DNA of 64,000 nucleotides from assembly GCA_003971905.1 (NCBI GenBank), contig RSEE01000005.1, forward strand, positions 682,001 through 746,000. Reading direction: 5' to 3'. Source of the stretch: Moniliella sp. 'wahieum' (taxonomy: Eukaryota > Basidiomycota > Moniliellomycetes > Moniliellales > Moniliellaceae). Shown here in pieces: positions 1 through 64,000 of the stretch. Positions within the stretch are counted from its first letter, which is position 1. Every line of letters starts with the position of its first letter. The translations under genes were made by a program, and so were the position numbers. The notes below the pieces were generated by a model. It did not search any database. It was not told the origin of the DNA and was given only the letters and a program-made list of their open reading frames with translations.

Positions 1-1383
1 CAGCGCTCGCACGTGGGCCGCCCAAAAGCGCCCAGCGCTGCTCTCCGCTCCGCAATAAGGTACTAGTTGCTGTAATAGGCCCTAGGCAAGATGATAAATT
101 GCATGATGCATGATGCATGATGCATGATGCATGATGCATGATAGGCTCCCTCTGCCCGAACCCGGAGCATGTGACTGGCCGGATGCCGGTGCCAGCGACC
201 AGGGTCTTCCGCCCGGCATCTGGCTCGGCAAGGGGTCCACACCGCACACCGAAGCCCTGCCGAAACTTGCCGATGCGGGCTACCACGGGCCACTGCACGG
301 GGGGGCAGTCAGTGCGCTTGGCGCCAGGCTGCGCAGCAGCGCTGAGCGCACGCAGCTTGGCGTTCCATTATCGCCTGCTTTTCATGCTTGGGCCGAGGCC
401 GAGCGCTGAGCAGGGGGCTCTCTTGCGAACAGCCCATGCGGCTGCGCAAGGCTGTGCGCACCGAGGGCCACAGCGCGAGGCAGGCGCAGAGGTCCACCGT
501 CGATCCTGTCATGGTCTTTCTCCTACAGCAGGTGGCTTCTGCCCAACAGGGGCACCTGCCAGACGCAGATAGCATGGGCAAGAGCATGGGGAGCGAAGTG
601 GCAAGGAAGGGAAGGGAGGAGAGAAGCGCGAGCGGCGCGACAGGGAAGCAGCAAGCAATTTCCGCGGGGGAAGAGGGTGCGCGGGTGTGCGTGCGGTTGG
701 ACATGGGATGGGCCTGCGAGTGGCTGCTGGTTGTGACGTGACGTGTGACGCCCACGCATGAGTACCACGGATAGAGTACCTGAATGGGGTGAGCGTGAGC
801 ACGGGCGCTGGGCACTGCGGCGCGGAGGCAGACGAGGGCAGGCACGCAGGAGCAGGATGCCGAGGCAGGCTGCTGGCATCCCAGACAAGGGGAGCTGCGA
901 GCGCCTGGTATGTGGGGGCGGAGCGCAGACGCTGCTAGGGACGGGGGCCGGCGAAGGCTTGGCGTGGCGCCGAACAGGTGGTGGCATGCGGGAGCTCGGC
1001 AGCGCCTGTGTTGCTCTGGTGGGTGCTAGTAGCATGCCGCCGCAGCCGTCCGAGCCCACGGGCACTGCGGCACCAGCCCACACTCGGCCACTGGCGCCCG
1101 CTCGCTTGCTCGACGCTCGAGCGCACGCTGCGGCACTGCGCAGCTGGCCTCGGCGCCCAGCCGGCAGGGCTGCTACTCGGCAGTACACTGTACAGCAAGC
1201 ACGCCAACCCAGCCCGCGGCTTCGGACGAGCGCTGCCGTCTCTGTCGTGTGCCTGGCCACAGGGCTGGGGTAGCAGGAATGGCCTCCCATGCCACTACCC
1301 TCTCCCGCTCCCTCCCCCTCCACCCCCCAGCACCACCAGCACCACCACCACCCGCCCGTCTTCTCTCCCTCTCCTTCCCTCGC
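1..1383. other. GC-rich spacer, no supported gene
   Basis: Several reading frames stay open here because of high GC, but none shows a recognisable domain, and frames on both strands overlap without preference. The only structure seen is the heptamer array at 101-142. A pyrimidine-rich tract (about 1296-1383) precedes the first gene. Confidence 0.5.
101..142. repeat. Heptamer array, six copies of GATGCAT
   Basis: Six perfect units of 7 bp, each a separator G plus the palindrome ATGCAT. It is the cleanest example of the heptamer arrays that recur in the spacers of this window, and the same unit reappears at 32465-32485. Confidence 0.95.
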
Positions 1384-3363
1384 ATGTCAGTCACCCGGGC
1401 ACAATGGACCAGCCAATTAGACCAGGCCCTGGTCGAGGCCTTTGCACAAAACACCCCTCTGTCCCAGTCGGTCCTCCTCGGGCCGCAACAGCTTTTGGCC
1501 CGCCGTGGCCCGGGCCATGCCACTGCCCATCCCCGCCAACCACGAGGACGAGCGGGAGCTGTGCGATTCGCTCCGGCATCGACTCAAGCGTCTGCGTCAA
1601 TACGCCGCTCAAATCCATCGTCTCCTCACTCACCCAGCCCAGCTCTTTGTCTGGGACCCCGTCTCCTTCAAGGTTCTCCCTTCCCCCAGCACCCCCACTG
1701 GGCCATCGGATGACACAGCCTGGGCCTGCATCGGCAATGCGACACTGCGCCATCGTCTGCGCCATTCCACCTTCCCCTGGTACCCACGCCTGGTGTTACT
1801 GCTGGATGACGAGGATCGTCGCACAGCACCCTCGCTTTGTCTCTCTCTTCCTTCCTCCGTATCCACCGAGGTAGGGAGCGAGCCATCGGCTCCCAGCTCG
1901 CTGGCTGCCGTTATTGCCTCGCCTGAAGCTTCGAGCTCAGCGCAGAGGGGGCGTAAACGCCGTGCCACCACCGCCTCCTCCTCCGCCTCCTTGTCCTCGA
2001 CTGACGACCTGTCCACACTGTTGATGAAAAGCAGGCCGATCTAGCCTTGTTGCCCAAGAAGCGTGCCGGCACCACGGACGGATCTCCTGCTGTTGAAAGG
2101 CACAGACTCAACAGTCCGGTGGGCAAACGAGCATGGACAACCGAGAGGGATGTGATGTTGGTCGAATGTTATATGGATAGTTTGGCCTCGGCCCCATCGG
2201 ATTCCTCGACCTCTGGCCCGGCGCCTGGGATTCGAAGGACGAGCAGTGTGTGGCGGGGGATTGTGCGAAAAGTGTTTGGGCCCTTGTTTGAGGCAGGCGA
2301 GGAGCGTGAAGCGGGGGATTCGGCACGGCATCGGCTCAAGAAACTGAAAGGCTATGCGGCGCAAATTCATCAGCTGCTCAAGACGACCGACCAACTCTTT
2401 GTTTGGGACTCGACCAATGCCTGCCTTCGGGTCAATACGGCGTTGGGCCACGACGAGGAGGCCACCTGGGCCAAGATTCGCAACCCCCAAGTACGCAATC
2501 GTTTGATGCGAGCTCATTATCCTTGGTTTCCACGCATCCGCATCGCCGAGTCCGACTTGCCCAGCACCTTTTACACCACCACCTTGGCGCTCACCTATTT
2601 TCAAGGTTCGCCTAGGTCACCGGTCCAAGCACAGTCTCTTCATCCACCCCGGCCCCTGCTAGGGTATCCCTCCCTCCCCTCTCCTCCCCCCTCCACCACG
2701 GACACTACAGGGGCAGACCCAGTACCCATTCGCTTATTCTGCTCGTCAGTATCCATCGTATGAGGTCCCCCCTTCATATCGTTTGCCCCTTGGCCCAGCA
2801 CATACACCGTACTTTGTTCGAGAGGAGCCTGCTTCCACAACCTGGTCCGGGGCTCGTCTGCCCCCTCTCGCGCGGAGGGACGGGCCGAGCAAGAGCTTGA
2901 CAGATCCTGCTCACCATACTGTCCTGCCCTCCCTGCGTGGCCCTCGTCGTAGCCATCCTGCTCTGCCTGCCTTGACCTGGACCGGTGCCCACCTTCTGCC
3001 GCTCGCCCATTCCGACAGACCCGTACCCTCCCACCGCTTCCTACCTTAAGAAAGCACCTTCGCCCCCGCCCTACCACTTTTCCCTTCGCCTCCCCTCCCT
3101 GACGTCCTCGCCGGAACCCGGTTTGGGAAGCGTGACGAGCAGCAGCCACATCATCCTCTCCGACATGGAACGCGGCCTGTGTGGGCCGCATCCCAGGCCA
3201 CCACTTACCTCGTGGGCCTGACCAAGCTCACCTCGGCGCAGCGGGAACTGTTTGAATCCGTTCGCCGATTCGATCCGGCCTCCTCGCTGGCCGACAGGGA
3301 AGGCGAGCGCAGGCGGGCGGAACGGGCGTATGCGTTGTTGGGCCAGCTCATACCACGTCCCTA
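1384..3363 (+). CDS. Unknown protein with a tandemly duplicated domain and proline-rich linker
   Basis: I do not recognise the family. The start ATG at 1384 opens a segment beginning MSVTRAQWTSQLD. Two related blocks follow. Block 1 (about 1400-1800) has a W-containing segment, then RHRLKRLRQYAAQIHRLL and LFVWDP, then FPWYPR. Block 2 (about 2120-2560) has the same order: AWTTERDVML, RHRLKKLKGYAAQIHQLL, LFVWDS and YPWFPR. The repeated W-rich helix followed by a basic helix could suggest a DNA-binding fold, but this is inference. After block 2 comes a proline/tyrosine-rich stretch (about 2600-3150), then a charged helical tail ending near 3363. Frame changes near 1470, 2040 and in the 2.6-3.2 kb part need either small introns or sequence errors; the one at 1470 is too tight for an intron. 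Confidence 0.55.
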
Positions 3364-3568
3364 GCCCTCCTGCCTGGCATGCGTGCCATTTTGACTGTCC
3401 CCTCGCTCGCGCTCGCTCTTTCCCACCTTGCGGGGGCTGCCACAGCTCGGGATGTGCTACGTTGTTGTATCTATATTTCTATGGATCGGCTGATATGTGA
3501 TAGACCGCGGACAGCAGATAGGAGGGGTGCCTGTCCCGAGGTGGGAGGCGGGGCGGATGGATTTCTTG

Positions 3569-4089
3569 TTACGGGCTGGCAGGCCTACCTTCAGGATGAA
3601 GGTTGACAACAATGTTGCCCATGGTGGATTGGGAGTAGGGGCAAATGCCCTCGGCCATCTGCATCAGTTTCCCCACCGCCTGCTTGTCCGGCTCGGAGGT
3701 CAAGGCGTAAATGTCAGCGGCAAAGCCAAACAGTTTGCCCGTGTCGGGCGGGCCGACGTGCACCTCCACCTCAATCGCCAAATCGGGGGGGACAACGAGC
3801 TTGTGTTGCCGCGCGCCGAGCTGGAGCGAGGAGAAAAAGCACGCGCTCCAGCCGGCGGCCATCAACTGCTCGGGGTTCACCCCGCTCTGCATGCATGGCC
3901 CGGCACGCCCAGCTTGAGCTCCAGCCCGGCCTCGGGCACCCGCACGTGGCCCGCGCGGGCAAGACCGGCCGAGGTGCCGGTGGCGGTGTACTTGATGCTG
4001 GTCAGGTGAGCCACGGCGCGCCGCGGCGGGGCGGCAGACAGTGCGCGCGGCAGAGAAAGGATGCGCGCGGCGGGGGCACGGAGCAGCAT
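3569..4089 (-). CDS. OsmC/Ohr family organic hydroperoxide reductase
   Basis: The family reduces organic hydroperoxides through a pair of reactive cysteines. The core shows YTATGTSAGLARAGHVR, then GVNPEQLMAAGWSACFFSSL with the first catalytic Cys, then VEVHVG, and the second-cysteine motif EGICPYSQSTMGNIVVNL near the C-terminus. These are hallmark Ohr segments in the right order, and about 170 residues is slightly longer than bacterial Ohr. The extra N-terminal 30 residues (start at 4089) are rich in Arg, Ala, Leu and Ser without acidic residues, like a mitochondrial presequence (inference). A one-base frameshift near 3885-3895 separates the N-terminal part from NPEQL. The gene is divergent from the Scy1-like gene. 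Confidence 0.88.
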
Positions 4090-4398
4090 GGCGGTGGGGG
4101 GGACTATCTATATCCATGACGTGCGGTTGGGGCTTGAGGTCGCATCACGTGACGCATGAAATGGCCCGGGGGAGTGGGTGGGGCGGTGGCACGTGACGGG
4201 GGCGGTGGCGCGCGAGAGGCAAGGCGGACGGGCGGAACGGGGCGGCGGAATGGGCGCGGCGCTCCGTATTCAGACGCGGGCGGAGTACTGACTAGGGCGG
4301 CCGCCTGGCTGCACCACCTGGCCCAGGGCGCCCCCAGAAGCAGAAGCGTGCGCCACCAGTCTTCGCCTGCGGCCGACGCCCCCCCCGCCCCCTCCGCC
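4090..4398. promoter_or_regulatory. Shared divergent promoter with two CACGTG motifs
   Basis: About 310 bp separate the start codons of the Ohr gene (-) and the Scy1-like gene (+). It contains the palindrome TCACGTGA at 4145-4152 and a second CACGTG at 4190-4195, plus TGACGTGC near 4119. CACGTG is the general bHLH E-box core. That these sites act on either gene is inference. Confidence 0.4.
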
Positions 4399-7172
4399 AT
4401 GGCCTCCTTCTTCAGCCAGGTCTCGTCCTTCATCGGCCGCACCAACATCTCCTCCAAACACCATCGACGACCACTCTGCGCCCGCCATCGTCGGCCTCTG
4501 GAAGGTGTACCGCGGCACCCGCTCCTCCTCTGCCAGCGTCGCTGCTGCTGCTGCTGCCTCGCCTGTCGCCCGCCGCGACGCCAGCATCTGGGTCCACCGC
4601 TTCGACAGCTCCCGAGGGCGCGACAAGAGCGCCATCGTCGCCCAGGCACGCAAGGAAGCCAGTGCGCTCGCGCGCTTGCGCCACCCCTGTGTGCTGGAAG
4701 TGATTGAACCGCTGGAGGAAACACGCGCCGAGCTGACGTTTGCGACCGAGCCCATTGTAGCGCCCCTGCGCGATGCCCTGGCGCACGACCACCGCGCCGA
4801 CGTCCAACTGGACGAGGTGGAAGTCCAAAAGGGCCTCCTCACCGTCGCGCGCGCGCTTGACTTTCTCCACCAGGCCAACATGGTCCATGGCAACCTGACC
4901 CCCGATGCCGTGCTGATCAATGCCAAGGGCGACTGGAAACTGGCTGGGTTTGGATTTTTGACACCGCTCCAGCAACCGGACGGGTCCGCCACGCCTTGGT
5001 CCTTCCCCGAATACGATGCTTCCCTCCCCTCGGCGCTGAGCCGGGATTGGGATTACCTGGCGCCCGAGTATGCGCTGGACGCAGCAACTGCTGCCGGCCA
5101 ACGACCTCTACTCTCTGGGCTGCATGGTGTACGCAGCCAATTCCAAGGGGGAGCCGCCGTTCCGAAATGGGCATTCGGCCATCACGCTCCGGCAGCACGC
5201 CGATGCCATCACGGCCCAGCTTCATTCCACTGCCTGGTCTCGCCTGGGCCGGGATTTGATCGATCTGCTGGCCGGGCTGCTGACACGGTATCCAGGCAGT
5301 CGCTTGACCGCCGCGCAGTTCCAAGCCAGCAACTACTTCAACAACCTCCTCGTGTCCACACTCAAGTTTATGGAACGCGACTCGTTTGCCGGGCGGCAAA
5401 AAGAGGAGCGAGTGTCGTTTCTCAAGGGGTTGCTTAAGGTGCTCCCACAATTCTCCGATCGCTTGCTCCGACGAAAAGTGATGCCGGCGCTGTTGGAGTT
5501 AATGTCAGACCGATCTCTTTTGCCCTTTGTCTTGCCCAACATCTTTTTATTAGCAAGAACCTGTCCCTCATTGAGTTCCAGACCAACGTTCTCCCCAAGC
5601 TCGAACCCCTCTTTGTTCTTGCCGACCCGCCGCAAAACCAACGTACGTGCTCCTCTTTTTTTCTTTCCCCTCCCGCCCCCTACTCCCTTCACTTTCCATC
5701 TTTCTTTGGCCCCTTTCTGTATACTAAGCCCACACATCCATCTCGCCCTTTTTCCCTTTAGTTTTGCTGATCGACGAGATTGATCTTTTTGTGGCCAAGA
5801 CCAGCCCGGAAGCGTTCCGGACGAACGTGACGCCGCTCCTGTACGCCGGTTTGGAAAACGAGAGCGCGACGGTGCAAGAGCGTGCACTGTCGGTGCTACC
5901 GCGGTTGTTGGAAGTACTTGGGTTTGCCCATGTCAAGGACACACTCCTTCCTCGCGTTGCCCAACTCTTTTCCCGCACCAAAGTGCTCAGTGTCAAATGC
6001 AAAACCTTGGTCGCGTTCCATGCGATGGTTGATACCCTGGACCGATACACACTCACCGAGAAGCTCGTCCCGCTCCTGGCGCGCATCAAGACCAAGGAGC
6101 CGTCGGTGATGATGACCTCGTTGACGGTTTATGTCGCGATGGCAGCCAAGGTCGATCGGGAGACGCTGGGCGCAGCGGTGCTGCCCCAACTGTGGATGAT
6201 GGCCATGACGCCCTTGCTGAGTGCCGACCAGTTTACCGAGTTTATGACTGCGATCCAGGAGATGGGCGAGCGGGTCCGTCGCGAGCAACTCGCCCATCTG
6301 CGCGACATGAAACGCATGCAGGACCATACCGAGAGTTACGTTGCAGGCGGAACAGCGGGCGCGCCCAGCGCACCGAGCGGCGGCGAGGTGGACTTTGCCA
6401 CCTTGGTCGGCTCGGGCGGGAGTGGGGGGACGAGCTCCGAGCCGCTCGATGGCTTGTCCGCCCGCGCCCCAGCTACCATCACCCCGACCCTCACCCGACC
6501 CTCACCCCGTCCCACACGGGATCCCCCGCGTTCTTGACCCCCATCGTGACGGGTACCAGCACGGGGGGGATCATCGGCGGCGCCTCTCCCAGCGTTGGTT
6601 CGGGGATCAACTCGTTTACGCCTCCCTTGGCTCCCTCGGCGCCCCCCGCACGCGCTCGGGCCGCCGCCCCTCCCACCCAGCGCCCGGTGCGTATGCAGTC
6701 CACGACGTCTAGCAACGCCCCGCTCCTGCTCCTGCTTCTGCTCTGCTACTGCGGCGTCCCTTTTCCTCGCTTCGCAGCACCCTTCCACCCTTCGCCCCTT
6801 GGCTCGCCCTCGCCAGCCCCCTTGTCCGGCACGCTGTCCGTAGCAGGGATGGGCGCGTCGTTGCCTCCCCTCACACCTACCACCAGCTCGCTGGGGCCGC
6901 TATCCTCGGCGTTTTCTACGCCCGTACCGCCCTCGAGCTCTGCGTCGGGCATGGCGAGCATGGGCATGGGCATGGGCATGGGCACGGGAAGGGGAACGGG
7001 AACGGGAACGGGTATGAGTATGGGCATGCTCGCTCCCTCCCCGCCGCCGGCCCAGCACGCCTCGCGCGCCAGCTCGCCCGCCTGGTCCGGGGGCGTCTTG
7101 ACGCCTTCCAAGCCGCCCCAGCCTTCCCGCCCGCGAGCCAATGCGTGGGCGGACTTTGATCCGCTCAAGTGA
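4399..7172 (+). CDS. scy1: Scy1-like (SCYL2-type) protein pseudokinase
   Basis: SCY1/SCYL2 proteins are catalytically inactive kinases with HEAT repeats that act in Golgi-endosome and clathrin-linked traffic. The start MASFFSQVSSFIGRTNISS and the segment VGLWKVYRGT are typical. The kinase-like lobe runs to about 5300. It has VHGNLTPDAVLINAKGDWKL in place of a catalytic HRD-loop and LAGFGF in place of DFG, so activity is not expected. HEAT-type helices follow (LPFVLPNIFL, IDLFVAKTSPEAFRTNV), then a Ser/Pro/Gly-rich tail with short MGMGMG and GTGTGT runs, ending in NAWADFDPL at the stop (7170-7172). An intron lies at 5643-5761 (GTACGT...TTTAG), and joining its flanks restores QNQLLLIDEI. Frameshifts lie near 4455, 5085, 5547 and 6450-6540. 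Confidence 0.9.
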
Positions 7173-7177
7173 ACTGA

Positions 7178-7240
7178 GGACGGCGGACGGCGGACGGCGG
7201 ACGGCGGACGGCGGACGGCGGACGGCGGACGGAGGACGGA
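7178..7240. repeat. Tandem array of nine GGACGGC-type heptamers
   Basis: Seven GGACGGC units followed by two GGACGGA units, starting five bases after the Scy1-like stop codon, so it lies in that gene's 3' untranslated or terminator region. Unlike most heptamer arrays in the window, its unit has no palindromic core. Confidence 0.95.
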
Positions 7241-8614
7241 ACAACGAGGAACGAGGAACAGGGAAGGAGGAACGAGGAAAGGAACATGGGCCTGGTTGCG
7301 GTGCGGTGCGCTGGTACGGTCCTACCGTCCTGGTTTGGCCTCCGTCGGCCGAGGTACAAGTAGATGTAGGTGCTTGGAAACCGGCAGAGCGGCGGGGGGG
7401 CAAGGTGCGAGAAGGAGCCAGGCCAAGGCCAAGGGCCTAATCGCCAGGGCAGCACAGCCCAGCACAACGCCAAATGCCAACGTACATGACCGGCACGCTA
7501 GCCTTTGCACTGCTAGAATCGGAGGCGGCGAGGGTGGGACGCCAATGCAAACGTCACCGCGACCGCGACCGCGAATGCCGACTAGCGCCTAGAAAGGAGA
7601 TGCCCGCCGGCCTCATGGCCTCTGGTCCTGGCGCCCCGCGTGGCGTCCTAAGGCTCAAGGTCGCTCAAGATCCAAGATTCAAGGGGGGTAAGGAACTATT
7701 GAACGTTGACCTATCCAACCAGCCACTTGCGTCGCCGCGCTACAGCGCTCGGGCACAAGGTGCATCAAGTAGGATCTAGCATCCGTCGCGTCCTCGGCGC
7801 CCTGCGGACGTCACGGGCGTCGGGGAGCTGAGGTATACTGAGTAGGCTAGGAGGCTAGGAGGCTAGGAGGCTATGGGGCTATGGGGCTATGCGACCACTC
7901 CTCTCCCCTCGCGCCTGCGCAACGCAACGCAACCATAGACGTGGCAGTGGCACACAGACACGAAGCTCCGAGGCGAGGGGGGGGAGGTGAATTTGCCACG
8001 GCAAAACAAGGCAAGGCAAGGCAAGGCAAGGCAAGACAAGGTAAGGTGGTAAGGTACCTGGTACATGGTACAGTGGTACAGAGGCCAAGGGTGGCCGGTG
8101 GCATGGCCATGGCCATGGGCATACCAACCCAACCAAACAAAAAATGGTCCAAAAAGGGCAGAAAAACAAGCTGAATGGGCAAGGGGGCGCGAGGGAGCGG
8201 CGCAAAACGGTAGCAGTGCCGTTCAGGGTCAGTAGGGAGCGGTGGTGAGAGTGAGAGTGAGAGCGAGAGCGCGAGTGAGAGTGAGGAACGAGGATGAAGA
8301 GCGAGAGAGAGACTGAGAGCACGGGTGGGAGCGGGAGCGGCAGGGGGGGGAGAGGATGCTCGATGATGAGAGCCGGGACAAGGTCCAGTTCAGGGCAGCT
8401 AGGCCGACGTGGGACATGGCGAGACGTAGGAGGTAGGACGAGACAGGGGATGAGGGTCCTAGGGGTTTGGTGAGCATCGGCCCAGCGCCTCCTTGCTCTT
8501 CCCTTTCCCTTGTCATTCCGCCAGCCAACGAACGAGAGCATAGGGGGCAGCAGTGGGAACTCTAGGAGAGCGCGCGCGCGCGATAACGAGAGAGGGGAGA
8601 GAGAAAAAGAGAGA
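7241..8614. other. Low-complexity spacer
   Basis: No gene is supported. The stretch holds an 8-bp repeat of GGCTAGGA type near 7845-7885, a pentamer run of CAAGG near 8007-8047 and a purine-rich GAGAGT/GAGAGC tract near 8244-8330. A GC dinucleotide run lies near 8570-8581. Confidence 0.6.
8007..8047. repeat. Pentamer CAAGG microsatellite
   Basis: About eight tandem copies of CAAGG with small deviations (CAAGA, TAAGG) near the end. It lies in the spacer between the Scy1-like gene and the SHD1/NPF gene. Confidence 0.85.
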
Positions 8615-10868
8615 TCATTGTGCCATACCGTACCCGACGGGAATAGGGCTTGGGAACAGATTTGGCCCGGGGGGAGCGGGAGGCGCGGCAGTGGGGTAGC
8701 CTGCGCCGGCGGGCGGCCCGGCCGATAAGGGGAACGGGTTGGTGGGGGGTCCAGTGGGTGACGGGGCCGGGGGCTGGGGCTGGGGGGGCAGGTGCGCCGG
8801 TCCTACGCCGTTGGACGAGGGCAAGGAGTAGGAGCCCAGTGGCGAGGGGCTCGGGTGGAGGAAAGGGTTGGTGGACTGCCGCCAGTGTGGGTGGGTACCA
8901 ATGGCGCAGGGGCGAGGGGGGCGCTGGGGCTCATGCCAGGCCAAGCACTCGTCTTGCTCAAAGGAAGGGCGGCGAAACACTTGTCCTCATCGGAGACAGG
9001 ACCGGCGAAACGTTCATCCCCATGGCAGGCACCACAGGTGAAGCACTGTTCCCCGTAGGTGTGCCCCCCAGTGACCCATTGGCCCCCATAGCAAATGGAT
9101 TGAGCGAACCACGCCGCAGGTCGGGAGCCGGAGCCGGAGTAAAGCCCATGCTGGATTGGGTCGAACCGGCGGGCACGGCCAAGCCAGTCGTTCCGAGTGG
9201 CTGGACCGCGTGCCCGCCGCACTGACCGAACGTGGGCCGGCGCCAAAATACGAATTGCCGCTCTGTTGCGGCACAAGCGGGGCCGAGGTAGGTGTCGAAG
9301 GCGGGGGCGGCTGGGCCTCCAGCGCATCGAAAAACGATGTGACTGGGTCAGTGGCGGGAGCAGAGACGGGCGCGGGGACGGGGGCGGGGGGCGGTGCTGC
9401 GGTAGAGCCCGTACCAAACGGAACAAACGTCGGCAGAGAAGAAGGTTTGCCGTACCCCAAATTAGCCGAGCCGGGACCCGATGAGATGCCTGGACCTGAA
9501 GAGGGAATACCTGGCCCAGATCGGAGGGCGAGACCATGGGATGCGGCCGGTGGAGCGTTGACAGCAGCAAGGGCGGGTGCCGTGGTCTGGGTAGACCGTA
9601 GGCTAGAGGCGGCCGACGCTGACACGGTGCGTGCCCTTGCTTGCGTCGGTGCCTCGAGGCTGGTGAACACTGGCGCGTTCGAAGAGAAGCGGTGGAGGTG
9701 GGGTAACACTGCGGAACGAGACACTGTGGGGGGAAGGAGAGACGAGGGAGCGAGAACGGCGCTTCTGCCCGGGTGACACGCTTCCAACGGAAACGGGACC
9801 CAGGCCAGGACTCATGCGGGGGCTAGGGCGGGTGGCAGAGACGGAAGAGGAAGTAGATGGGAAGGTGGTCGCATGCGGCGAGGGAGGCAAGCGGGCAGAA
9901 GAACTGCGTCTTTCGTCGTCCCTGTTGGCGATGAATGTGGCCCTGCGCACCGCCTTGGCCGAGGCCGAAAGCGAGAGTCGTTTTCTCAACGAAGGAGTTG
10001 ACCTTCCCGACTCTGGCATGCCAGCGCGGTCGTACGAAGACGTAGAGGGAAGAGTGGGGATCATTTCGGCCTGATACGGCTCGAGGATTTCCATGTCGCC
10101 CGGATCGTCATGTGCGTCCCATGCCTTTCCGCGCGCCTTGGCTGATTGGCGTGCCTTCATGTTGCGGGAGGGTGGACTTGGACCGTTTTGGCGCCAGAGG
10201 GTCGTCGGGGGGAGGGCGCCAGGCCCACGACCGCCTCGGATCCAGTTCCAGTTCGCTCTCGGATTCTTCTTCGGGCTGGGGCCGGGAGGCGTGGGAGCCG
10301 GCAGGGTGGGTGGGGTCCGAGTCGAGCGTGGAATGGATTGCCTTGGTCACCACGTCGTCCTGATGGGCCAAGAAGGACTTGAGAGCGACATCGGCCTCGT
10401 GGATGCGTTTGTGCTGGGCTGGGTCGGGGGGCGGGAGGTTGGTGGCATAGGCTGGGGCCGACGAGCGCGCGTCCGGTCATGTCTTCAAGCAAACGCAGGT
10501 CCGCTTGTGACAGCTCTTCCAACGCAATCTCGACCATAGCGCCTGGACGGTGTGGAGGCGCAGCTTGCAGCCCCCGGCCAGTGAAGCCGACAAACTCGGC
10601 GTCGACACTGAACTGGCCAGTGCGATCGTGCCAGCTGTGGGTGTTGGTGGCCAAGGGCGGGCCCTTGGGTGGCTTGCGGTCGCGGTTGCGGCGGGGGGGT
10701 GATGTGGTGTGGGCGGGGGAGCCCGGCGGGGTGGCGAGTGGGCTCTGGGGGGAGGCAGGATGGTGGGGCAGGGGGGGCGGCGGGGGGCGTGGGCGTCGGA
10801 GAGGCGGAGGGGGTGGAGGGTGCTCTTTCGGCGGGGGGGGTGGAGATGGAGCGGAGGAGGGAGAACAT
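8615..10868 (-). CDS. Sla1-related endocytic adaptor with SHD1 domain and NPF motifs
   Basis: Sla1-type proteins couple cargo and actin at cortical endocytic patches. SHD1 binds NPFxD cargo signals, and NPF motifs bind EH domains. Here SWHDRTGQFSVDAEFVGF (about 10560-10630), followed after a frameshift by VEIALEELSQADLRLLEDMTG, matches the SHD1 pattern. The N-terminal part is a long proline-rich run; the chosen start, MFSLLRSIS at 10868, is tentative. Downstream is a Ser-rich region with many SP sites, then NPF at several points (in SLNPFAMG, PTNPFPLS and STNPFLHPS contexts), ending at GYGMAQ. No SH3 domain is visible upstream, unlike yeast Sla1, so this may be a shorter relative or the N-terminus may be missed. 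Several frameshifts interrupt it (near 10570, 10370, 10150, 9750 and 8990). Confidence 0.6.
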
Positions 10869-12894
10869 GGGTGGTGGTGGGGGGGGGGGGGCGGCTGTGG
10901 CTGTGGTGGTGGTGGCGATGGCTGTGGCGGTGGTGGTGTGATGGGCGGGTGCTGCTGCTGGTGATGGTGGTGAAGAGGAGGGTGCCGGAGCAGGCAAAGG
11001 CGTGGCTGCGCAACGGCAGGCGTGGGAGAGCCCCCCACAGCTCCAACCCGCTCCAACCCAGCTCCCGAGCCGATGCGGTGGCCGCCAGCGTCACGCGTCA
11101 CGCGTCATGCATGCGCCATGCAATGCCTCCCTGCAGTGGGCTGACAGTGGCAGGGTGCTGCGCATGCAGCTGAGCTCAGCACCGCGCTGGGCTGCCACAC
11201 CCGCTTGCTCCACCAGCGCTTGCCCCCACATGCCCGCGCGCCGCCCCCGCCGCTCCACCGTCGGGCATGCCTGCCAGGGGCTGTCGCCTCCTGCCGCCCA
11301 CCCACGGCCGATCCCAGTAAGCTCTGCATTCAAGCATACACGCCCCCTCCCTTGCAACTTCACAGCTCCACCCTGCCCAACCCACCCGCACGACGGTGCG
11401 TACTGAGTACTGAGTACTGACTAGACGGACTAGCATCCGCCGTAGCCCCCATCCCCACATACCTCGGCGAGAAGCGAAGCGCCTGTGCCGCTCTTGGTCA
11501 CCTACCCCGTTGGTCAGATGCATGCGCCATCGCCATCACCATCACTGGACCAGAGCATGAGGACTCAGACCGAGTACTCAGCTGAGTGAATATCGATCGC
11601 ATTCCTGCCTGCTTCTTCCCTCCTGCATGGGTCAACCGCTACCCTCGCCCAGCCGGCGTCGGCGTCCCTTCTCGCCCCTTCAGCCGTTCCCCCGCGCTTG
11701 CCTCCTCCTCCTCGCTCTCGTCCCCATCCGCCTTGCCATCCAAATCCGAGCGGACCAGGTAGGCCAAACGTCCGCCGTCCTTCCTCCCGGTCCTGCCCAG
11801 GCCCTGCCATCAGCGGCGTCCGTCCCCCCGCGCCGCCTCGGCCCAGCGTAATTGTGCCGCCGAGAGCGCGGAGGTGCGAAAGGGAGCGAGGCGAGATGGG
11901 CGCCCGGTCGTACAAGGGACTGAGGCGATTTGTGGTGAGAACACATCGTCTTCGTCTTCACCCTCCTCTAGCCGCCCCTCTATCCCTCCACCTCGCTCGC
12001 CATGCGCGGGGCAACAGGAAGAGCACCGTGGACAGCCACGGGGATTCCTGTCGCACGGGCACTGGGTGAACCAGGCGGCGACGTGGGGGAAAGCGTCCTG
12101 GCACGCTCCTGGGCCCATCCGGCTCCAGGTCATGCTCTTCGCAAGCAGGGAAGGCCTGATCCCATGTACGTCTTCCTTGGCCAGCACGCGTTGCAAGCGC
12201 CGTATGCTGGTGCATTTCGACGGAGCATCCGACGTGCGCTGGGCCGAGCGGATTGTGCGGCGCGGGCCACGTGCGCTGCCGCCAGGGGGTCAGCGCTGCA
12301 GGGGCGTGCAAGGCTGCCCCCTTGGGGTGGGTGTCGGTGCTAGGACACGCATCGAGGCCCGAGCCCAAGGCGAGCGCAGATGGCCGTCGTGCTGACCAAA
12401 CGGGCGTGACGGGCGAGGAGCCGGCACCGAGGATACACGTAGCTGTTGACGTGGACCGGTCAGAGGGTGTGGAGAAGGTGAGATCGGAGGGCGTGGCGTA
12501 GGCGTGGGCGCTGGGGGAGGGTGGTTGAGCGGCGCGCGGAACGGAGTGGGGGCCATGGGTAGGGTAAATGCGGCGGCACTGGGGACGGGTGGTTGGTGGA
12601 GGGCGGGGCATGAAGAGGAGAGGAGGCAGAGGAGGGAAAAAATACGCGCTGGCTTAAGCTGCTGATTAGCGCCGACGCCCAGCACTGCGGGAACGCGTCA
12701 CGCGTCACGTCGGTCCCAGCGGGTCTTTGAGCACTTTGAGCGGGGCAGCGCATGCAGCACTCTGCACGCCCCGCGCGGACCAGCCGATCCCACTGCCCCC
12801 CTTAACCCAGCAGGTAGAGTGGCCCAGTGGCCGCCCTGTGCGCCGAGGATGGGGGCAGTGTCCTAGCGCAGCCAAAGCACATTACAAACTGCAC
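10869..12894. other. GC-rich spacer, no supported gene
   Basis: Long open frames occur on both strands but show no conserved motif. A poly-proline frame on the minus strand (10870-11000) may be an extension of the SHD1 protein. Short ACGCGT repeats lie near 11091-11105 and at 12694-12706, and two GAGTACT heptamers lie at 11405-11418. A short acidic segment on the minus strand around 11950-12000 could be a small exon but cannot be defended. Confidence 0.4.
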
Positions 12895-12900
12895 AAAAAA
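12895..12900 (-). terminator. Pol III terminator of tRNA-Ala
   Basis: Six A on the + strand (six T in the transcript) lie three bases beyond the 3' end of the tRNA-Ala gene, as expected for RNA polymerase III termination. Confidence 0.85.
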
Positions 12901-12903
12901 GAA

Positions 12904-12975
12904 TGGACGAACAGGGAATTGAACCCCGGACCTCATGCATGCTAAGCAAGCGCTCTACCCCTGAGCTATCCGCCC
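12904..12975 (-). tRNA. tRNA-Ala (AGC)
   Basis: On the minus strand the 72-nt sequence folds as a cloverleaf. The acceptor GGGCGGA pairs with TTCGTCC with two G-U pairs and discriminator A. The D-arm region is AGCTCAGGGGTAGAGC, the anticodon loop is TTAGCAT (anticodon AGC), and the T-arm has GGTTCAATT. No intron is present. The anticodon stem CTTGC/GCATG carries one T-T mismatch where alanine tRNAs normally have GCAAG, which may be a sequence error. Confidence 0.93.
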
Positions 12976-13521
12976 GCTTGTTGCAGCTCGTCGAAGCGTG
13001 GCTGCCCTGTGCTTACTGTGGCCTGCAGCGGGAGCACCATCCCTTGTATATGAGCAAAGCATGCTCGTCTTCATGCCGCCGCCCGTGGCCCAAAGCGTGG
13101 ACAAAGAGGACGCAGGGTGGCCGCGTTGCTGTGGCCATGGCCAAGGCCAAGGCCTGCAGAGCGTCTATAACAGGCCACCTAGGGGGGTCGCCCCCGCCGG
13201 CTGGGGGTGTGGGTGTGGGCTGTCGAGGCACAAGTAACCCCGCAGCGCATGCGTTGGCCCCATGCGAAGAGAGGAGAGGTGGGAGTCCCCATGCGCTCCA
13301 GCCGGGCCGCCGCTTCGTAGGCGTCGGAGCTCGAGGCAGCAACCAGGAGCTTAGCTTTCCCCTTCGCGTCCACCACGCGCCCCCCGGCGCCGGCGAGCAG
13401 GCTGCGGCGGGGTTCAAATTTTACATTAGCAAGCCCGCCGGGTGCCACGTAGGCGGCCGACGCGGAGCCACTTTCGTCGCCATCTTCTTCGGTGTCTCTT
13501 CCACATCCTGTCCTGGCCGCC
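12976..13521. other. Spacer upstream of pmt4
   Basis: No confident gene. A minus-strand frame (13179-13523) starts at an ATG that overlaps the pmt4 start codon and runs about 114 codons, but it shows no recognisable domain. This is probably the pmt4 promoter and 5' leader. Confidence 0.4.
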
Positions 13522-15993
13522 ATGAGCTCCTCCGTGGCCTCGGGCGTAGAGCCGTCTGCGCCCAGCCGGGATGCGTTGCGATCACGTGCAAACGCGCCTG
13601 CCGCCCCGTCCCCACCGGCTCCCCCGCCGCCTCCTCTGCCACCCCGGCTGCTCCCGTACCCCGCGCCAACGGCATTGCCCCCCCCGTCATCCCGCCTGCC
13701 CTGGCCCCGGCCGAGGAGGCGGTCACCCGCTACGCGCCCGTCTCCCCTGCCATCTACCGCAACCGCACCGATGTCCCCGCCATGCTTTTCCTCTTGGCGG
13801 CGCCTTTGCCTTGCGTTTTTACCAGATCCATCACCCGGCCGAGGTGGTGTTTGACGAGGTCCACTTTGGCAAATTTGCCGCCTACTATCTCCGCCGCGAG
13901 TACTTTTTTGACGTCACCCGCCTCTGGCCAAGCTGATCAATGCTGCTGTTGCCTGGCTTGCTGGGTTTGACGGCAAGTTTGAGTTTGACGACATTGGAGA
14001 CAAGTATGTTGAGCACAACGTGCCCTATGTGCGCATGCGTGCTGGTCCCGCCTTTCTCGGATCGCTGCTCGTTCCCCTTGCGTACGCCATCATGCGCGAG
14101 TCGGGCTATGGGCAGGTGATTGCCACCTTCACCGCCTGTCTTGTGTTGTTTGAGAATGGGCATATCGTACAAGACCGCCTCATCCTCCTCGATGCTGCGC
14201 TGGTGTCTTCATGACAACCTCCATCTACGCTTATATCAAGTTCTACAAGGAGCGCTACAATGAGTTCTCGGCGCGCTGGTGGTTCTGGATGTTTGTTACG
14301 GGCGCCAATCTGGCGCTGACCATGTCGTGCAAAATGGTGGGGCTGCTGACGATCTTCAGCGTTGGTACGGCGGTGGTATGGGACCTGTGGAACTTGCTCG
14401 ATTACCGCCGAGGCAAGAGTATGGTACGTCCTCCCCGTCATCTCACTCTGCTAGTCTTCCGCTGACGATTCCTCCAGACGACTTTGTCAAACACTTTGCT
14501 GCGCGTGTTCTCGGCCTCATCCTCTGGCCGGCGGTGGTCTATCTTTTGGTTCTGGGTCCACTTTGCCATCCTGACCCGCAGCGGAACGGGGGACGCATTC
14601 ATGTCTCCGAATTCCAAGAGACGCTGGAAGGCAATCCGCTGCTGGCGGATGCGCGCGAAATTCACTATGGGGACCGGATTGTACTGCAAGACAAGGGAAC
14701 CGAGGCCTTCTTGCACTCGCATTGGGACACTTACCCGCTTCGGTACGACGATGGCCGGGTCAGCTCCCAAGGCCACAAGTAACTGCCTATCCTTTAACGA
14801 TACCAACAACATTTGGGAGGTGGTGCCAACCAAGTCGCTTCCAGACGGATACAGCGGCGAGGAGGCCGTGTGCGCAACAAGGATATTGTGCGTTTGTTGC
14901 ATGTCAACACCGAGTCGGTCCTCATGAGCCATGATGTTGCGCCCCGCTCATCCCGACCAACGAGGAATTCACAACCTGGCCCTGGAACGATACCAGCCGC
15001 TACAATGACACCCTCTTTGAGTTGCACATTGACGGGGCGGGGAAAGATACGGGGGTAGCGTGGAAGTCCAAGGCGTCGAATGTACACTTGGTTCATGTTC
15101 CAACGCGCGTCTCCCTCTGGACGCACGACGACGAACTCCTGCCCGAGTGGGGGTTCAAACACCAAGAGGTGAACGGCAACAAGAACGTGTTTGACAAGTC
15201 GGCGCTGTGGGTGGTGGATGAGTTGTATCCCGACGAGTCGGCGGACGATTACGAGGAGCGGATCAAGCCCATGCCGCCCAAGCAGGTGACCAAGATGAAC
15301 TTTTCAAGAAATGGGCCGAACTGCAGCTGACCATGCTCCACCAAAACAACCTGCTTACCTCGTCCCATCCGTATGCCTCGGGTCCCCTCAACTGGCCCTT
15401 CCTCATCTCGGGCATCTCCTTCTGGACCAACGGGGATCAGCAAGAGCAAATCTATATGATTGGCAATCCGGTTTCGTGGTACATTGGCACTCTCTCCCTA
15501 AGTATGTTTGTCGGCATCATCCTCGCAGATGCTCTGGCTCCCAGCGGGGGATTTACCCCATCCCTTCTGCCATCCGCGGCCGGCTGCTGTCGTCGGGAGG
15601 ATTCTTGTTTGTCGCCTGGCTTTGGCACTACTTGCCCTTTTACCTCATGAACCGCCAACTTTTCCTCCACCATTATCTCCCCGCCAACATCCTTGCCTGC
15701 CTCATGGCCGGCACAGTCGTCAACTTTGTCCTGACCGAGTCGATCAACTTCCCCATTTCGCGTCCGGGACCCGGCTTGCGCGATGGCTTGCTCACCTACA
15801 CTCGCCGTGCCCGGTTCAACTTGATTGACTCGACCTCCCTCTCGATCCTGGTCGGCCTCTTGGCACTCGTGGTGGCTGGGTTCTGGTGGATCGCCCCGCT
15901 CACCTATGGCTGGCCTTTGAGCGCAGAACAGTCAAACAGCACCAGCTCTTGGCCACCTGGACCTTGCACTTATCAAGCCTTTCCCTGATCTAG
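13522..15993 (+). CDS. pmt4: Dolichyl-phosphate-mannose--protein O-mannosyltransferase, Pmt4 type
   Basis: PMT enzymes transfer mannose from Dol-P-Man to Ser/Thr of secretory proteins in the ER membrane. FDEVHFGKFAAYYL and FFDV (then PPLAKLINAAVAW) give the first lumenal loop with the conserved acidic DE pair. Membrane helices follow, including DRLILLDAALV. The central MIR region includes LHSHWDTYPLRYDDGRVSSQ and FNDTNNIWEVVPTKSLPDGY. The Pmt4 assignment rests on KHFAARVLGLI, FMSP with EFQETLEGN and the DGRVSSQ block. C-terminal membrane helices include LFVAWLWHYLPFYLMNRQLF and LHHYLPANI. An intron starts at GTACGT (14424) and ends at CAG (14477), but the join is one base off. Frameshifts lie near 13690, 13800, 13925, 14210, 14550, 14780, 14930 and 15300-15600. 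The ATG at 13522 is the first in the region. Confidence 0.92.
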
Positions 15994-17342
15994 CCCTCGG
16001 TGTCATGACGAAAGATGCAGGAGGGTGGCGTGCTTGTGTTGGTTTGGTTGTCTCCCCTCTCTCCGTTTTCTACCTTCCTTTTTCTCCTCATTTCACGCCC
16101 CTATCTCTCCCTTCTGCCCCTTCTTCCCATCAGCAGCCGGTCCAAAACCCTCTTTGCATTCTCATATCCGAGCTGGTGGACACAACGGCCCGCCGATGAC
16201 CTCTGTCAGATGCCGGACCTCCCTGCCGCAAAGGTCAGACCGTAGTGAAATAGAAGTCGCCTTTACGCAACCCACTCTTGCTCGTGGAACAACCGTCATC
16301 AAACGCGCCATGTTTCGCCGCATCTTTCTAGCGGACGTATCGCTCGTGCCGTACTGTTCGATCTGTCCTACCTAGCGTGGAAAGCCGAAAAAGCAGGACA
16401 AGACCCGTTCATCTCAGCTCTGTGACATTGCATTAGTCTTGACCGTGTTCCTTGGGCACACTAGGTCCGTTTGGTTGATCGTCATTGGCCCTCTGTACTG
16501 ACTCCCCTCTCCATCTGCAGATTCCCATATTCCTCTCCTCTCCGCTTTACCTCCTAGTCTCACCTCTCGTACCACAACAACTGACGTGATAAATGCCTCT
16601 TCGAACTGGCTGCCAGCACCCCCACGCATCGTCATAACAGAAGTATGACTAGTACGGAGGAGATGAAGCACCCATCGGCGGACAGCCTTGTCTCGAAGCG
16701 CTTCATCCCAGTCTCATATATTGACGGTCGAAACAAGTGTCTGGGGTACCGCCCTCAAAGTAAAGCGAAGCGCGCGGTGTCCATATGTCCCCGCAACACA
16801 TTCGCAGCTGGGCGTCCAGTCTTCTGTATTATCGTTGGCCAACAAGCATCATCCTTGCTCCGTACCTCGTCCCATTCTTCTTCGCAGGCTGGGCGGAACC
16901 TGATCATGTTTTTACAGAGGCCCAACCGGAACCCACACCGCCCCACAGCCACTGGTATCTCTCAAGACATGGGAAAGACGGTGGGTTCCAATGTGACGGC
17001 GAAGTGTGGTGCTGTTAATTCAGTTGGGACGATGAGTGCCGTTTGAGCGTCCGTGGTGGGAGGTATGGTGGTATCTTGATCGGAGCGAAACGAGAGCCGT
17101 ATTTTGCTCTCAGATCTCATCGACTCTTCGGCCAAGGAATCCGATGTGGGGCAAATGGTGACGTCGAGACGCTATACAGGGGGATTACCATTACCTACGT
17201 CTCCATGTGAACCGATGGGACCATCTGGATAGTCTTCTTCTACTGAGATGAAGATTCCAGCAGGTGGCGAGAATACGAGGGAGAACAGGATACTAGTCAG
17301 ATCGTAGAACCGAAGTGGAGAACTAGGAATCGGAACACAAAA
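15994..17342. other. Spacer between pmt4 and tRNA-Arg
   Basis: No recognisable gene. T-rich and C/T-rich tracts near 16050-16135 are probably pmt4 3' sequence. Open frames on the plus strand (16645-17046) have no conserved motif. Confidence 0.45.
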
Positions 17343-17423
17343 GGACGGCTGGCGCAATGGTAGCGCGTCTGACTACGACTGGTTGTAATCAGGAGGTTGC
17401 AGGTTCGACCCCTGCGTCGTTCG
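17343..17423 (+). tRNA. tRNA-Arg (ACG) with a 9-nt intron
   Basis: The acceptor GGACGGC pairs with GTCGTTC, with discriminator G. The D-stem is GCGC/GCGC, the anticodon stem is TCTGA/TCAGG and the T-arm is GCAGG/CCTGC with loop TTCGACC. After the loop bases CTACGA a 9-nt intron, CTGGTTGTA, interrupts the gene one base 3' of the anticodon, the canonical nuclear position. Removing it leaves 72 nt and an ACG anticodon in the usual CTGACTACG context of tRNA-Arg. Isotype confidence is high; intron ends could move by a base. Confidence 0.9.
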
Positions 17424-17444
17424 ACCCGACAGGGCGTCCTTAAC

Positions 17445-17452
17445 TTTTTTTT
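17445..17452 (+). terminator. Pol III terminator of tRNA-Arg
   Basis: Run of eight T about 21 nt after the tRNA-Arg 3' end. Confidence 0.85.
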
Positions 17453-17668
17453 GTCTCGCACTATGTGACCGCACTCTATGACCACACCTCTGTCCTTATC
17501 TTTTGCTTGCTGTTTGGTCGACGATGATCAGGAGGAACACCTTCAAGTGCTCATCAACTAAATACGGACGCAAGAACCTGAGGACTTGGAAGAACCCCCC
17601 CCCCACCCCGGGTTGATGAAGATGTCATTAGAGCGTTTGCCACCGTACAAAAGGAGGCCGACAGTTGC

Positions 17669-20600
17669 TCAAAATACATTTTGGGCTCGAATCTGATCCA
17701 GCTTCTTGTGGATCTCGCTGGGGGTGCGGTCAAGCTCCTCAGCAATAGCCGCTTGGCGGTCGGGCGGCAGCAGAGCAAAGGCCTCGCACAAGTCCCCATC
17801 AATAACCGACTTCACTGGCGCATACATCGACCGGAAAGACATGTGATCCCGCGCCAACGGGTTCAGTATGCCTCCTTCGGCACGGAGGTGCATCTCGAGC
17901 GTTGAGAGCAGGTCAGCATCCTCTTTGCTGGCAAAGGGGATTAGCGCTCCAATTGAGCCGCCCAAGCACGTGTAGACAAGCACCGAACGACCCCCTGGTG
18001 CAACGGGGGCCAAGGTTAATGAGGTGACGACATCCCCCAGATAATAGTGAGCCACTAGCTCACTCCGGTAGGGAGCACCTTGGAGATACGGTTTCTCATG
18101 CACAATCGTGAGCCCTGTGGGGTCCTCATCAACCGTGTTGGACACTGAGGCCGGCAAGCGAGAGAGCCAAACGTTGCCAAACTTGTCCCCGCCAGCGACC
18201 GTATCGTAATCGACCATAGCCAGGGCCGAAGTCCAACGAGGGAGGGTATCCTCAGCAAAGATGACCAGACGATTGTCAACCGCCTTGTATGCGACCCAAA
18301 CGATGGACTCTTGTTGGTCGCCCACGACGATGCGCGAGCCATAAGAATCGAGCGAGACAATGGTCCAGGGCAAGCGCCGGTTCTCAACTTTGCGGAGCAA
18401 CTTCTTTTTGCCCAGTTCATAGATCCTCAAGATTTTGCCCATCCCGGCCAGCAATCGGCCTTGGAATGGCTTGAGGGCCGTTGGGATCTCATCCACCTCG
18501 GTTCGATGCACCAGGTCAATCCCTTGCCGTCGGGCGAGACGAGGTAAGTGGTCAAGAAGCAGGCCCGCGCCGAACGAGGAATAACGTGCATGTCCACCGC
18601 CGAGCCTACCACCACATACACTGCAGTGGGATCCGGAGCCGAGGCAAATTGGATCGTCGTGATTGCCAAAGCGGCCTCGTTGTGCTCCAACACCACCTCA
18701 TTCACTAGTGCTCCCACTGACGGATCCACCACTGCAATCTGGGAAGCCCATTGACCCGCTTCGGCCCGAACCGGACCAAACTGGTCAGCCGGAAGGGCTA
18801 ATGCAGCCATCTCCTCGTCCTCGAGGGGACCTAGAATGGCTGTGCGGGCCTCAATCCTCTTCTTCTGAGCCCAGGGGACAGTACCCGATGGTCAGCACAC
18901 GAGAGGTAAAAGACGACTGAGACGGTGCCGAGTCAACGCCGGGGGTTCCGGTCAAGGGGATCGTGTCGGCTTTGACCTGGTTACCCAGTTGGGGGATGCT
19001 GAGGATCCGAAGGGTTCCCCCCACCACGCCGACCAGGCCGTCGGGATAGAGTTCAGCGTGGAACGACCAGACATGGTCCAGTGCATCGTAGAGCAGGGGA
19101 GAGAAGTACCCCGACCTTGGTATTGTAGCTGATCCATGGCCTAGACGAAGAGCCATGACGGCCGGTTCGCCATGGACCGAAATGCGGACCAATGTCACTG
19201 GCTTACCCCCCAAGAAGCGCGTCCGCGTATCTGTCAGCTGTCCCCGACAGCACGTCCAAAACCGTCCGCAACAACACCCCGTTTTGCAGACCAATGTTGA
19301 CAAACAACGTCGCTTCCGTCCGATTCACCGCCGTGTCGTGCATTTCCGCAATCACAATGCTGGAGGGCGGGGCGGTGAGAGCTTGCATCGACATGCGTTC
19401 CAATGTCGAGGCCGGGTCCAAGCTGTAAAGGCGCACCGTCTGGTCCGCACATCCCACCGCCAAGTACGGTGTCCGCAACCGTCCGGGCGGGATGGGACCC
19501 ACTGAAAGGGTGAGCACGTGAGCGCCCATGGGAACCCGCTCTTGGTATTCGTTTAGCTGTCCGTCTTGGTCCAGCTCAAAGTAAATGATCTCGGTCGTGC
19601 TAAGTGCGATGACAACTTGGCGCTCGTTGGTCGTCGCAGCGACAATGTAAGTTGGTTCCCCGCCCACGTTTGGTGTGGTCCATTCGGTCAAGCTCTTGTC
19701 CGCTTGGATGTGTCGAATGCCACGAGGGTGGACTTGAAGCAGTGCCGACTCGCCCATTTGCTGTACGGCCAGCGTCGGTTCGGATGCCAAAAAGCCCGAG
19801 TCTGTCACCTCGTTGATCGAATCGCCAACGGAGAGGACAATGGTGACATTGAGGAAGCTGAGCACAATGTACGAATCAAACTCGTCCCCTCGACGCAGCT
19901 TAGTGGACCACATGCGACGGGTTGCCTGGCAGGTCGGAGGCAACCGATTCCTCGACTTCAAGCCCAGGGCGAAGCATTTGGAAACTGCTCCGTGGCCCTG
20001 CACCTGATGCGACAAAAATTTGTGCAGAGTCCTGTGCCAACGCATTGCTGGCCACCCCGTCCACATCGGGTTGAGGGCGGGTAGCTCGTCAACCCAGAAG
20101 GGTTTTCTAGCTTTTGTGGCACAAACTCGGGTACAGGCGGGGCACGTCGGTCATGCCAAACCCTTCATAATCGGTCGAGGCGTATTCGGGCATATCATCA
20201 TCGTCACCTAGCTTTTGGAAGGTATACAGCATCGACGGCCCCGACTCGCAAGCGACAAACAGGAAGCCGAGGCGGAAGATGGCCAAAGAGCTGGCAACAG
20301 GAACGGTCTCAAAGTACTTGATCCGAAGCGAGACAAGCTGTTCGTTCTCGTGATCGATTGTAATCTTGAACAGATCACCATCCTCATTTTGGACCAAAAT
20401 GAAAAAGGCCGCTTTGAGTCGGTGGCATACGCTGGCGACGATCAAGTTGCCCCTCCTGTGCTCTTTGGGCTGGAGCGGATTGGAGCGGCGCGGAATGGGC
20501 ACCCGATGGGATTCTACACCCTGGTGTCGATAGGTAATGTAGTCTTCACTGCAGACCAATACACCGCTGGGGCCTTCCCAGCGGTTGGTTGTCTCGTTGT

Positions 20601-21397
20601 ACCCACCGGGCACTTGGATTAGCATGTTGGATCTTGGGTCCACCGGGGTAGACCATTTCCGTACCACATGATTCAGGCTGAAATCCATCTCGTAGTACAC
20701 CAAAAGCTGCCACCAGAAAGTAACCAGCAGTTTCGTCAGTAAAAAAAAGAAAAAGGGTATCGAGCAAGCAAGGACCATACCTTTGGTGTTTGATCGAACG
20801 CCTCCCCCGTTGGATCGCGGTCCGCCTCCTCGTAGTCCACCTCGAGCGCTGCAAAGATCGCATTTTCGTACCCCACATCCAACGCGCAAATGGTGGTGAT
20901 GATCGCATGCGGACGCTGGGCCTCCAGTGGAGAGGAATGGTAAGTTTGGCCTGCGAGTCGCGGTTCAGCACATAGACCAGCTTGGACTTTTCCACAGCTG
21001 CCAGCATCACCGCTCTGCCCTTGGGGTCCACTGCGACATACTGGCCGGGTACGACGCGGCGGGAGCCGGTGCGACCAAAGGCGTGCCAGTGGACCTGGAT
21101 GAACAGATTGCGTGCCGGCTCGTACTCGAGGATCACGACGCCTCCCGCATCGGACCCAACGACAAGATAGTCTTTGTTCCGTCCCACCAAATGGAAGGCA
21201 GCGATGCTGCGGATGGTGGCGAACGCGTTCTGCTCGCAGACAGTGACCAGCTTGCCCGTCTCCGTGTCGGGGCGGAGGAGCTGGAAACGGGTGCCGAGGG
21301 CCAGCACGATCTCCTGCGTACGCGTCCCGGAGAAGGAGCCGAGGGCGATGCCGTTGATGGCGGATGCCTTGGAGAGCGTCAAGGACAGCAAACGCAT
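17669..21397 (-). CDS. rse1: Splicing factor 3b subunit 3 (Rse1/SF3b130)
   Basis: SF3b subunit 3 is a large WD-propeller scaffold of the U2 snRNP that helps branch-point recognition. The N-terminus [20 protein letters not shown], then [33 protein letters not shown] and [19 protein letters not shown], is diagnostic. The C-terminus shows [33 protein letters not shown] and [17 protein letters not shown] before the stop at 17669. The length of about 1,200 codons fits the family. An intron lies at 20707-20780 (minus-strand GTATGG...GGCAG), joining to [12 protein letters not shown] 21397 is preferred over 21418 by alignment to the family N-terminus. Frameshifts lie near 18420, 18830, 19230, 20070 and 20890. 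It is in tandem with, and downstream of, the Ste24 gene. Confidence 0.93.
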
Positions 21398-21938
21398 GCG
21401 CAGACGGGCCAGCAACAAAGTGGTGGTGGCGATGGTGGGTCGACGCGAAGTTTTGGGCAGAGGTGGCTGGATGGGTGAGTGGGCAACGGGTGATCTGTCT
21501 CTTCTAGCCTGGCCTCAGGGTCTCTGTGCGGCGATTCAATGTTCAAGCCAGCGGCACGTTTCAAGCTCCTGGCTGCAACTACTTTCAAATTGGCATGGGG
21601 GCGTCCACACCCAACTTCAATCCTCCAGAAATACTTCTATCCTCCAGCCTGCCCGCAAGTGTCGCTGCCTCGCTGCGTCTCGACGTGCCCCACCCCGCCG
21701 GTTTACGGCGGCAGAGGCAGGATGCATTGCGTGCCCATATATCAAGGCTGTGGGGAGGGGACAACAGGGCGGTGCTAGCGACAGGGTAGACAAAGAGAGT
21801 GGGTGGAGGCCGATGTAGATGAGGCCAACAATGCAAGGGGGACAGGAGCGCGGTCGTCATGGCCGACGATCAAGGACAAACCGAACAGAACGACAACTGG
21901 GATGGGGGGTAGGAAAGGCACCAGACAAGGGTGGTCAA
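21398..21938. other. Spacer between rse1 and ste24
   Basis: About 540 bp between the rse1 start and the ste24 stop, both genes on the minus strand. No gene is recognised. It should contain the rse1 promoter and the ste24 3' end. Confidence 0.5.
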
Positions 21939-23523
21939 CTATTGGCCCTTGCGCTCCTGGTCGCGCATCCGGATTTGGATCCGCTCGATCGCTAGCAGGC
22001 GCTCGGCGAGCGTGGGGTGGGAGTGGCGCATGGCCGAGTAAAGAGGGTCGTTGTGCATGGCCGACAGGTTCTGGGTGCCGAGTTTGATGAGCGCTTGCTT
22101 CAGCAGCTCAGCGTACCCCTTGGCGTGGGTCTGTGTCAACACACTCACCGCCTCCTTCGCAGGCACCCCTGCCGCCTCGGCCTGCTTTGTCGTCTCCTCA
22201 ATCTCGCCCAGTGTCGGTGCAGGGCGGGAGGCATAGCAAGCAAACGCATCAGCCTGGTACTCAATCCGACGCACGATTGCATTCAGCACAAACTCAATCA
22301 CCGTGTCAAGTGGCGAGACGACAAGTTGGAACAGCTCCATACCCACAAGGACAGGGAGACGTCCCCGGGCCCTGTGGGGAACCCAAAGGCGTGGAAGAGG
22401 GCGTGGTTGTGGATAAAGAGCGCCAGAAGAACCATCTGGAACCAAATTTGCAGCTGGGCGACCAGCATCAGCTTGAGGTTATCCTTGTGAGCCCAGTGCC
22501 CCAGTTCATGCGCTAACACGGCCTCGACCTCGTCGGGTGTGGCCTTGTCAATTAGAGTGTCGTACAGCACAATGTGCTTGGGCCCGCCAGGGAGCATGCC
22601 GTAAAAGTAAGCGTTGCTGTGGGACGAGCGACGCGACCCATCAATCACGTACACGTGCTTCAGAGGAAATTGAAGCGAACCAGCCAGAGCAAAGACTCGC
22701 TCCCGCAAAAGGCCATCCGGCAAGGGAGTGAGCTTGTTGAACAGAGGTTGGATCAACAGAGGATAGAGAACCTGGGCAATCAGGATCCAGACCAGCAAGA
22801 ACGCGGCCACATACGTTGCAAACGAATCACCAGCCCAGCGAATGATCCAAACAATCGCTGCGATAAAAGGGGAGCCAATCACAAAGCTCATTACCCAGGA
22901 GATCAGGGTGTCCTTGACGTAGATGGCTGGCGTCAATTTATTGAATCCGTGTCGCTCCTCAACAACAAAGTGGTAGTAATGTCCAATGGCATGTCGGGAA
23001 TTGTCTTGACGATGAACATAACCGACACGTAGACGATCGAGCGGACAATCTACTCAAGGACAGCAGCTAGCAGTAATAGTGGGAATAGCAGCGTAACAAA
23101 ACAACAGTTACAGGAGTCGTCAGTGAAGGTGCCCAAGAGGTAGGCAAAATCGGGTCGACACGTACCTCCGAGCCCGCATGAACCCGAGCCACGCCAGCAT
23201 CTCACCAGCCACACGCCAGAGGGCGGCGAAGCCATTGGTGTAGATTAGCGCCAAGCTGGTCCGGTATGCACGGCAGCTTTGACAAAGTTGAAGCGGGCCT
23301 TGTCACGACTGTAGGAGGAAGCTTTGCGGTACGTTTCCAAGTCCACATGGGCCGCCAGCGCGGCCGGGGGCGTAGGGTGGGAAAGAGGCGGTACTGCCGC
23401 AGCCCAACGTACGTCTCGAAGGCCCAGACAAGCAAGACGGTGGTGAGGATAACAGGTTTCCAAGGACCGTCTCGTCGTCTGCCACCGTTCGGCATGATCC
23501 GTGAAGGACTTGACCGCGTCCAT
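21939..23523 (-). CDS. ste24: CAAX prenyl endopeptidase Ste24 (M48 family)
   Basis: Ste24 is an ER/inner nuclear membrane zinc protease that removes the AAX residues of prenylated proteins such as a-factor and prelamin, and clears blocked translocons. The zinc motif HELGHW lies near 22500, with the third ligand in RRIEYQADAFA near 22260. DTLIDKATPDEVEAVLAHE precedes the motif. Several hydrophobic helices match the multi-span barrel (for example near 22780-22900). The start MDAVKSFTDHAERW at 23523 and ARFNFVKAAVHT fit the N-terminus. An intron lies at 23050-23165 (GTACGTG...GAGTAG on the minus strand). The C-terminus DPLYSAMRHSHPTLAERL...KGQ is typical. Frameshifts lie near 22320, 22940 and 23460. 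Confidence 0.94.
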
Positions 23524-24387
23524 GATAGGGAAGCGTGGTGGTAGTGGGTGGGGACTGGGAAGGAAGCCCTCGCTCGGTCCTTCCGCATTCCCGCATTTTT
23601 GTCGTACGGAGCGGCGCGCGTTGAAACAAATAATTTCCCAATCCATCCGCCAGCAGCACAGCAACCAGCAGGCCAAGCATATAATTGCGCTGGCGTCGAT
23701 CGGGGTCTCGGTAGAGGAGCTATTCTCAAGCCACCCCCACGCCGCTGTCCGCCAACCAACGTAATCCGCTCCAGCATGCCGTGTGTCTCTGGGCGTTGGG
23801 AGCCGGCCGGAAGAGGCCGGGAGGAGGTCGGAGAATGCTCGGCCTCTCCCACTCTCGGCTAGCGGCTACGTTGGGTTTGCGGGCGTCATGCATCAGCGGC
23901 ATATAACAGGCACTACTCAGAGCCACACGCCGGTGCAAAAATGCGTCCGCGTTCCAACCCATTCCCACCACATGCTGCAGTGACGAGTTGTCTAGCTCCA
24001 TTCTGCTCTGCCCCTCATACCCTACGTGATGTTCTTTCCACACGACCGACCGATGCGGGCACTCTTTTGCAGAGTTAAGCCGGGGTGTTGGGGGCGGGGG
24101 CTCTATCTGAGAAACACAAACAAAAGAACCATGCAGTTCAAGTGCCCGCCAAAAGCCTATCCGAGAGCGGTGCAGTCGGCGGTGCGGATGGTGTCGATGG
24201 TCGCCGGTTGCTGGTCGCTGGCGTCGAGACGAAGGCGTGAAGCCAAGGGCAGCAGCCGCACGGTGCTGGACTGGGGTTGAACATTTCATGCAGCGCCCCT
24301 GGCGGCTGGCGGTGCTTGGCTGGCCAGGCGGCCCCCACGCGCTGCTAACACGACCCCTGGCGACAACTCCAGCACCAGCAACTCCAG
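23524..24387. other. Divergent spacer between ste24 and fig4
   Basis: No confident gene. An acceptor-like CTCCAG ends at 24387, directly before the first recognisable fig4 codons, so the first fig4 exon and start codon should lie in this stretch. A candidate ATG is at 24289, but it is not supported by any motif. Confidence 0.4.
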
Positions 24388-27300
24388 GTGCGCCGTCCGC
24401 ATGCCACCGACCCCTCCGCCGAGCTGGGCCGCATCGGCGAGCTCAAGCGCTTCACCCTCTGGGAGACCCGCACCCATTTCTATCTCGTCGCATACAACAC
24501 CGCCCAGACCCGCTACCGCGTCCTCAAGGTCGACCGCTCCGTCCCCCAGCCCGCCCAATCAGCCCCATCAGCCCCATCCCCCTGTCGGCCCCATCAGCCT
24601 CATCAGCCCCGTCGGCGCCACCGGCCTCGCCGGACCAGCACCCACCATCGCCGCCCCCGCCTGACCCCAGCACCCCCACAGCCGCTGCCTCCGGCGCCCC
24701 ACTCCCTCCATCGCTGGCTCCACTGCCGCGCCATCCGCCGCCTCCAGTGCGGCCAAGCACGCCCTGCCGTCTTCCCTTGCCGCCCCTCCACGCCCTCCGC
24801 GAGCACTGCCATCCCCGATAATGCGTCTCTCGCCACCGCCGGCACGGTGGCACCTCCCTCTGCCCTCACATCCTCCCTATCCTATTCCGGCCCAGCTCCG
24901 AGTACAGCCACCACTGTCACCGCCACACCTGCTGCTCCCGCCCCGGGCCTGTCGGACCATGCCAGTCGCGCCCCCAATTTTTCCTTGTCGGCCAGCGGAG
25001 AGCCCTATCTGTATACTAACACGGCCGAGCGTGCTGTGGCGCCTCTGTATTACGGCCTCGGACGACCCTCCCGCGGGAGGCGACCAGGGTGGCACAGGGG
25101 CCGCACCGACTCTGGCTCAGTCAAACCAGCAAGTGCTGCCTCCCACACCCCCATCCCATCCCATCGCCCCCACCACCGTCACCTCTCCCAGGGAAAAACT
25201 GAAGTGCCTGACCCTCTCCCGGCTCCGCCCCCGAGTGATGCAAGTGCCCCCGCCTGGCAGCTCAACATTGTTGCTGATAAGGTTGTGTATACGCGAAGCA
25301 GATTGACATGCTCCTTGATGCCTTGCGGGAGGGCAACAAAGCATCTGGCGGCCTGACTGATCTGGGACGTTTCTATGGCATCGTCGGCTTTGTGCGGTTT
25401 TACGCGGACTACATGGTCCTCATCTCGCGCGCCGTTCGGTCGTTGCCCTTGTTGGAGGCCACTACATTTACCACTGTGACGACACCTTGGTTCTTCCGGT
25501 GTGAGCGATCCAGCCCAGCTTGCAGCGCTTCCAGGCAAAAGCAAAGCGCGCGACCAAGCTGAGGCGCGGTACTTGGCCATTTTCGTCAGGTCGACTTGGC
25601 CAAGAACTTTTACTTTAGCTACACTTACGACTTGACCAACCTCTTCAAAACAACCTCACCCCGCCCCCCAAAAATGGTCCGGATTCGTCTGCTTCGCCAC
25701 CCGATGGGTACACTGCCACCAGGCCCGCTACCAACCCCTGACCGCGTGGGGATTCAACGAAAAATTGTTTGGAACCACCATCTGCTGATGCCAGCCTTTG
25801 GTTCCTCGGTCCACGCTCACCCCGTTGCAGCAGCTGGGTGGGCAACGCCTTCCGGATCGACGAAGAAGATGACTCCCGCGGGAAGTGAGTGGGTCCTGCC
25901 ACTGGTGTATGGGTTTGGGACCAAGCCAAGCTGTCCGTGCTGAGCCGGACAGTGTACGTGACGCTGATCGCGCGGCGATCGAGGCATTTTGCTGGTGCCC
26001 GCTTCAAGCGAGGCGTGACCGAGCATGGGCAAGTAGCCCAAACGATGTGGAAACAGAGCAGATCGTTTCTGAACCACTTACCACTTCCTTCTTTGTCCCG
26101 GCTCAAGACCGTACTTGTGGTGCACCCCTGCCACCGCAGGCCATCCGTTCGCAGCTGAGGGAGGGACGAGCGGAGCGCGGCAGGGACTGTGGGCGCCTTG
26201 TCCCCGGTTCACATCCTATGTGATGCATCGCGGCTCGATCCCGGTGTACTGGACCCAAGACTCGACCAATATGAGCCCGCGTCCGCCGATCGAGATGAGC
26301 GTAGTGGACCCATACTATTCAGCAGCCGCGCTGCACTTTGACGATCTCTTCCGTCGTTATGGGGCGCCGGTGATCGTGCTCAACCTAATCAAGGCAAGGG
26401 AAAAGCAACCGAGAGAGTCCAAGTTGCTCTGGGCGTTCAGTGAGTGCATCCAATACCTCGATCAATTCCTACCCCGTGGCGCGCTCAAGTACATTGCCTG
26501 GGACATGTCCCGTGCCAGCAAGTCCCACGACCAAGATGTCATTGGCGTTTTGGAAGACATTGCGGAGGAGACGCTGGACGCAACCCAGTTCTTTCACTCG
26601 GGCCCTCCTGCCTCGTCTCGCTCTCCAGCACTGGTCAACTCGGCGGGACCGGGAGGGGCCACGTCTGCTGCGGCCGCGGCCGAGGCAGCCGCTGCCGAGG
26701 AAGCGTCCCACGGACAACCCGCTTGGATTCAGTTGCAGTCTGGAGTGGTACGAGTCAACTGTGTGGATTGCCTGGATCGTACCAATGCGGCGCAGTTCAT
26801 GATTGGCAAAGCGGCGCTGGCTCATCAACTGCGGGCGTTGGGTTTGCTGGCAGCCCCCTCACTCCCGTTTGATTGCGATGCGGTCAACATGCTGACCGAA
26901 ATGTACCACGATTTGGGCGATACGATTGCACTGCAGTACGGCGGATCGCACTTGGTGAACGGTGGCCACCTATCGCAAGATTAACGCTTGGTCCTCCCAC
27001 GCGTGACATGCTCGAGGGCTTGAAGCGATACTATGCCAACTCGTTCATTGATGCCGAGAAACAAGCCGCAATCAATTTGTTCTTGGGCGTGGACGATGCG
27101 CCGGGGCCCGGTACGTTCTCTGCCTCTGCTCTGTCCGGACGTGCTGCCCCACCATCCGAAACAAGTCACCATCGGGCCCCAGCCTTAGTTCCGCTCCACC
27201 TCCGCCACCCCACTTGCCCACCAGTGGGCACGGTCAGCCGTGCCAGGCGTGCCTGGGCTCGCCAACAGCGCTGTCCGTCCTAGACGCGTCAACCATCCAC

Positions 27301-28240
27301 GCTAACCGTGACTGGTACGTGCCGGCCCACATAAAACGTTGCAGACGACGGCGGAGCGGGCGGATCGGCAAGCGAGGCTCGCCGCCGTTGTCGCAGCCGA
27401 TCAGGCGGGCTTTTGGACCGCTATTACCGCCCTCGCCTCTTTACCGACTTGGCGCGCCACCATGCTTTCAAGATGACCGAGATGCCCCAGGCGCTCCCGC
27501 CGCCTGGCGCTCCCGATCCTCTTGTTGTTCTCTCCCCCTTTGCAGCCACGGAGGGGAATGGATGGCATTGTGGCGCGGCGGGCGGTGCATGCGCGCAACC
27601 ACCGTTGCCGGCCCATGTCGCTGATGCCCATTCACGAGCTCGGCCCCGCCGTCGGCGCGAGGGCCACTGGATGGGGCGACGAAGGAAACCGTTGTCGGCC
27701 TTGGCAGAAGGAGAAGATGTGGTGCCAGACGCGCCGTTGGAGAGGGAGGAAGAGAAGAACCGAAGGACGACGAGTGGACGCATGCAGCACTCAACTCGGT
27801 CGCCGTCCTGAATCGGCCTGTGCCGGCCCTCTGCCACGATCACCACAAACGCAGTCGACGGTCCCAATACTATGCGCGATACACCGCTTCGTCCTCAGCG
27901 CCGCCGTCGGGCACGCGGGGCAAGCCGGCGCCCTTGGTTGGCACGAAGGTCCCCTCGGCCGATCTGGAGTTGTACACCCCACATGGTTACCCAGATGGGC
28001 CCGCCGCCTGCCCCGACGCAGGGGCGACGTTCGGCCCCAGTCCCGACTGCTGCCTCTGTACTTTTGACTCCCTTGGACTCGAGCAAAACATCGTCCACGA
28101 GCTGGCTCGCTCCCTCGGCATTGGCCTATGCTGAGGTGCTCCCCGGTGCCAAGGTGGTGCGGGACGAGTTGGACCCGAACGAGACAAGATCTGTGAATAT
28201 ACTCGATGGGTCCATGGGCCCCTATGATGGGGGGCTGTGA
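24388..28240 (+). CDS. fig4: Fig4-type polyphosphoinositide 5-phosphatase (Sac domain)
   Basis: Fig4 dephosphorylates PI(3,5)P2 on the vacuole/endolysosome in the Fab1-Vac14-Fig4 complex. Visible in order: [16 protein letters not shown] and [47 protein letters not shown]; then [20 protein letters not shown]; and the catalytic CX5R in [19 protein letters not shown] near 26750-26810. Then come [34 protein letters not shown] and the Fig4-specific tail [18 protein letters not shown] (about 27410-27470). An Ala/Glu-rich insert (26640-26720) precedes the catalytic loop. The exact N-terminus is missing (first exon upstream of 24388) and the stop is uncertain (28130-28240). Many frameshifts, plus probable introns around 24550-25280. 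Confidence 0.88.
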
Positions 28241-28473
28241 CTTTCAGTCGGGACGCATTGAACTCGCTCGCCCTACCCGCATTATATGCATGATGATGGC
28301 TCGCGTTGGCTTTAGGGTAGGTGCGGTATATGTTCCAGGTGCTCAACAGGTTCTTCTTCATCCCATCATAAACGTTCTCCATGTGCTGGTACTAGCAGCC
28401 AAGATTATGGAGCCGTTGACGAGGAAAATGACGATAGCTTTGGCGGTATTTTGAGGTTACTAGGCATCCATTG

Positions 28474-28511
28474 TTACGGGGCGCTCCGGTTATCTCCGGA
28501 CGCGAGCCCCG
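28474..28511. repeat. Imperfect GC-rich inverted repeat
   Basis: A left arm around CGGGGCGCTCCGG and a right arm around CCGGACGCGAGCCCCG can pair with a small bulge around a TTATCT loop. It starts just after TGTTA, so it could mark the edge of a degraded mobile element, but no partner end was found. Confidence 0.5.
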
Positions 28512-30240
28512 TTTAAGTCGTAGACATCTCAGATCTCAGCCCAACACGCGTCAGTCCTGTTAGACTAGCGAGAGAGAGCCAGTCGACACCTTATCCATGC
28601 CCGTCATGGTCGCATGGGCTCATCGGTACGTTGCTTTGTGCCCATTGCGTCCAGTCTTAGGCAGAGCCCTTCCTGCTGCGCCCGACTACGCAGCGTCAGC
28701 GCGTCAGCGCCTTTGAGAGCACGGGCTGTGCATTAGTCTTTACCTCTCTGGAAAGCGCCCCGCATTCTGTCTATATACCTCTGTCATGGGGCACTTGAGA
28801 CCTGGTTCCTTCTGGTGTATATAAGCAGCCATGTCTCAGGCTTGCTAGCTGTGGTCCTTGATGACCACATCCTGTCTTTGGTCTCCTCGACTACCATGGT
28901 GTTCCTCTCTCGCCATTCCACCTTCTGCCACCCTTACGCTTACGAATTTATGACTTACGTTGAGTACGCTGCAAGCCGCGGTTACTCTCATCAGTAGCGC
29001 TTGCTCTTCGTTAGGACTTTGTTTGTTCCCGCCAGCTAAAATACAGCGTACCGAGTGTGATATGAACACTGCGAGGAACAGAGTAACTTCGGAGCTCCTG
29101 GACCCCTTCAGCTGGTCTAACGACCTACGTACGCGGCTCCTACCTCGAAGGGTCTGAGTTACGGCCTTTGCACGCAGACAGCCACCGAAACTAGAGGATC
29201 TCCCTCGCCTCTACACCCGCTCGGTTCAACCAGGATCTGAAGCAGGACCTAACGTACGAGACACCGATTGGCTTGTCCAAGGGTTTATACCCCTAAACTA
29301 CAGGGTGGGTCCCACCTCGGGACCTCCCCCATGACTTCATCATGATGGTATTACACTTGCGGATCTGGGGCGGTGGTAACCGGTAATCCACAGTCTATGC
29401 TTCCCCGGCCACTGGGAACATGCCAACATCGCACAGAATGTCAGTTTTACGCAGTGCTAGGCTTGACCCACTAGACCCGTATGGGCCCCTATAAGGTGTG
29501 ATTGCTATCAGTCGGGAGATGCTGTGTTCACGTTCACCTCTTAGCTGTGCCCCCTTCCTTCTGCGAAGCTGCATCTGAACCTCTAGTCCGTCCATATAAT
29601 GTATGCAAAATCCAACTGCTTCCCTTTCCTTCACCTCACGTTTCCTGACACAGAACCATAGCTGATGGGAGCGTGCCCCTGTGCTCCCTCGATGATCGCG
29701 CCCGGTGAGATAGGCTGTGTGCGCAAGAAGAGGATGGGGTGAATGGGGCGTTTGGAAGTCGAGCAAATTCCACGTATGCATGCCTCGAATAGAGCGCTCC
29801 CGTTCAACACGGCGCAACTGACTTATCAGCTTCATGCCACAGATAATACCCATCCATGGAGCCCCAAACATCTTGGAACCTTGGGTTCTTCGCGGATTTC
29901 GCTGTTTTGTATAGATGCAACGTCGAAAAAACGCATTTTGTGGGAACAGGACCGCCCCCCGCGTCGGTGTGCACGGTGGTGACGCCACACTGGTGTAGTG
30001 GCGCCGGCGGCCCAAGTCCGGAACCTTCGAGTTCATTTCTTGCAATATTCCTTGGCGGGCAGGAATATTCTCTAGCCTCTTGCACACACTATCATCTGTC
30101 TGGGCGCGGGTCTTTCACAACGGTTTCACCTGTGACGAGGGGGAGTCGTCGCACGGTAACCGACCGTAATGAAGACAGCACTGGGCGGAGGCGCTGAGGG
30201 TAATACAATGCTAGGCCAAAAAAACTCCGTGTATTATAAT

Positions 30241-30362
30241 TGTGCGAGGCGCCGGCCCCGTTCCGCCTCTGTTCCGCTTCTTCCTGTTCCGCCTCCGGCT
30301 GCCTTACCCCTGATTGCATCCACACCACCTCTTCCCTGCCTTGCTCTCCTGCCACTGCCACA
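30241..30362 (+). mobile_element. Short LTR-like repeat, copy 1 (solo)
   Basis: About 122 bp beginning TGTGCGAGGC and ending CCACA, so with TG...CA ends. It is similar over its full length to the copy at 32709-32833: shared blocks include GTTCCGCCTCTGTTCCGC, CCCTGATTGCATC and CCTTGCTC. Similarity stops abruptly at both ends. No tRNA-complementary segment follows, so it looks like a solo LTR. The flanking 5-mers (ATAAT and ATAGC) are not a perfect target-site duplication. Confidence 0.6.
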
Positions 30363-30686
30363 ATAGCATAAGAGGAGGTGCCCTGTGTACTATGGGACGG
30401 AAACAAGTCAGGATGGGGAACCTAATCTTTCAGAGTGCACGAATAGCGAACAACGCAGCGAGCAGGTCGGCTTGACGACCGCCTTGATCAAAGCCATGTT
30501 CGCGGCCAATGGTTACCCGGTTACGCGTTACGCGTTAAGTGCTACATGCATGATGGATGATGCAGGATGCATGACATCACACACATCACAGTACACTGGA
30601 ACGGTCTGAGATCTGAGACTGGAGATCTGACATGGCAGAACATGAGACCCTGAGGGTAGGAGATCTGAGACCTGGGGTCAGCTGAG

Positions 30687-30718
30687 GCGCTGAGGCGCTG
30701 AGGCGCTGAGGCGATGAG
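30687..30718. repeat. Octamer array GAGGCGCT
   Basis: About four copies of an 8-bp unit GAGGCGCT with a final variant. It lies in the gene desert beside GAGATCT repeats (30608-30665). Confidence 0.8.
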
Positions 30719-31466
30719 GTCACCGGTCACCAGTCAGGCCAGGCCCCAGGCCCCAGGTCTCATGATCTCTTCGATCACCCATCTGCATCATGCATCATGC
30801 ATCCTCGGCCACCTAGTCACCGCGTCACCGGCCAGACAACCAGGACCGAAGGCGCCCTAAAATTATACAAGGCCAGAGGCCTATAACCTGTAAGATGTAA
30901 CGGGTCTAAGGCCCAATGCATAACTAGTAACTAGCCTAACTAGTAAGCAACAGCTACCTGGACCCCAGATGCATAGTGCCTGATACCCGAGGGGCTGGTA
31001 GATGCATTATCGATCCTTGATCGATGCCTGAATGTTCTGAACATCGACTGGTCTCCATCACAAGTCAACGTCAACGATGCGAAGCGCCAAGGGACCCATC
31101 TAAGTGCCTGAGCCCCAAGTTGATTGCGATTTGCATTTGCTCCCACACCTCGTCACCCTGTTCTGTATCTCCTCTTAGATCTTAATTACACACTTCCACG
31201 CGCCCACTTCTCGAACTCCTCCCAAACAACGATTGTGAATTAAATTGCCGGCAAGTTGGTCAAGCTACGACAAAAACACTCAACCCTTTTTACAATAAGC
31301 GCAAATAAAGCCCAAGCCTAAGAGCCTATAAAGCCTAACAAGAGCTCAAGCCCTAATAAGCCCTACACGCTAAGCCGCTGCCATGTACTAGCCCTGCCTG
31401 GTCCAACTTCGGAGTAGCGCTTAAGCTTTTAGCGCTTAGCCTAAGCCTTGACGCTGTTTTTGATTT

Positions 31467-31539
31467 GAAGCTTGATGCTTGATGCTTGAAGCTTGATGCC
31501 TGAGCCTGAAGCTTGAAGCGAAGCTTGAAGCTTGAAGCC
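31467..31539. repeat. Degenerate heptamer array GAAGCTT/GATGCTT
   Basis: About ten units of 7 bp (two shortened), mostly GAAGCTT with GATGCTT and GAAGCCT variants. The separator G plus the AAGCTT palindrome follows the same rule as other arrays in the window. Confidence 0.85.
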
Positions 31540-32464
31540 TCTTGGCCTGAAGCCGGAGGGGCGGCTGATCCTCGGCCAACCTCGTTGCCAGACCTGCGTC
31601 CTCTAGAACGCCTCTCCAAACACGCAACTCTCCATAACCCTCAAGCAAATTAACGCGGGGAACTCAGCTTGTTCCCCGTTACGCGTTCCGGTTGTTACGC
31701 GTGTTATGCATGCACCATGCACCATGCTACCATGCTATATGCGACGCGCTCAGCTGCGTTAAACGCTGTGAATCAACTTTACAAGCATTTACTACAAAGT
31801 TTTAGGCCTTAGGCCTTGGGTTCCAAGAGGTTCAACACTACGTTCAACTGAGCGGTTAAGCTCGCGTTCAAGCTTTTCAGCTTCAAAAGGTACTTCTTAT
31901 ACTGCAGGTACTGTGCTGCCGGTCCAAGGTGCTTAAGAACGGAATGTTGAACACTGCGCCGGGTGGGGCAATGCAGCAATGCGTGTACCGCTTTTGATTG
32001 TTACCTGTTATACTTTGGCACTTCATATAACCACAGCACAGCAAAAATGAAAAAGGCATCATGGACCACGCACACTCTCTCTGACGCGCCGTCTCTACGC
32101 TATAGAGGAGGGCTAGTAGATAGTAACTAGTAAGGGCAGGTCCAGCGGTAAGGAAAAGCGAGAATCGATCATCAATCATTAATCATCACCATAACGTTTT
32201 GCGTTTAACATCGAGGAGCGGGGTTGACCACGTTGACCGGTGAACGATGATCCGAGGCTATTGGATGGCGCAGTGTTGCGGCGGGCTGTTTGTTTGAATG
32301 ACTTGAATTGATACCGAAACAATCACGTCGGACCGAGGCACCGAGGCCCGAGGAAAGCTAGTACTCGTGACTAGTGACTAGTAGCTGCTAAGTTACTAAC
32401 TCGCAAAAGGGCCGTTTTTCTACTCCACTAGCCATTCCCGCTGTTGGCTTGGCAGATGGTGCAT

Positions 32465-32485
32465 GATGCATGATGCATGATGCAT
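32465..32485. repeat. Heptamer array GATGCAT (three copies)
   Basis: Same unit as the array at 101-142, more than 32 kb away. Confidence 0.9.
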
Positions 32486-32544
32486 GAGATCGAGAGCAGA
32501 ATGATAGCGGTGCCACGTGTCCATGTCACTAGCTATTTGCAAAT

Positions 32545-32610
32545 TGCACTATGCATCACGCATCACGCATCACGCATCACGCATCACGCATCAGATCTCA
32601 GATCTCAGAT
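32545..32610. repeat. Heptamer array GCATCAC grading into CAGATCT
   Basis: About six GCATCAC units run directly into AGATCT palindromes separated by single C. Two different 7-bp units thus abut in one array while keeping the same period. Confidence 0.85.
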
Positions 32611-32708
32611 AGGTCTTTCCCATCGTGTTCATCATGCATGTCACACTCATCCAGCTGCCAAATGAGCTAACTTTGCCAGAAGCCCCAGGTACCCGTTGCA
32701 CATAGACG

Positions 32709-32833
32709 TGTGCGAGGCGGCCCCGTTCCGCCTCTGTTCCGCCCCTGTTCCGCTCCTCCCTGTTTGTCCCTCCGGGCTGCCTTCCCCTGATTGCATCACA
32801 CCATCTCCCCTTTGCCTTGCTCGCCTCCCCACA
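32709..32833 (+). mobile_element. Short LTR-like repeat, copy 2
   Basis: About 125 bp, TG...CA ends, full-length similarity to 30241-30362. It is followed at once by TGG and a segment complementary to a tRNA 3' half, the order expected at the 3' edge of a 5' LTR. No pol or gag reading frame follows; the sequence downstream is heptamer-rich spacer, so the element is truncated or of the short non-coding (TRIM-like) kind. Confidence 0.6.
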
Positions 32834-32876
32834 TGGTGACGAGAGTGGGATTCGAACCCACTCCCCGGAGTGGCCA
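32834..32876 (+). other. tRNA-complementary segment, candidate primer binding site
   Basis: Starting with TGG, the complement of a mature CCA end, the + strand is complementary to a tRNA 3' half: A73, the 3' acceptor strand TCTCGTC, and a complete T-arm GTGGG-TTCGAAT-CCCAC. The acceptor partner and anticodon arm are absent, so it is not a functional tRNA gene. CCA is not encoded in eukaryotic nuclear tRNA genes, so a reverse-transcription origin or a primer binding site is likely (inference). Confidence 0.6.
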
Positions 32877-33362
32877 GTTCGAAGCTTGAAGAGCTGAAGC
32901 TAGCTTAAATTTTAAAGCTTAATCGATAATCAGTACGTTCAGTAACTAGTAAACGTTTAAGTACGTTAAACGTTGACGTTTTAACGTTATTCATTGAAGA
33001 TGGAACACGTTCAACTCTTCAACGTATTCGGTCCTTGGACCGTCCACAGTCGGTCCTCAGGTTCTCAGGATCATCCATACTTGGTCCTCGGTATCAAAAT
33101 CGGCACCGAACCGTTCCAGCAATGTTCTCGGCTGCCGATGGTGCAGCACTGTCAAGGAACGCGCTCGGCGTTCGGCGTCACCCGTGCAACGAGGTAGTAG
33201 TCGGAGTAATTAGCTTTTTCACGTTTACGTCGTTTAACGTTAACCGACAGGGTGCAGCACTACTGCCTGCTTCACAGCTTCGAGCTTCACTTCAAGCTTC
33301 AAGCTCTTCAAGCTGCAGCCGCTGAGGTTCGGCTCGGCTCAGCTAATGCACTAATGCCTGGT

Positions 33363-33390
33363 GACCGGTGACCGGTGACCAGTGACCGGT
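33363..33390. repeat. Heptamer array GACCGGT
   Basis: Four 7-bp units, three GACCGGT and one GACCAGT, with the palindrome ACCGGT. A related GTCACCGGTCA cluster lies at 33760-33800. Confidence 0.9.
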
Positions 33391-33519
33391 GAGGCCGGTG
33401 ACCAATGCTAATTGTCACGCGTTACGCGTCACATATCACACGCTAAGCATTCGCAATCGTAGAGCTAACCAGCGTAAAGCTTAAAGCTTAAAGCTAGAAA
33501 GCTTAACGCCGCGAGGAAT

Positions 33520-33576
33520 GATCGATGGATCGATGATCGATGGTCTCGATAATCGATACTCGATAATCGATAATCG
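33520..33576. repeat. Heptamer arrays GATCGAT and TATCGAT
   Basis: Units around the palindrome ATCGAT: first separated by G (three units with one extra G), then, after a short gap, by T or A, still at 7-bp spacing. Confidence 0.85.
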
Positions 33577-33709
33577 AAGTCCCTAATCATTATCACCAGC
33601 AACGGAGTGCGGCTCGCTCAGTGCGCTCAGTCCGTTCAGTGTTGTTCAGTGGTTCAGTGCTGAGGTACTGATCGGTGGTCGCTTTGAAGCTTGATCGATG
33701 ATCAAGCGT

Positions 33710-33723
33710 GACGCGTGACGCGT
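33710..33723. repeat. Heptamer repeat GACGCGT (two copies)
   Basis: Two adjacent GACGCGT units with flanking half units. The same unit recurs near 11091-11105 and 12694-12706. Confidence 0.8.
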
Positions 33724-34015
33724 ACCGCGTAACGTTACTAGTCACTAGTCGCGGCCACTGGTCACCGGTCAATAGTCACCGGTCACCAGTCATCAGTCAT
33801 CAGTGGTCTCTCCGCCGGCCGTCACGCTCACGCTTTGCGGTTGACGCACTCGTGTTGCCACTACGTCGCACAATCCACCAGGCCTCTACGGCGTTGGGGT
33901 TGTCGGTCTCCCAAGGGAAAATTTCCAGCTTTCTACCGCCCACTCGCTGGTGCATCCGCTACCACCACACTTCGCCCTTGCCGCGCCTCCACCGCTGTCA
34001 ACACACCGCGCTCCG

Positions 34016-35544
34016 ATGCCCGAACCCGTCCTTCAGAGCAGCTGGCAAGGCTATGCCGCCACTACCCAGGACGCTCTCCTCCTCTTCGAGGCCGCAAAGC
34101 GGGGCCACATACTCAAGGTGCACCGTCGCCTCAAGCAAGACGAGCGCAAACGCCTTATCCGCAGTGGCCAGATCTTTGTTTTTGATGAGCGCGAAAGTGG
34201 CATCAAGCGCTGGACCGATGGCCTCTTTTGGAGTCCTAGCCGCATTCTCAACAACTTCCTCGTTTACCGTCAAATGAACCGCCGCGCCCCGAACGATGCT
34301 CCTTCGTTCCCGTTCATCAATGATCCCTCCTCCCGTCCAAACACAACCAATTCAGATGGCGTTCCATCCCCCGCCGAGCTTGAACTTCAAGCGGCGCGTG
34401 ACCGCTCCACCAGTCTTGACTCTGGCCTGGCCGCCATCCAAGCAGGCTCCCTGCCTTCTCGCGTCCTGCTGCCCAGCGGCGCAAGTCGGAGCTGCAGCGC
34501 AAGATGGTCGGAAATCTGCACAGCTCGCATCCTTTGTTGAAAACGGTCTATGCAAAAAGGTGAGTTCTTGGCTCGAATTCCATTCTTGAATCCCGTTACT
34601 GACGGAAAGGTGTCTCCACCAGACCATCTCAATTGAGGTTGATGGCACAACTCACCACTTGATCTCTTACTATTCATTGGAAGATGTGAGCAGCGGAAAG
34701 TTGCGTTCGCCCTCGTCCATGCCCGAGTTTTTCTCGCTCACTATATCGCCCATGTTTCTAAACGAGAAACACTTTCGTGTGCCCCCGCGCATTGAGGTTG
34801 ATAGAAACGGAATTCCTCGCTATCGGGGCGAAGGCAGCGATCTGATGCAAAGACGGCCCTTATTCCCGCCTCTCTCACCTCGTCTGCGTTCTCATCGAGC
34901 TCGGGCAAAGCATCTCTGAATCCACCTAGCTCTGTGAATGCCCCCCTCATGGTCGATTCGTCTTTGCCTACGGGACCTCCTATCTCCTATCGAGTTCCTT
35001 CCGCGATGGTTTTAGACTCTCTCCCGACCCAAGGCCGAACCCTCTCCCAGCCTCACACTCGTGGGCTCCCGCGTACTCTTCCCATCTACTCGCTTCCCCG
35101 CGTCCATCTAAGCCCATCCGCGCCGTCCCGCACTCAGGGACTTCGGGCTCTTTGGGCGTAGAGGAAAGCTACTATGCCCGCTCTTCGCGACGTGTATCGC
35201 CCTACCCTACACTTCCTCCTCCGTCACGCTGGGCGCCCCCTTACAATCCTAACCCACATCGCCCCACCCCTATACCGTCTGCTGCGCCAAATGCTTCGCA
35301 GGGCCCATATATGCCAACTCTCCCACCCTTACACCGCGCGCGTCCCGTGCATTCCACCTTACCACCTTCCTCCCGACTTGGGGGTTTCGAGCCTTATGGC
35401 TACCCTACTGAACGGCCTCCGCATTCCATTCCCCCGCCGGCGCCTCCGTTTGTCTCCACTACCCCACCTCTGCCTCACTCCGCCACTCCACCTCCGCTTC
35501 CACGCGACGATGCGCCTCACGCTTGGGCGTATGCCCAATATTAA
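34016..35544 (+). CDS. WOPR-domain transcription regulator (Gti1/Pac2 family)
   Basis: WOPR proteins (Wor1, Ryp1, Gti1, Pac2) are fungus-specific DNA-binding regulators of morphology, sporulation and virulence programmes. The first WOPR box shows SWQGYAATTQDALLLFEAAK, then QIFVFDERESGIKRWTDG and WSPSRILNNFLVYR. The second box is GLCKK, joined across an intron at 34560-34622 (GTGAGT...CACCAG, phase 0), to TISIEVDGTTHHLISYY. The linker between boxes changes frame near 34380-34480. The C-terminal half is rich in Pro, Ser and Tyr, as usual in the family, ending HAWAYAQY at 35544; the frame also changes near 34850 and 35150. The start MPEPVLQSSW at 34016 places the domain at the N-terminus. It is isolated between two repeat-rich spacers. 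Confidence 0.93.
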
Positions 35545-36197
35545 GGTCTCCGTGCCATATCCTGGCGGTCCACCTCTTAAGGCTCCTTGTTTTCCCCTCA
35601 GGGATGACGATCCATGACTTCATTTCTTTTCACGTCTGTATCGGTTCTTTACGTTTTGATATCTTTTTCGACATTTCCCCCCCTCTCTTTCTTTCCCTCT
35701 TCCCTTCCGCGGGGCCCGTCAATGGCATAGATGCCAACAGTACCAAGTGACTATCTGGATCGTAGTTGCGTGGGATGGATATGGGGGTTGAGTTGAATCC
35801 CACATTTCTGCCCTTCTCTACCGCTGGTTCTTTCCCCTTGCCACAGCGTTAAGGCTTGTTGTGAAATGTTGGTGATCCAGAATGTCTCATAGTCTCTCAT
35901 CCGTGAGCAAAATGGCGCACCGCGCCCGATACCCGCATAATGGCGAGGGAGCCCGGGCGAAGGGGATGGAAACACACCTTGGGTCGTTTCGATCTTCCCC
36001 CATATACGGAAGGCTGTTCATACCTCCTATACCATGCCATTGAGGAAAGGCATATGATTGGTGAATGTAGTTAGAAATGATATAGGATGCATCAGCGAGG
36101 TGCACGTATACACGGGGGGGTGTAAAAAATTAATATTTTGCTTAGATGACCACATCACCCAAAAATGCGTAGAATTTGGTGCGGAACGTTTTTGACA

Positions 36198-36337
36198 TTG
36201 TGGCCACATGAGGTTAAGCGCTTTGGCCCAAGAGGTCAAGCGCTTTGGCCACATGAAGTCAAGCGCTTTGGCCACATGCGCTCAATGGCTTTGGCCACAT
36301 GCGCTCAAGCCCTTAGCTCAAATGTGCCCAAACGCTT
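36198..36337. repeat. Tandem array of about six 22-24 bp units
   Basis: Units of the type TTTGGCCACATGNNNTCAAGCGC, the third and fourth nearly identical, outer ones more diverged. Each unit contains TGGCCA and an AAGCGC(TT) palindrome. Confidence 0.9.
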
Positions 36338-36744
36338 AGCTGTTGATTGGATGCGTGCTTGTAGGCTCTCCAACCGGCTGGCTGGCATCGATCCAGAACT
36401 ACTAGATTTATAGGCAGGGTAGGTATTTTTTAGGTATAGAATGCATTCGAAGATCGCTGGGAAGCGATGACACGGCAACCACGGTTAGGTGTGACGTCAG
36501 ACGGAAGCACCACAACGTAGTAGAGCAGCGAGCGGTTCAGAAAGTGGCAGGTTACTGTGAGGGGAGTGCGCACTAGGGAGAAGCTGGCCAAGTCAGCAGC
36601 AGCATAGGGTTAGCGAGAGACACAGAAGATGTGCGACGGACTCACGGGTTAGGCGATGAAGACGGCCAGTAGCGAGGGCAAGCGGGATGAAATCGGAATG
36701 TGCACTGGTAGAGCGAACAAGGTCAGGAACAGCGTCAGCATATA

Positions 36745-37350
36745 ACAGAAGGGACGTACGACGGCGAAACAGGTCAGATAAGTCGAGGCGAACAAGACGA
36801 GACGAACCAACCGGGGATTCGCTGCATGCAGCAGCTGGGTAGACAGTGTCAGTGGCAGGACAACTCCAAGCGCGAAGTACGGAGGACGTACGATGGCAAG
36901 GCAGACGAGCCAAGCGAGAGGACCTCAGGCGAGGCAAAATGGAACCAGACGGACAAGGCCGAAGGTGAGCGAAACGGTGCATGCACGTCATGCATGCGAC
37001 CCACAGGGTCAGCAGAAGTGTGGGGAATGCGGAGGAAGCGGGCACGTACGATGACGCTGCGGATCAGGTGAAACGAGGGCAAGATGGCCCGCGAGGGGGA
37101 GTCTGTGTACGCGGGGTCAGCAACAGAGCGCTGGTGGGCAAGAGAACACATACGACAAAAGCAATGCAGACAGTGAGAGGGGGCCGGGGCGAGAGGCAGA
37201 GGGGGCGTTCAACAGCGATACTGACGAGGCGAGGAGGACGGAGTGTGGCGGGAGAGGGAATGGAGACGTACGGCAGCAATGCAGACCAGGCGAGGAGAAC
37301 CGAGCGATGGGGGCGGGACTAGCAAGGCGGTCAGTAAGCAGTGCAGGCAG
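36745..37350. repeat. Highly degenerate long-period repeat
   Basis: A motif of the type CGTACGANGGCAANGCAGAC followed by GAGGCGAGG-like sequence recurs near 36752, 36888, 37045, 37150, 37268 and, weakly, 37211 and 37328. Spacing shortens from roughly 140 to about 60 bp. It is too diverged to define exact units by eye. Confidence 0.5.
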
Positions 37351-38221
37351 CAACGATGGTGATGTTGATGTCCAGGGGAAGAAGATGGTGCTGTTGCGCC
37401 GTGGGACAGAGCACTCTGCGATGTGCTGGCTGCAGAGATGGGATACTGGTTGCGACGGGCGCCATGCGTCTGCCGGACCTGTGACAAAAAAAGCACCACC
37501 AATGCATATCATATGTACAACCCATCTCGCCCATCCTTTTACCAAGTCGCCACCACCATGTTTCGACGTCGGCTCACCAAAATGCCGACCGATGGAACGA
37601 GCTCGCACGCGTGCACAATAGGACAGACACATCTGCTGTACCTTTTCCCGCGGCCTGATCCACGATGAAGCAGGACGAGAGGTTGCTGTACCAGTTCCCT
37701 GCTTGCCCAGTTCAACCGATGTCCGGTTTCATGCATGCACACGAAGGTGCGCAGGTACAGCCACAACGTGGTGCTGGGTGCGAGGATGGGGGCCAGTCAC
37801 GCCATTGACGAGGTGGCCGAAGATGCGAGCATGCCCCAGCCACACCTGACGCATGCTCGCCTTCCCTTGCTTCCAGTGCCTCCTCGCCTGTAGACACTAC
37901 CATGGCCGAGGACGAGTTATGCCAGACGTAGCCCAGTGTTTCCTTTGGACCACCTTTAAGAGCCCACGGGCGTGTCCTTTGCCGCCCGCGGGCGCATGAC
38001 AACCCGCTCGGCGCCCCGAATGAGCGTGTCGAGCAAATCCGCAACCAAGAGACTGATATTCATCAGCGATCTCAACACGGAGCGCAGAGGGCACCAATAT
38101 CCGAGCGAGGGGTTTGTTGGCTAACCTAAAGACTGTGGGGTTGGGAAGGATGTGCGCACTATGCTTGTGGCTCTCCCATTCGCGGCACTCCCCATCCTCG
38201 AGACCGGAAAAGAGGCAACGA

Positions 38222-39671
38222 TGAGAAGGAGTTCACGTTTCCGATTCCGGTTTATGACGCTATCGTCGCGGCAGCCGACCTGCATGGTTTGCTTTCCAGG
38301 ACATGGTCCCGGCTGCCGGGCAGGCCAGGGCGCAGTTCATGGTACGTCCCACAGTCGATTGATATACGGGTTTAGACGCTGGCATGCCTGTTATGGCTGG
38401 AATAGTACCGGACGACCCAGACTGCATACCGACTGATCGAGCGCCTTTCGAGACTCGGCCCCGACAGCGCCATGATCGCGACGCGACCGAATCTCCATCT
38501 CCTCCTGGCGCATATGTCTGATGCGCTCGAATTGTTCGGCCCTCTCCAGAACACGGACGCTGCCTTCGAGGGTCGCGTGAAGCACATCTTGCCATTGCAA
38601 CTTCCAGAACCTCCCGCGTGACACCTTGTACAACGTCATGGTCGCCGAGAAGATTCTGCATCACTCTTCACCGGGGTACGATGTGTCTAGTGACGGCTCG
38701 GTGGTGGCTCGGCCTGGGGCTCCTCCCGGGGTGCTGGAGCAAGGGAAGGAAGAGCCCGACTACGACTCTGATGGCATGGCGATTCCACGAGTGGTGCTGG
38801 CCCCAGCCAAGAACCAATCCTCGGTGGGTTGCAACAACCTCACCGAAGAGGTGCTGGGTCGTTTCCAGTTGGCGGACCGTGTCAAGGTGCGGGCGCAGTA
38901 CCTGGTGGGCAAGGCGGCTGTTATCGCTACAGGGGAGATGATCCGTGTGGGGATGAACGTGACGATCGGCCAGAAGTCGGCCGAGTACAGCGCGTCCGCC
39001 GACTTTGTTATTGGCAAGATCCTCCGGATTGGGCGCGACCCGTTGGATGAGAAGGCTGCCTGGGTCGGGTACAGGGCGTACCGTACATCATCACGGGTAG
39101 CACGCATCGCTCAGGCTGCCGCATTGTCCGCAAACTCAATGATGGTGATGCTCCTGAAGAGTTGCCCTATTGACGGTGAGCACCGATGAGTGCTGAATCC
39201 GGCTGCGTGACGATTGCTCATCAAGTACTGACACTGGGACATTGACCACAGGATGTTGGCAGCGAGGCGCCTCTCCAGCACGCCTGCACCAAGAAGTGCA
39301 TGATAGAGCAGGACGGCCAGAAAGTACTGGTGCACAACTACGAGAAGGACCCGATCTCGGGGGAGAACGAGGCGATAGAGTACTTCATCCCGGCGGCGTC
39401 TCATTTTAAAGCCAAGAACGGGAAGCGGCTGGTATTGAACGAATACGCTATGCGAAGTCCACCACACCACAAGCCGCACATGGACTTGAGGATCAGCTGG
39501 AAGTCCCCCAAACTGAGCGCCAACGCGCTGAGCAAAGACGTGGCCCAGAGGATTGCAACGAACGGTGCCATGCACCTGTGGGACAAGCGCGCCAAGAAGA
39601 AGACACCTGCCGTGGCCGCTGTCGGAGGAGGGGGCAACAGCGACGACTCTTCGGACAGTGACAGTGATTGA
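38222..39671 (+). CDS. Unknown protein, possibly the C-terminal part of a transposon-derived gene
   Basis: Not recognised with certainty. Visible segments in order: FPIPVYDAIVAAADLHGLL; RPNLHLLLAHMSDALELFGP followed by FEGRVKHILPLQLPEPPA (38480-38620); ADRVKVRAQYLVGKAAVIA and FVIGKILRIG (38870-39040); then, after a likely intron (GTGAGCACC at 39176 to CACAG at 39251), HACTKKCMIEQDGQKV, then NEYAMRSPPHHKPHM, and a Ser/Asp-rich acidic tail to the stop at 39671. The order LH..H...FGP...FE, then a V-G-I-I segment, then HxC..xC recalls the C-terminal region of proteins attached to Plavaka/KDZ-type elements in basidiomycetes; this is from memory of the family pattern and is weak. Several frame changes. 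Confidence 0.4.
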
Positions 39672-40845
39672 TGCGAGAACCAAATGGACATGCATTGCGC
39701 GATGAGGATGAGTATAGGTTTGGTGGCAGTCGTCGGTCGTCAGTAGCCAGGCCATAGGGTGGTGCGCATCCTGGACCCATCAGCCTGAACCTCTCCATGG
39801 GCTGCGCTTTGACATGATGCGCATGCGCACATAAAAGCTTCTTTTGCCGGCGAAACGAGCCAGGTGACGGATGACTGTCATGCGTCCCATGCGCAGGGGC
39901 ATGGCCGAAGCGAAGGGGCGGTTATGGAGTAAGAGGCCAGACGGTGAGGCGTGGGTTGCAGCCCCAAATGCCTGTCGCCACAAGCGTCGGGTCTCTGCCA
40001 CCGGCCTCTTCAGCCCCACTCCGCTTATCCAGCCCATCTACCCATTTTCCAATCCCGCCATTACCCTTATTTCAATTTTTCACTAGTTGATTGTCCTATC
40101 GTGTTTACAGTGGAAAACGTACCCACCATGCGTCCTGGTATAGTCCTTTTTATCCCTTCCATGCCCCGCACACACGCGAAGCTCTCTTCGCTCAACCACC
40201 CTCGTATCGTCCGCCTTGACACGGGCGAGAATGGTACGCCATGGTGCGCTCCCCCTTGGTCTCCGACCCAGACCCAACAACGTGTCTTGCCTCAGAAATG
40301 CGGAGCGAGCGAGGCTTCCCTCCACCGCCTGTCTCCTTCGCAGCGGGAAGCCTGGATGAGGCTCCGGAGTGGCGCCCCGGGAGGCAAGCGCCACAGCGAA
40401 GAAACCCCCAAAATGAAATTTTGGGTCCGTGCGGGCAAGGAGACTGAGCGATAGGGTTCGCGGCGAGCCCGCTGCACGGGGGCAGAGAGGCGGGGTCGTG
40501 CAGCGGGGGGCGAGTGTCGGGCGCCACGGACAGTGCTCGCGCTGCGACAGTGTGGCGAAGTGGCCCTCTGGCTCCGATCCAGCCAACACGCAGCGTTTAA
40601 CGTTCAACATTCAACCTGGCCCGGCCGCCCGCCCAGCCACCGGCGCTCGGCGCTCCATCCCACGCGTCGGGCGGGCGGTGGATAACACCTGCCACCACCA
40701 CCACTGCCAACACCGCCACCGCCTCCACCGCCCCCGCCACCTCCCTCTCTGCCTTATTTGCCTCCCCCCCCGCCCCCCCCCCTGCTAAATCAGCTCTCCC
40801 CTCTCCCCCACCTGTCCGTGTTTTGCTCAACATCGAGGTGGGACG
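39672..40845. other. Spacer upstream of the B55 gene
   Basis: No gene supported. A C-rich run (about 40766-40784) and CCACC/CACCGC repeats (40690-40760) lie in what is probably the 5' leader of the B55 gene. Confidence 0.5.
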
Positions 40846-42624
40846 ATGGCAAGCGACCCCGATGCTGGCTGGCGCTTTGCCCAATGCTTCGGCGACAAAG
40901 GCGAGGTCAAGGAGATCACTGAGGGTGCGTTGTGTCGCCCTACCTTGGCTTCCCGTCTCTACCTCCTTCCACACTCCCGCGGCTGCGCTCGGCGCAGTGC
41001 GGCAGGGCACGGCCTAGAAGATGTTCTGCTCTGCTAACCAATGACTGACCTGTACCCCCTTTGTTGTTGCCTCACCCCTGTTCAGCCGACATCATCTCGG
41101 CCGTTGAGTTTGACCACACTGGCGATTACCTTGCCACTGGTGAAGGGAGGACGTGTGGTGCTCTTTGAGCGCAATGACTCGGTACGTGCTGTTAGTATTA
41201 GGTGGCTGGACACTTGGCCCGATGGGAATTCGGGAAAGGGAGGCCCCAGCAAGGCGAAGGAAGAGGCGAGTACTGACGATATGCAATCCAACAGAAAAAG
41301 GGGTGCGAGTACAAGTTCTACACTGAGTTCCAATCGCACGAGCCCGAGTTTGACTACCTCAAGTCGCTCGAAATTGAAGAGAAGATCAACAAGATCAAGT
41401 GGTGCCGAAGGCAAAACGCAGCCCATTTCCTGCTCAGCACTAATGGTGCGTCATTTCCCGCCCCCGCTTCTCCAGCTTACTGACGCTCTGGACTTTTCCT
41501 GGACAGACAAGACGATCAAACTGTGGAAAGTATTTGAAAAGTCGCTGCAGATGGTGGCGGAGAACAACTGTCCGAAGGTTTTGCTCCCCCTGGTGCCTAC
41601 ACTTCCCGCGCGCTTGTTGATCCAGGGAGCGTCGTTCCTGGCAGCGGGATGCACCTCCGTCTGCCGCGGATCAACATCCACGACACCATTGTGGCGGCGG
41701 TACCGCGAAGATCTATGCCAACGCACATGCTTACCACGTTAATTCCATCTCGGTCAACTCTGATGCGGAGACGTACATGTCAGCGGACGACCTGCGGATC
41801 AATCTGTGGAACCTCAACATCTCGGACCAGTCATTCAACATGGTTGACATTAAGCCGGTCAACATGGAGGAGTTGACCGAGGTGATCACTGCCGCCGAAT
41901 TCCACCCGGTCAACTGCAACCACTTTGTCTATCCTCCTCCAAAGGCACCATCAAGCTGGCAGACATGCGCGACTCGGCGTTGTGCGACCAGCATGCCAAA
42001 ACTGTTTGAGGAGGAGGAAGGGGATGCCGCGTCGAAATCCTTCTTTTCCGAAATCATCAGCAGCATTTCGGATGTCAAGTTTTCCCATGATGGCCGCTAC
42101 CTCTTGTCGCGCGACTACCTGACTCTGAAGGGTGGGATGTCAACATGGACCGTGCCCCCGTGGCCACCATCCCGATCCACGACATCCGCTCCAAGCTGTG
42201 CGACTTGTACGAGAACGACTGCATCTTTGACAAATTTGAAGCGCTCTGGGGCCAGACGACAAACATGTCCTGACTGGTTCGTACAACAATTATCTCCACA
42301 TCTTGACAAGGACCACCCGACCCGGCTGCCAGTGGCGTGACGCTACAGGCAGATAGAGCGCGTTTAAGAACAAGAAGCTCGGCGGCAAGGGCCGGGGCAA
42401 GACACCGGGTCCCGGGCGGGGTGGCTCAAGTCGACGTGGACAATGTCGACTTTAGCAAGAAGATCCTTCACGCCTCGTACCACCCGCATGAGCACACTGC
42501 TGCCATCGCAGCAACCAACAACCTGTTCATCTTTACAGCCGCTGGGGCTGGCCAAGCACCGCAGATGGTGCAGGCGGTGCAGCCTCCGGCCTTCCAGACC
42601 ATGCCTGCCCAACCGGCCATCTAA
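40846..42624 (+). CDS. cdc55: PP2A regulatory subunit B55 (Cdc55/PPP2R2)
   Basis: B55 is a seven-bladed WD propeller that targets protein phosphatase 2A, notably in mitotic control. Exon 1 (40846-40924) starts [20 protein letters not shown]. Three introns are clear: 40925-41085, 41182-41294 and 41446-41506, all GT-AG, and their joins restore [22 protein letters not shown] and STNDKTIKLW. Further diagnostic blocks are [78 protein letters not shown] and [16 protein letters not shown], then the last blade [20 protein letters not shown] and ATNNLFIF. A Gln/Pro/Ala-rich tail ends at 42624. A single missing base near 41145 breaks [13 protein letters not shown]; more shifts lie near 41570, 41720, 41940, 42130 and 42280-42350. 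Confidence 0.95.
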
Positions 42625-45600
42625 GCCAAAGCCGGGGGGCAGACGACGAATAATCTGACGAATGCTCCACAGCCCTTGTGTGGAGGCGAGCAGTGAAATT
42701 GGCGAGCTTGGAAGCTAGAAGTTGGGGGCTCCCATGGGGCCAGACATGGCGTAGCTGAGCATTCATGGATGGTGATGGATGCCCAGGACTGTCTGGGCTG
42801 AAAGGATGGGAGTTGGGAGGAGATAGGGTTCGTCGTAGAGAAAACATTGACGTCGATGATGACGTCGATGTCATGTTGGGCTGGGCAATGGCGCAGCTTT
42901 GCGAGAAAATCAGGGGCTATAGGTAGGGCTGCGATCTGCGATGGTCTGAATCAATGATCAACCTGATTGCTGAGCTCCAGCCCCATCATGCATGGTGTGT
43001 CACTCCCATGCCATGACCGGGTCCGATCAGAGCTGGAGGTGACTGAGAGCCTGCAAACCATACGGGTTGTGGCTCAAGTTGAGCTCCAACATCGTCAAGG
43101 AGAGAGGATGAAGGCGAGGGAACGATGACGAGTGCGAAAGAAATAATAGGAGCGGCACTGACACCACTGGATGAAGGTGGATTCCGGGAAATTCTTGGTG
43201 GGGTGTGGGATGCTTTCGATCGATGCATCGAAGAGGGGATAAAGGCGATCGATAGCGGAACCGATTGAAGAAAGTTAGTTGATTCGGTCTTTTTCTGCTC
43301 GGGCTAGAGGCAGTTTGTGCTTGCCAGTTGTACACAGGACATTGTCTGGTAACTAAAAAGAAAGATGGCTCGGCTCCTCGTTTTTCAGAGCTGTTGCACG
43401 TAACCGTAACAGAGGTCAAAAAGGTCAGATTGACACCAAGGGAAAGCCACACAATAATGAGCGTTTTGAGCTCTGTCCATATTGTCTAACGTCACTTGCT
43501 GGTGCCGGCAAAACAACGAGACGTTGAAGGTTGACAATGTTGACAAGTTGACATGTGCATGCTCAAGGGACGCATTTTGTCCAGGATTATATAGCTCTTT
43601 GGCCCTTCTCCACGAAAAGGCCACAGGCATGTCGTGGGAGAGAGGAGAGGGAAGAGCCACGCCGGTGACCTACCACTGCATCCTGTCATGTTCAAGCGGG
43701 GGGCACATCGGAGCGCATCACGTGCTGATGAGCATCGACCGCAGTGGTAGCCGATGGGACGAACATATACAACACGGGTAAATGGTAAAAATAGTTATCG
43801 CATGGATGTCATCGATAGTGACCTTACTACTAAGGAGTGACTATTGACTCGTGATTAATGATTATAGTGGTCGTATTCCAGTAGAGCACATTCTGACACT
43901 CTGCGCCCTCGATATGCCAGGCGCTCGCACGCCACACGGATGCCATCGATGGATGAGGCTTCGCATTGGGTCGTCCAGCGGGCGCCCAAAATGGAGCCAA
44001 GGCCACCTACGTACATCTGTGCCCGCCGGCTCTTGCAGCTTGGCGAATGCGGAGAATGATTAATGAAGCTTGAAGCGTTTGAAGCTTATCAGAATAAACT
44101 TGCAGCGTGCTTCGGAAGCTTGAAGCTTTGAAGCTTGAATCATTAATCATATCTAGGCTGTGGAGCCCCGCTCGGGCCTGGGGAGGGTACCTGTGGGGGC
44201 ACACGTTACGGCAATATGCATTAGTCGTTATCGGGTGGGGTCGGAACGGCTGGGATGCATCATATTGGGACTTGGCGTATAGGAAGGACGGGGAAAAGCT
44301 GGAAGGCAGAGCGAGGACGACACGTATTATGTTGTGACAAGGGGTCGGACACAACATCCAACAGGTCTCCCCGTGGGATGAATTGCGCAGGGTCCACGGG
44401 TGGCGCCGGGTAGCTCTTGTCTATAGTTTAGTTTAGTGGGGGAGCCAGGGTTCGTGTGGGTCTTGCTGCGTTGCCTATGACAAAAACAAGCTGCTGCGCA
44501 ATCCATCACGTTCTGCGGAGGGCCGCGTGACGTGTGAGGAACCTGTGAGTGGGTGTTACATCTTACGCAACTGGACCAGGAATTCTTTGGTCTATACTAC
44601 TCTCAGGAGTATACTCCTCACTGATGTACTGATGCAATCACTTTCAAGCATCAAGAAGAGTCCAATCCAAGCTCAAAAGGTGTTTCAAAGACGGGTCTAT
44701 AATCCCAGAGGGTTGCTACCACGGTTGCGTGAAAAGCAACTACGTGGCTCAGCTTGCTCTGATAACGGTGGGTATATTAATAGTAGACCGGAGGAGCCCA
44801 AGCTCTCGGGAGGAGAGCCTTTTGGGCATGCAATGCAATGCCGACGGTGGTTGAAGTGTTGAGATCTAATTAAGTCTCTCATGATCTCATGCACCATGTG
44901 CATCACGGCACGCCACTTAGGAAAAGACACAGGGGTTCGAAAAGAGGCCCCGTTGTATTCACGTGTATTAAGAGGTCAAAGAAGGGGAGGATAATCGATA
45001 GATGGGTATACGAGTGGCGAAGAGAGCGCTGATGCATGATGGGGAGTCTGAATCCTCAACTGAGTACACTGAGTGTTGCTAGTGTTGAATGTTACTGTGC
45101 TGAAGCGGCGAGCGGGATGCTGATTCGCTGGTGGAGAGCACTTCTCGGTATGATGGGCGTCACATGTGGGGGTCGGAGATGAGAAACGTCCCAAGAAAGG
45201 GTGAAGATGCATGGCATGCGAGAGGAAAAATATGGCTGAAGCGTTTTTGATATGCTCTGTTTTAGGCACCTCGACCTTTTCCCGGGAGTAATATATACGG
45301 TGCGATCTCCTGAGATCATCGATCAGACCTTGGCCGAAAGGAGCGCGAATTATGAATCGAACATCGGGGGCTATCCATCTGCATCAACCCACAACCATCC
45401 TGAATTACAGTCCAACCGCAACGATGGAGACGGCTGTTGTGGCCGAAGCGAAGGAAGGATGATTCATTAGATTGATCAATGTGTTTTAGCTAGGTTCTAG
45501 AGATCTGGGAGGTACGTGCTTACATGATTACAATGGGGAAAGGCTGGCGTGGAGGGGGGATGCCTGGGATTTCGCATGCAGCATGACAAAAATAAATCTC

Positions 45601-45923
45601 TGCGAAAAGCGGCGTGCTTGGAATGAAACTTTTGATGGTGGAAGATGGGGTTGGATACTGGGGCCACCGTGAGAGAGTGGCCGAATAGGCTGCTCGTGGC
45701 AAAGTATCCAACAGGGTGGCGAGCTGAGCGCACTGAGTAACCGAGGACCGGGCGTAGGCCGTAGGACTCATCGACACCAACCAAACTTCGCAGCCGCAAA
45801 ACACGCCGGGGTAAGCGCTGGGCCCTGGAAGCCACCGAGGGGCCGCACCGAGGCCGCAAGAATGGCGTCCCTGACCGGTGACCTCACCAGTGATTGTGTG
45901 ACCGGTCTCCTACGGTGATCAGT

Positions 45924-45944
45924 GACTAGTGACTAGTGACTAGT
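45924..45944. repeat. Heptamer array GACTAGT (three copies)
   Basis: Three perfect 7-bp units with palindrome ACTAGT, flanked by partial units (AGT before, GACTAC after) and by further TTACTAGT repeats near 46000-46020. Confidence 0.92.
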
Positions 45945-46594
45945 GACTACGGTAGCAGTACCAGTACCGACTTCTACGGAGTAGTGACTTCAAGCTACCC
46001 TAGTTACTAGTTACTAGTGATCAATGATTATCGATTAGTGGCTTCAAGCTTCACTAGCACTAGTGAGAGCTAGTGAGGCCGAGAAGAAGCAAGTCAGCTA
46101 GTCAGATAGGGGGGTTTGACGAGATCAGTACTAGGTTCCTGTGGCCATCAACGAACAGTCGTTAGGCTTGTTAGGCCTTGGGGTTCCAGCGCCCAGCTCC
46201 CGCATTACAGAAGAGCTGAGCCGCTGATGCAGATGTGTGATGGCGTGGACGTGTCCGCGGTACCGCTGGTAATCACCGGCTTCAGGGCCCACACGTTCAC
46301 GGGAAGGCGCGGCAAGTTGGAAGGGTTTAGCTGAAGAAGACCTAAAAAAAACTAACGCCTGTGACTACTGGTAACTAGGAAGTAGTAACTAGGAACTGCC
46401 GAGGGGCCGGTGAGCCGGGTGGAGGGGCCTGCTGCGAGGCAAGGCCTTGGTGACGGAGCGAGGAGGCGGTGGCGGCAATCGGGAAGGGATGTGGCTGGTG
46501 CGCTGGACGAGCACGGGGGCGGACTGAGTTGGCGAGGGGATGGCTGGTGGCTATTGGATACTGGATGGCGCTGCGATGGGGACGTGTGCGCTGT

Positions 46595-46629
46595 GACATG
46601 TGGCATGTGACATGTGACAGGTGACCGGT
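46595..46629. repeat. Heptamer array GACATGT grading into GACCGGT
   Basis: Five 7-bp units in register: GACATGT, GGCATGT, GACATGT, GACAGGT, GACCGGT. The core passes from ACATGT to ACCGGT through an intermediate while the period is kept. Confidence 0.9.
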
Positions 46630-47128
46630 GACATTACGTCGGGCAGCACCCGTGACACTGTGACGCGGCAGACACATGGCAGATCGATGGCAGGGCGGAG
46701 GATGATATCACCGCTCGACCAGAGATCATGCATGCATGCCCGCCGTGCTTCCGCTGCATGCGATGCGGGCCAGCGGCGGGCAGGGGGGCAGTGCCGGGGC
46801 GGGAAAAAAAGGAGGGAAATGCTGGGGTTGGGCGCTGCTGGCTGGTGCCGCCTGGGGCTGGCCAGGGCGGCGTGCGGCCTGAAGGCAGCGCAGCACAGCA
46901 GCTGACCGCCCGTGGCTAGCGGCTGGCGCCGGGCGCCCCGGGCGGCTGGCGGCTAATAGCACGCGGCTGCCACCTGCGCTTTTCCCCAAACCACCATCCG
47001 AACGACACCCACGTCAAGAAGCAGCCACCCAGGCCCCGCCCCGCCCCGCCGCCCACACCGTCCGCCCCCGCCTCACCCGCCACCGCCACCGCCACCGCCG
47101 CCTCCATCGCGCCCTCACCCGCACCCCT

Positions 47129-48765
47129 ATGCTGAGTACTCCATCACCCTACCCCCTGGTGGAGACCGGCGGTCCAATACCAGACGACGCCCAGATCGAC
47201 CAGAACCGTGCCTCCATCAATGTCGACTACCTCTCCCACCAGTGGACCGACGAGGATGTGTGGTCCAGCTGGAAGGCCATGACCAAGAAGAAGCATGAGA
47301 TTGCCAACGGTATCCGTCTCGAGAACGCCTCCTGGCGCACTTGGGCCAAGCAGCGTGGCAAACTCAAGACCATCTCCCCCGAAACACTCAACTGGTGCGT
47401 GCCTTCTCCTCGTCTCTTTTGTTTCCTCCCCCCCCCCTCTCCTTTTCCCGGTTCTAACCTGGACCTCCCTGTCTGTTCTCTTCGTTCGTAGGCTGAAGGA
47501 CAGCGACGTTACCTGGCTCTATGGACCTTTGCACGAGCACGCGGACCCCGTTCCGCCACCCAAGGTGGCTAGCGTCTCTGAACGCTTTGGCCTTGACTTG
47601 GGCCACCCTGGCACCCTTGCTGCCAGCCCTTCCCTCCCCCCTTTCCAGAGCCAGAACCAGACCGGCGTCACCGACGGCGCTGCGCCCGAGGCCTACCCCC
47701 CGTCAAGCGTCCGGTGGACGAGAGTGGGAACTTGATGGTGGAGGGCAGGGCGCCATTTGCCCATGCCGGATTTGGAGGGTACGTGAACAAGTCGGGCAAA
47801 AAGTCCATCCTGAAGCACCGCACGATTGGTGATATCCTTGCCCACCCGGGCGAGCTGGCCGTGCCGACGACTGAGCTGGGTGCAGCCAGCAGGGAAGAGA
47901 GTGATGCCGAGGGAAGTACCAGCTCCCACCTTGACAAGGGCAAGGCGCGAGCGAGCGATAGCGACGACGGGTCCGATCCGCCCAAACGCCACATTACCTT
48001 CAACACACGTGTTGAGCAGTGCATTGCTCTCGACCCGCTCGACGTGGATGATGAGGCCAGCTCGGAAGGGAGTGTAAGCAGTAGCGAGGACGAAGGCCTC
48101 ACCATCCCTCGCGCTGGCTCGAGAGAACGTCGGGCCAGTGCCGTTGTTCCCGATGACCCCCCTTCCTCTTCCTCCTCCTCCGGCACGCATTCCACGATTG
48201 CCATGCTGGCACCCACACGACTCAAGGCGTATGGACCCATGGCGCGGGGTGCTCCACATGTGGTTGACCCTTCTGGCTTTGTGTTGGATGAAGAGGAGTA
48301 TGGGTACGACGAGCCCGCCGCTCGCACCTGGCAGCTGGTCGATGACGACGAAGAAGATGACGAGTACTACCCACGAGGGAAGATTACTACCACGATGGCA
48401 GCGACGAGTACCTCCCTGCCACGGGGGAGAGCATGTATGACGACGATTTGCGTGACGAGGCCGACATTGATATGCTGCCCCCAGCCCCGGTAACCTATGC
48501 CAGTCCCAACTCTGGGTCGGGAGCTGGGTTTGGGTCTGTGCCTGCCTCGGGCCCCGGCTCCGGGTTGGGCTCGAACAGCAGCACTCCTCCTGGCGAGGCT
48601 GAGCCGAGGGGCAGACCCTCGCAGCGCTCCCACTCAACGTCGGAAGAACGGATGCAGGATGCGCGCCGACCCGGCCGGCGGTACAATGGGTCGTACGCCG
48701 CTGCCGCCGCGGCGTCGTTGCCGTCCAAGTACGAAGGCGGCACCAGCTTAGACTATACCGCGTAA
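47129..48765 (+). CDS. Reg1-like protein phosphatase 1 regulatory subunit (DUF1752)
   Basis: Reg1/Reg2 family proteins direct the PP1 catalytic subunit Glc7, chiefly in glucose repression. The DUF1752 core reads ASINVDYLSHQWTDEDVWSS, then KKHEIANGIRLENASWRTWA and KLKTISPETLNW, continuing after an intron at 47395-47491 (GTGCGT...TCGTAG) as LKDSDVTWLYGP. A second conserved block, PKRHITFNTRVEQCIALDPL (about 47980-48040), is the PP1-docking type segment of Reg1. The rest is acidic/Ser-rich (EEEYGYDEPA, DDDEEDDEYY) with a Gly/Ser tail ending at 48765. Frameshifts lie near 47705 and 48395-48430. ATG 47129 is the first in frame with the core. Confidence 0.87.
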
Positions 48766-49103
48766 TCGCGCCTATGTGATATCTTGAGTAGGACGGCTAC
48801 CCTGGGGGCCCGGTGCCCACGCAACCCTTTCCTCCTCTTCCAACCTCGCTTCTCCCTTTCACGTTGCATGCATCCTTTTGTGTCCAGTGTCTGCTGTGCT
48901 AGTTTTCCCCGCCATGCAGGGATGTCGGAGGGGACCGGGGACTGATGGAGACGGTGTTCTAGACGGGGTGGGCTGCTGCTGCGTGAACGTGGCCTGGCTC
49001 TTTTTTCTCGAAGGTAAGGAGGCGGGGGTGGGCTGGCGATTCAATATTCATCCTCCTCCACGTCTCGGTTCGGGAAGGACTGCACAAAGGGGCGATGAGA
49101 CCC
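48766..49103. other. Spacer between the Reg1-like gene and tRNA-Cys
   Basis: About 340 bp of 3' sequence of the Reg1-like gene and tRNA-Cys downstream sequence. Nothing else recognised. Confidence 0.5.
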
Positions 49104-49108
49104 AAAAA
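49104..49108 (-). terminator. Pol III terminator of tRNA-Cys
   Basis: Five A on the + strand (five T in the transcript) lie one base beyond the tRNA-Cys 3' end. Confidence 0.75.
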
Positions 49109-49109
49109 G

Positions 49110-49208
49110 AGGAGTAGGTCGGACTCGAACCAACGACTTCAAGATGATTAGCAGCCTCTTTTCCAGGCTCGTTGCAATCTCACACGCTAACCGCTGCGTC
49201 ACTACTCC
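49110..49208 (-). tRNA. tRNA-Cys (GCA) with a 26-nt intron
   Basis: On the minus strand the acceptor GGAGTAG pairs perfectly with CTACTCC, and the discriminator is T, the identity base of tRNA-Cys. The D-stem is ACGC/GCGT, the T-arm GTTGG/CCGAC with loop TTCGAGT, and the anticodon stem TGAGA/TCTTG. The loop begins TTGCAA and is interrupted after position 37 by a 26-nt intron containing its own AGCCT/AGGCT hairpin. Removing it leaves 73 nt with anticodon GCA. Two wobble pairs weaken the anticodon stem. Confidence 0.87.
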
Positions 49209-50159
49209 GGTGCGGGGGCCAGCCTATGGCCTATGGCCTTGCAGCCATGCTCAACAGTGCGACACCACTAACACCACCTGGATGTTGTGCTCGTGGTAGT
49301 GGCGTTCTTGTTGTCCACAGCCGGAGGTCCTCTCGTTTCCGTTACGTTGGCTTGCCATCACAAATCCACCCAGCTTGAGTCACTCCGTCATAGGAAACCG
49401 CGATAGCGCGATAGCCGGCAGGTCCTCTGCTGTATACTTGCCAGTGGCCGTTCAACGGGGTTATGTATACGACTTGGATGTCCAACCCCACAAAGACAGC
49501 AAGCGCGTACACTGTGATGGGCGTGAGAACCTGTGCGCCAGGCATGGGGTCGAATGGGAGGTCCACTCGGTGCAAGGATACGCCGTTTGAGGAAAAAGAT
49601 GAGCGTACTGGCCTGGTGGGATCCCATTTCACACGCACGCCGACGGTCAAACGGAAAGGTAGGAGATGGAGTTGTGGGTTTTGGTGGATTGAGAGGCGCT
49701 ACAGTAGGCCAGTCTGCAACAAAGGAAAGAAACAGCAAAGGGGGGTGCTTCGCGGACCTCCCGGACCTGCTTGTCCCCGGTTGCCCCCGGAACCTCCGTT
49801 TCTCAACGGGGGCACAGCAGTAGACACAATCGCCTCTATTTGGCCAGCACACAAATACGATCGGTCTCAGTGTACCAAGGAACCCAAACTTGTTATTTAA
49901 CGTAACGCATGAAGCGAAGCAGACAAGCGAAAGAAGGGGGATGATTGATGAGAAGACATGTGAGAAGGGATGGCGACAGGTGCGTGGAGAGAGAGAGACC
50001 GGATGAAGGGTGAAAGGTGTCAATGATGGGGGGTGAAGCCGGTGAAGAGGCAGAGGCAGAGGGAGAGAGGAATGACGAAAAATGCAAGGGTGGAGAGAGC
50101 TTAAAGAACAGTGTGGTTGAAGCGTTGACCAATGAAGCTAAAAACGAACCATTCAGGTA
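49209..50159. other. Spacer, no supported gene
   Basis: Open frames on both strands (for example 49342-49650 minus) show no conserved motif. Probably the 3' region of the coiled-coil gene plus intergenic sequence. Confidence 0.45.
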
Positions 50160-51943
50160 TCAGATGAAGATCATGTCGCCCTCTGTTCCACAAATGGGCG
50201 GGCGAGACCGATCGGGAGGGCAGGTATCGATGCGGGGGACGAAGGGGGGGGGTGGTGGAATAGGACCGTGTACGACAGACACGGGCGAAGCAGGAGAAGC
50301 ATCAGGCGACGCAGAAGACGAGGAGGGGAAAAAGTATCCTCCCAAGCCCTGAAGCGCTAGCGATGTGAGTGCCAACAGGCTTTCCGGCTGCGGTGCAAGA
50401 GGGGGCAAGTCCTTGTCCTCCCACGAAAGCGGTGGAAGAGTCAGATCCCGGCCCAGTTGGAAGAAGTCCGGCCCCGCACTTCCCGGGAGGGGAAAGATCC
50501 CATGCGACGGAGCAGGGTGGACAGCAGCAAGGGAGAACGTCCATTGGGGGTAAAAGTCGGTTTCCCGTTTGGCAGAAACAGCAAGGGTGTGAGAGACGGA
50601 TCCTGGCACATGCGATTTCACTGGGGTAGATACCACCGTCTCATCCGACTTGGGTTCGAAGCAGAAGGAGGAGGAGCTCCCATCCGGGCTGGTGGGGGCA
50701 GTGGATACAGAGATGCGCAGGCCCTGCTCTGAGGCTGAAGAGTCTGTCGAAGCCGCATAACTGCTGACCGGGTCGATCCCAAGAGGGGGGGGTGGGAGCG
50801 TGCACGCTCCTCCCGTTCCTGAGCCAGGGTGCCGGCTAGAGTAAGAATCTGTTGACGCATAGCCCCCAGGAGCTGAACAGTCGATTCGGGAGAAAGTCCC
50901 ATGGGAAGAGAACTGGTACCAGTCCGGCAGGTGCGTTCGTATCGTCGTGGGAGAGAGACCAAGGCCGGTGCCAGCTCGGCAGGAGTGAGATCAGGTAGCG
51001 TACCACCAGCCGGGAGAAGACTGATCATGCGCACGGCTTTAGCGGCGAGACCGGCACGGAGGTGGGCCTGTTCATTGGCTCGCTCAGTCTCGGTAGCCAG
51101 CTTGCCCTCCAGCTCAGCGCAGCGTTGTCTCCACCCGGAAATGTCGTCGAGGTACGTGTCCCGCTCGTGCTGGGTGAGAGCCAGGGTTTCCTCCAGTTGA
51201 CAGATACCGGCCTTGTGTGCCTCCTCGGTCATCCGGGCTTGGGCTAGTAAGCCTTCGAGAGACTGAATGCGCGCTGCCAACGTTTCGCGCTCCTGCTCCC
51301 AGGAAGAAAAGTGGGGTGCATGCTGCTTCTGGCTTTGGCTCATGAGGTTTTGGACATGGGCATTCTCCTTGGCGATGGAGTCAGTTGAAGGAGGACGGGA
51401 GATGGTGGGAGATGGAGGGTGCCAGAGCTGGTTCTCCTTCTTCTCTTCATAAAAATCCTCTTCTTCTTCTTCCTCTTCCTCGAGGAGGGTAGAAAGTCCC
51501 TGCCCAGGTGGGGAAGGGGGAGATGATGGGGCTGGTAGGCTAGCTTGGACAGGCTGGACGGGGTCTGCAGGCTCTTTCAGAGAGTTGGGGCGGGAACGGC
51601 CCTCGAGCTTGTCCAGAGCCGATTGGCGGTCGCCCAAGTCTCCGTCGCGGTGCGCGACAGCGGGGAGAGGCAGAAAGTCCTGGTGGGCAAAGGCAGAAAA
51701 GAGGACGGAGGCGCTGGCCACGGATTCGCGGGAGAGGCGGAGCGATTTGCGCTGGTCGGCCGACGAGTAGCTTCCGGGGATGCTAGCCAGGTCCTGCTGG
51801 CCCGTCACACTGGCATGCCGTTCATGACGACTGGAGCGCTTAGGGGGCGAGGTGAGAGGCGGGGCAAACAGCAGCGCCGCGTCCTGCACGGACGCCCGCG
51901 TCGAGGCTGAGCGCGAGTGGCGGCGCGGCGGGCGGGCAGACAT
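50160..51943 (-). CDS. Unknown coiled-coil, Ser/Pro-rich protein
   Basis: Family not recognised. From the start MSARPPRRHSRSASTR at 51943, the N-terminal third is basic and Ser-rich (SRHERHASVTG, SLRLSRESVAS), then an acidic run of consecutive Glu (about 51460-51485). A central coiled coil follows (WEQERETLAARIQSLEGLLA through AELEGKLATETERANEQAH, about 51020-51310), then a second helical stretch (TVQLLGAMRQQILTLAGTLA near 50830-50890). Frameshifts near 50740 and 50650 lead into a Ser/Pro tail ending GTEGDMIFI at 50160. The Ser-rich basic N-terminus followed by a coiled coil would suit a cytoskeletal or polarity scaffold, but that is inference. Confidence 0.65.
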
Positions 51944-52470
51944 CTGCGGCAAGGCCAAGTCGAACGCACCAGGCGTGACAGGGAGGGGCTGGGGATGCAC
52001 GTGTGCGTAGGGGAGATGGACGGCCAACTGGATGCAAGGACGAAGGCGTCGGCAACGTTGACATATACGGCGCAGCACCTAGTTAGTACTGGCGGCTGGT
52101 GGGCTAGTCGCCCCGCTCAGCCGTAGCCTTCAGCCCAGCCCAGCCCCCAGGGGCGGCACAGCGCCCGTGTGTCAGCCCCGGCTCCATCCCTCACCTGAAA
52201 TATAGCAGCTTGTAACCACAACCACCTGCCCATCCACGTGCTCCTCGGACGATCCGGCGCTGGACACGGAGCGAGTTGCGCCTGCAGCAACAAGTTCCCA
52301 TGTCGCACGTCGCAGGCGCCAACTCACCACACTCACCCGAAGCACCGACCCATTTTTCCAAAGCATGCTTACCTGGCTGGACCGCACCTTCCCAACCTAT
52401 CGAGTAGCCTACCAGTAATGCAGTAATGCACACGACACGTCTGCAAAAATGGCAGGGACACGTCCATTGC
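51944..52470. other. Spacer between eIF2 gamma and coiled-coil genes
   Basis: About 530 bp; both flanking genes are on the minus strand. No gene is recognised. It should hold the promoter of the coiled-coil gene and the 3' end of the eIF2 gamma gene. Confidence 0.45.
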
Positions 52471-53884
52471 TTAGTTGTGTTCCTTGAGAGGTGTGGCCTG
52501 GCCGGCCTTGACATTGCCCCAGCCAATCAGACGCCAGTGCTTGTCCACCCGGCGCGACAGCGCCACTTTTTCGTCGTAGTCCGCGCACACCGGCTTGGTC
52601 AGTGCGATTCGGACCATGTCCGCCTTGATCGACAGCACCCTCCCGCCCGTGGTGAGGGAGCCAATCGAGAGCATCAGCACCTCGCCCGCCTCCAGCTTGC
52701 GCACCTTGACCTGCTTCTTGTCGTCCGACGCCACACCCAGCAGCCGCGCAAGAGGAAGTAGGACAGCTCCAGTTCATGGTACACCGTCGGCAGCGACCCG
52801 GTCTCACCGAGCACCTGCCCCACAATTCCATCTCCGCGACACAGCGTCGGGTCCATCTTGGTCCCCGCACCAATCAGCCCACCTGGCACGGCAAAGTCCA
52901 AATTGTTGTGTTCGGCGTGGAGCGAGACAACACGGGTTTGGATCGGCATGGTGAGCAGGTTGCCCTGCTCATCGCGCGTGCTCAACCCGGGTCGCACCTC
53001 CACCTTCTGTCCCACCTTGAGCACACCGCGCAGGATTGAGCCTCCTGCCACACCACCCTGCAGCTCCTCCACCTCCGCTCCTGGCTTGTTGACGTCAAAG
53101 GAACGGATGATAATCAGACGCGCCGGAGCGGTAAAGTCGCGGAGGGGGATAGGGATGGTAGTGACCAATTGTTCCAGAACGGCATCAATGTTGTACTTGA
53201 GCTGGGCACAGATGGGCACAATGGGCGAGTTGGCCGCCTGGGTCTTGTGGGTAAACCGCTTGATTTGCCGCCAGTGTTCCTGGGCCGCCTCTTCGCGGAT
53301 CAGATCCACCTTGTTTTGCAGAATGATAATGTGGTCCAGGCGCATGATCTCAACGGCAGCCAAGTGCTCGGACGTTTGCGGTTGCGGGCACGGCTCGTTC
53401 GCCGCGACCAGGAGCAAGGCAGCGTCCATGACCGCCGCACCGTTAAGCATAGTGGCCATAAGAATATCGTGCCCGGGACAATCAACAAAGGAGACGTGGC
53501 GAACGAGGTTGAGGGTGCCGCCGCACCCGGGACGCTCACACTTGGGGTGGTCTTCCTTGTCGCTGGGGAAGGAGGCGTAGTTGCCTGGGCGCAAACAGGA
53601 CGGGTTGTCGCATTTGTAAATCTTGGCATTGGCGTACCCAAGCTTGATCGTAATGTTGCGCACCAGCTCGTTCTTGAAGCGGACCGTCTGGACACCCGAG
53701 ATGGCCTTGACTACGGTCGACTTGCCGTGGGCGACATGACCAATGGTGCCAATGTTAATGGTGGCCTGGCGGCGGATGACCTCAGGGGGAGAGGGGTGAG
53801 GGCGTCGGCGTTAACGCTGATGTTGCGGACGCCATCGGTGATGCTCTCGATGGTGGCGGGGGCCTGGAGCTCGTCAAAAGCCAT
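52471..53884 (-). CDS. gcd11: Translation initiation factor eIF2 subunit gamma (Gcd11)
   Basis: eIF2 gamma is the GTPase subunit that binds initiator Met-tRNA. The start [18 protein letters not shown] at 53884 is followed by the G1 motif GHVAHGKST, zinc-ribbon cysteines in CDNPSC and CERPGC, G3 in VDCPGHD, G4 NKVDL, domain II ([19 protein letters not shown]) and domain III, ending [20 protein letters not shown] and GWGNVKAG before the stop at 52471. About 470 codons without introns matches the family. Single-base shifts near 53795 (before [14 protein letters not shown]) and near 52745 (in [14 protein letters not shown]) break the frame although all motifs are intact, so the gene is surely functional and the breaks are sequence errors. 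Confidence 0.96.
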
Positions 53885-54651
53885 GGTGCGAGAAGAGGTG
53901 GTGGCGGCGGCGTGTGGGCAAAAAAGGCGGGCTGGGCAGATGGCCGAAGAAGGCAAAGAGGAGACACAATATTTTGCGGGCTGACGTAAGACACTCGACA
54001 CCTCCCCCCTACGGGCTGCTGGGTGGGCGGAGGGCAGGCGGACACGGGTGAGTCAGCGGAGGCGGGCTAACCCTAGTGCGCCTGCCTGTGGAGTTGGCTC
54101 GGTGGGATCGCAGCGGTGGTGCTCGCCAGTCACGCGTCACGAGTCACTCCGTCCCAGGCGGGCGAGAAAGCTTCGGCGGCGGTTGGATCGTGTGCCTGCC
54201 GACCGGCGCTTGCGTCAGCTCCTCCACCAGTGTAGAAGGCCCTCGCAGGGGGGGCAGGCTGACCAGCGTCTCGCGCTGGTCTCCTAATTGAATAATGAGC
54301 TAGCTCGGACCGAAAACGGATGAACGAAGAAGAACACCTCCGGTCCACTCTGGGCATAGTGCCCACAGCAACAAGCAGCATCTACGGAACAAGGAGTGGA
54401 GAACAACGGCTGCCGTCATGCATGCCAATACTTAGAACAAATCAGCCCAATCTGGGCTTAACGGCCCGGTGGCACACGCAGTACGGCAGAATGGCAAACA
54501 CGATACACCACTCAGTCCAAACACACATATCATCAGCAGCTGCTTACTTACGCGACACCTCAACAGGCATAAGGTGTCACGGATACGATCGTCTAATCAA
54601 TCTTCATGTCCAAGGCAATCTCACCCAAGGCAGTTCCAGGTCCCCGGCGAC
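53885..54651. other. Spacer between eIF2 gamma and Mam3 genes
   Basis: About 770 bp holding the eIF2 gamma promoter and the 3' end of the next minus-strand gene. No gene seen. Confidence 0.55.
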
Positions 54652-56857
54652 CTACTTGCGCTTGTTCTTCTTTTTCTTGTTTTTGCGCGGCCCCGTGCCA
54701 CGGGAGAGGGAACCGTAAGGGGTGGATGTGGTACTTGAGATCCCCTCCGAAGGCGGTTTGTCCTTGACCTCCGCCTCGTCCGCCTCGGCCGCACTGGTCC
54801 CGTTTTCGGGCGCAGAGACCGTTTCACCGGAGCGGACACATTTCCGTGCCCGCCGCGGGAACAGACGAGGGGGCATCCCGTTCCTCCTCCGGCTTCGATT
54901 CCGGCTTCTTCGCTTCCGGCTCCGACTGAGGCGAAGGCGTAACCACCTTTGATGTGTCGACAGCCTCTGCCGCTGCAGCCGGGACTGGCTGGCTGCCTTC
55001 TGGGGACAGTGCCTCCACCGCCTCAGCCACTGGCTCTTCCGTTACTGTCTCCTTGGCTGTCGAATTTGCCTCCGCCTCCGTCTCAGCCGGAACAGCCAGA
55101 ATTGGAGTTGCGGCTGGTGCAGGAGTCGGCGCGGGAACCTGCGATGAGGCGCGACGGAGCTGGAGGTGAAGTAGGGAGGCTGGGACGTTTTCTGAACCCG
55201 AGGTGGAAACACGACGAATGGTTCCGTCGCCAGGCACGGTGAGCAGGTCGCCCGTGCTGATGGCCGAGTTGGAGCGGGACCGTGAGTTGGGCAATGGCTC
55301 TTGCTCCGGGGTCCAGGTGGCAGTGCGCTTGATCTGCACGCGGCGGAGCGGGGCATTGGCAAGGGAAGAAAGGGTGGATGTGGTGCCGGAGGTACCTGTG
55401 CCAGTCTGGTCGTTCAAGGGGGTGAGAGGACTGGATGCCTTGCCCCCGATTGGGCGGGGGAAGGGAGCCCAAATGTGCTCCGGCGGGCGGGGATGCGCTT
55501 GTTGCGGCGGCGCTCGATAATGCCCCGCACCAAAGGCTGCCATGCACCTTGTTTGGCGGCGGCAGAAGCATTGTGGGGTTGAGAACGGGTGACCTTGACC
55601 TTATTGTGCACATCGAGATAGACGTCAAACTCATCCACAATCTCGCGTCCAATCATTCCTCAATCACGTCTTCAAGCGTCACCACGCCCAACGCACCGCG
55701 GGGCTCGCCAGGGTAGTCCGAGACAAGTAGCATGTGCGACCGGCCCTGCTGGAAGTAGTTGAGACAATCAAACAGGGTGAGCTCGGGTGGAGCTTCGGGC
55801 AACGCAGCAAGCTGGAAGCGGGAAACTTGCTCGGCGTCCTCGGGGTCATACGAGATGAGGTTCTTGACGAGGAGCATACCCAGCACGGCGTCCGGCTTGC
55901 CTGGTTCATGTACGGGGATGCGCGAGTAGCCGTGGTGAACCAACGTTGCCACTCCAGCCTCGTCCAAGACCGCATCTGACGGCAGCGTAAACAATCCTCG
56001 ATCGGCGTCATAATGTCCTTGACTGTCTTGTCGTTCAGGTCGAGCACGGCTCGAATGATGGTCACCTCATCGTTCGTCAACGTTTCTTCACCCAGCGCCT
56101 GGTGCAACGAAACAAAGGTCTTGAGTTCGGCCTTGCGATAAACAGTACCATGTTCTTCGCCCAGGCACCAGTCGAGCAGTTTCGCCGTCGGCCAGGCAAT
56201 GGGCGCGAGGAGAATCATGACTGCATGCACCATAGGTGCACAGTACGCGCCGATCGCCAGACCATACCGGGCACAGATGGCCTGTGGGACGATTTCACCA
56301 AGATGACAATGAGCAGGGTCGATGTCAACACGGCACTCAGACCGCCGCCAAAATCAGAGAGAAAGACGGGCAGCGTTTCATTCACAATTACGTTGCCCAA
56401 GAGGGAGAACGACGAGGACCCAGTGTCGGCCCTTCTCGAGCAGATTGAGCACGACGCGCGCCTCGCGTTGCTCAGACTCGGTACCACTTGTACTGAGGAC
56501 TTGAAGGTTGACCATATCCAGCCCCATGAGCCCCAGTGTTAAGCCGGCAAAGACACCGCCGAGAAGGACAAGACCTGCGATGCTGAGCAGGCTCATGATC
56601 AGCTGGGCGTCGGTACGGGGTGGGGCAGGCAGCGTAGAGCCGCCATGGCCGAGGCTGGAGACGGGGGCGGCGGCAAGGAACGGCAGCAGAGGGAGGGCAG
56701 CGATGGGGCGGGCGGCGAGGAGGAGGGAGAGGAGGCCGTGGACGAGGCGGGCGCGGGTGCGAGGGCGTAGGCGGGGCCCAGGCGCGACCAGCTGGGCGGT
56801 GGGGGGGGCGGGGGCATGCGGGGGGGGGTGGCGGGGGTGGTGGGGGCGAAGACGCAA
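54652..56857 (-). CDS. mam3: Mam3/CNNM-type membrane protein (DUF21 plus CBS pair)
   Basis: The Mam3/CNNM (ACDP) family are vacuolar or plasma-membrane proteins in divalent metal homeostasis. Mam3 also affects mitochondrial morphology. The DUF21 domain is visible from LIMSLLSIAGLVLLGGVFAG and LTLGLMGLDMVNLQVLS through HAVMILLAPIAWPTAKLLDW. The CBS pair follows: KDIMTPIEDVFTLPSDAVLD, HHGYSRIPVHEPGKPDAVLG, and SHMLLVSDYPGEPRGALGVV then TLEDVIEEMIG. The C-terminal 300 residues are Ser/Pro/Glu-rich, ending in a Lys-rich run GPRKNKKKKNKRK at 54652. The start at 56857 is the most upstream ATG in the frame with a hydrophobic signal-like segment downstream; a later start is possible. Frame changes near 56380-56420, 56220, 55990, 55660, 55530 and 54840. 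Confidence 0.9.
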
Positions 56858-57411
56858 CGGGCGGTCGAATGTTATTTCTTGCCACTCGCCCTCTCGCTCT
56901 TCCGGCCTCGTCCGCCCGATTCAGGCGGCAGAGGGCAGCAGAAGAGCGGCAGACGCACGGGGCAGCATCCAAGCGTAAGAAAATGCTTGAAGCCTGACGC
57001 ACAAAGCCTAATTGGCCTCATGCATCATGCCGCAGACGCCCGCAAGAGACGGGGCTAGGGTTGTCCATGCGCTCGTGTCACCATGTCACCACATGTCAAC
57101 ACGCGGTCAACGCACCCTGTCCGCCATATTGGCGTACAATACTTAGTACTTATGGCCAACACACCCGGCACAGCGGTCTCCATGCTCAACTAACACCGGC
57201 GCCGGCTTCCCTCGCACGCTCCGCCGGCCCCTTGCGCATGTGGAGACGGGGAACAGCCAGCAACCCACGCGAGCGCTTCCGCCGTGCCCTCAAGCATTTG
57301 AGGGTGGCTCGATTCGTATCCGCAAGCTTCGCTGATAATCGTAATCGATAGCAATCGATCGGAGAGGCCGATCCCACCTTTTTTGTTGCTCGGCAGCTGG
57401 CACACCCTCCG
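56858..57411. other. Divergent spacer between Mam3 and GNAT genes
   Basis: About 550 bp between divergent start codons. No gene seen. It contains ATGCATGATG-like sequence near 57019 and ATCGAT near 57345 and 57355. Confidence 0.5.
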
Positions 57412-58037
57412 ATGACTCCGAGTATCTCTACGAGTATCTCCGGACGCGCTGCTGCCATTAATCAGCATTTGTCCCACGCAAGCCAACCGCTCGAAGCCTC
57501 TCCTCACGCACCGTCCATCCTTCTTGCGGCTCCAGGCCTCCCCTCCTGTCTTTCCAGTCCTCCCATGTCCCCTCTCCCGCCGCCCGCACCCGACTCGACG
57601 CTCCCGGGTGGCTACACTCTCGTGGTGGGGCCTCCACCGTTGGACGAATACCTACGCCTGCGCCGCGAGACCGGCCTGTCACCCAAGACGGCGGAGCAGG
57701 GACGGCCGGCGCTGGCCAACAGCTGGTCCTGGGTCCATGTTGTGGCCAAGGGGGATGATCAGGCGCACCCTCGTGTTGCTGCGATGGGCAGGGTCATGGG
57801 CGATGGGGGGTGGTACTACTGCATTTGCGACATGGCCACCGATCCTGACCACCAGCGGCGCGGGCTGGGCAAGTTTGTCCTTTCGTGGCTGCTGAAGGAC
57901 ATTCGGGCCCGCTCCCTCCCGGCGCCTACATTACCCTCACGGGCGATCCGCCTGGCCAGAAGCTGTATCGCTCCTTGGGCTTCAAGGACTCTCACCCCAG
58001 CTTGGGCATGTACATCCTCGACCCCAAAAGTGACTAA
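57412..58037 (+). CDS. GNAT-family N-acetyltransferase
   Basis: GNAT enzymes transfer acetyl from acetyl-CoA to amines. The acetyl-CoA loop is DPDHQRRGLGKFVLSWLL (Q/R-x-x-G-x-G/A) near 57845-57895. It is preceded by the beta-strand WYYCICDMATD and followed, after a one-base shift near 57915, by AYITLTGDPPGQKLYRSLGF and the C-terminal LGMYILDPKSD with stop at 58035-58037. The N-terminal start may be 57412 or the ATG at 57565 (MSPLPPPAP). The size of about 155-205 residues suits a small-molecule or general GNAT; the substrate cannot be told. Confidence 0.85.
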
Positions 58038-58607
58038 AAAAACCGAGCCATACCCATCTCAATCCCGTTCCCTCTTCACACATGGCGCGAAGAATGCAAC
58101 CTGGTGCCGGCCAAACGAGGCATGCCGCTCTCGCGCTATGCAGTTGGTGCGCCCCACCCGTTCTTTGCTTGACTGTGAGCGGGAATGGTCTCTGGTTGTC
58201 CGTGTCCCATGTGATCGGGTGGGATGTGTCTGGAGGTAGCATGGTGAACAGAGAGACAGTTTGTTGGAGGCATCGTTGGAGAGAGTGGGGGGTGGAATGT
58301 CCTCGGCTGAATACATTTCCCACACTCCTATTGCTGAGGCCAAAGGAAAACAAAGCCAAAAAGCGAAGCCAAATCCGAGCCGGGCAAAGCCGCAGCTAGG
58401 CACGTGCCTCCGCGTGTGGCGCAGCCTCGTTAGCAGGCGAAAGGACGCAACTGCTGTTTGACTGGGCGGAACACCGCACAGACACCTGAGGCCTGTCAGT
58501 CCACAGGGCAATCTAACTTTCCGCGCTCGTTCTCACGCTCGTTACGCCACCAGCCATCCCCCTGCCGCCCCGACACGCTCCAGCCTTATCATCACCAACA
58601 TCCTCTG

Positions 58608-60950
58608 ATGCCCTCTTCTCTCCGCGCTCCGTTCGGTCGCGATAATGGTGCCTGTCCCGGCAGCCCAGCGCTCGGGCACGCCTCCGGGTCCATTTCCCGA
58701 ACCAAAGCGGCCTCAGCCCCGTCGGCAGTCAGCACAGCACTTCCCCCCCTGGCTAGCGCCGCCGACCAGTTTTCCACCTGCCTCGATGCCGTTCGTAAAG
58801 CAGTCTATGCCCAGGAAGAGAGGAGACATGCCGCTTCCCAAGGAGCGGGAAACGATTGCCCCGGCCACGTGGACGGAGGAACGATGGCGCAGGTGGATGA
58901 TCTTTCTACCACGCCACTGTCGCTTTCAATCGATTTCATTCCTCCTTTCCCTGTGCACGACAGAAGGGGAACGGAGTTTGATGACCCTGCACGATCCGCG
59001 CAGTTCTTCCTCGCTAGCAAGTGGGACCAGTTTGGATCAGAGCTGTGGGAAGGAGGACACCTGGGTCCCTCTAGCCCACAGGATGTGCCACGACGTGGTC
59101 GGCAAGCGCTGCTTTACGTGCCGAGCAACTTACAGCGGTTTGGGGCGAGGTGCAGGAAGAAGTAGACCTCCGCCGGCGCGAGGTGGTGGAGGACAAGCAG
59201 ATGCATGTGTTTGCTTCGGTGGTGGGGCAGGCGAATGAGCTAATGGACTCGCTCCAGCGCGCGCTGGATGCACAACAGGACGTGGTTCATCAATGGAGCG
59301 AAGTTGAGACATCTGTTTCGGCCGTGCTGGGACCGCCCCTGCCCCATGGAAGCCCTCAGCCCACGCAGACCTATTGGATGCTCAAGTCAACCGTGGAGGA
59401 GATCGAGAAAGGATTCACCGCCGTCGAAGCGTTTGGCTCACAACTTCAAAAACGTGGGAAAAAGACTGAGATCAAAGTGGGGTATTACGTTCCTAGTGTG
59501 GAGCGGGCGTTTGCTGGGTTGGGTGCCATGCTCCATTCCCGCACTACGTTGCACGGTGGAGAGGAGCGGATGCGCCAGCAAGCTGTCACACGTTGGGATA
59601 GGCTCACGGAAGCCTCGGCAGCCCAGAGCAAGGAGAGCAGAAGGTGCAAGGCACGGCAAGAAAAGGTTCTGCTTCTGCTGGCAAAGGAACTCCTGACATA
59701 TAACGATGCAGATCCTACCCTGGTACGGTCCGCCCTCGCCCTTGTTCTCGCCGCCAACGCCGTCGCGGGGAGAGCAAGCGGAGCAACGAGCACCCATCCC
59801 CCAAAATGGTACTACTACCCCACCGGGGACCAAAAAGAAGATACCATCTTCGTCCTCTTCCTTGCCTCGCTTATCTCGATCACGCCCCCCCGTGAGCTTG
59901 GGCAAATGGACGCCTTCCCCTTCGCCCTCGGCAACCAGCCGGCAGCGCATGTCACATCAGGTTTCAACCGCGCTAACTCCCACTGAGCACCGTGCCATCC
60001 GCCTCCTCCACCCCTGCCGCAGAGGGCCCGACCAGCACACCGCCCTCTCCCTATCGGGCTCTTCTCGGGGGAAGAAAGCGGATGCGCGTCTGTTGCGCCC
60101 GTCTGTTCGGGGCTCCGAAGGCTCTGCCCGATCCACGAAAGGAGTGCCCTTTCCTGCCAGACCATATCCAGCTCCTGCCTCCAAGACCTGCCAGGTCCTT
60201 GTTCCCCACATCCCGCTCGGTGGGCAAGTTGGACAGCACCCACTCCCTCTATGATTCCTCGGCGTCCTTCTCTTCTCCAGTGTGACCAGTGCAAGTGGCG
60301 CCAGTGGCAGCGGCACCACCACCACCGCTACCTCTGCCTCCTTTTCCACTCTCCCCACCCCCCGTCGACGCGGCGCGACAGGTGCTCGAACGGCGTCACG
60401 CGCCTCCGTTGGCTCGAGCACGAGCACCGTTGCTCCTACCCCGCCCCAGTCGCCCGCGAGGAGGGTGGAGAGGGTGCGTGGCCCAACGCCCGATGCGGGC
60501 GTGGTGCAGCGTGCCGCCGCTTAGGGGCGTTTGGCCCGGTGCCATCCGCCCGGTGTCCCGATCGGACCCCCGAGTGCGAACCCCAAGTTTTCCCGTGCCT
60601 CGTCCGCGCTTCGGCGCGAGAGACAGTTTACGGCGAAAGCTCGGGGGGGCACTACCGGCCGAACAGGTTGGATGCCCTGGACGTTGCGGTGGCCCGGGTG
60701 GCCAATACGTTAGGAGTCAGCATTGGCCGTCTTGAGCCTCCCCTGTCGCCGGGGCAACGGTTGGACTTGAGCCCTGGGAAGAGCTGCAGGGCCGGTACGT
60801 ACTGGCGGGCTTCCGGTCAGTTGCAAGGTCCTCCAGCTCCACCGAGGCCGGCAGGATGGGAAGGCGAAGACGGTGTGCAAAGTCATGGTCCGCTCGGAGG
60901 GGTTGTGGCAGGATCTCGAGACGTGGCTCTTGAACCATATTGAGCGTTGA
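58608..60950 (+). CDS. Coiled-coil protein with C-terminal GAS2/GAR domain
   Basis: GAR domains bind microtubules in spectraplakins and GAS2 proteins, and occur in some fungal proteins. Here the C-terminal block reads LDVAVARVANTLGVSIGRLE, then PGKELQGRYVL and finally KTVCKVMVRSEGLWQDLETW with LLNHIER before the stop at 60950; V-x-R-V/S-x-G-x-W followed by L...L..H is the GAR pattern. Upstream, 59150-59760 is strongly helical (VEDKQMHVFASVVGQANELM, STVEEIEKGFTAVEAFGSQL), like a spectrin- or BAR-like coiled coil. 59760-60640 is Ser/Pro/Arg-rich. The segment SIDFIPPFPVHDRRGTEFDD (about 58930) is unrecognised. Frame changes near 59130, 59750, 60290, 60660 and 60780. The start at 58608 is tentative. 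Confidence 0.62.
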
Positions 60951-61936
60951 CATGTGGACAAGCACCGCTGCCTATCCGGGAACCCCCGCTCTTTACTATG
61001 GTCCCACCAAACACGTTGAATGGCCTCGTATCTACCTTTACATTGTCATACCCCATCTTGTTTCCTCCGTGGTGGATCCCCCTCGTCCTATGTGGATCTA
61101 AAGTCCAAATCACCGCCCCGCTCCTCTCCCTCCCCCACATACTCACCTCCCTGAACAAAGATGCATTCCCTCGTTGGCCTTCAATTCCAACAAGGCCGCC
61201 TTTCCTGCACAGGGTGGATAATGCGGGCCACCGCCACTGGGGGTGCATCAGGCTTCGGCCACTTCTCGGGGACGATCACTCGAGGTAGGATGGGAACCAC
61301 ACGAGTTAGGACAGTGGCCCCACAGGTCCCGTATCCCCCAGTAGTGTGTATCCAGGTGAAGGAAGCTAAGCGCTCTTGGGTTCTAGGAGCAGAGTGATGG
61401 CCCTATCTGCTCACTCGCCTGAACCTATAGGCCGCGAGGCCTTCTCCCAACCTACCCCATCCGCACCAACAACAATTGCAGACCAAGATGAGGAAGGGAG
61501 GCAATATACCATCCCTGTGTGAGTTCATGTAGATGGGCTGACCTGCGATTTCTATCTTGACAGCCTTTGCCGCAGATGAGCGAATGGATCGAATCCAAAA
61601 CTAGAAAAAAGCCAGGGATGCGTGGGGAACATCGGATAGATAGAAGTAAGACGTCGGAGAGAGAGAAGGGGAGGGAGATGAGGAGGTGCAGCACAGAAAG
61701 ACAAGCTTGGGTCGAGAGACCAAGAAGCATAAGCGGACTTTGCCAGCGACGATGGTAAGACCGGAAAAAGAGGGATGTCAAACCCAACCCCCCAGCGCGT
61801 GGGGCGGTATATACATAGAGCTTGTCAAGCAAGGTGGGGAAGATGTGAGTCCATGAGAATGCGCCCGAAATGAAGGCCGGGGCAGGTATGGCGGGGCCAG
61901 GTGCGATAAAGTAAAGAAGAGGTGCGTGGATGGGGC
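60951..61936. other. Convergent spacer, no supported gene
   Basis: Lies between the convergent GAR-protein gene and UBL-AN1 gene. A long minus-strand frame (61452-62240) crosses it but overlaps the real AN1 coding region in another frame and shows no domain. Confidence 0.55.
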
Positions 61937-62400
61937 TTAGTGGGCCAAGCCATGAGTGGCCGCCGTCCGCTCGGCTTCGAGACGTTGCTTGTTGGCTTGG
62001 AACGCCGCGTGACGCACTTGGTCTTGCATTGCACACTTGTGTTGCTCCGGCAGGCGGTGTTGGGCGCAGAATTGGAGCTTGCAGTGCGGGCATTCGCCCA
62101 CCAGCCGCACCGCAGCATCCCGGCACTGGGCGTTGGCACCCTCCTGGGTCAGCTGGCCTGCATTGTGTTGGCAGCGCTTCTTGCCTCCGCCGCGGAGGCG
62201 GAGAACGAGCGCAGGTCGTCGGACGGGAGCGACTCGGCATCGGCGACCCACGAGTGGGTTGCGGGAGAGAAGAGCCGCTGCTCGTCTACCGCAAAGCCAG
62301 CTAGGCCGTGGAGGAGGGCCTTGGCCTGGGCGCCGGTGGCGCCAGCGGGGAGGGAGAGGGGCCAGGCGTGGCCGGACACGGAGCGGACAGTGAGCTGCAT
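61937..62400 (-). CDS. Ubiquitin-like/AN1 zinc-finger protein
   Basis: The start MQLTVRSVSGHAWPLSLPAG at 62400 begins a ubiquitin-like fold that ends LVLRLRGGGKKR. An AN1 finger follows: CRDAAVRLVGECPHCKLQFC then AQHRLPEQHKC, and a helical tail QANKQRLEAERT before the stop at 61937. The Cys/His spacing of the last half (C-x2-C-x4-C-x2-H-x5-H-x-C) fits AN1. The first Cys (KKRCQHN) lies far upstream, with a longer spacer than usual. Such UBL-AN1 proteins are widespread in fungi and are linked to proteasome or p97/Cdc48 functions in related families (inference). A frameshift near 62200 separates the two halves. Confidence 0.87.
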
Positions 62401-63379
62401 GGCGGAGGGGGGGGGGTCAGGAGGGGAGGAGGCAGGACGGCAGGCAGACGAGGGAAGGCAGAGGGGCAGGGGGCGTACGAAAGCGAAGGGCGGGGGAGGA
62501 GAGAGAGCGGAGGCGGGAGGCGGAGGTGGAGGTGGAGGAGGAGGAGGAGAAAAAGAGGGGGAGGTGTTATCGGGGCTGCTCAGCGGGGGCGGGGCGCTGG
62601 TTCGAGGGGCCAGGCGACCTGCCGTCTGGGCCACAGCCGGCCGGCTGAGGAGAGCCTGCGACTGCGTTGGTGAGTGCCTGGCGGAGGCCGCGTCAGCGCG
62701 CCAGCCTCAGCCCGACGCCACACATTAGGTCAGCACCCCCCTCACTCGTCACTTGTCCATGCCACTCGCCGGCTGTTCCTGAGCCCTGCAGCACGGCGCC
62801 AGTGTGTCTCCCTGCATGTCCCACATGACATCATCGCCATGGCGATCTTCCGTCTTCGCCATCATTCGTCAGCGTCATGCATCATTCACGCACGCCTCGC
62901 CTCAGCGCCTTGCGCTGGCCTCCATCACCGATCCGCCTCGTTCAGCCATTCGGCCCTTTCAGTCGGCGTACTCAGATCCTCAGAATGCACTCCATTCTGA
63001 ACTCGGTCTGAGTCTTGCATATTCCACCGTTTTTCTCCGCAGCTTCACCCGTCACGGCACTATACTGCCTTGGCCAGTTTCGGCCACTTTTTCGGCAGGC
63101 TTCGGCCGTTGCTTCGAGACCATTGAGGTGGTGCGCTCTCTTGCTTGATCTTGTGCGCCTTTTGCCAACTCATGTCCGACATCAACGTTCAACGTTCAAC
63201 CCATACACTGCCATGCTGCGCATGCTATGGGTCCTATCATAGTGGCAATAGCTACTCCGCATAGACCAATCGCATCTCAGATCTCTCACACCCATCCTCT
63301 AGGAGCCCCCCGGCGCGATATAGAAGCACTAAACATTTGGCAGTAGGCCATGGCTCGAATCAGTAGTTACTCGTTGCCA
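62401..63379. other. Spacer, no supported gene
   Basis: Near 1 kb. A GGAGGTGGA/GGAGGA tract (62520-62550) lies just upstream of the UBL-AN1 start. Open frames on the plus strand have no recognisable domain. Confidence 0.5.
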
Positions 63380-64000
63380 CTAGTCGTCGGCAACCCGAGG
63401 GTACACCCTACTCTGGGCCGCCTTGTACTGCTCCCGCACCACCGGCGACGCCACCGGCTGGAGAATGGTGTCTGTCGGCGTCACCCACTTGGGTGCGAGC
63501 CGAGCAGAACCCAAGCCGCCTGCACTGCACCTCCACGGGCCACATACTCCCCTGGGGTAGGCACCTGGATCGGGGCGTCAAACACGTGACGCGCCACCTG
63601 CTGCACGGCCTTGTTCGACGCCGCTCCACCAATCAGGACCATACGACGTGCCTCGACGCCTCTTTGATCAGCGCCGCCACGCCTGCAGCGAACAGAGTAG
63701 ACCCTCGACGTAGGCCCGGGCCAGGTTGGCGCGCGTACAGTTGGTTTGAGTCATCCCCATCAAAGAGGCGGTAGCGTCTGGCAAGTTCGGCGTCCGCTCT
63801 CCGACAAAATAAGGGATAAGTGTCAGTCCCGCCGCGCCCGGCGGCGCTTGCAAGGCGAGATGGGCCAGTTGCTCCACATCCACGCCCAGGAGCTCACACC
63901 CAGCTCGCAAGATCAAGGCGCCATTCAACGTGCAGACCAAGGGAAGCACTCGTCCATCTGCAGCACAGAACCCAGCAACGGTGCCGGTGGCATCAGACGG
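63380..64000 (-). CDS. Xylulokinase-like FGGY carbohydrate kinase, 3' part (gene continues beyond window)
   Basis: FGGY kinases phosphorylate sugars; xylulokinase makes xylulose 5-phosphate for the pentose phosphate pathway. Visible: LPLVCTLNGALILRAGCELL, APPGAAGLTLIPYFVGERTP, NLPDATASLMGM and RANLARAYVEGLLCSLQA. After a frameshift near 63670 comes the nucleotide-binding GGAASNKAVQQVARHVFDAP, then PGEYVARGGAVQAAWVLLGS, and after another shift near 63490 the end VREQYKAAQSRVYPRVADD, with stop at 63380. The GERTPN.PDA block is typical of bacterial XylB rather than the usual fungal xylulokinase. The 5' half lies outside the window. Confidence 0.85.

Follow-up and report, generated by a model that had tools for sequence, protein, structure and literature searches.

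Palindromic heptamer arrays and 7-bp insertions at TNA sites in Moniliella sp. 'wahieum'

Why should short tandem arrays with a 7-bp period be built on palindromes? The window analyzed here, a 64-kb stretch of DNA, contains a number of such arrays, whose unit was described in the initial annotation as G followed by a palindromic hexamer of the form ANNNNT. The heptamer words that it listed are all present where it placed them, but some of the arrays are shorter or more degenerate than described. Positions 30608-30665 hold one 2-copy array and scattered copies, 7- and 8-bp steps are mixed at 33520-33545, and the arrays at 31467-31539 and 46595-46629 are imperfect. Protein-family searches suggest a fungal genome: they gave 87 chitin synthase stretches (best E 1e-211, although four bacterial controls also produced a signal), 62 tubulin stretches, one O-mannosyltransferase match, and 0 matches to the chlorophyll-binding family.

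Arrays were counted in a 264-kb sample consisting of the window and 20 stretches of 10 kb (~0.4% of the genome). Perfect period-7 arrays with two or more copies number 179, and the core of 105 of them is a 6-bp palindrome; in a single Markov resample, this holds for 5 of 23. At 2.7 copies or more, the palindromic core is found in 32 of 45 arrays, and the resample contains no arrays that long. Within the sample, there is no comparable excess of palindromic arrays at other periods from 4 to 15, nor are 4-bp palindromes at period 5 or 8-bp palindromes at period 9 enriched. Genome-wide, (GATGCAT)3 has 424 matches and the reversed word has none; AGTNACTAGTNA has 5565 matches and its reversed form has 220. 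The 5565 AGTNA-CT-AGTNA matches amount to approximately three-quarters of those to AGTNA-NN-AGTNA (7412), the two sets being not exactly nested; reversing the latter pattern (8611 versus 7412 matches) does not give a neutral control, as the reversed word itself carries TGA at 7-bp spacing. These counts confirm that the palindromic heptamer arrays are real and far above chance.

The ANNNNT part of the proposed unit holds for 97 of the 105 palindromic arrays, with 12 of the 16 possible palindromes seen in exact arrays of at least 14 bp, but the separator, G or C in 81 arrays, is A or T in the other 24. In fact, G plus ANNNNT is one rotation of the actual unit, a palindromic tetramer plus TNA, and the common trait of the arrays is a TNA every 7 bp, with N identical between adjacent units. 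The following arrays, single elements, and empty sites were recorded in the window; C27 and C45 are contigs carrying related copies.

102..141, plus strand: CATGATG array (TGA + TGCA), six units
11089..11107, no strand: CGTCACG array (TCA + CGCG)
11402..11420, no strand: ACTGAGT array (TGA + GTAC)
17108..17119, plus strand: isolated elementary 12-mer TCTCA-GA-TCTCA
28527..28538, plus strand: isolated 12-mer TCTCA-GA-TCTCA; related C45 copy (L041) empty, as judged by eye in the alignment
29375..29386, plus strand: 12-mer GGTAA-CC-GGTAA; C27 without the insertion (6-bp gap, one further base differs)
30521..30537, no strand: TTACGCG array (TTA + CGCG), A/T separator
30681..30719, plus strand: 8-bp variant array GC-TGAG-GC (loop TNAn)
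31173..31184, plus strand: isolated 12-mer TCTTA-GA-TCTTA
31465..31538, plus strand: degenerate TGA + AGCT array
32122..32135, plus strand: AGTAA-CT-AGTAA, then GG; in C27, the same TAA carries a second insertion on its right, giving TAAGG-CC-TAAGG (in-register switch from CTAG to GGCC)
32462..32487, plus strand: CATGATG array (TGA + TGCA)
32553..32610, no strand: TCA + CGCA array passing in register to TCA + GATC; length unequal to C27
32930..32934, minus strand: empty site TCAGT, then AC; C27 has TCAGT-AC-TCAGT
33360..33403, plus strand: degenerate TGA + CCGG array
33562..33575, plus strand: GATAATC array, one unit more than in C27
33667..33671, plus strand: empty site ACTGA; C27 has ACTGA-GT-ACTGA
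33707..33720, plus strand: CGTGACG array (TGA + CGCG)
33760..33771, plus strand: filled site GGTCA-CC-GGTCA; C27 has empty GGTCA
44055..44075, plus strand: TGA-TTAA-TGA-AGCT, two palindromes sharing one register
45921..45948, plus strand: AGTGACT array (TGA + CTAG), four units
46002..46015, plus strand: AGTTACT array (TTA + CTAG)
46606..46631, plus strand: degenerate array of TGA + CATG, CAGG, or CCGG
57141..57152, plus strand: isolated 12-mer ACTTA-GT-ACTTA
63182..63200, no strand: TCAACGT array (TCA + ACGT)

The elementary form is the 12-bp sequence xyTNA-y'x'-xyTNA, a 5-bp direct repeat around y'x', the reverse complement of xy. Isolated 12-mers occur in both orientations at ~300 per Mb of the sample; among the 81 copies in 264 kb, xy takes 15 of its 16 possible values and N is any of the four bases, with no conserved base-specific half-site. 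The initial annotation had considered binding sites for a dimeric protein. Selected sites of this kind would account for the symmetry of TNA about N and for the fixed 7-bp spacing of the TNA units, but nearly any palindromic tetramer serves, which limits a base-specific half-site to T and A, the isolated elements number ~300 per Mb, and single insertions have empty counterparts, so that we regard this reading as scarcely credible. Selection for cruciform ends, another early proposal, is superfluous, as the insertion step itself creates the palindrome.

Such counterparts are found in a homologous segment on contig C27, where empty (xyTNA) and filled (xyTNAy'x'xyTNA) states are both represented. 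The alignment covers 6436 bases of the window and contains 13 rows with 7-bp gaps, of which four are repeats from overlapping alignments. Sorted by eye after a script that flagged 8 of 17 rows, the 9 distinct gaps comprise 5 exact cases, one that is exact save for a single substitution, one plain 7-bp duplication around TNA, and 2 that do not fit. One more exact case is concealed in a 6-bp gap, and the C45 copy contributes another two. A third copy (L017), more distant, likewise lacks the insertion at the near-exact site, 29231, which favors a gain over a loss. A second event, an in-register switch, can be seen directly by comparing the window (TAACTAGTAAGG) with C27 (TAACTAGTAAGGCCTAAGG); the switching between palindromes that the initial annotation had reported is likewise evident at 32553..32610 and 44055..44075. 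In the C5/C27 alignment, gaps of 7 bp (13 rows, 9 distinct) rank third in frequency, behind those of 1 bp (55) and 2 bp (17), in counts where overlapping alignments may score one event twice. The elementary event inserts 7 bp at NNTNA or, in a minority of cases, 8 or 9 bp. Left- and right-hand insertions can recur at one TNA seed (xyTNAzz), keeping the TNA frame, and the tetramers may differ between the two sides. Repeated 7-bp insertions from either strand account for both in-register arrays and switches between palindromes.

Because these differences come from a single assembly, in which presence and absence distinguish two contigs, they could in principle reflect a sequencing or assembly error that adds 7 bases at small hairpins. 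This is very improbable: of the 93 window matches to the 12-bp form, none starts in the six intervals (8.0 kb) with Pfam-matched reading frames, against 50 clusters across the 64 kb. Furthermore, the arrays bear later substitutions, and some units are common to related loci, such as L029 and L034.

A more familiar source of tandem repeats is microsatellite slippage, in which palindromic heptamers would expand through hairpins on slipped strands, as do the CNG triplets. The unit of expandable CNG repeats is also a single separator plus a palindrome, and both kinds of array can fold so as to leave a single mismatch in each unit; here, however, the period is 7, TNA alone works, and single-event insertions have empty sites. 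Growth by slippage after seeding is consistent with the long arrays of identical units and with length differences between C5 and C27, of one whole unit at 33562-33575; the length at 32553-32593 also differs. The exact C27 case at 33571, one of five, is a unit added to an existing repeat. On the other hand, isolated 12-mers require no earlier tandem repeat, and most exact empty sites lack one: TAAGG, ACTGA, and GGTCA each hold a single xyTNA. As the initial annotation had argued, slippage alone fails to account for the palindromic cores. Slippage also provides no place for different palindromes sharing one register and one N, or for the lack of enrichment at periods 5 and 9. We therefore disfavor it as the origin of the arrays, for which it is improbable, and consider it likely as the means of their later growth.

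The geometry of the insertion was defined by scanning stems of 1 to 4 and loops of 1 to 8 bases. The winner is a stem of 2 with a loop of 3, namely TNA; stem 1 with loop 5 and stem 3 with loop 1 also score high, in registers that overlap it. Direct repeats are palindromic in 304 of 411 cases with TNA loops and in 216 of 3282 with the remaining 3-base loops. The palindromic share is 41/89 for TNAn and 20/49 for nTNA among the 4-base loops, and 31/133 for 5-base loops holding TNA, as against ~4% for loops without TNA. Loop usage decreases from 3 to 4 to 5 and is zero at 6, the pattern expected of fold-back hairpins. For 7-bp insertions around TNA, there are 130 with a 2-base palindromic copy (4.0 expected), 11 with a 1-base copy (8.5 expected), and 48 with none (37.7 expected). 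The 2-base copy is also enriched in insertions of 8 bp (26 versus 2.4) and 9 bp (15 versus 2.4), but not of 10 bp (0 versus 1.5), and no excess is seen for insertions of 5 and 6 bp. A 3-base copy is indistinguishable from a 2-base one, since the T and A of TNA pair regardless; stems of 3 with TNA show no excess (3/55). An exact count gives 2 added bases as the rule, and the idea that 0, 1, or 2 added bases track the number lost was dropped. Plain TNA duplications are in modest excess at 9 bp (60 versus 36.6) and, with both extra bases templated, at 7 bp (15 versus 8.5), which indicates that the palindromic copy is absent from part of the events.

The insert thus bears an inverted copy of the neighboring sequence, both in the counts and in the filled/empty pairs. 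In our view, the best account, held at just short of even confidence, is site-specific fold-back copying with a 2-bp stem and a TNA loop, a candidate already named in the initial annotation. Synthesis or repair would start from a nick, or a stall, two bases to the 5' side of TNA, and the new strand would copy xyTNA or 1 to 2 bases further. The strand end would then double back on itself as a mini-hairpin, its stem 2 bp long and its loop TNA; after copying y'x' from its own xy, it would return to the original path at x. Fixation of the 7-base hairpin as an insertion would follow, and some of the arrays might afterwards be lengthened by ordinary slippage. We think that the TNA recognition and the two-base stem are set by a putative enzyme.

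Several observations do not favor fold-back. Base pairing alone gives no reason for the use of TNA only, rather than GNC, CNG, or ANT, or for the lack of excess of 3-base stems. Hairpin energies are uninformative, as the DNA energy set scores all triloops alike. The left copy is capped at 7 bp and is symmetric about N (NNTNANN), which suits a staggered cut equally. Two of the nine 7-bp gaps do not fit.

The main rival to fold-back copying, unlikely in our estimate, is an excision or break-repair footprint. Here, cleavage of NNTNANN with a 7-base stagger, by a transposase, recombinase, or nuclease, would be followed by fill-in of the ends, which gives a target duplication, and a hairpinned end opened two bases from its tip would leave a 2-base palindromic (P-nucleotide) addition, with the left copy trimmed by 0 to 2 bases. 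Such an origin would explain the symmetry of TNA about N, the modest excess of plain 7- and 9-bp TNA duplications, and the fact that, in the sample, no case with a palindromic copy has a left copy longer than 7 bases. In yeasts and plants, excision of hAT Ac/Ds elements typically leaves palindromic P-nucleotide additions, together with duplicated target flanks, in the footprints described in PMC5873905. Those footprints, however, vary in palindrome length and derive from a transposon, whereas the addition here is overwhelmingly of 2 bases: at 7 bp, length 2 is strongly enriched, length 1 is not, and length 0 is so only modestly. Moreover, the sampled loci (~0.4% of the genome) yielded no convincing element with terminal inverted repeats and a TNA-centered 7-bp duplication. 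TNA-centered 7-mer direct repeats 10 to 5120 bp apart closely track the ANT control, the largest share difference being 178 versus 138 at 320 to 640 bp. The hAT dimerization domain (PF05699) gave 0 matches at E ≤ 0.001, a weak point, as the tool's controls were silent too.

A scan for terminal inverted repeats returned five candidates with 7-bp duplications, and the sole TNA-centered one sits in arrays. The large window/C27 insertion at 32709-32833 is retroelement-like, with TG...CA ends and probable 5-bp duplications in several copies, as is an 836-bp insert in C27 (TGTCACGGGC...GCCCGTGACA) with a 5-bp duplication. A third large C27 insertion, of ~3.5 kb, was viewed at its ends.

No description of these insertions was found in a literature search. 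Harbinger/IS5-type elements generate TNA or TWA target duplications, and here, too, a TNA is duplicated around each tetramer; in contrast to those elements, however, it is xyTNA rather than TNA alone that is duplicated, and the tetramer is derived from the flank. Between TNAs with the same N, inserts of 5 to 30 bp lack a comparable enrichment save at array multiples (11 and 18), and the enriched sizes are limited to 4 and array multiples. For 10- to 699-bp inserts, 5-bp inverted ends are found in 229 of 85604 same-N and 375 of 192166 different-N cases, with the surplus mainly at array multiples.

Bacterial heptamer repeats (PMC4692102), and (GACTAGT)n, are likewise tandem 7-mers, some of them palindromic. 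In the bacterial loci examined, the GACTAGT seed recurs and other TNA palindromes are nearly absent, unlike the situation described here, and counts of the diagnostic 12-mer class, P2A5, match the chance level (5 versus 5.3 expected). Other classes are enriched in this control DNA (P0A7, 26 versus 7.3; P1A6, 17 versus 9.0; P1A7, 8 versus 1.5; P2A6, 15 versus 1.1), which we tentatively ascribe to species-specific heptamers in control loci selected for heptamer arrays. Insertions at yeast double-strand breaks, as far as the experiments reported in PMC11724301 go, also contain very short inverted stretches of the neighboring sequence, which arise there from fold-back priming: at one induced break, a 10-bp inverted microhomology acts across a loop of 41 bases, insertions of 2 to ~150 bp are captured by end joining, and 2-bp inversions are reported. 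Those in the present sample differ in their length of 7(-9) bp, the TNA rule, the 2-bp stem, and the many genomic places involved. Priming at inverted microhomologies would yield variable lengths; here, only 7, 8, or 9 bp are seen, and only the T..A of TNA could pair.

The strict rule suggests a dedicated process of fold-back copying or cutting and points to a putative activity specific for TNA, be it that of a fold-back polymerase, a nuclease, or something transposase-like. Tentatively, and with some doubt, this could be a dedicated cargo-free system, in which an enzyme recognizes TNA, acts two bases away, and repeatedly writes flank-templated 7-bp insertions. Such a system would seed a class of palindromic repeats genome-wide, a process like that of a mobile element but with no mobile element. 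These insertions, frequent as judged by their rank among gap lengths, provide a birth route for short tandem repeats other than slippage: a new repeat begins with one templated insertion of 7 bp that follows a readable rule, and the coexistence of empty and filled states in one genome makes microsatellite birth directly testable.

The assembly of Moniliella sp. ‘wahieum’ comprises 69.5 Mb in 223 contigs, and the window (G+C content, 59.6%) corresponds to positions 682001 to 746000 of contig C5. Frequencies were determined in a 264-kb sample that consisted of the window and 20 stretches of 10 kb, one from each of 20 other contigs; unless stated otherwise, counts refer to this sample, and oriented forms were read on both strands. 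All the heptamer arrays cited in the initial annotation are present, with deviations in detail at some places. The sample contains 179 perfect period-7 arrays of at least two copies, and 105 of these have a 6-bp palindromic core, as against 5 of 23 in one Markov resample, so that such arrays exceed chance. Among the 45 arrays with at least 2.7 copies, 32 have such a core, whereas the resample yielded no arrays of this length. No comparable palindrome excess was seen in the sample at periods 4 to 6 and 8 to 15. The suggested unit, G followed by ANNNNT, describes most of the 105 palindromic-core arrays rather than all of them: the outer pair is A..T in 97 and different in 8, and the separator is G/C in 81 and A/T in 24. 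Across the whole genome, (GATGCAT)3 has 424 matches, compared with 0 for the reversed word, and four-copy GANNNNT has 4069, compared with 893. The window also carries a heptamer repeat of another kind, (GGACGGC)9, whose core is not palindromic (positions 7178 to 7239), and a 23-bp unit, TGGCCACATGAGGTCAAGCGCTT, that is present five times (36201 to 36314).

The register of these arrays is set by the trinucleotide TNA. A TNA-to-TNA lag of 7 occurs in 771 cases, against 380 to 555 for each of the remaining lags from 3 to 44, and only pairs that share their N contribute to the excess (511 versus about 156 at lags 18 to 37). The tetramer between TNAs at lag 7 is palindromic in 272 of the 511 same-N pairs but in only 42 of the 260 pairs with differing N; the baseline after any TNA is 10.5%. 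Adjoining units may differ in their palindrome while TNA and N stay constant: among 90 same-N chains with at least two palindromic tetramers, counted in the window and the retrieved loci up to L046 except L004, L006, and L035, with some rows representing overlapping or homologous loci, 28 contain at least two different palindromes. The constant part is thus TNA, and palindromy does not require the units to be identical.

Period-7 match runs that contain TNA and a palindromic tetramer are most frequent when 5 bases (62 runs) or 6 bases (50 runs) match, compared with 17 and 15 at 3 and 4 bases and 22 at 7 bases. This peak reveals an elementary 12-bp form, xyTNA-y'x'-xyTNA, where y'x' is the reverse complement of xy, i.e., a 7-bp insertion into xyTNA. 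The sample contains 81 isolated one-sided 12-mers (N is C in 29, G in 28, A in 15, and T in 9), which use 15 of the 16 xy dinucleotides and show no strong consensus in their flanks. Their rate per 1000 xyTNA sites ranges from 0 for TA to 6.8 for AG, with no simple dependence on G+C. The 93 twelve-base matches in the window form 50 clusters, and 40 of these clusters start within 28 to 34 kb or 42 to 48 kb. None of these matches starts in the six intervals with Pfam-matched reading frames (8.0 kb of the window); purging from exons would be expected, since a 7-bp insertion would shift the frame.

A scan of the pattern S-L-S'-S-L with stems of 1 to 4 and loops of 1 to 8 bases singled out stem 2 with loop 3, where the palindromic fraction of direct repeats is 123 of 161 for TGA, 121 of 167 for TCA, 36 of 48 for TAA, and 26 of 37 for TTA. 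Stem 1 with loop 5 and stem 3 with loop 1 are also raised because they overlap the same elements. Pooled non-TNA loops of 3 bases are palindromic in 216 of 3282 cases, the best of them being TGG (15 of 54). Four-base loops are enriched when they contain TNA (TNAn, 41 of 89; nTNA, 20 of 49) but not otherwise (30 of 769; TNNA, 1 of 11), and 5-base loops give 31 of 133 with TNA versus 18 of 461 without it. By exact count, 7-bp insertions around TNA with a 2-base reverse-complement copy number 130 (4.0 expected), compared with 11 for a copy of one base (8.5 expected) and 48 for zero bases (37.7 expected). The 2-base copy also accompanies insertions of 8 bp (26 versus 2.4 expected) and 9 bp (15 versus 2.4), with 0 at 10 bp (1.5 expected), and there is no excess of 5- and 6-bp insertions (21 versus 31.7 and 44 versus 59.4 expected). 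The reverse-complement copy therefore spans two bases. Outside this rule, plain 9-bp duplications around TNA are modestly in excess (60 versus 36.6 expected). The same product could arise as a footprint, from a staggered cut at NNTNANN and a hairpin opened two bases from its tip, which would cover the symmetry, the restriction of the left copy to at most 7 bases, and some of the plain duplications. However, the palindromic addition has an almost constant length of 2, and no element with an NNTNANN duplication was found in the sample, so that we consider this origin rather unlikely.

Filled and empty sites can be compared directly, as positions 28.9 to 35.5 kb of the window align to contig C27 with 86 to 94% identity. 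The C27 counterpart may be an allele, a homoeologue, or a segmental duplication; the presence of long homologous pairs of this kind (C5/C27 and the loci L029/L034; about 86 to 94%) suggests that the genome is duplicated, hybrid, or highly heterozygous. The alignment covers 6436 bases of the window, in which 7-bp gaps occur in 13 rows, 9 of them distinct: 5 exact, 1 near-exact, 1 plain duplication, and 2 that do not fit.

Gaps between the window and C27 (window positions)
29231: near-exact event, one substitution
29377: further exact event, aligned as a 6-bp gap
31694 and 33605: 7-bp gaps outside the rule
32131: exact event, window empty, TAAGG
32937: exact event, window empty, TCAGT
33571: exact event, one array unit
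33673: exact event, window empty, ACTGA
33765: exact event, C27 empty, GGTCA
33798: plain 7-bp duplication around TNA

At 29231, a more distant third copy (L017) is likewise empty, which points to a gain. A copy on contig C45 adds two more cases, one per direction, one of them assigned by eye. At 32122 to 32135, the window reads AGTAACTAGTAAGG, and C27 has the same sequence plus a second insertion on the opposite side, TAAGG-CC-TAAGG; this is the step that produces an in-register switch of palindrome.

The same region includes sequences resembling mobile elements. A repeat of ~125 bp with TG...CA ends (window 32709 to 32869), which resembles a family of small LTRs (TRIM-like), is missing from the C27 homologue but has copies in loci L040 to L046, several with probable 5-bp duplications, and occurs at about 40 further places genome-wide; a tRNA-like stretch follows the window copy. 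Conversely, C27 carries an 836-bp, solo-LTR-like insertion (L039, 1809 to 2644) that is not in the window, with a 5-bp duplication, CTCGG, and 10-bp inverted ends, TGTCACGGGC/GCCCGTGACA.

As a control, we used 728 kb of other DNA (L047 to L142: 93 bacterial loci, 2 viral contigs, and 50 kb of E. coli), leaving out any word that contains CTAG, TAGT, or ACTA; most of the control loci had been chosen by such words. The diagnostic class, the 7-bp insertion with a 2-base palindromic copy, is at chance there (5 versus 5.3 expected), compared with 50 versus 1.7 expected in the sample; four further classes are enriched in the control DNA. Bacterial genomes commonly contain (GACTAGT)3, with at least 93 stretches, and exact arrays come from many genomes that are unrelated to one another (Flavobacteriales, Gemmatimonadaceae, Gastranaerophilales, Omnitrophota, and Clostridia), with up to 9 matches per single 8-kb stretch (L049 to L141). 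Other TNA palindromes are hardly present in the fetched bacterial loci, and we take the bacterial form to be a separate repeat of a single sequence.

No description of palindromic heptamer arrays or of such insertions was found among the open-licence papers listed in literature searches. The nearest known processes are fold-back insertions at yeast breaks (PMC11724301) and Ac/Ds footprints (PMC5873905); fold-back priming is reviewed in PMC7999016. Fold-back copying is the mechanism that we prefer, at close to even odds. Synthesis would begin two bases ahead of TNA, and the new end would fold back with TNA as the loop, copy two bases, and then rejoin the original path. This scheme does not account for the specificity for TNA only or for the two-base copy length. 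The product, its site rule, both orientations, its recurrence, and insertion at single sites beyond the growth of arrays are direct observations, and fold-back copying would yield one-step 7-bp products, the declining frequency of loops from 3 to 4 to 5 bases, the precise rejoining at x, and arrays that extend on both sides.
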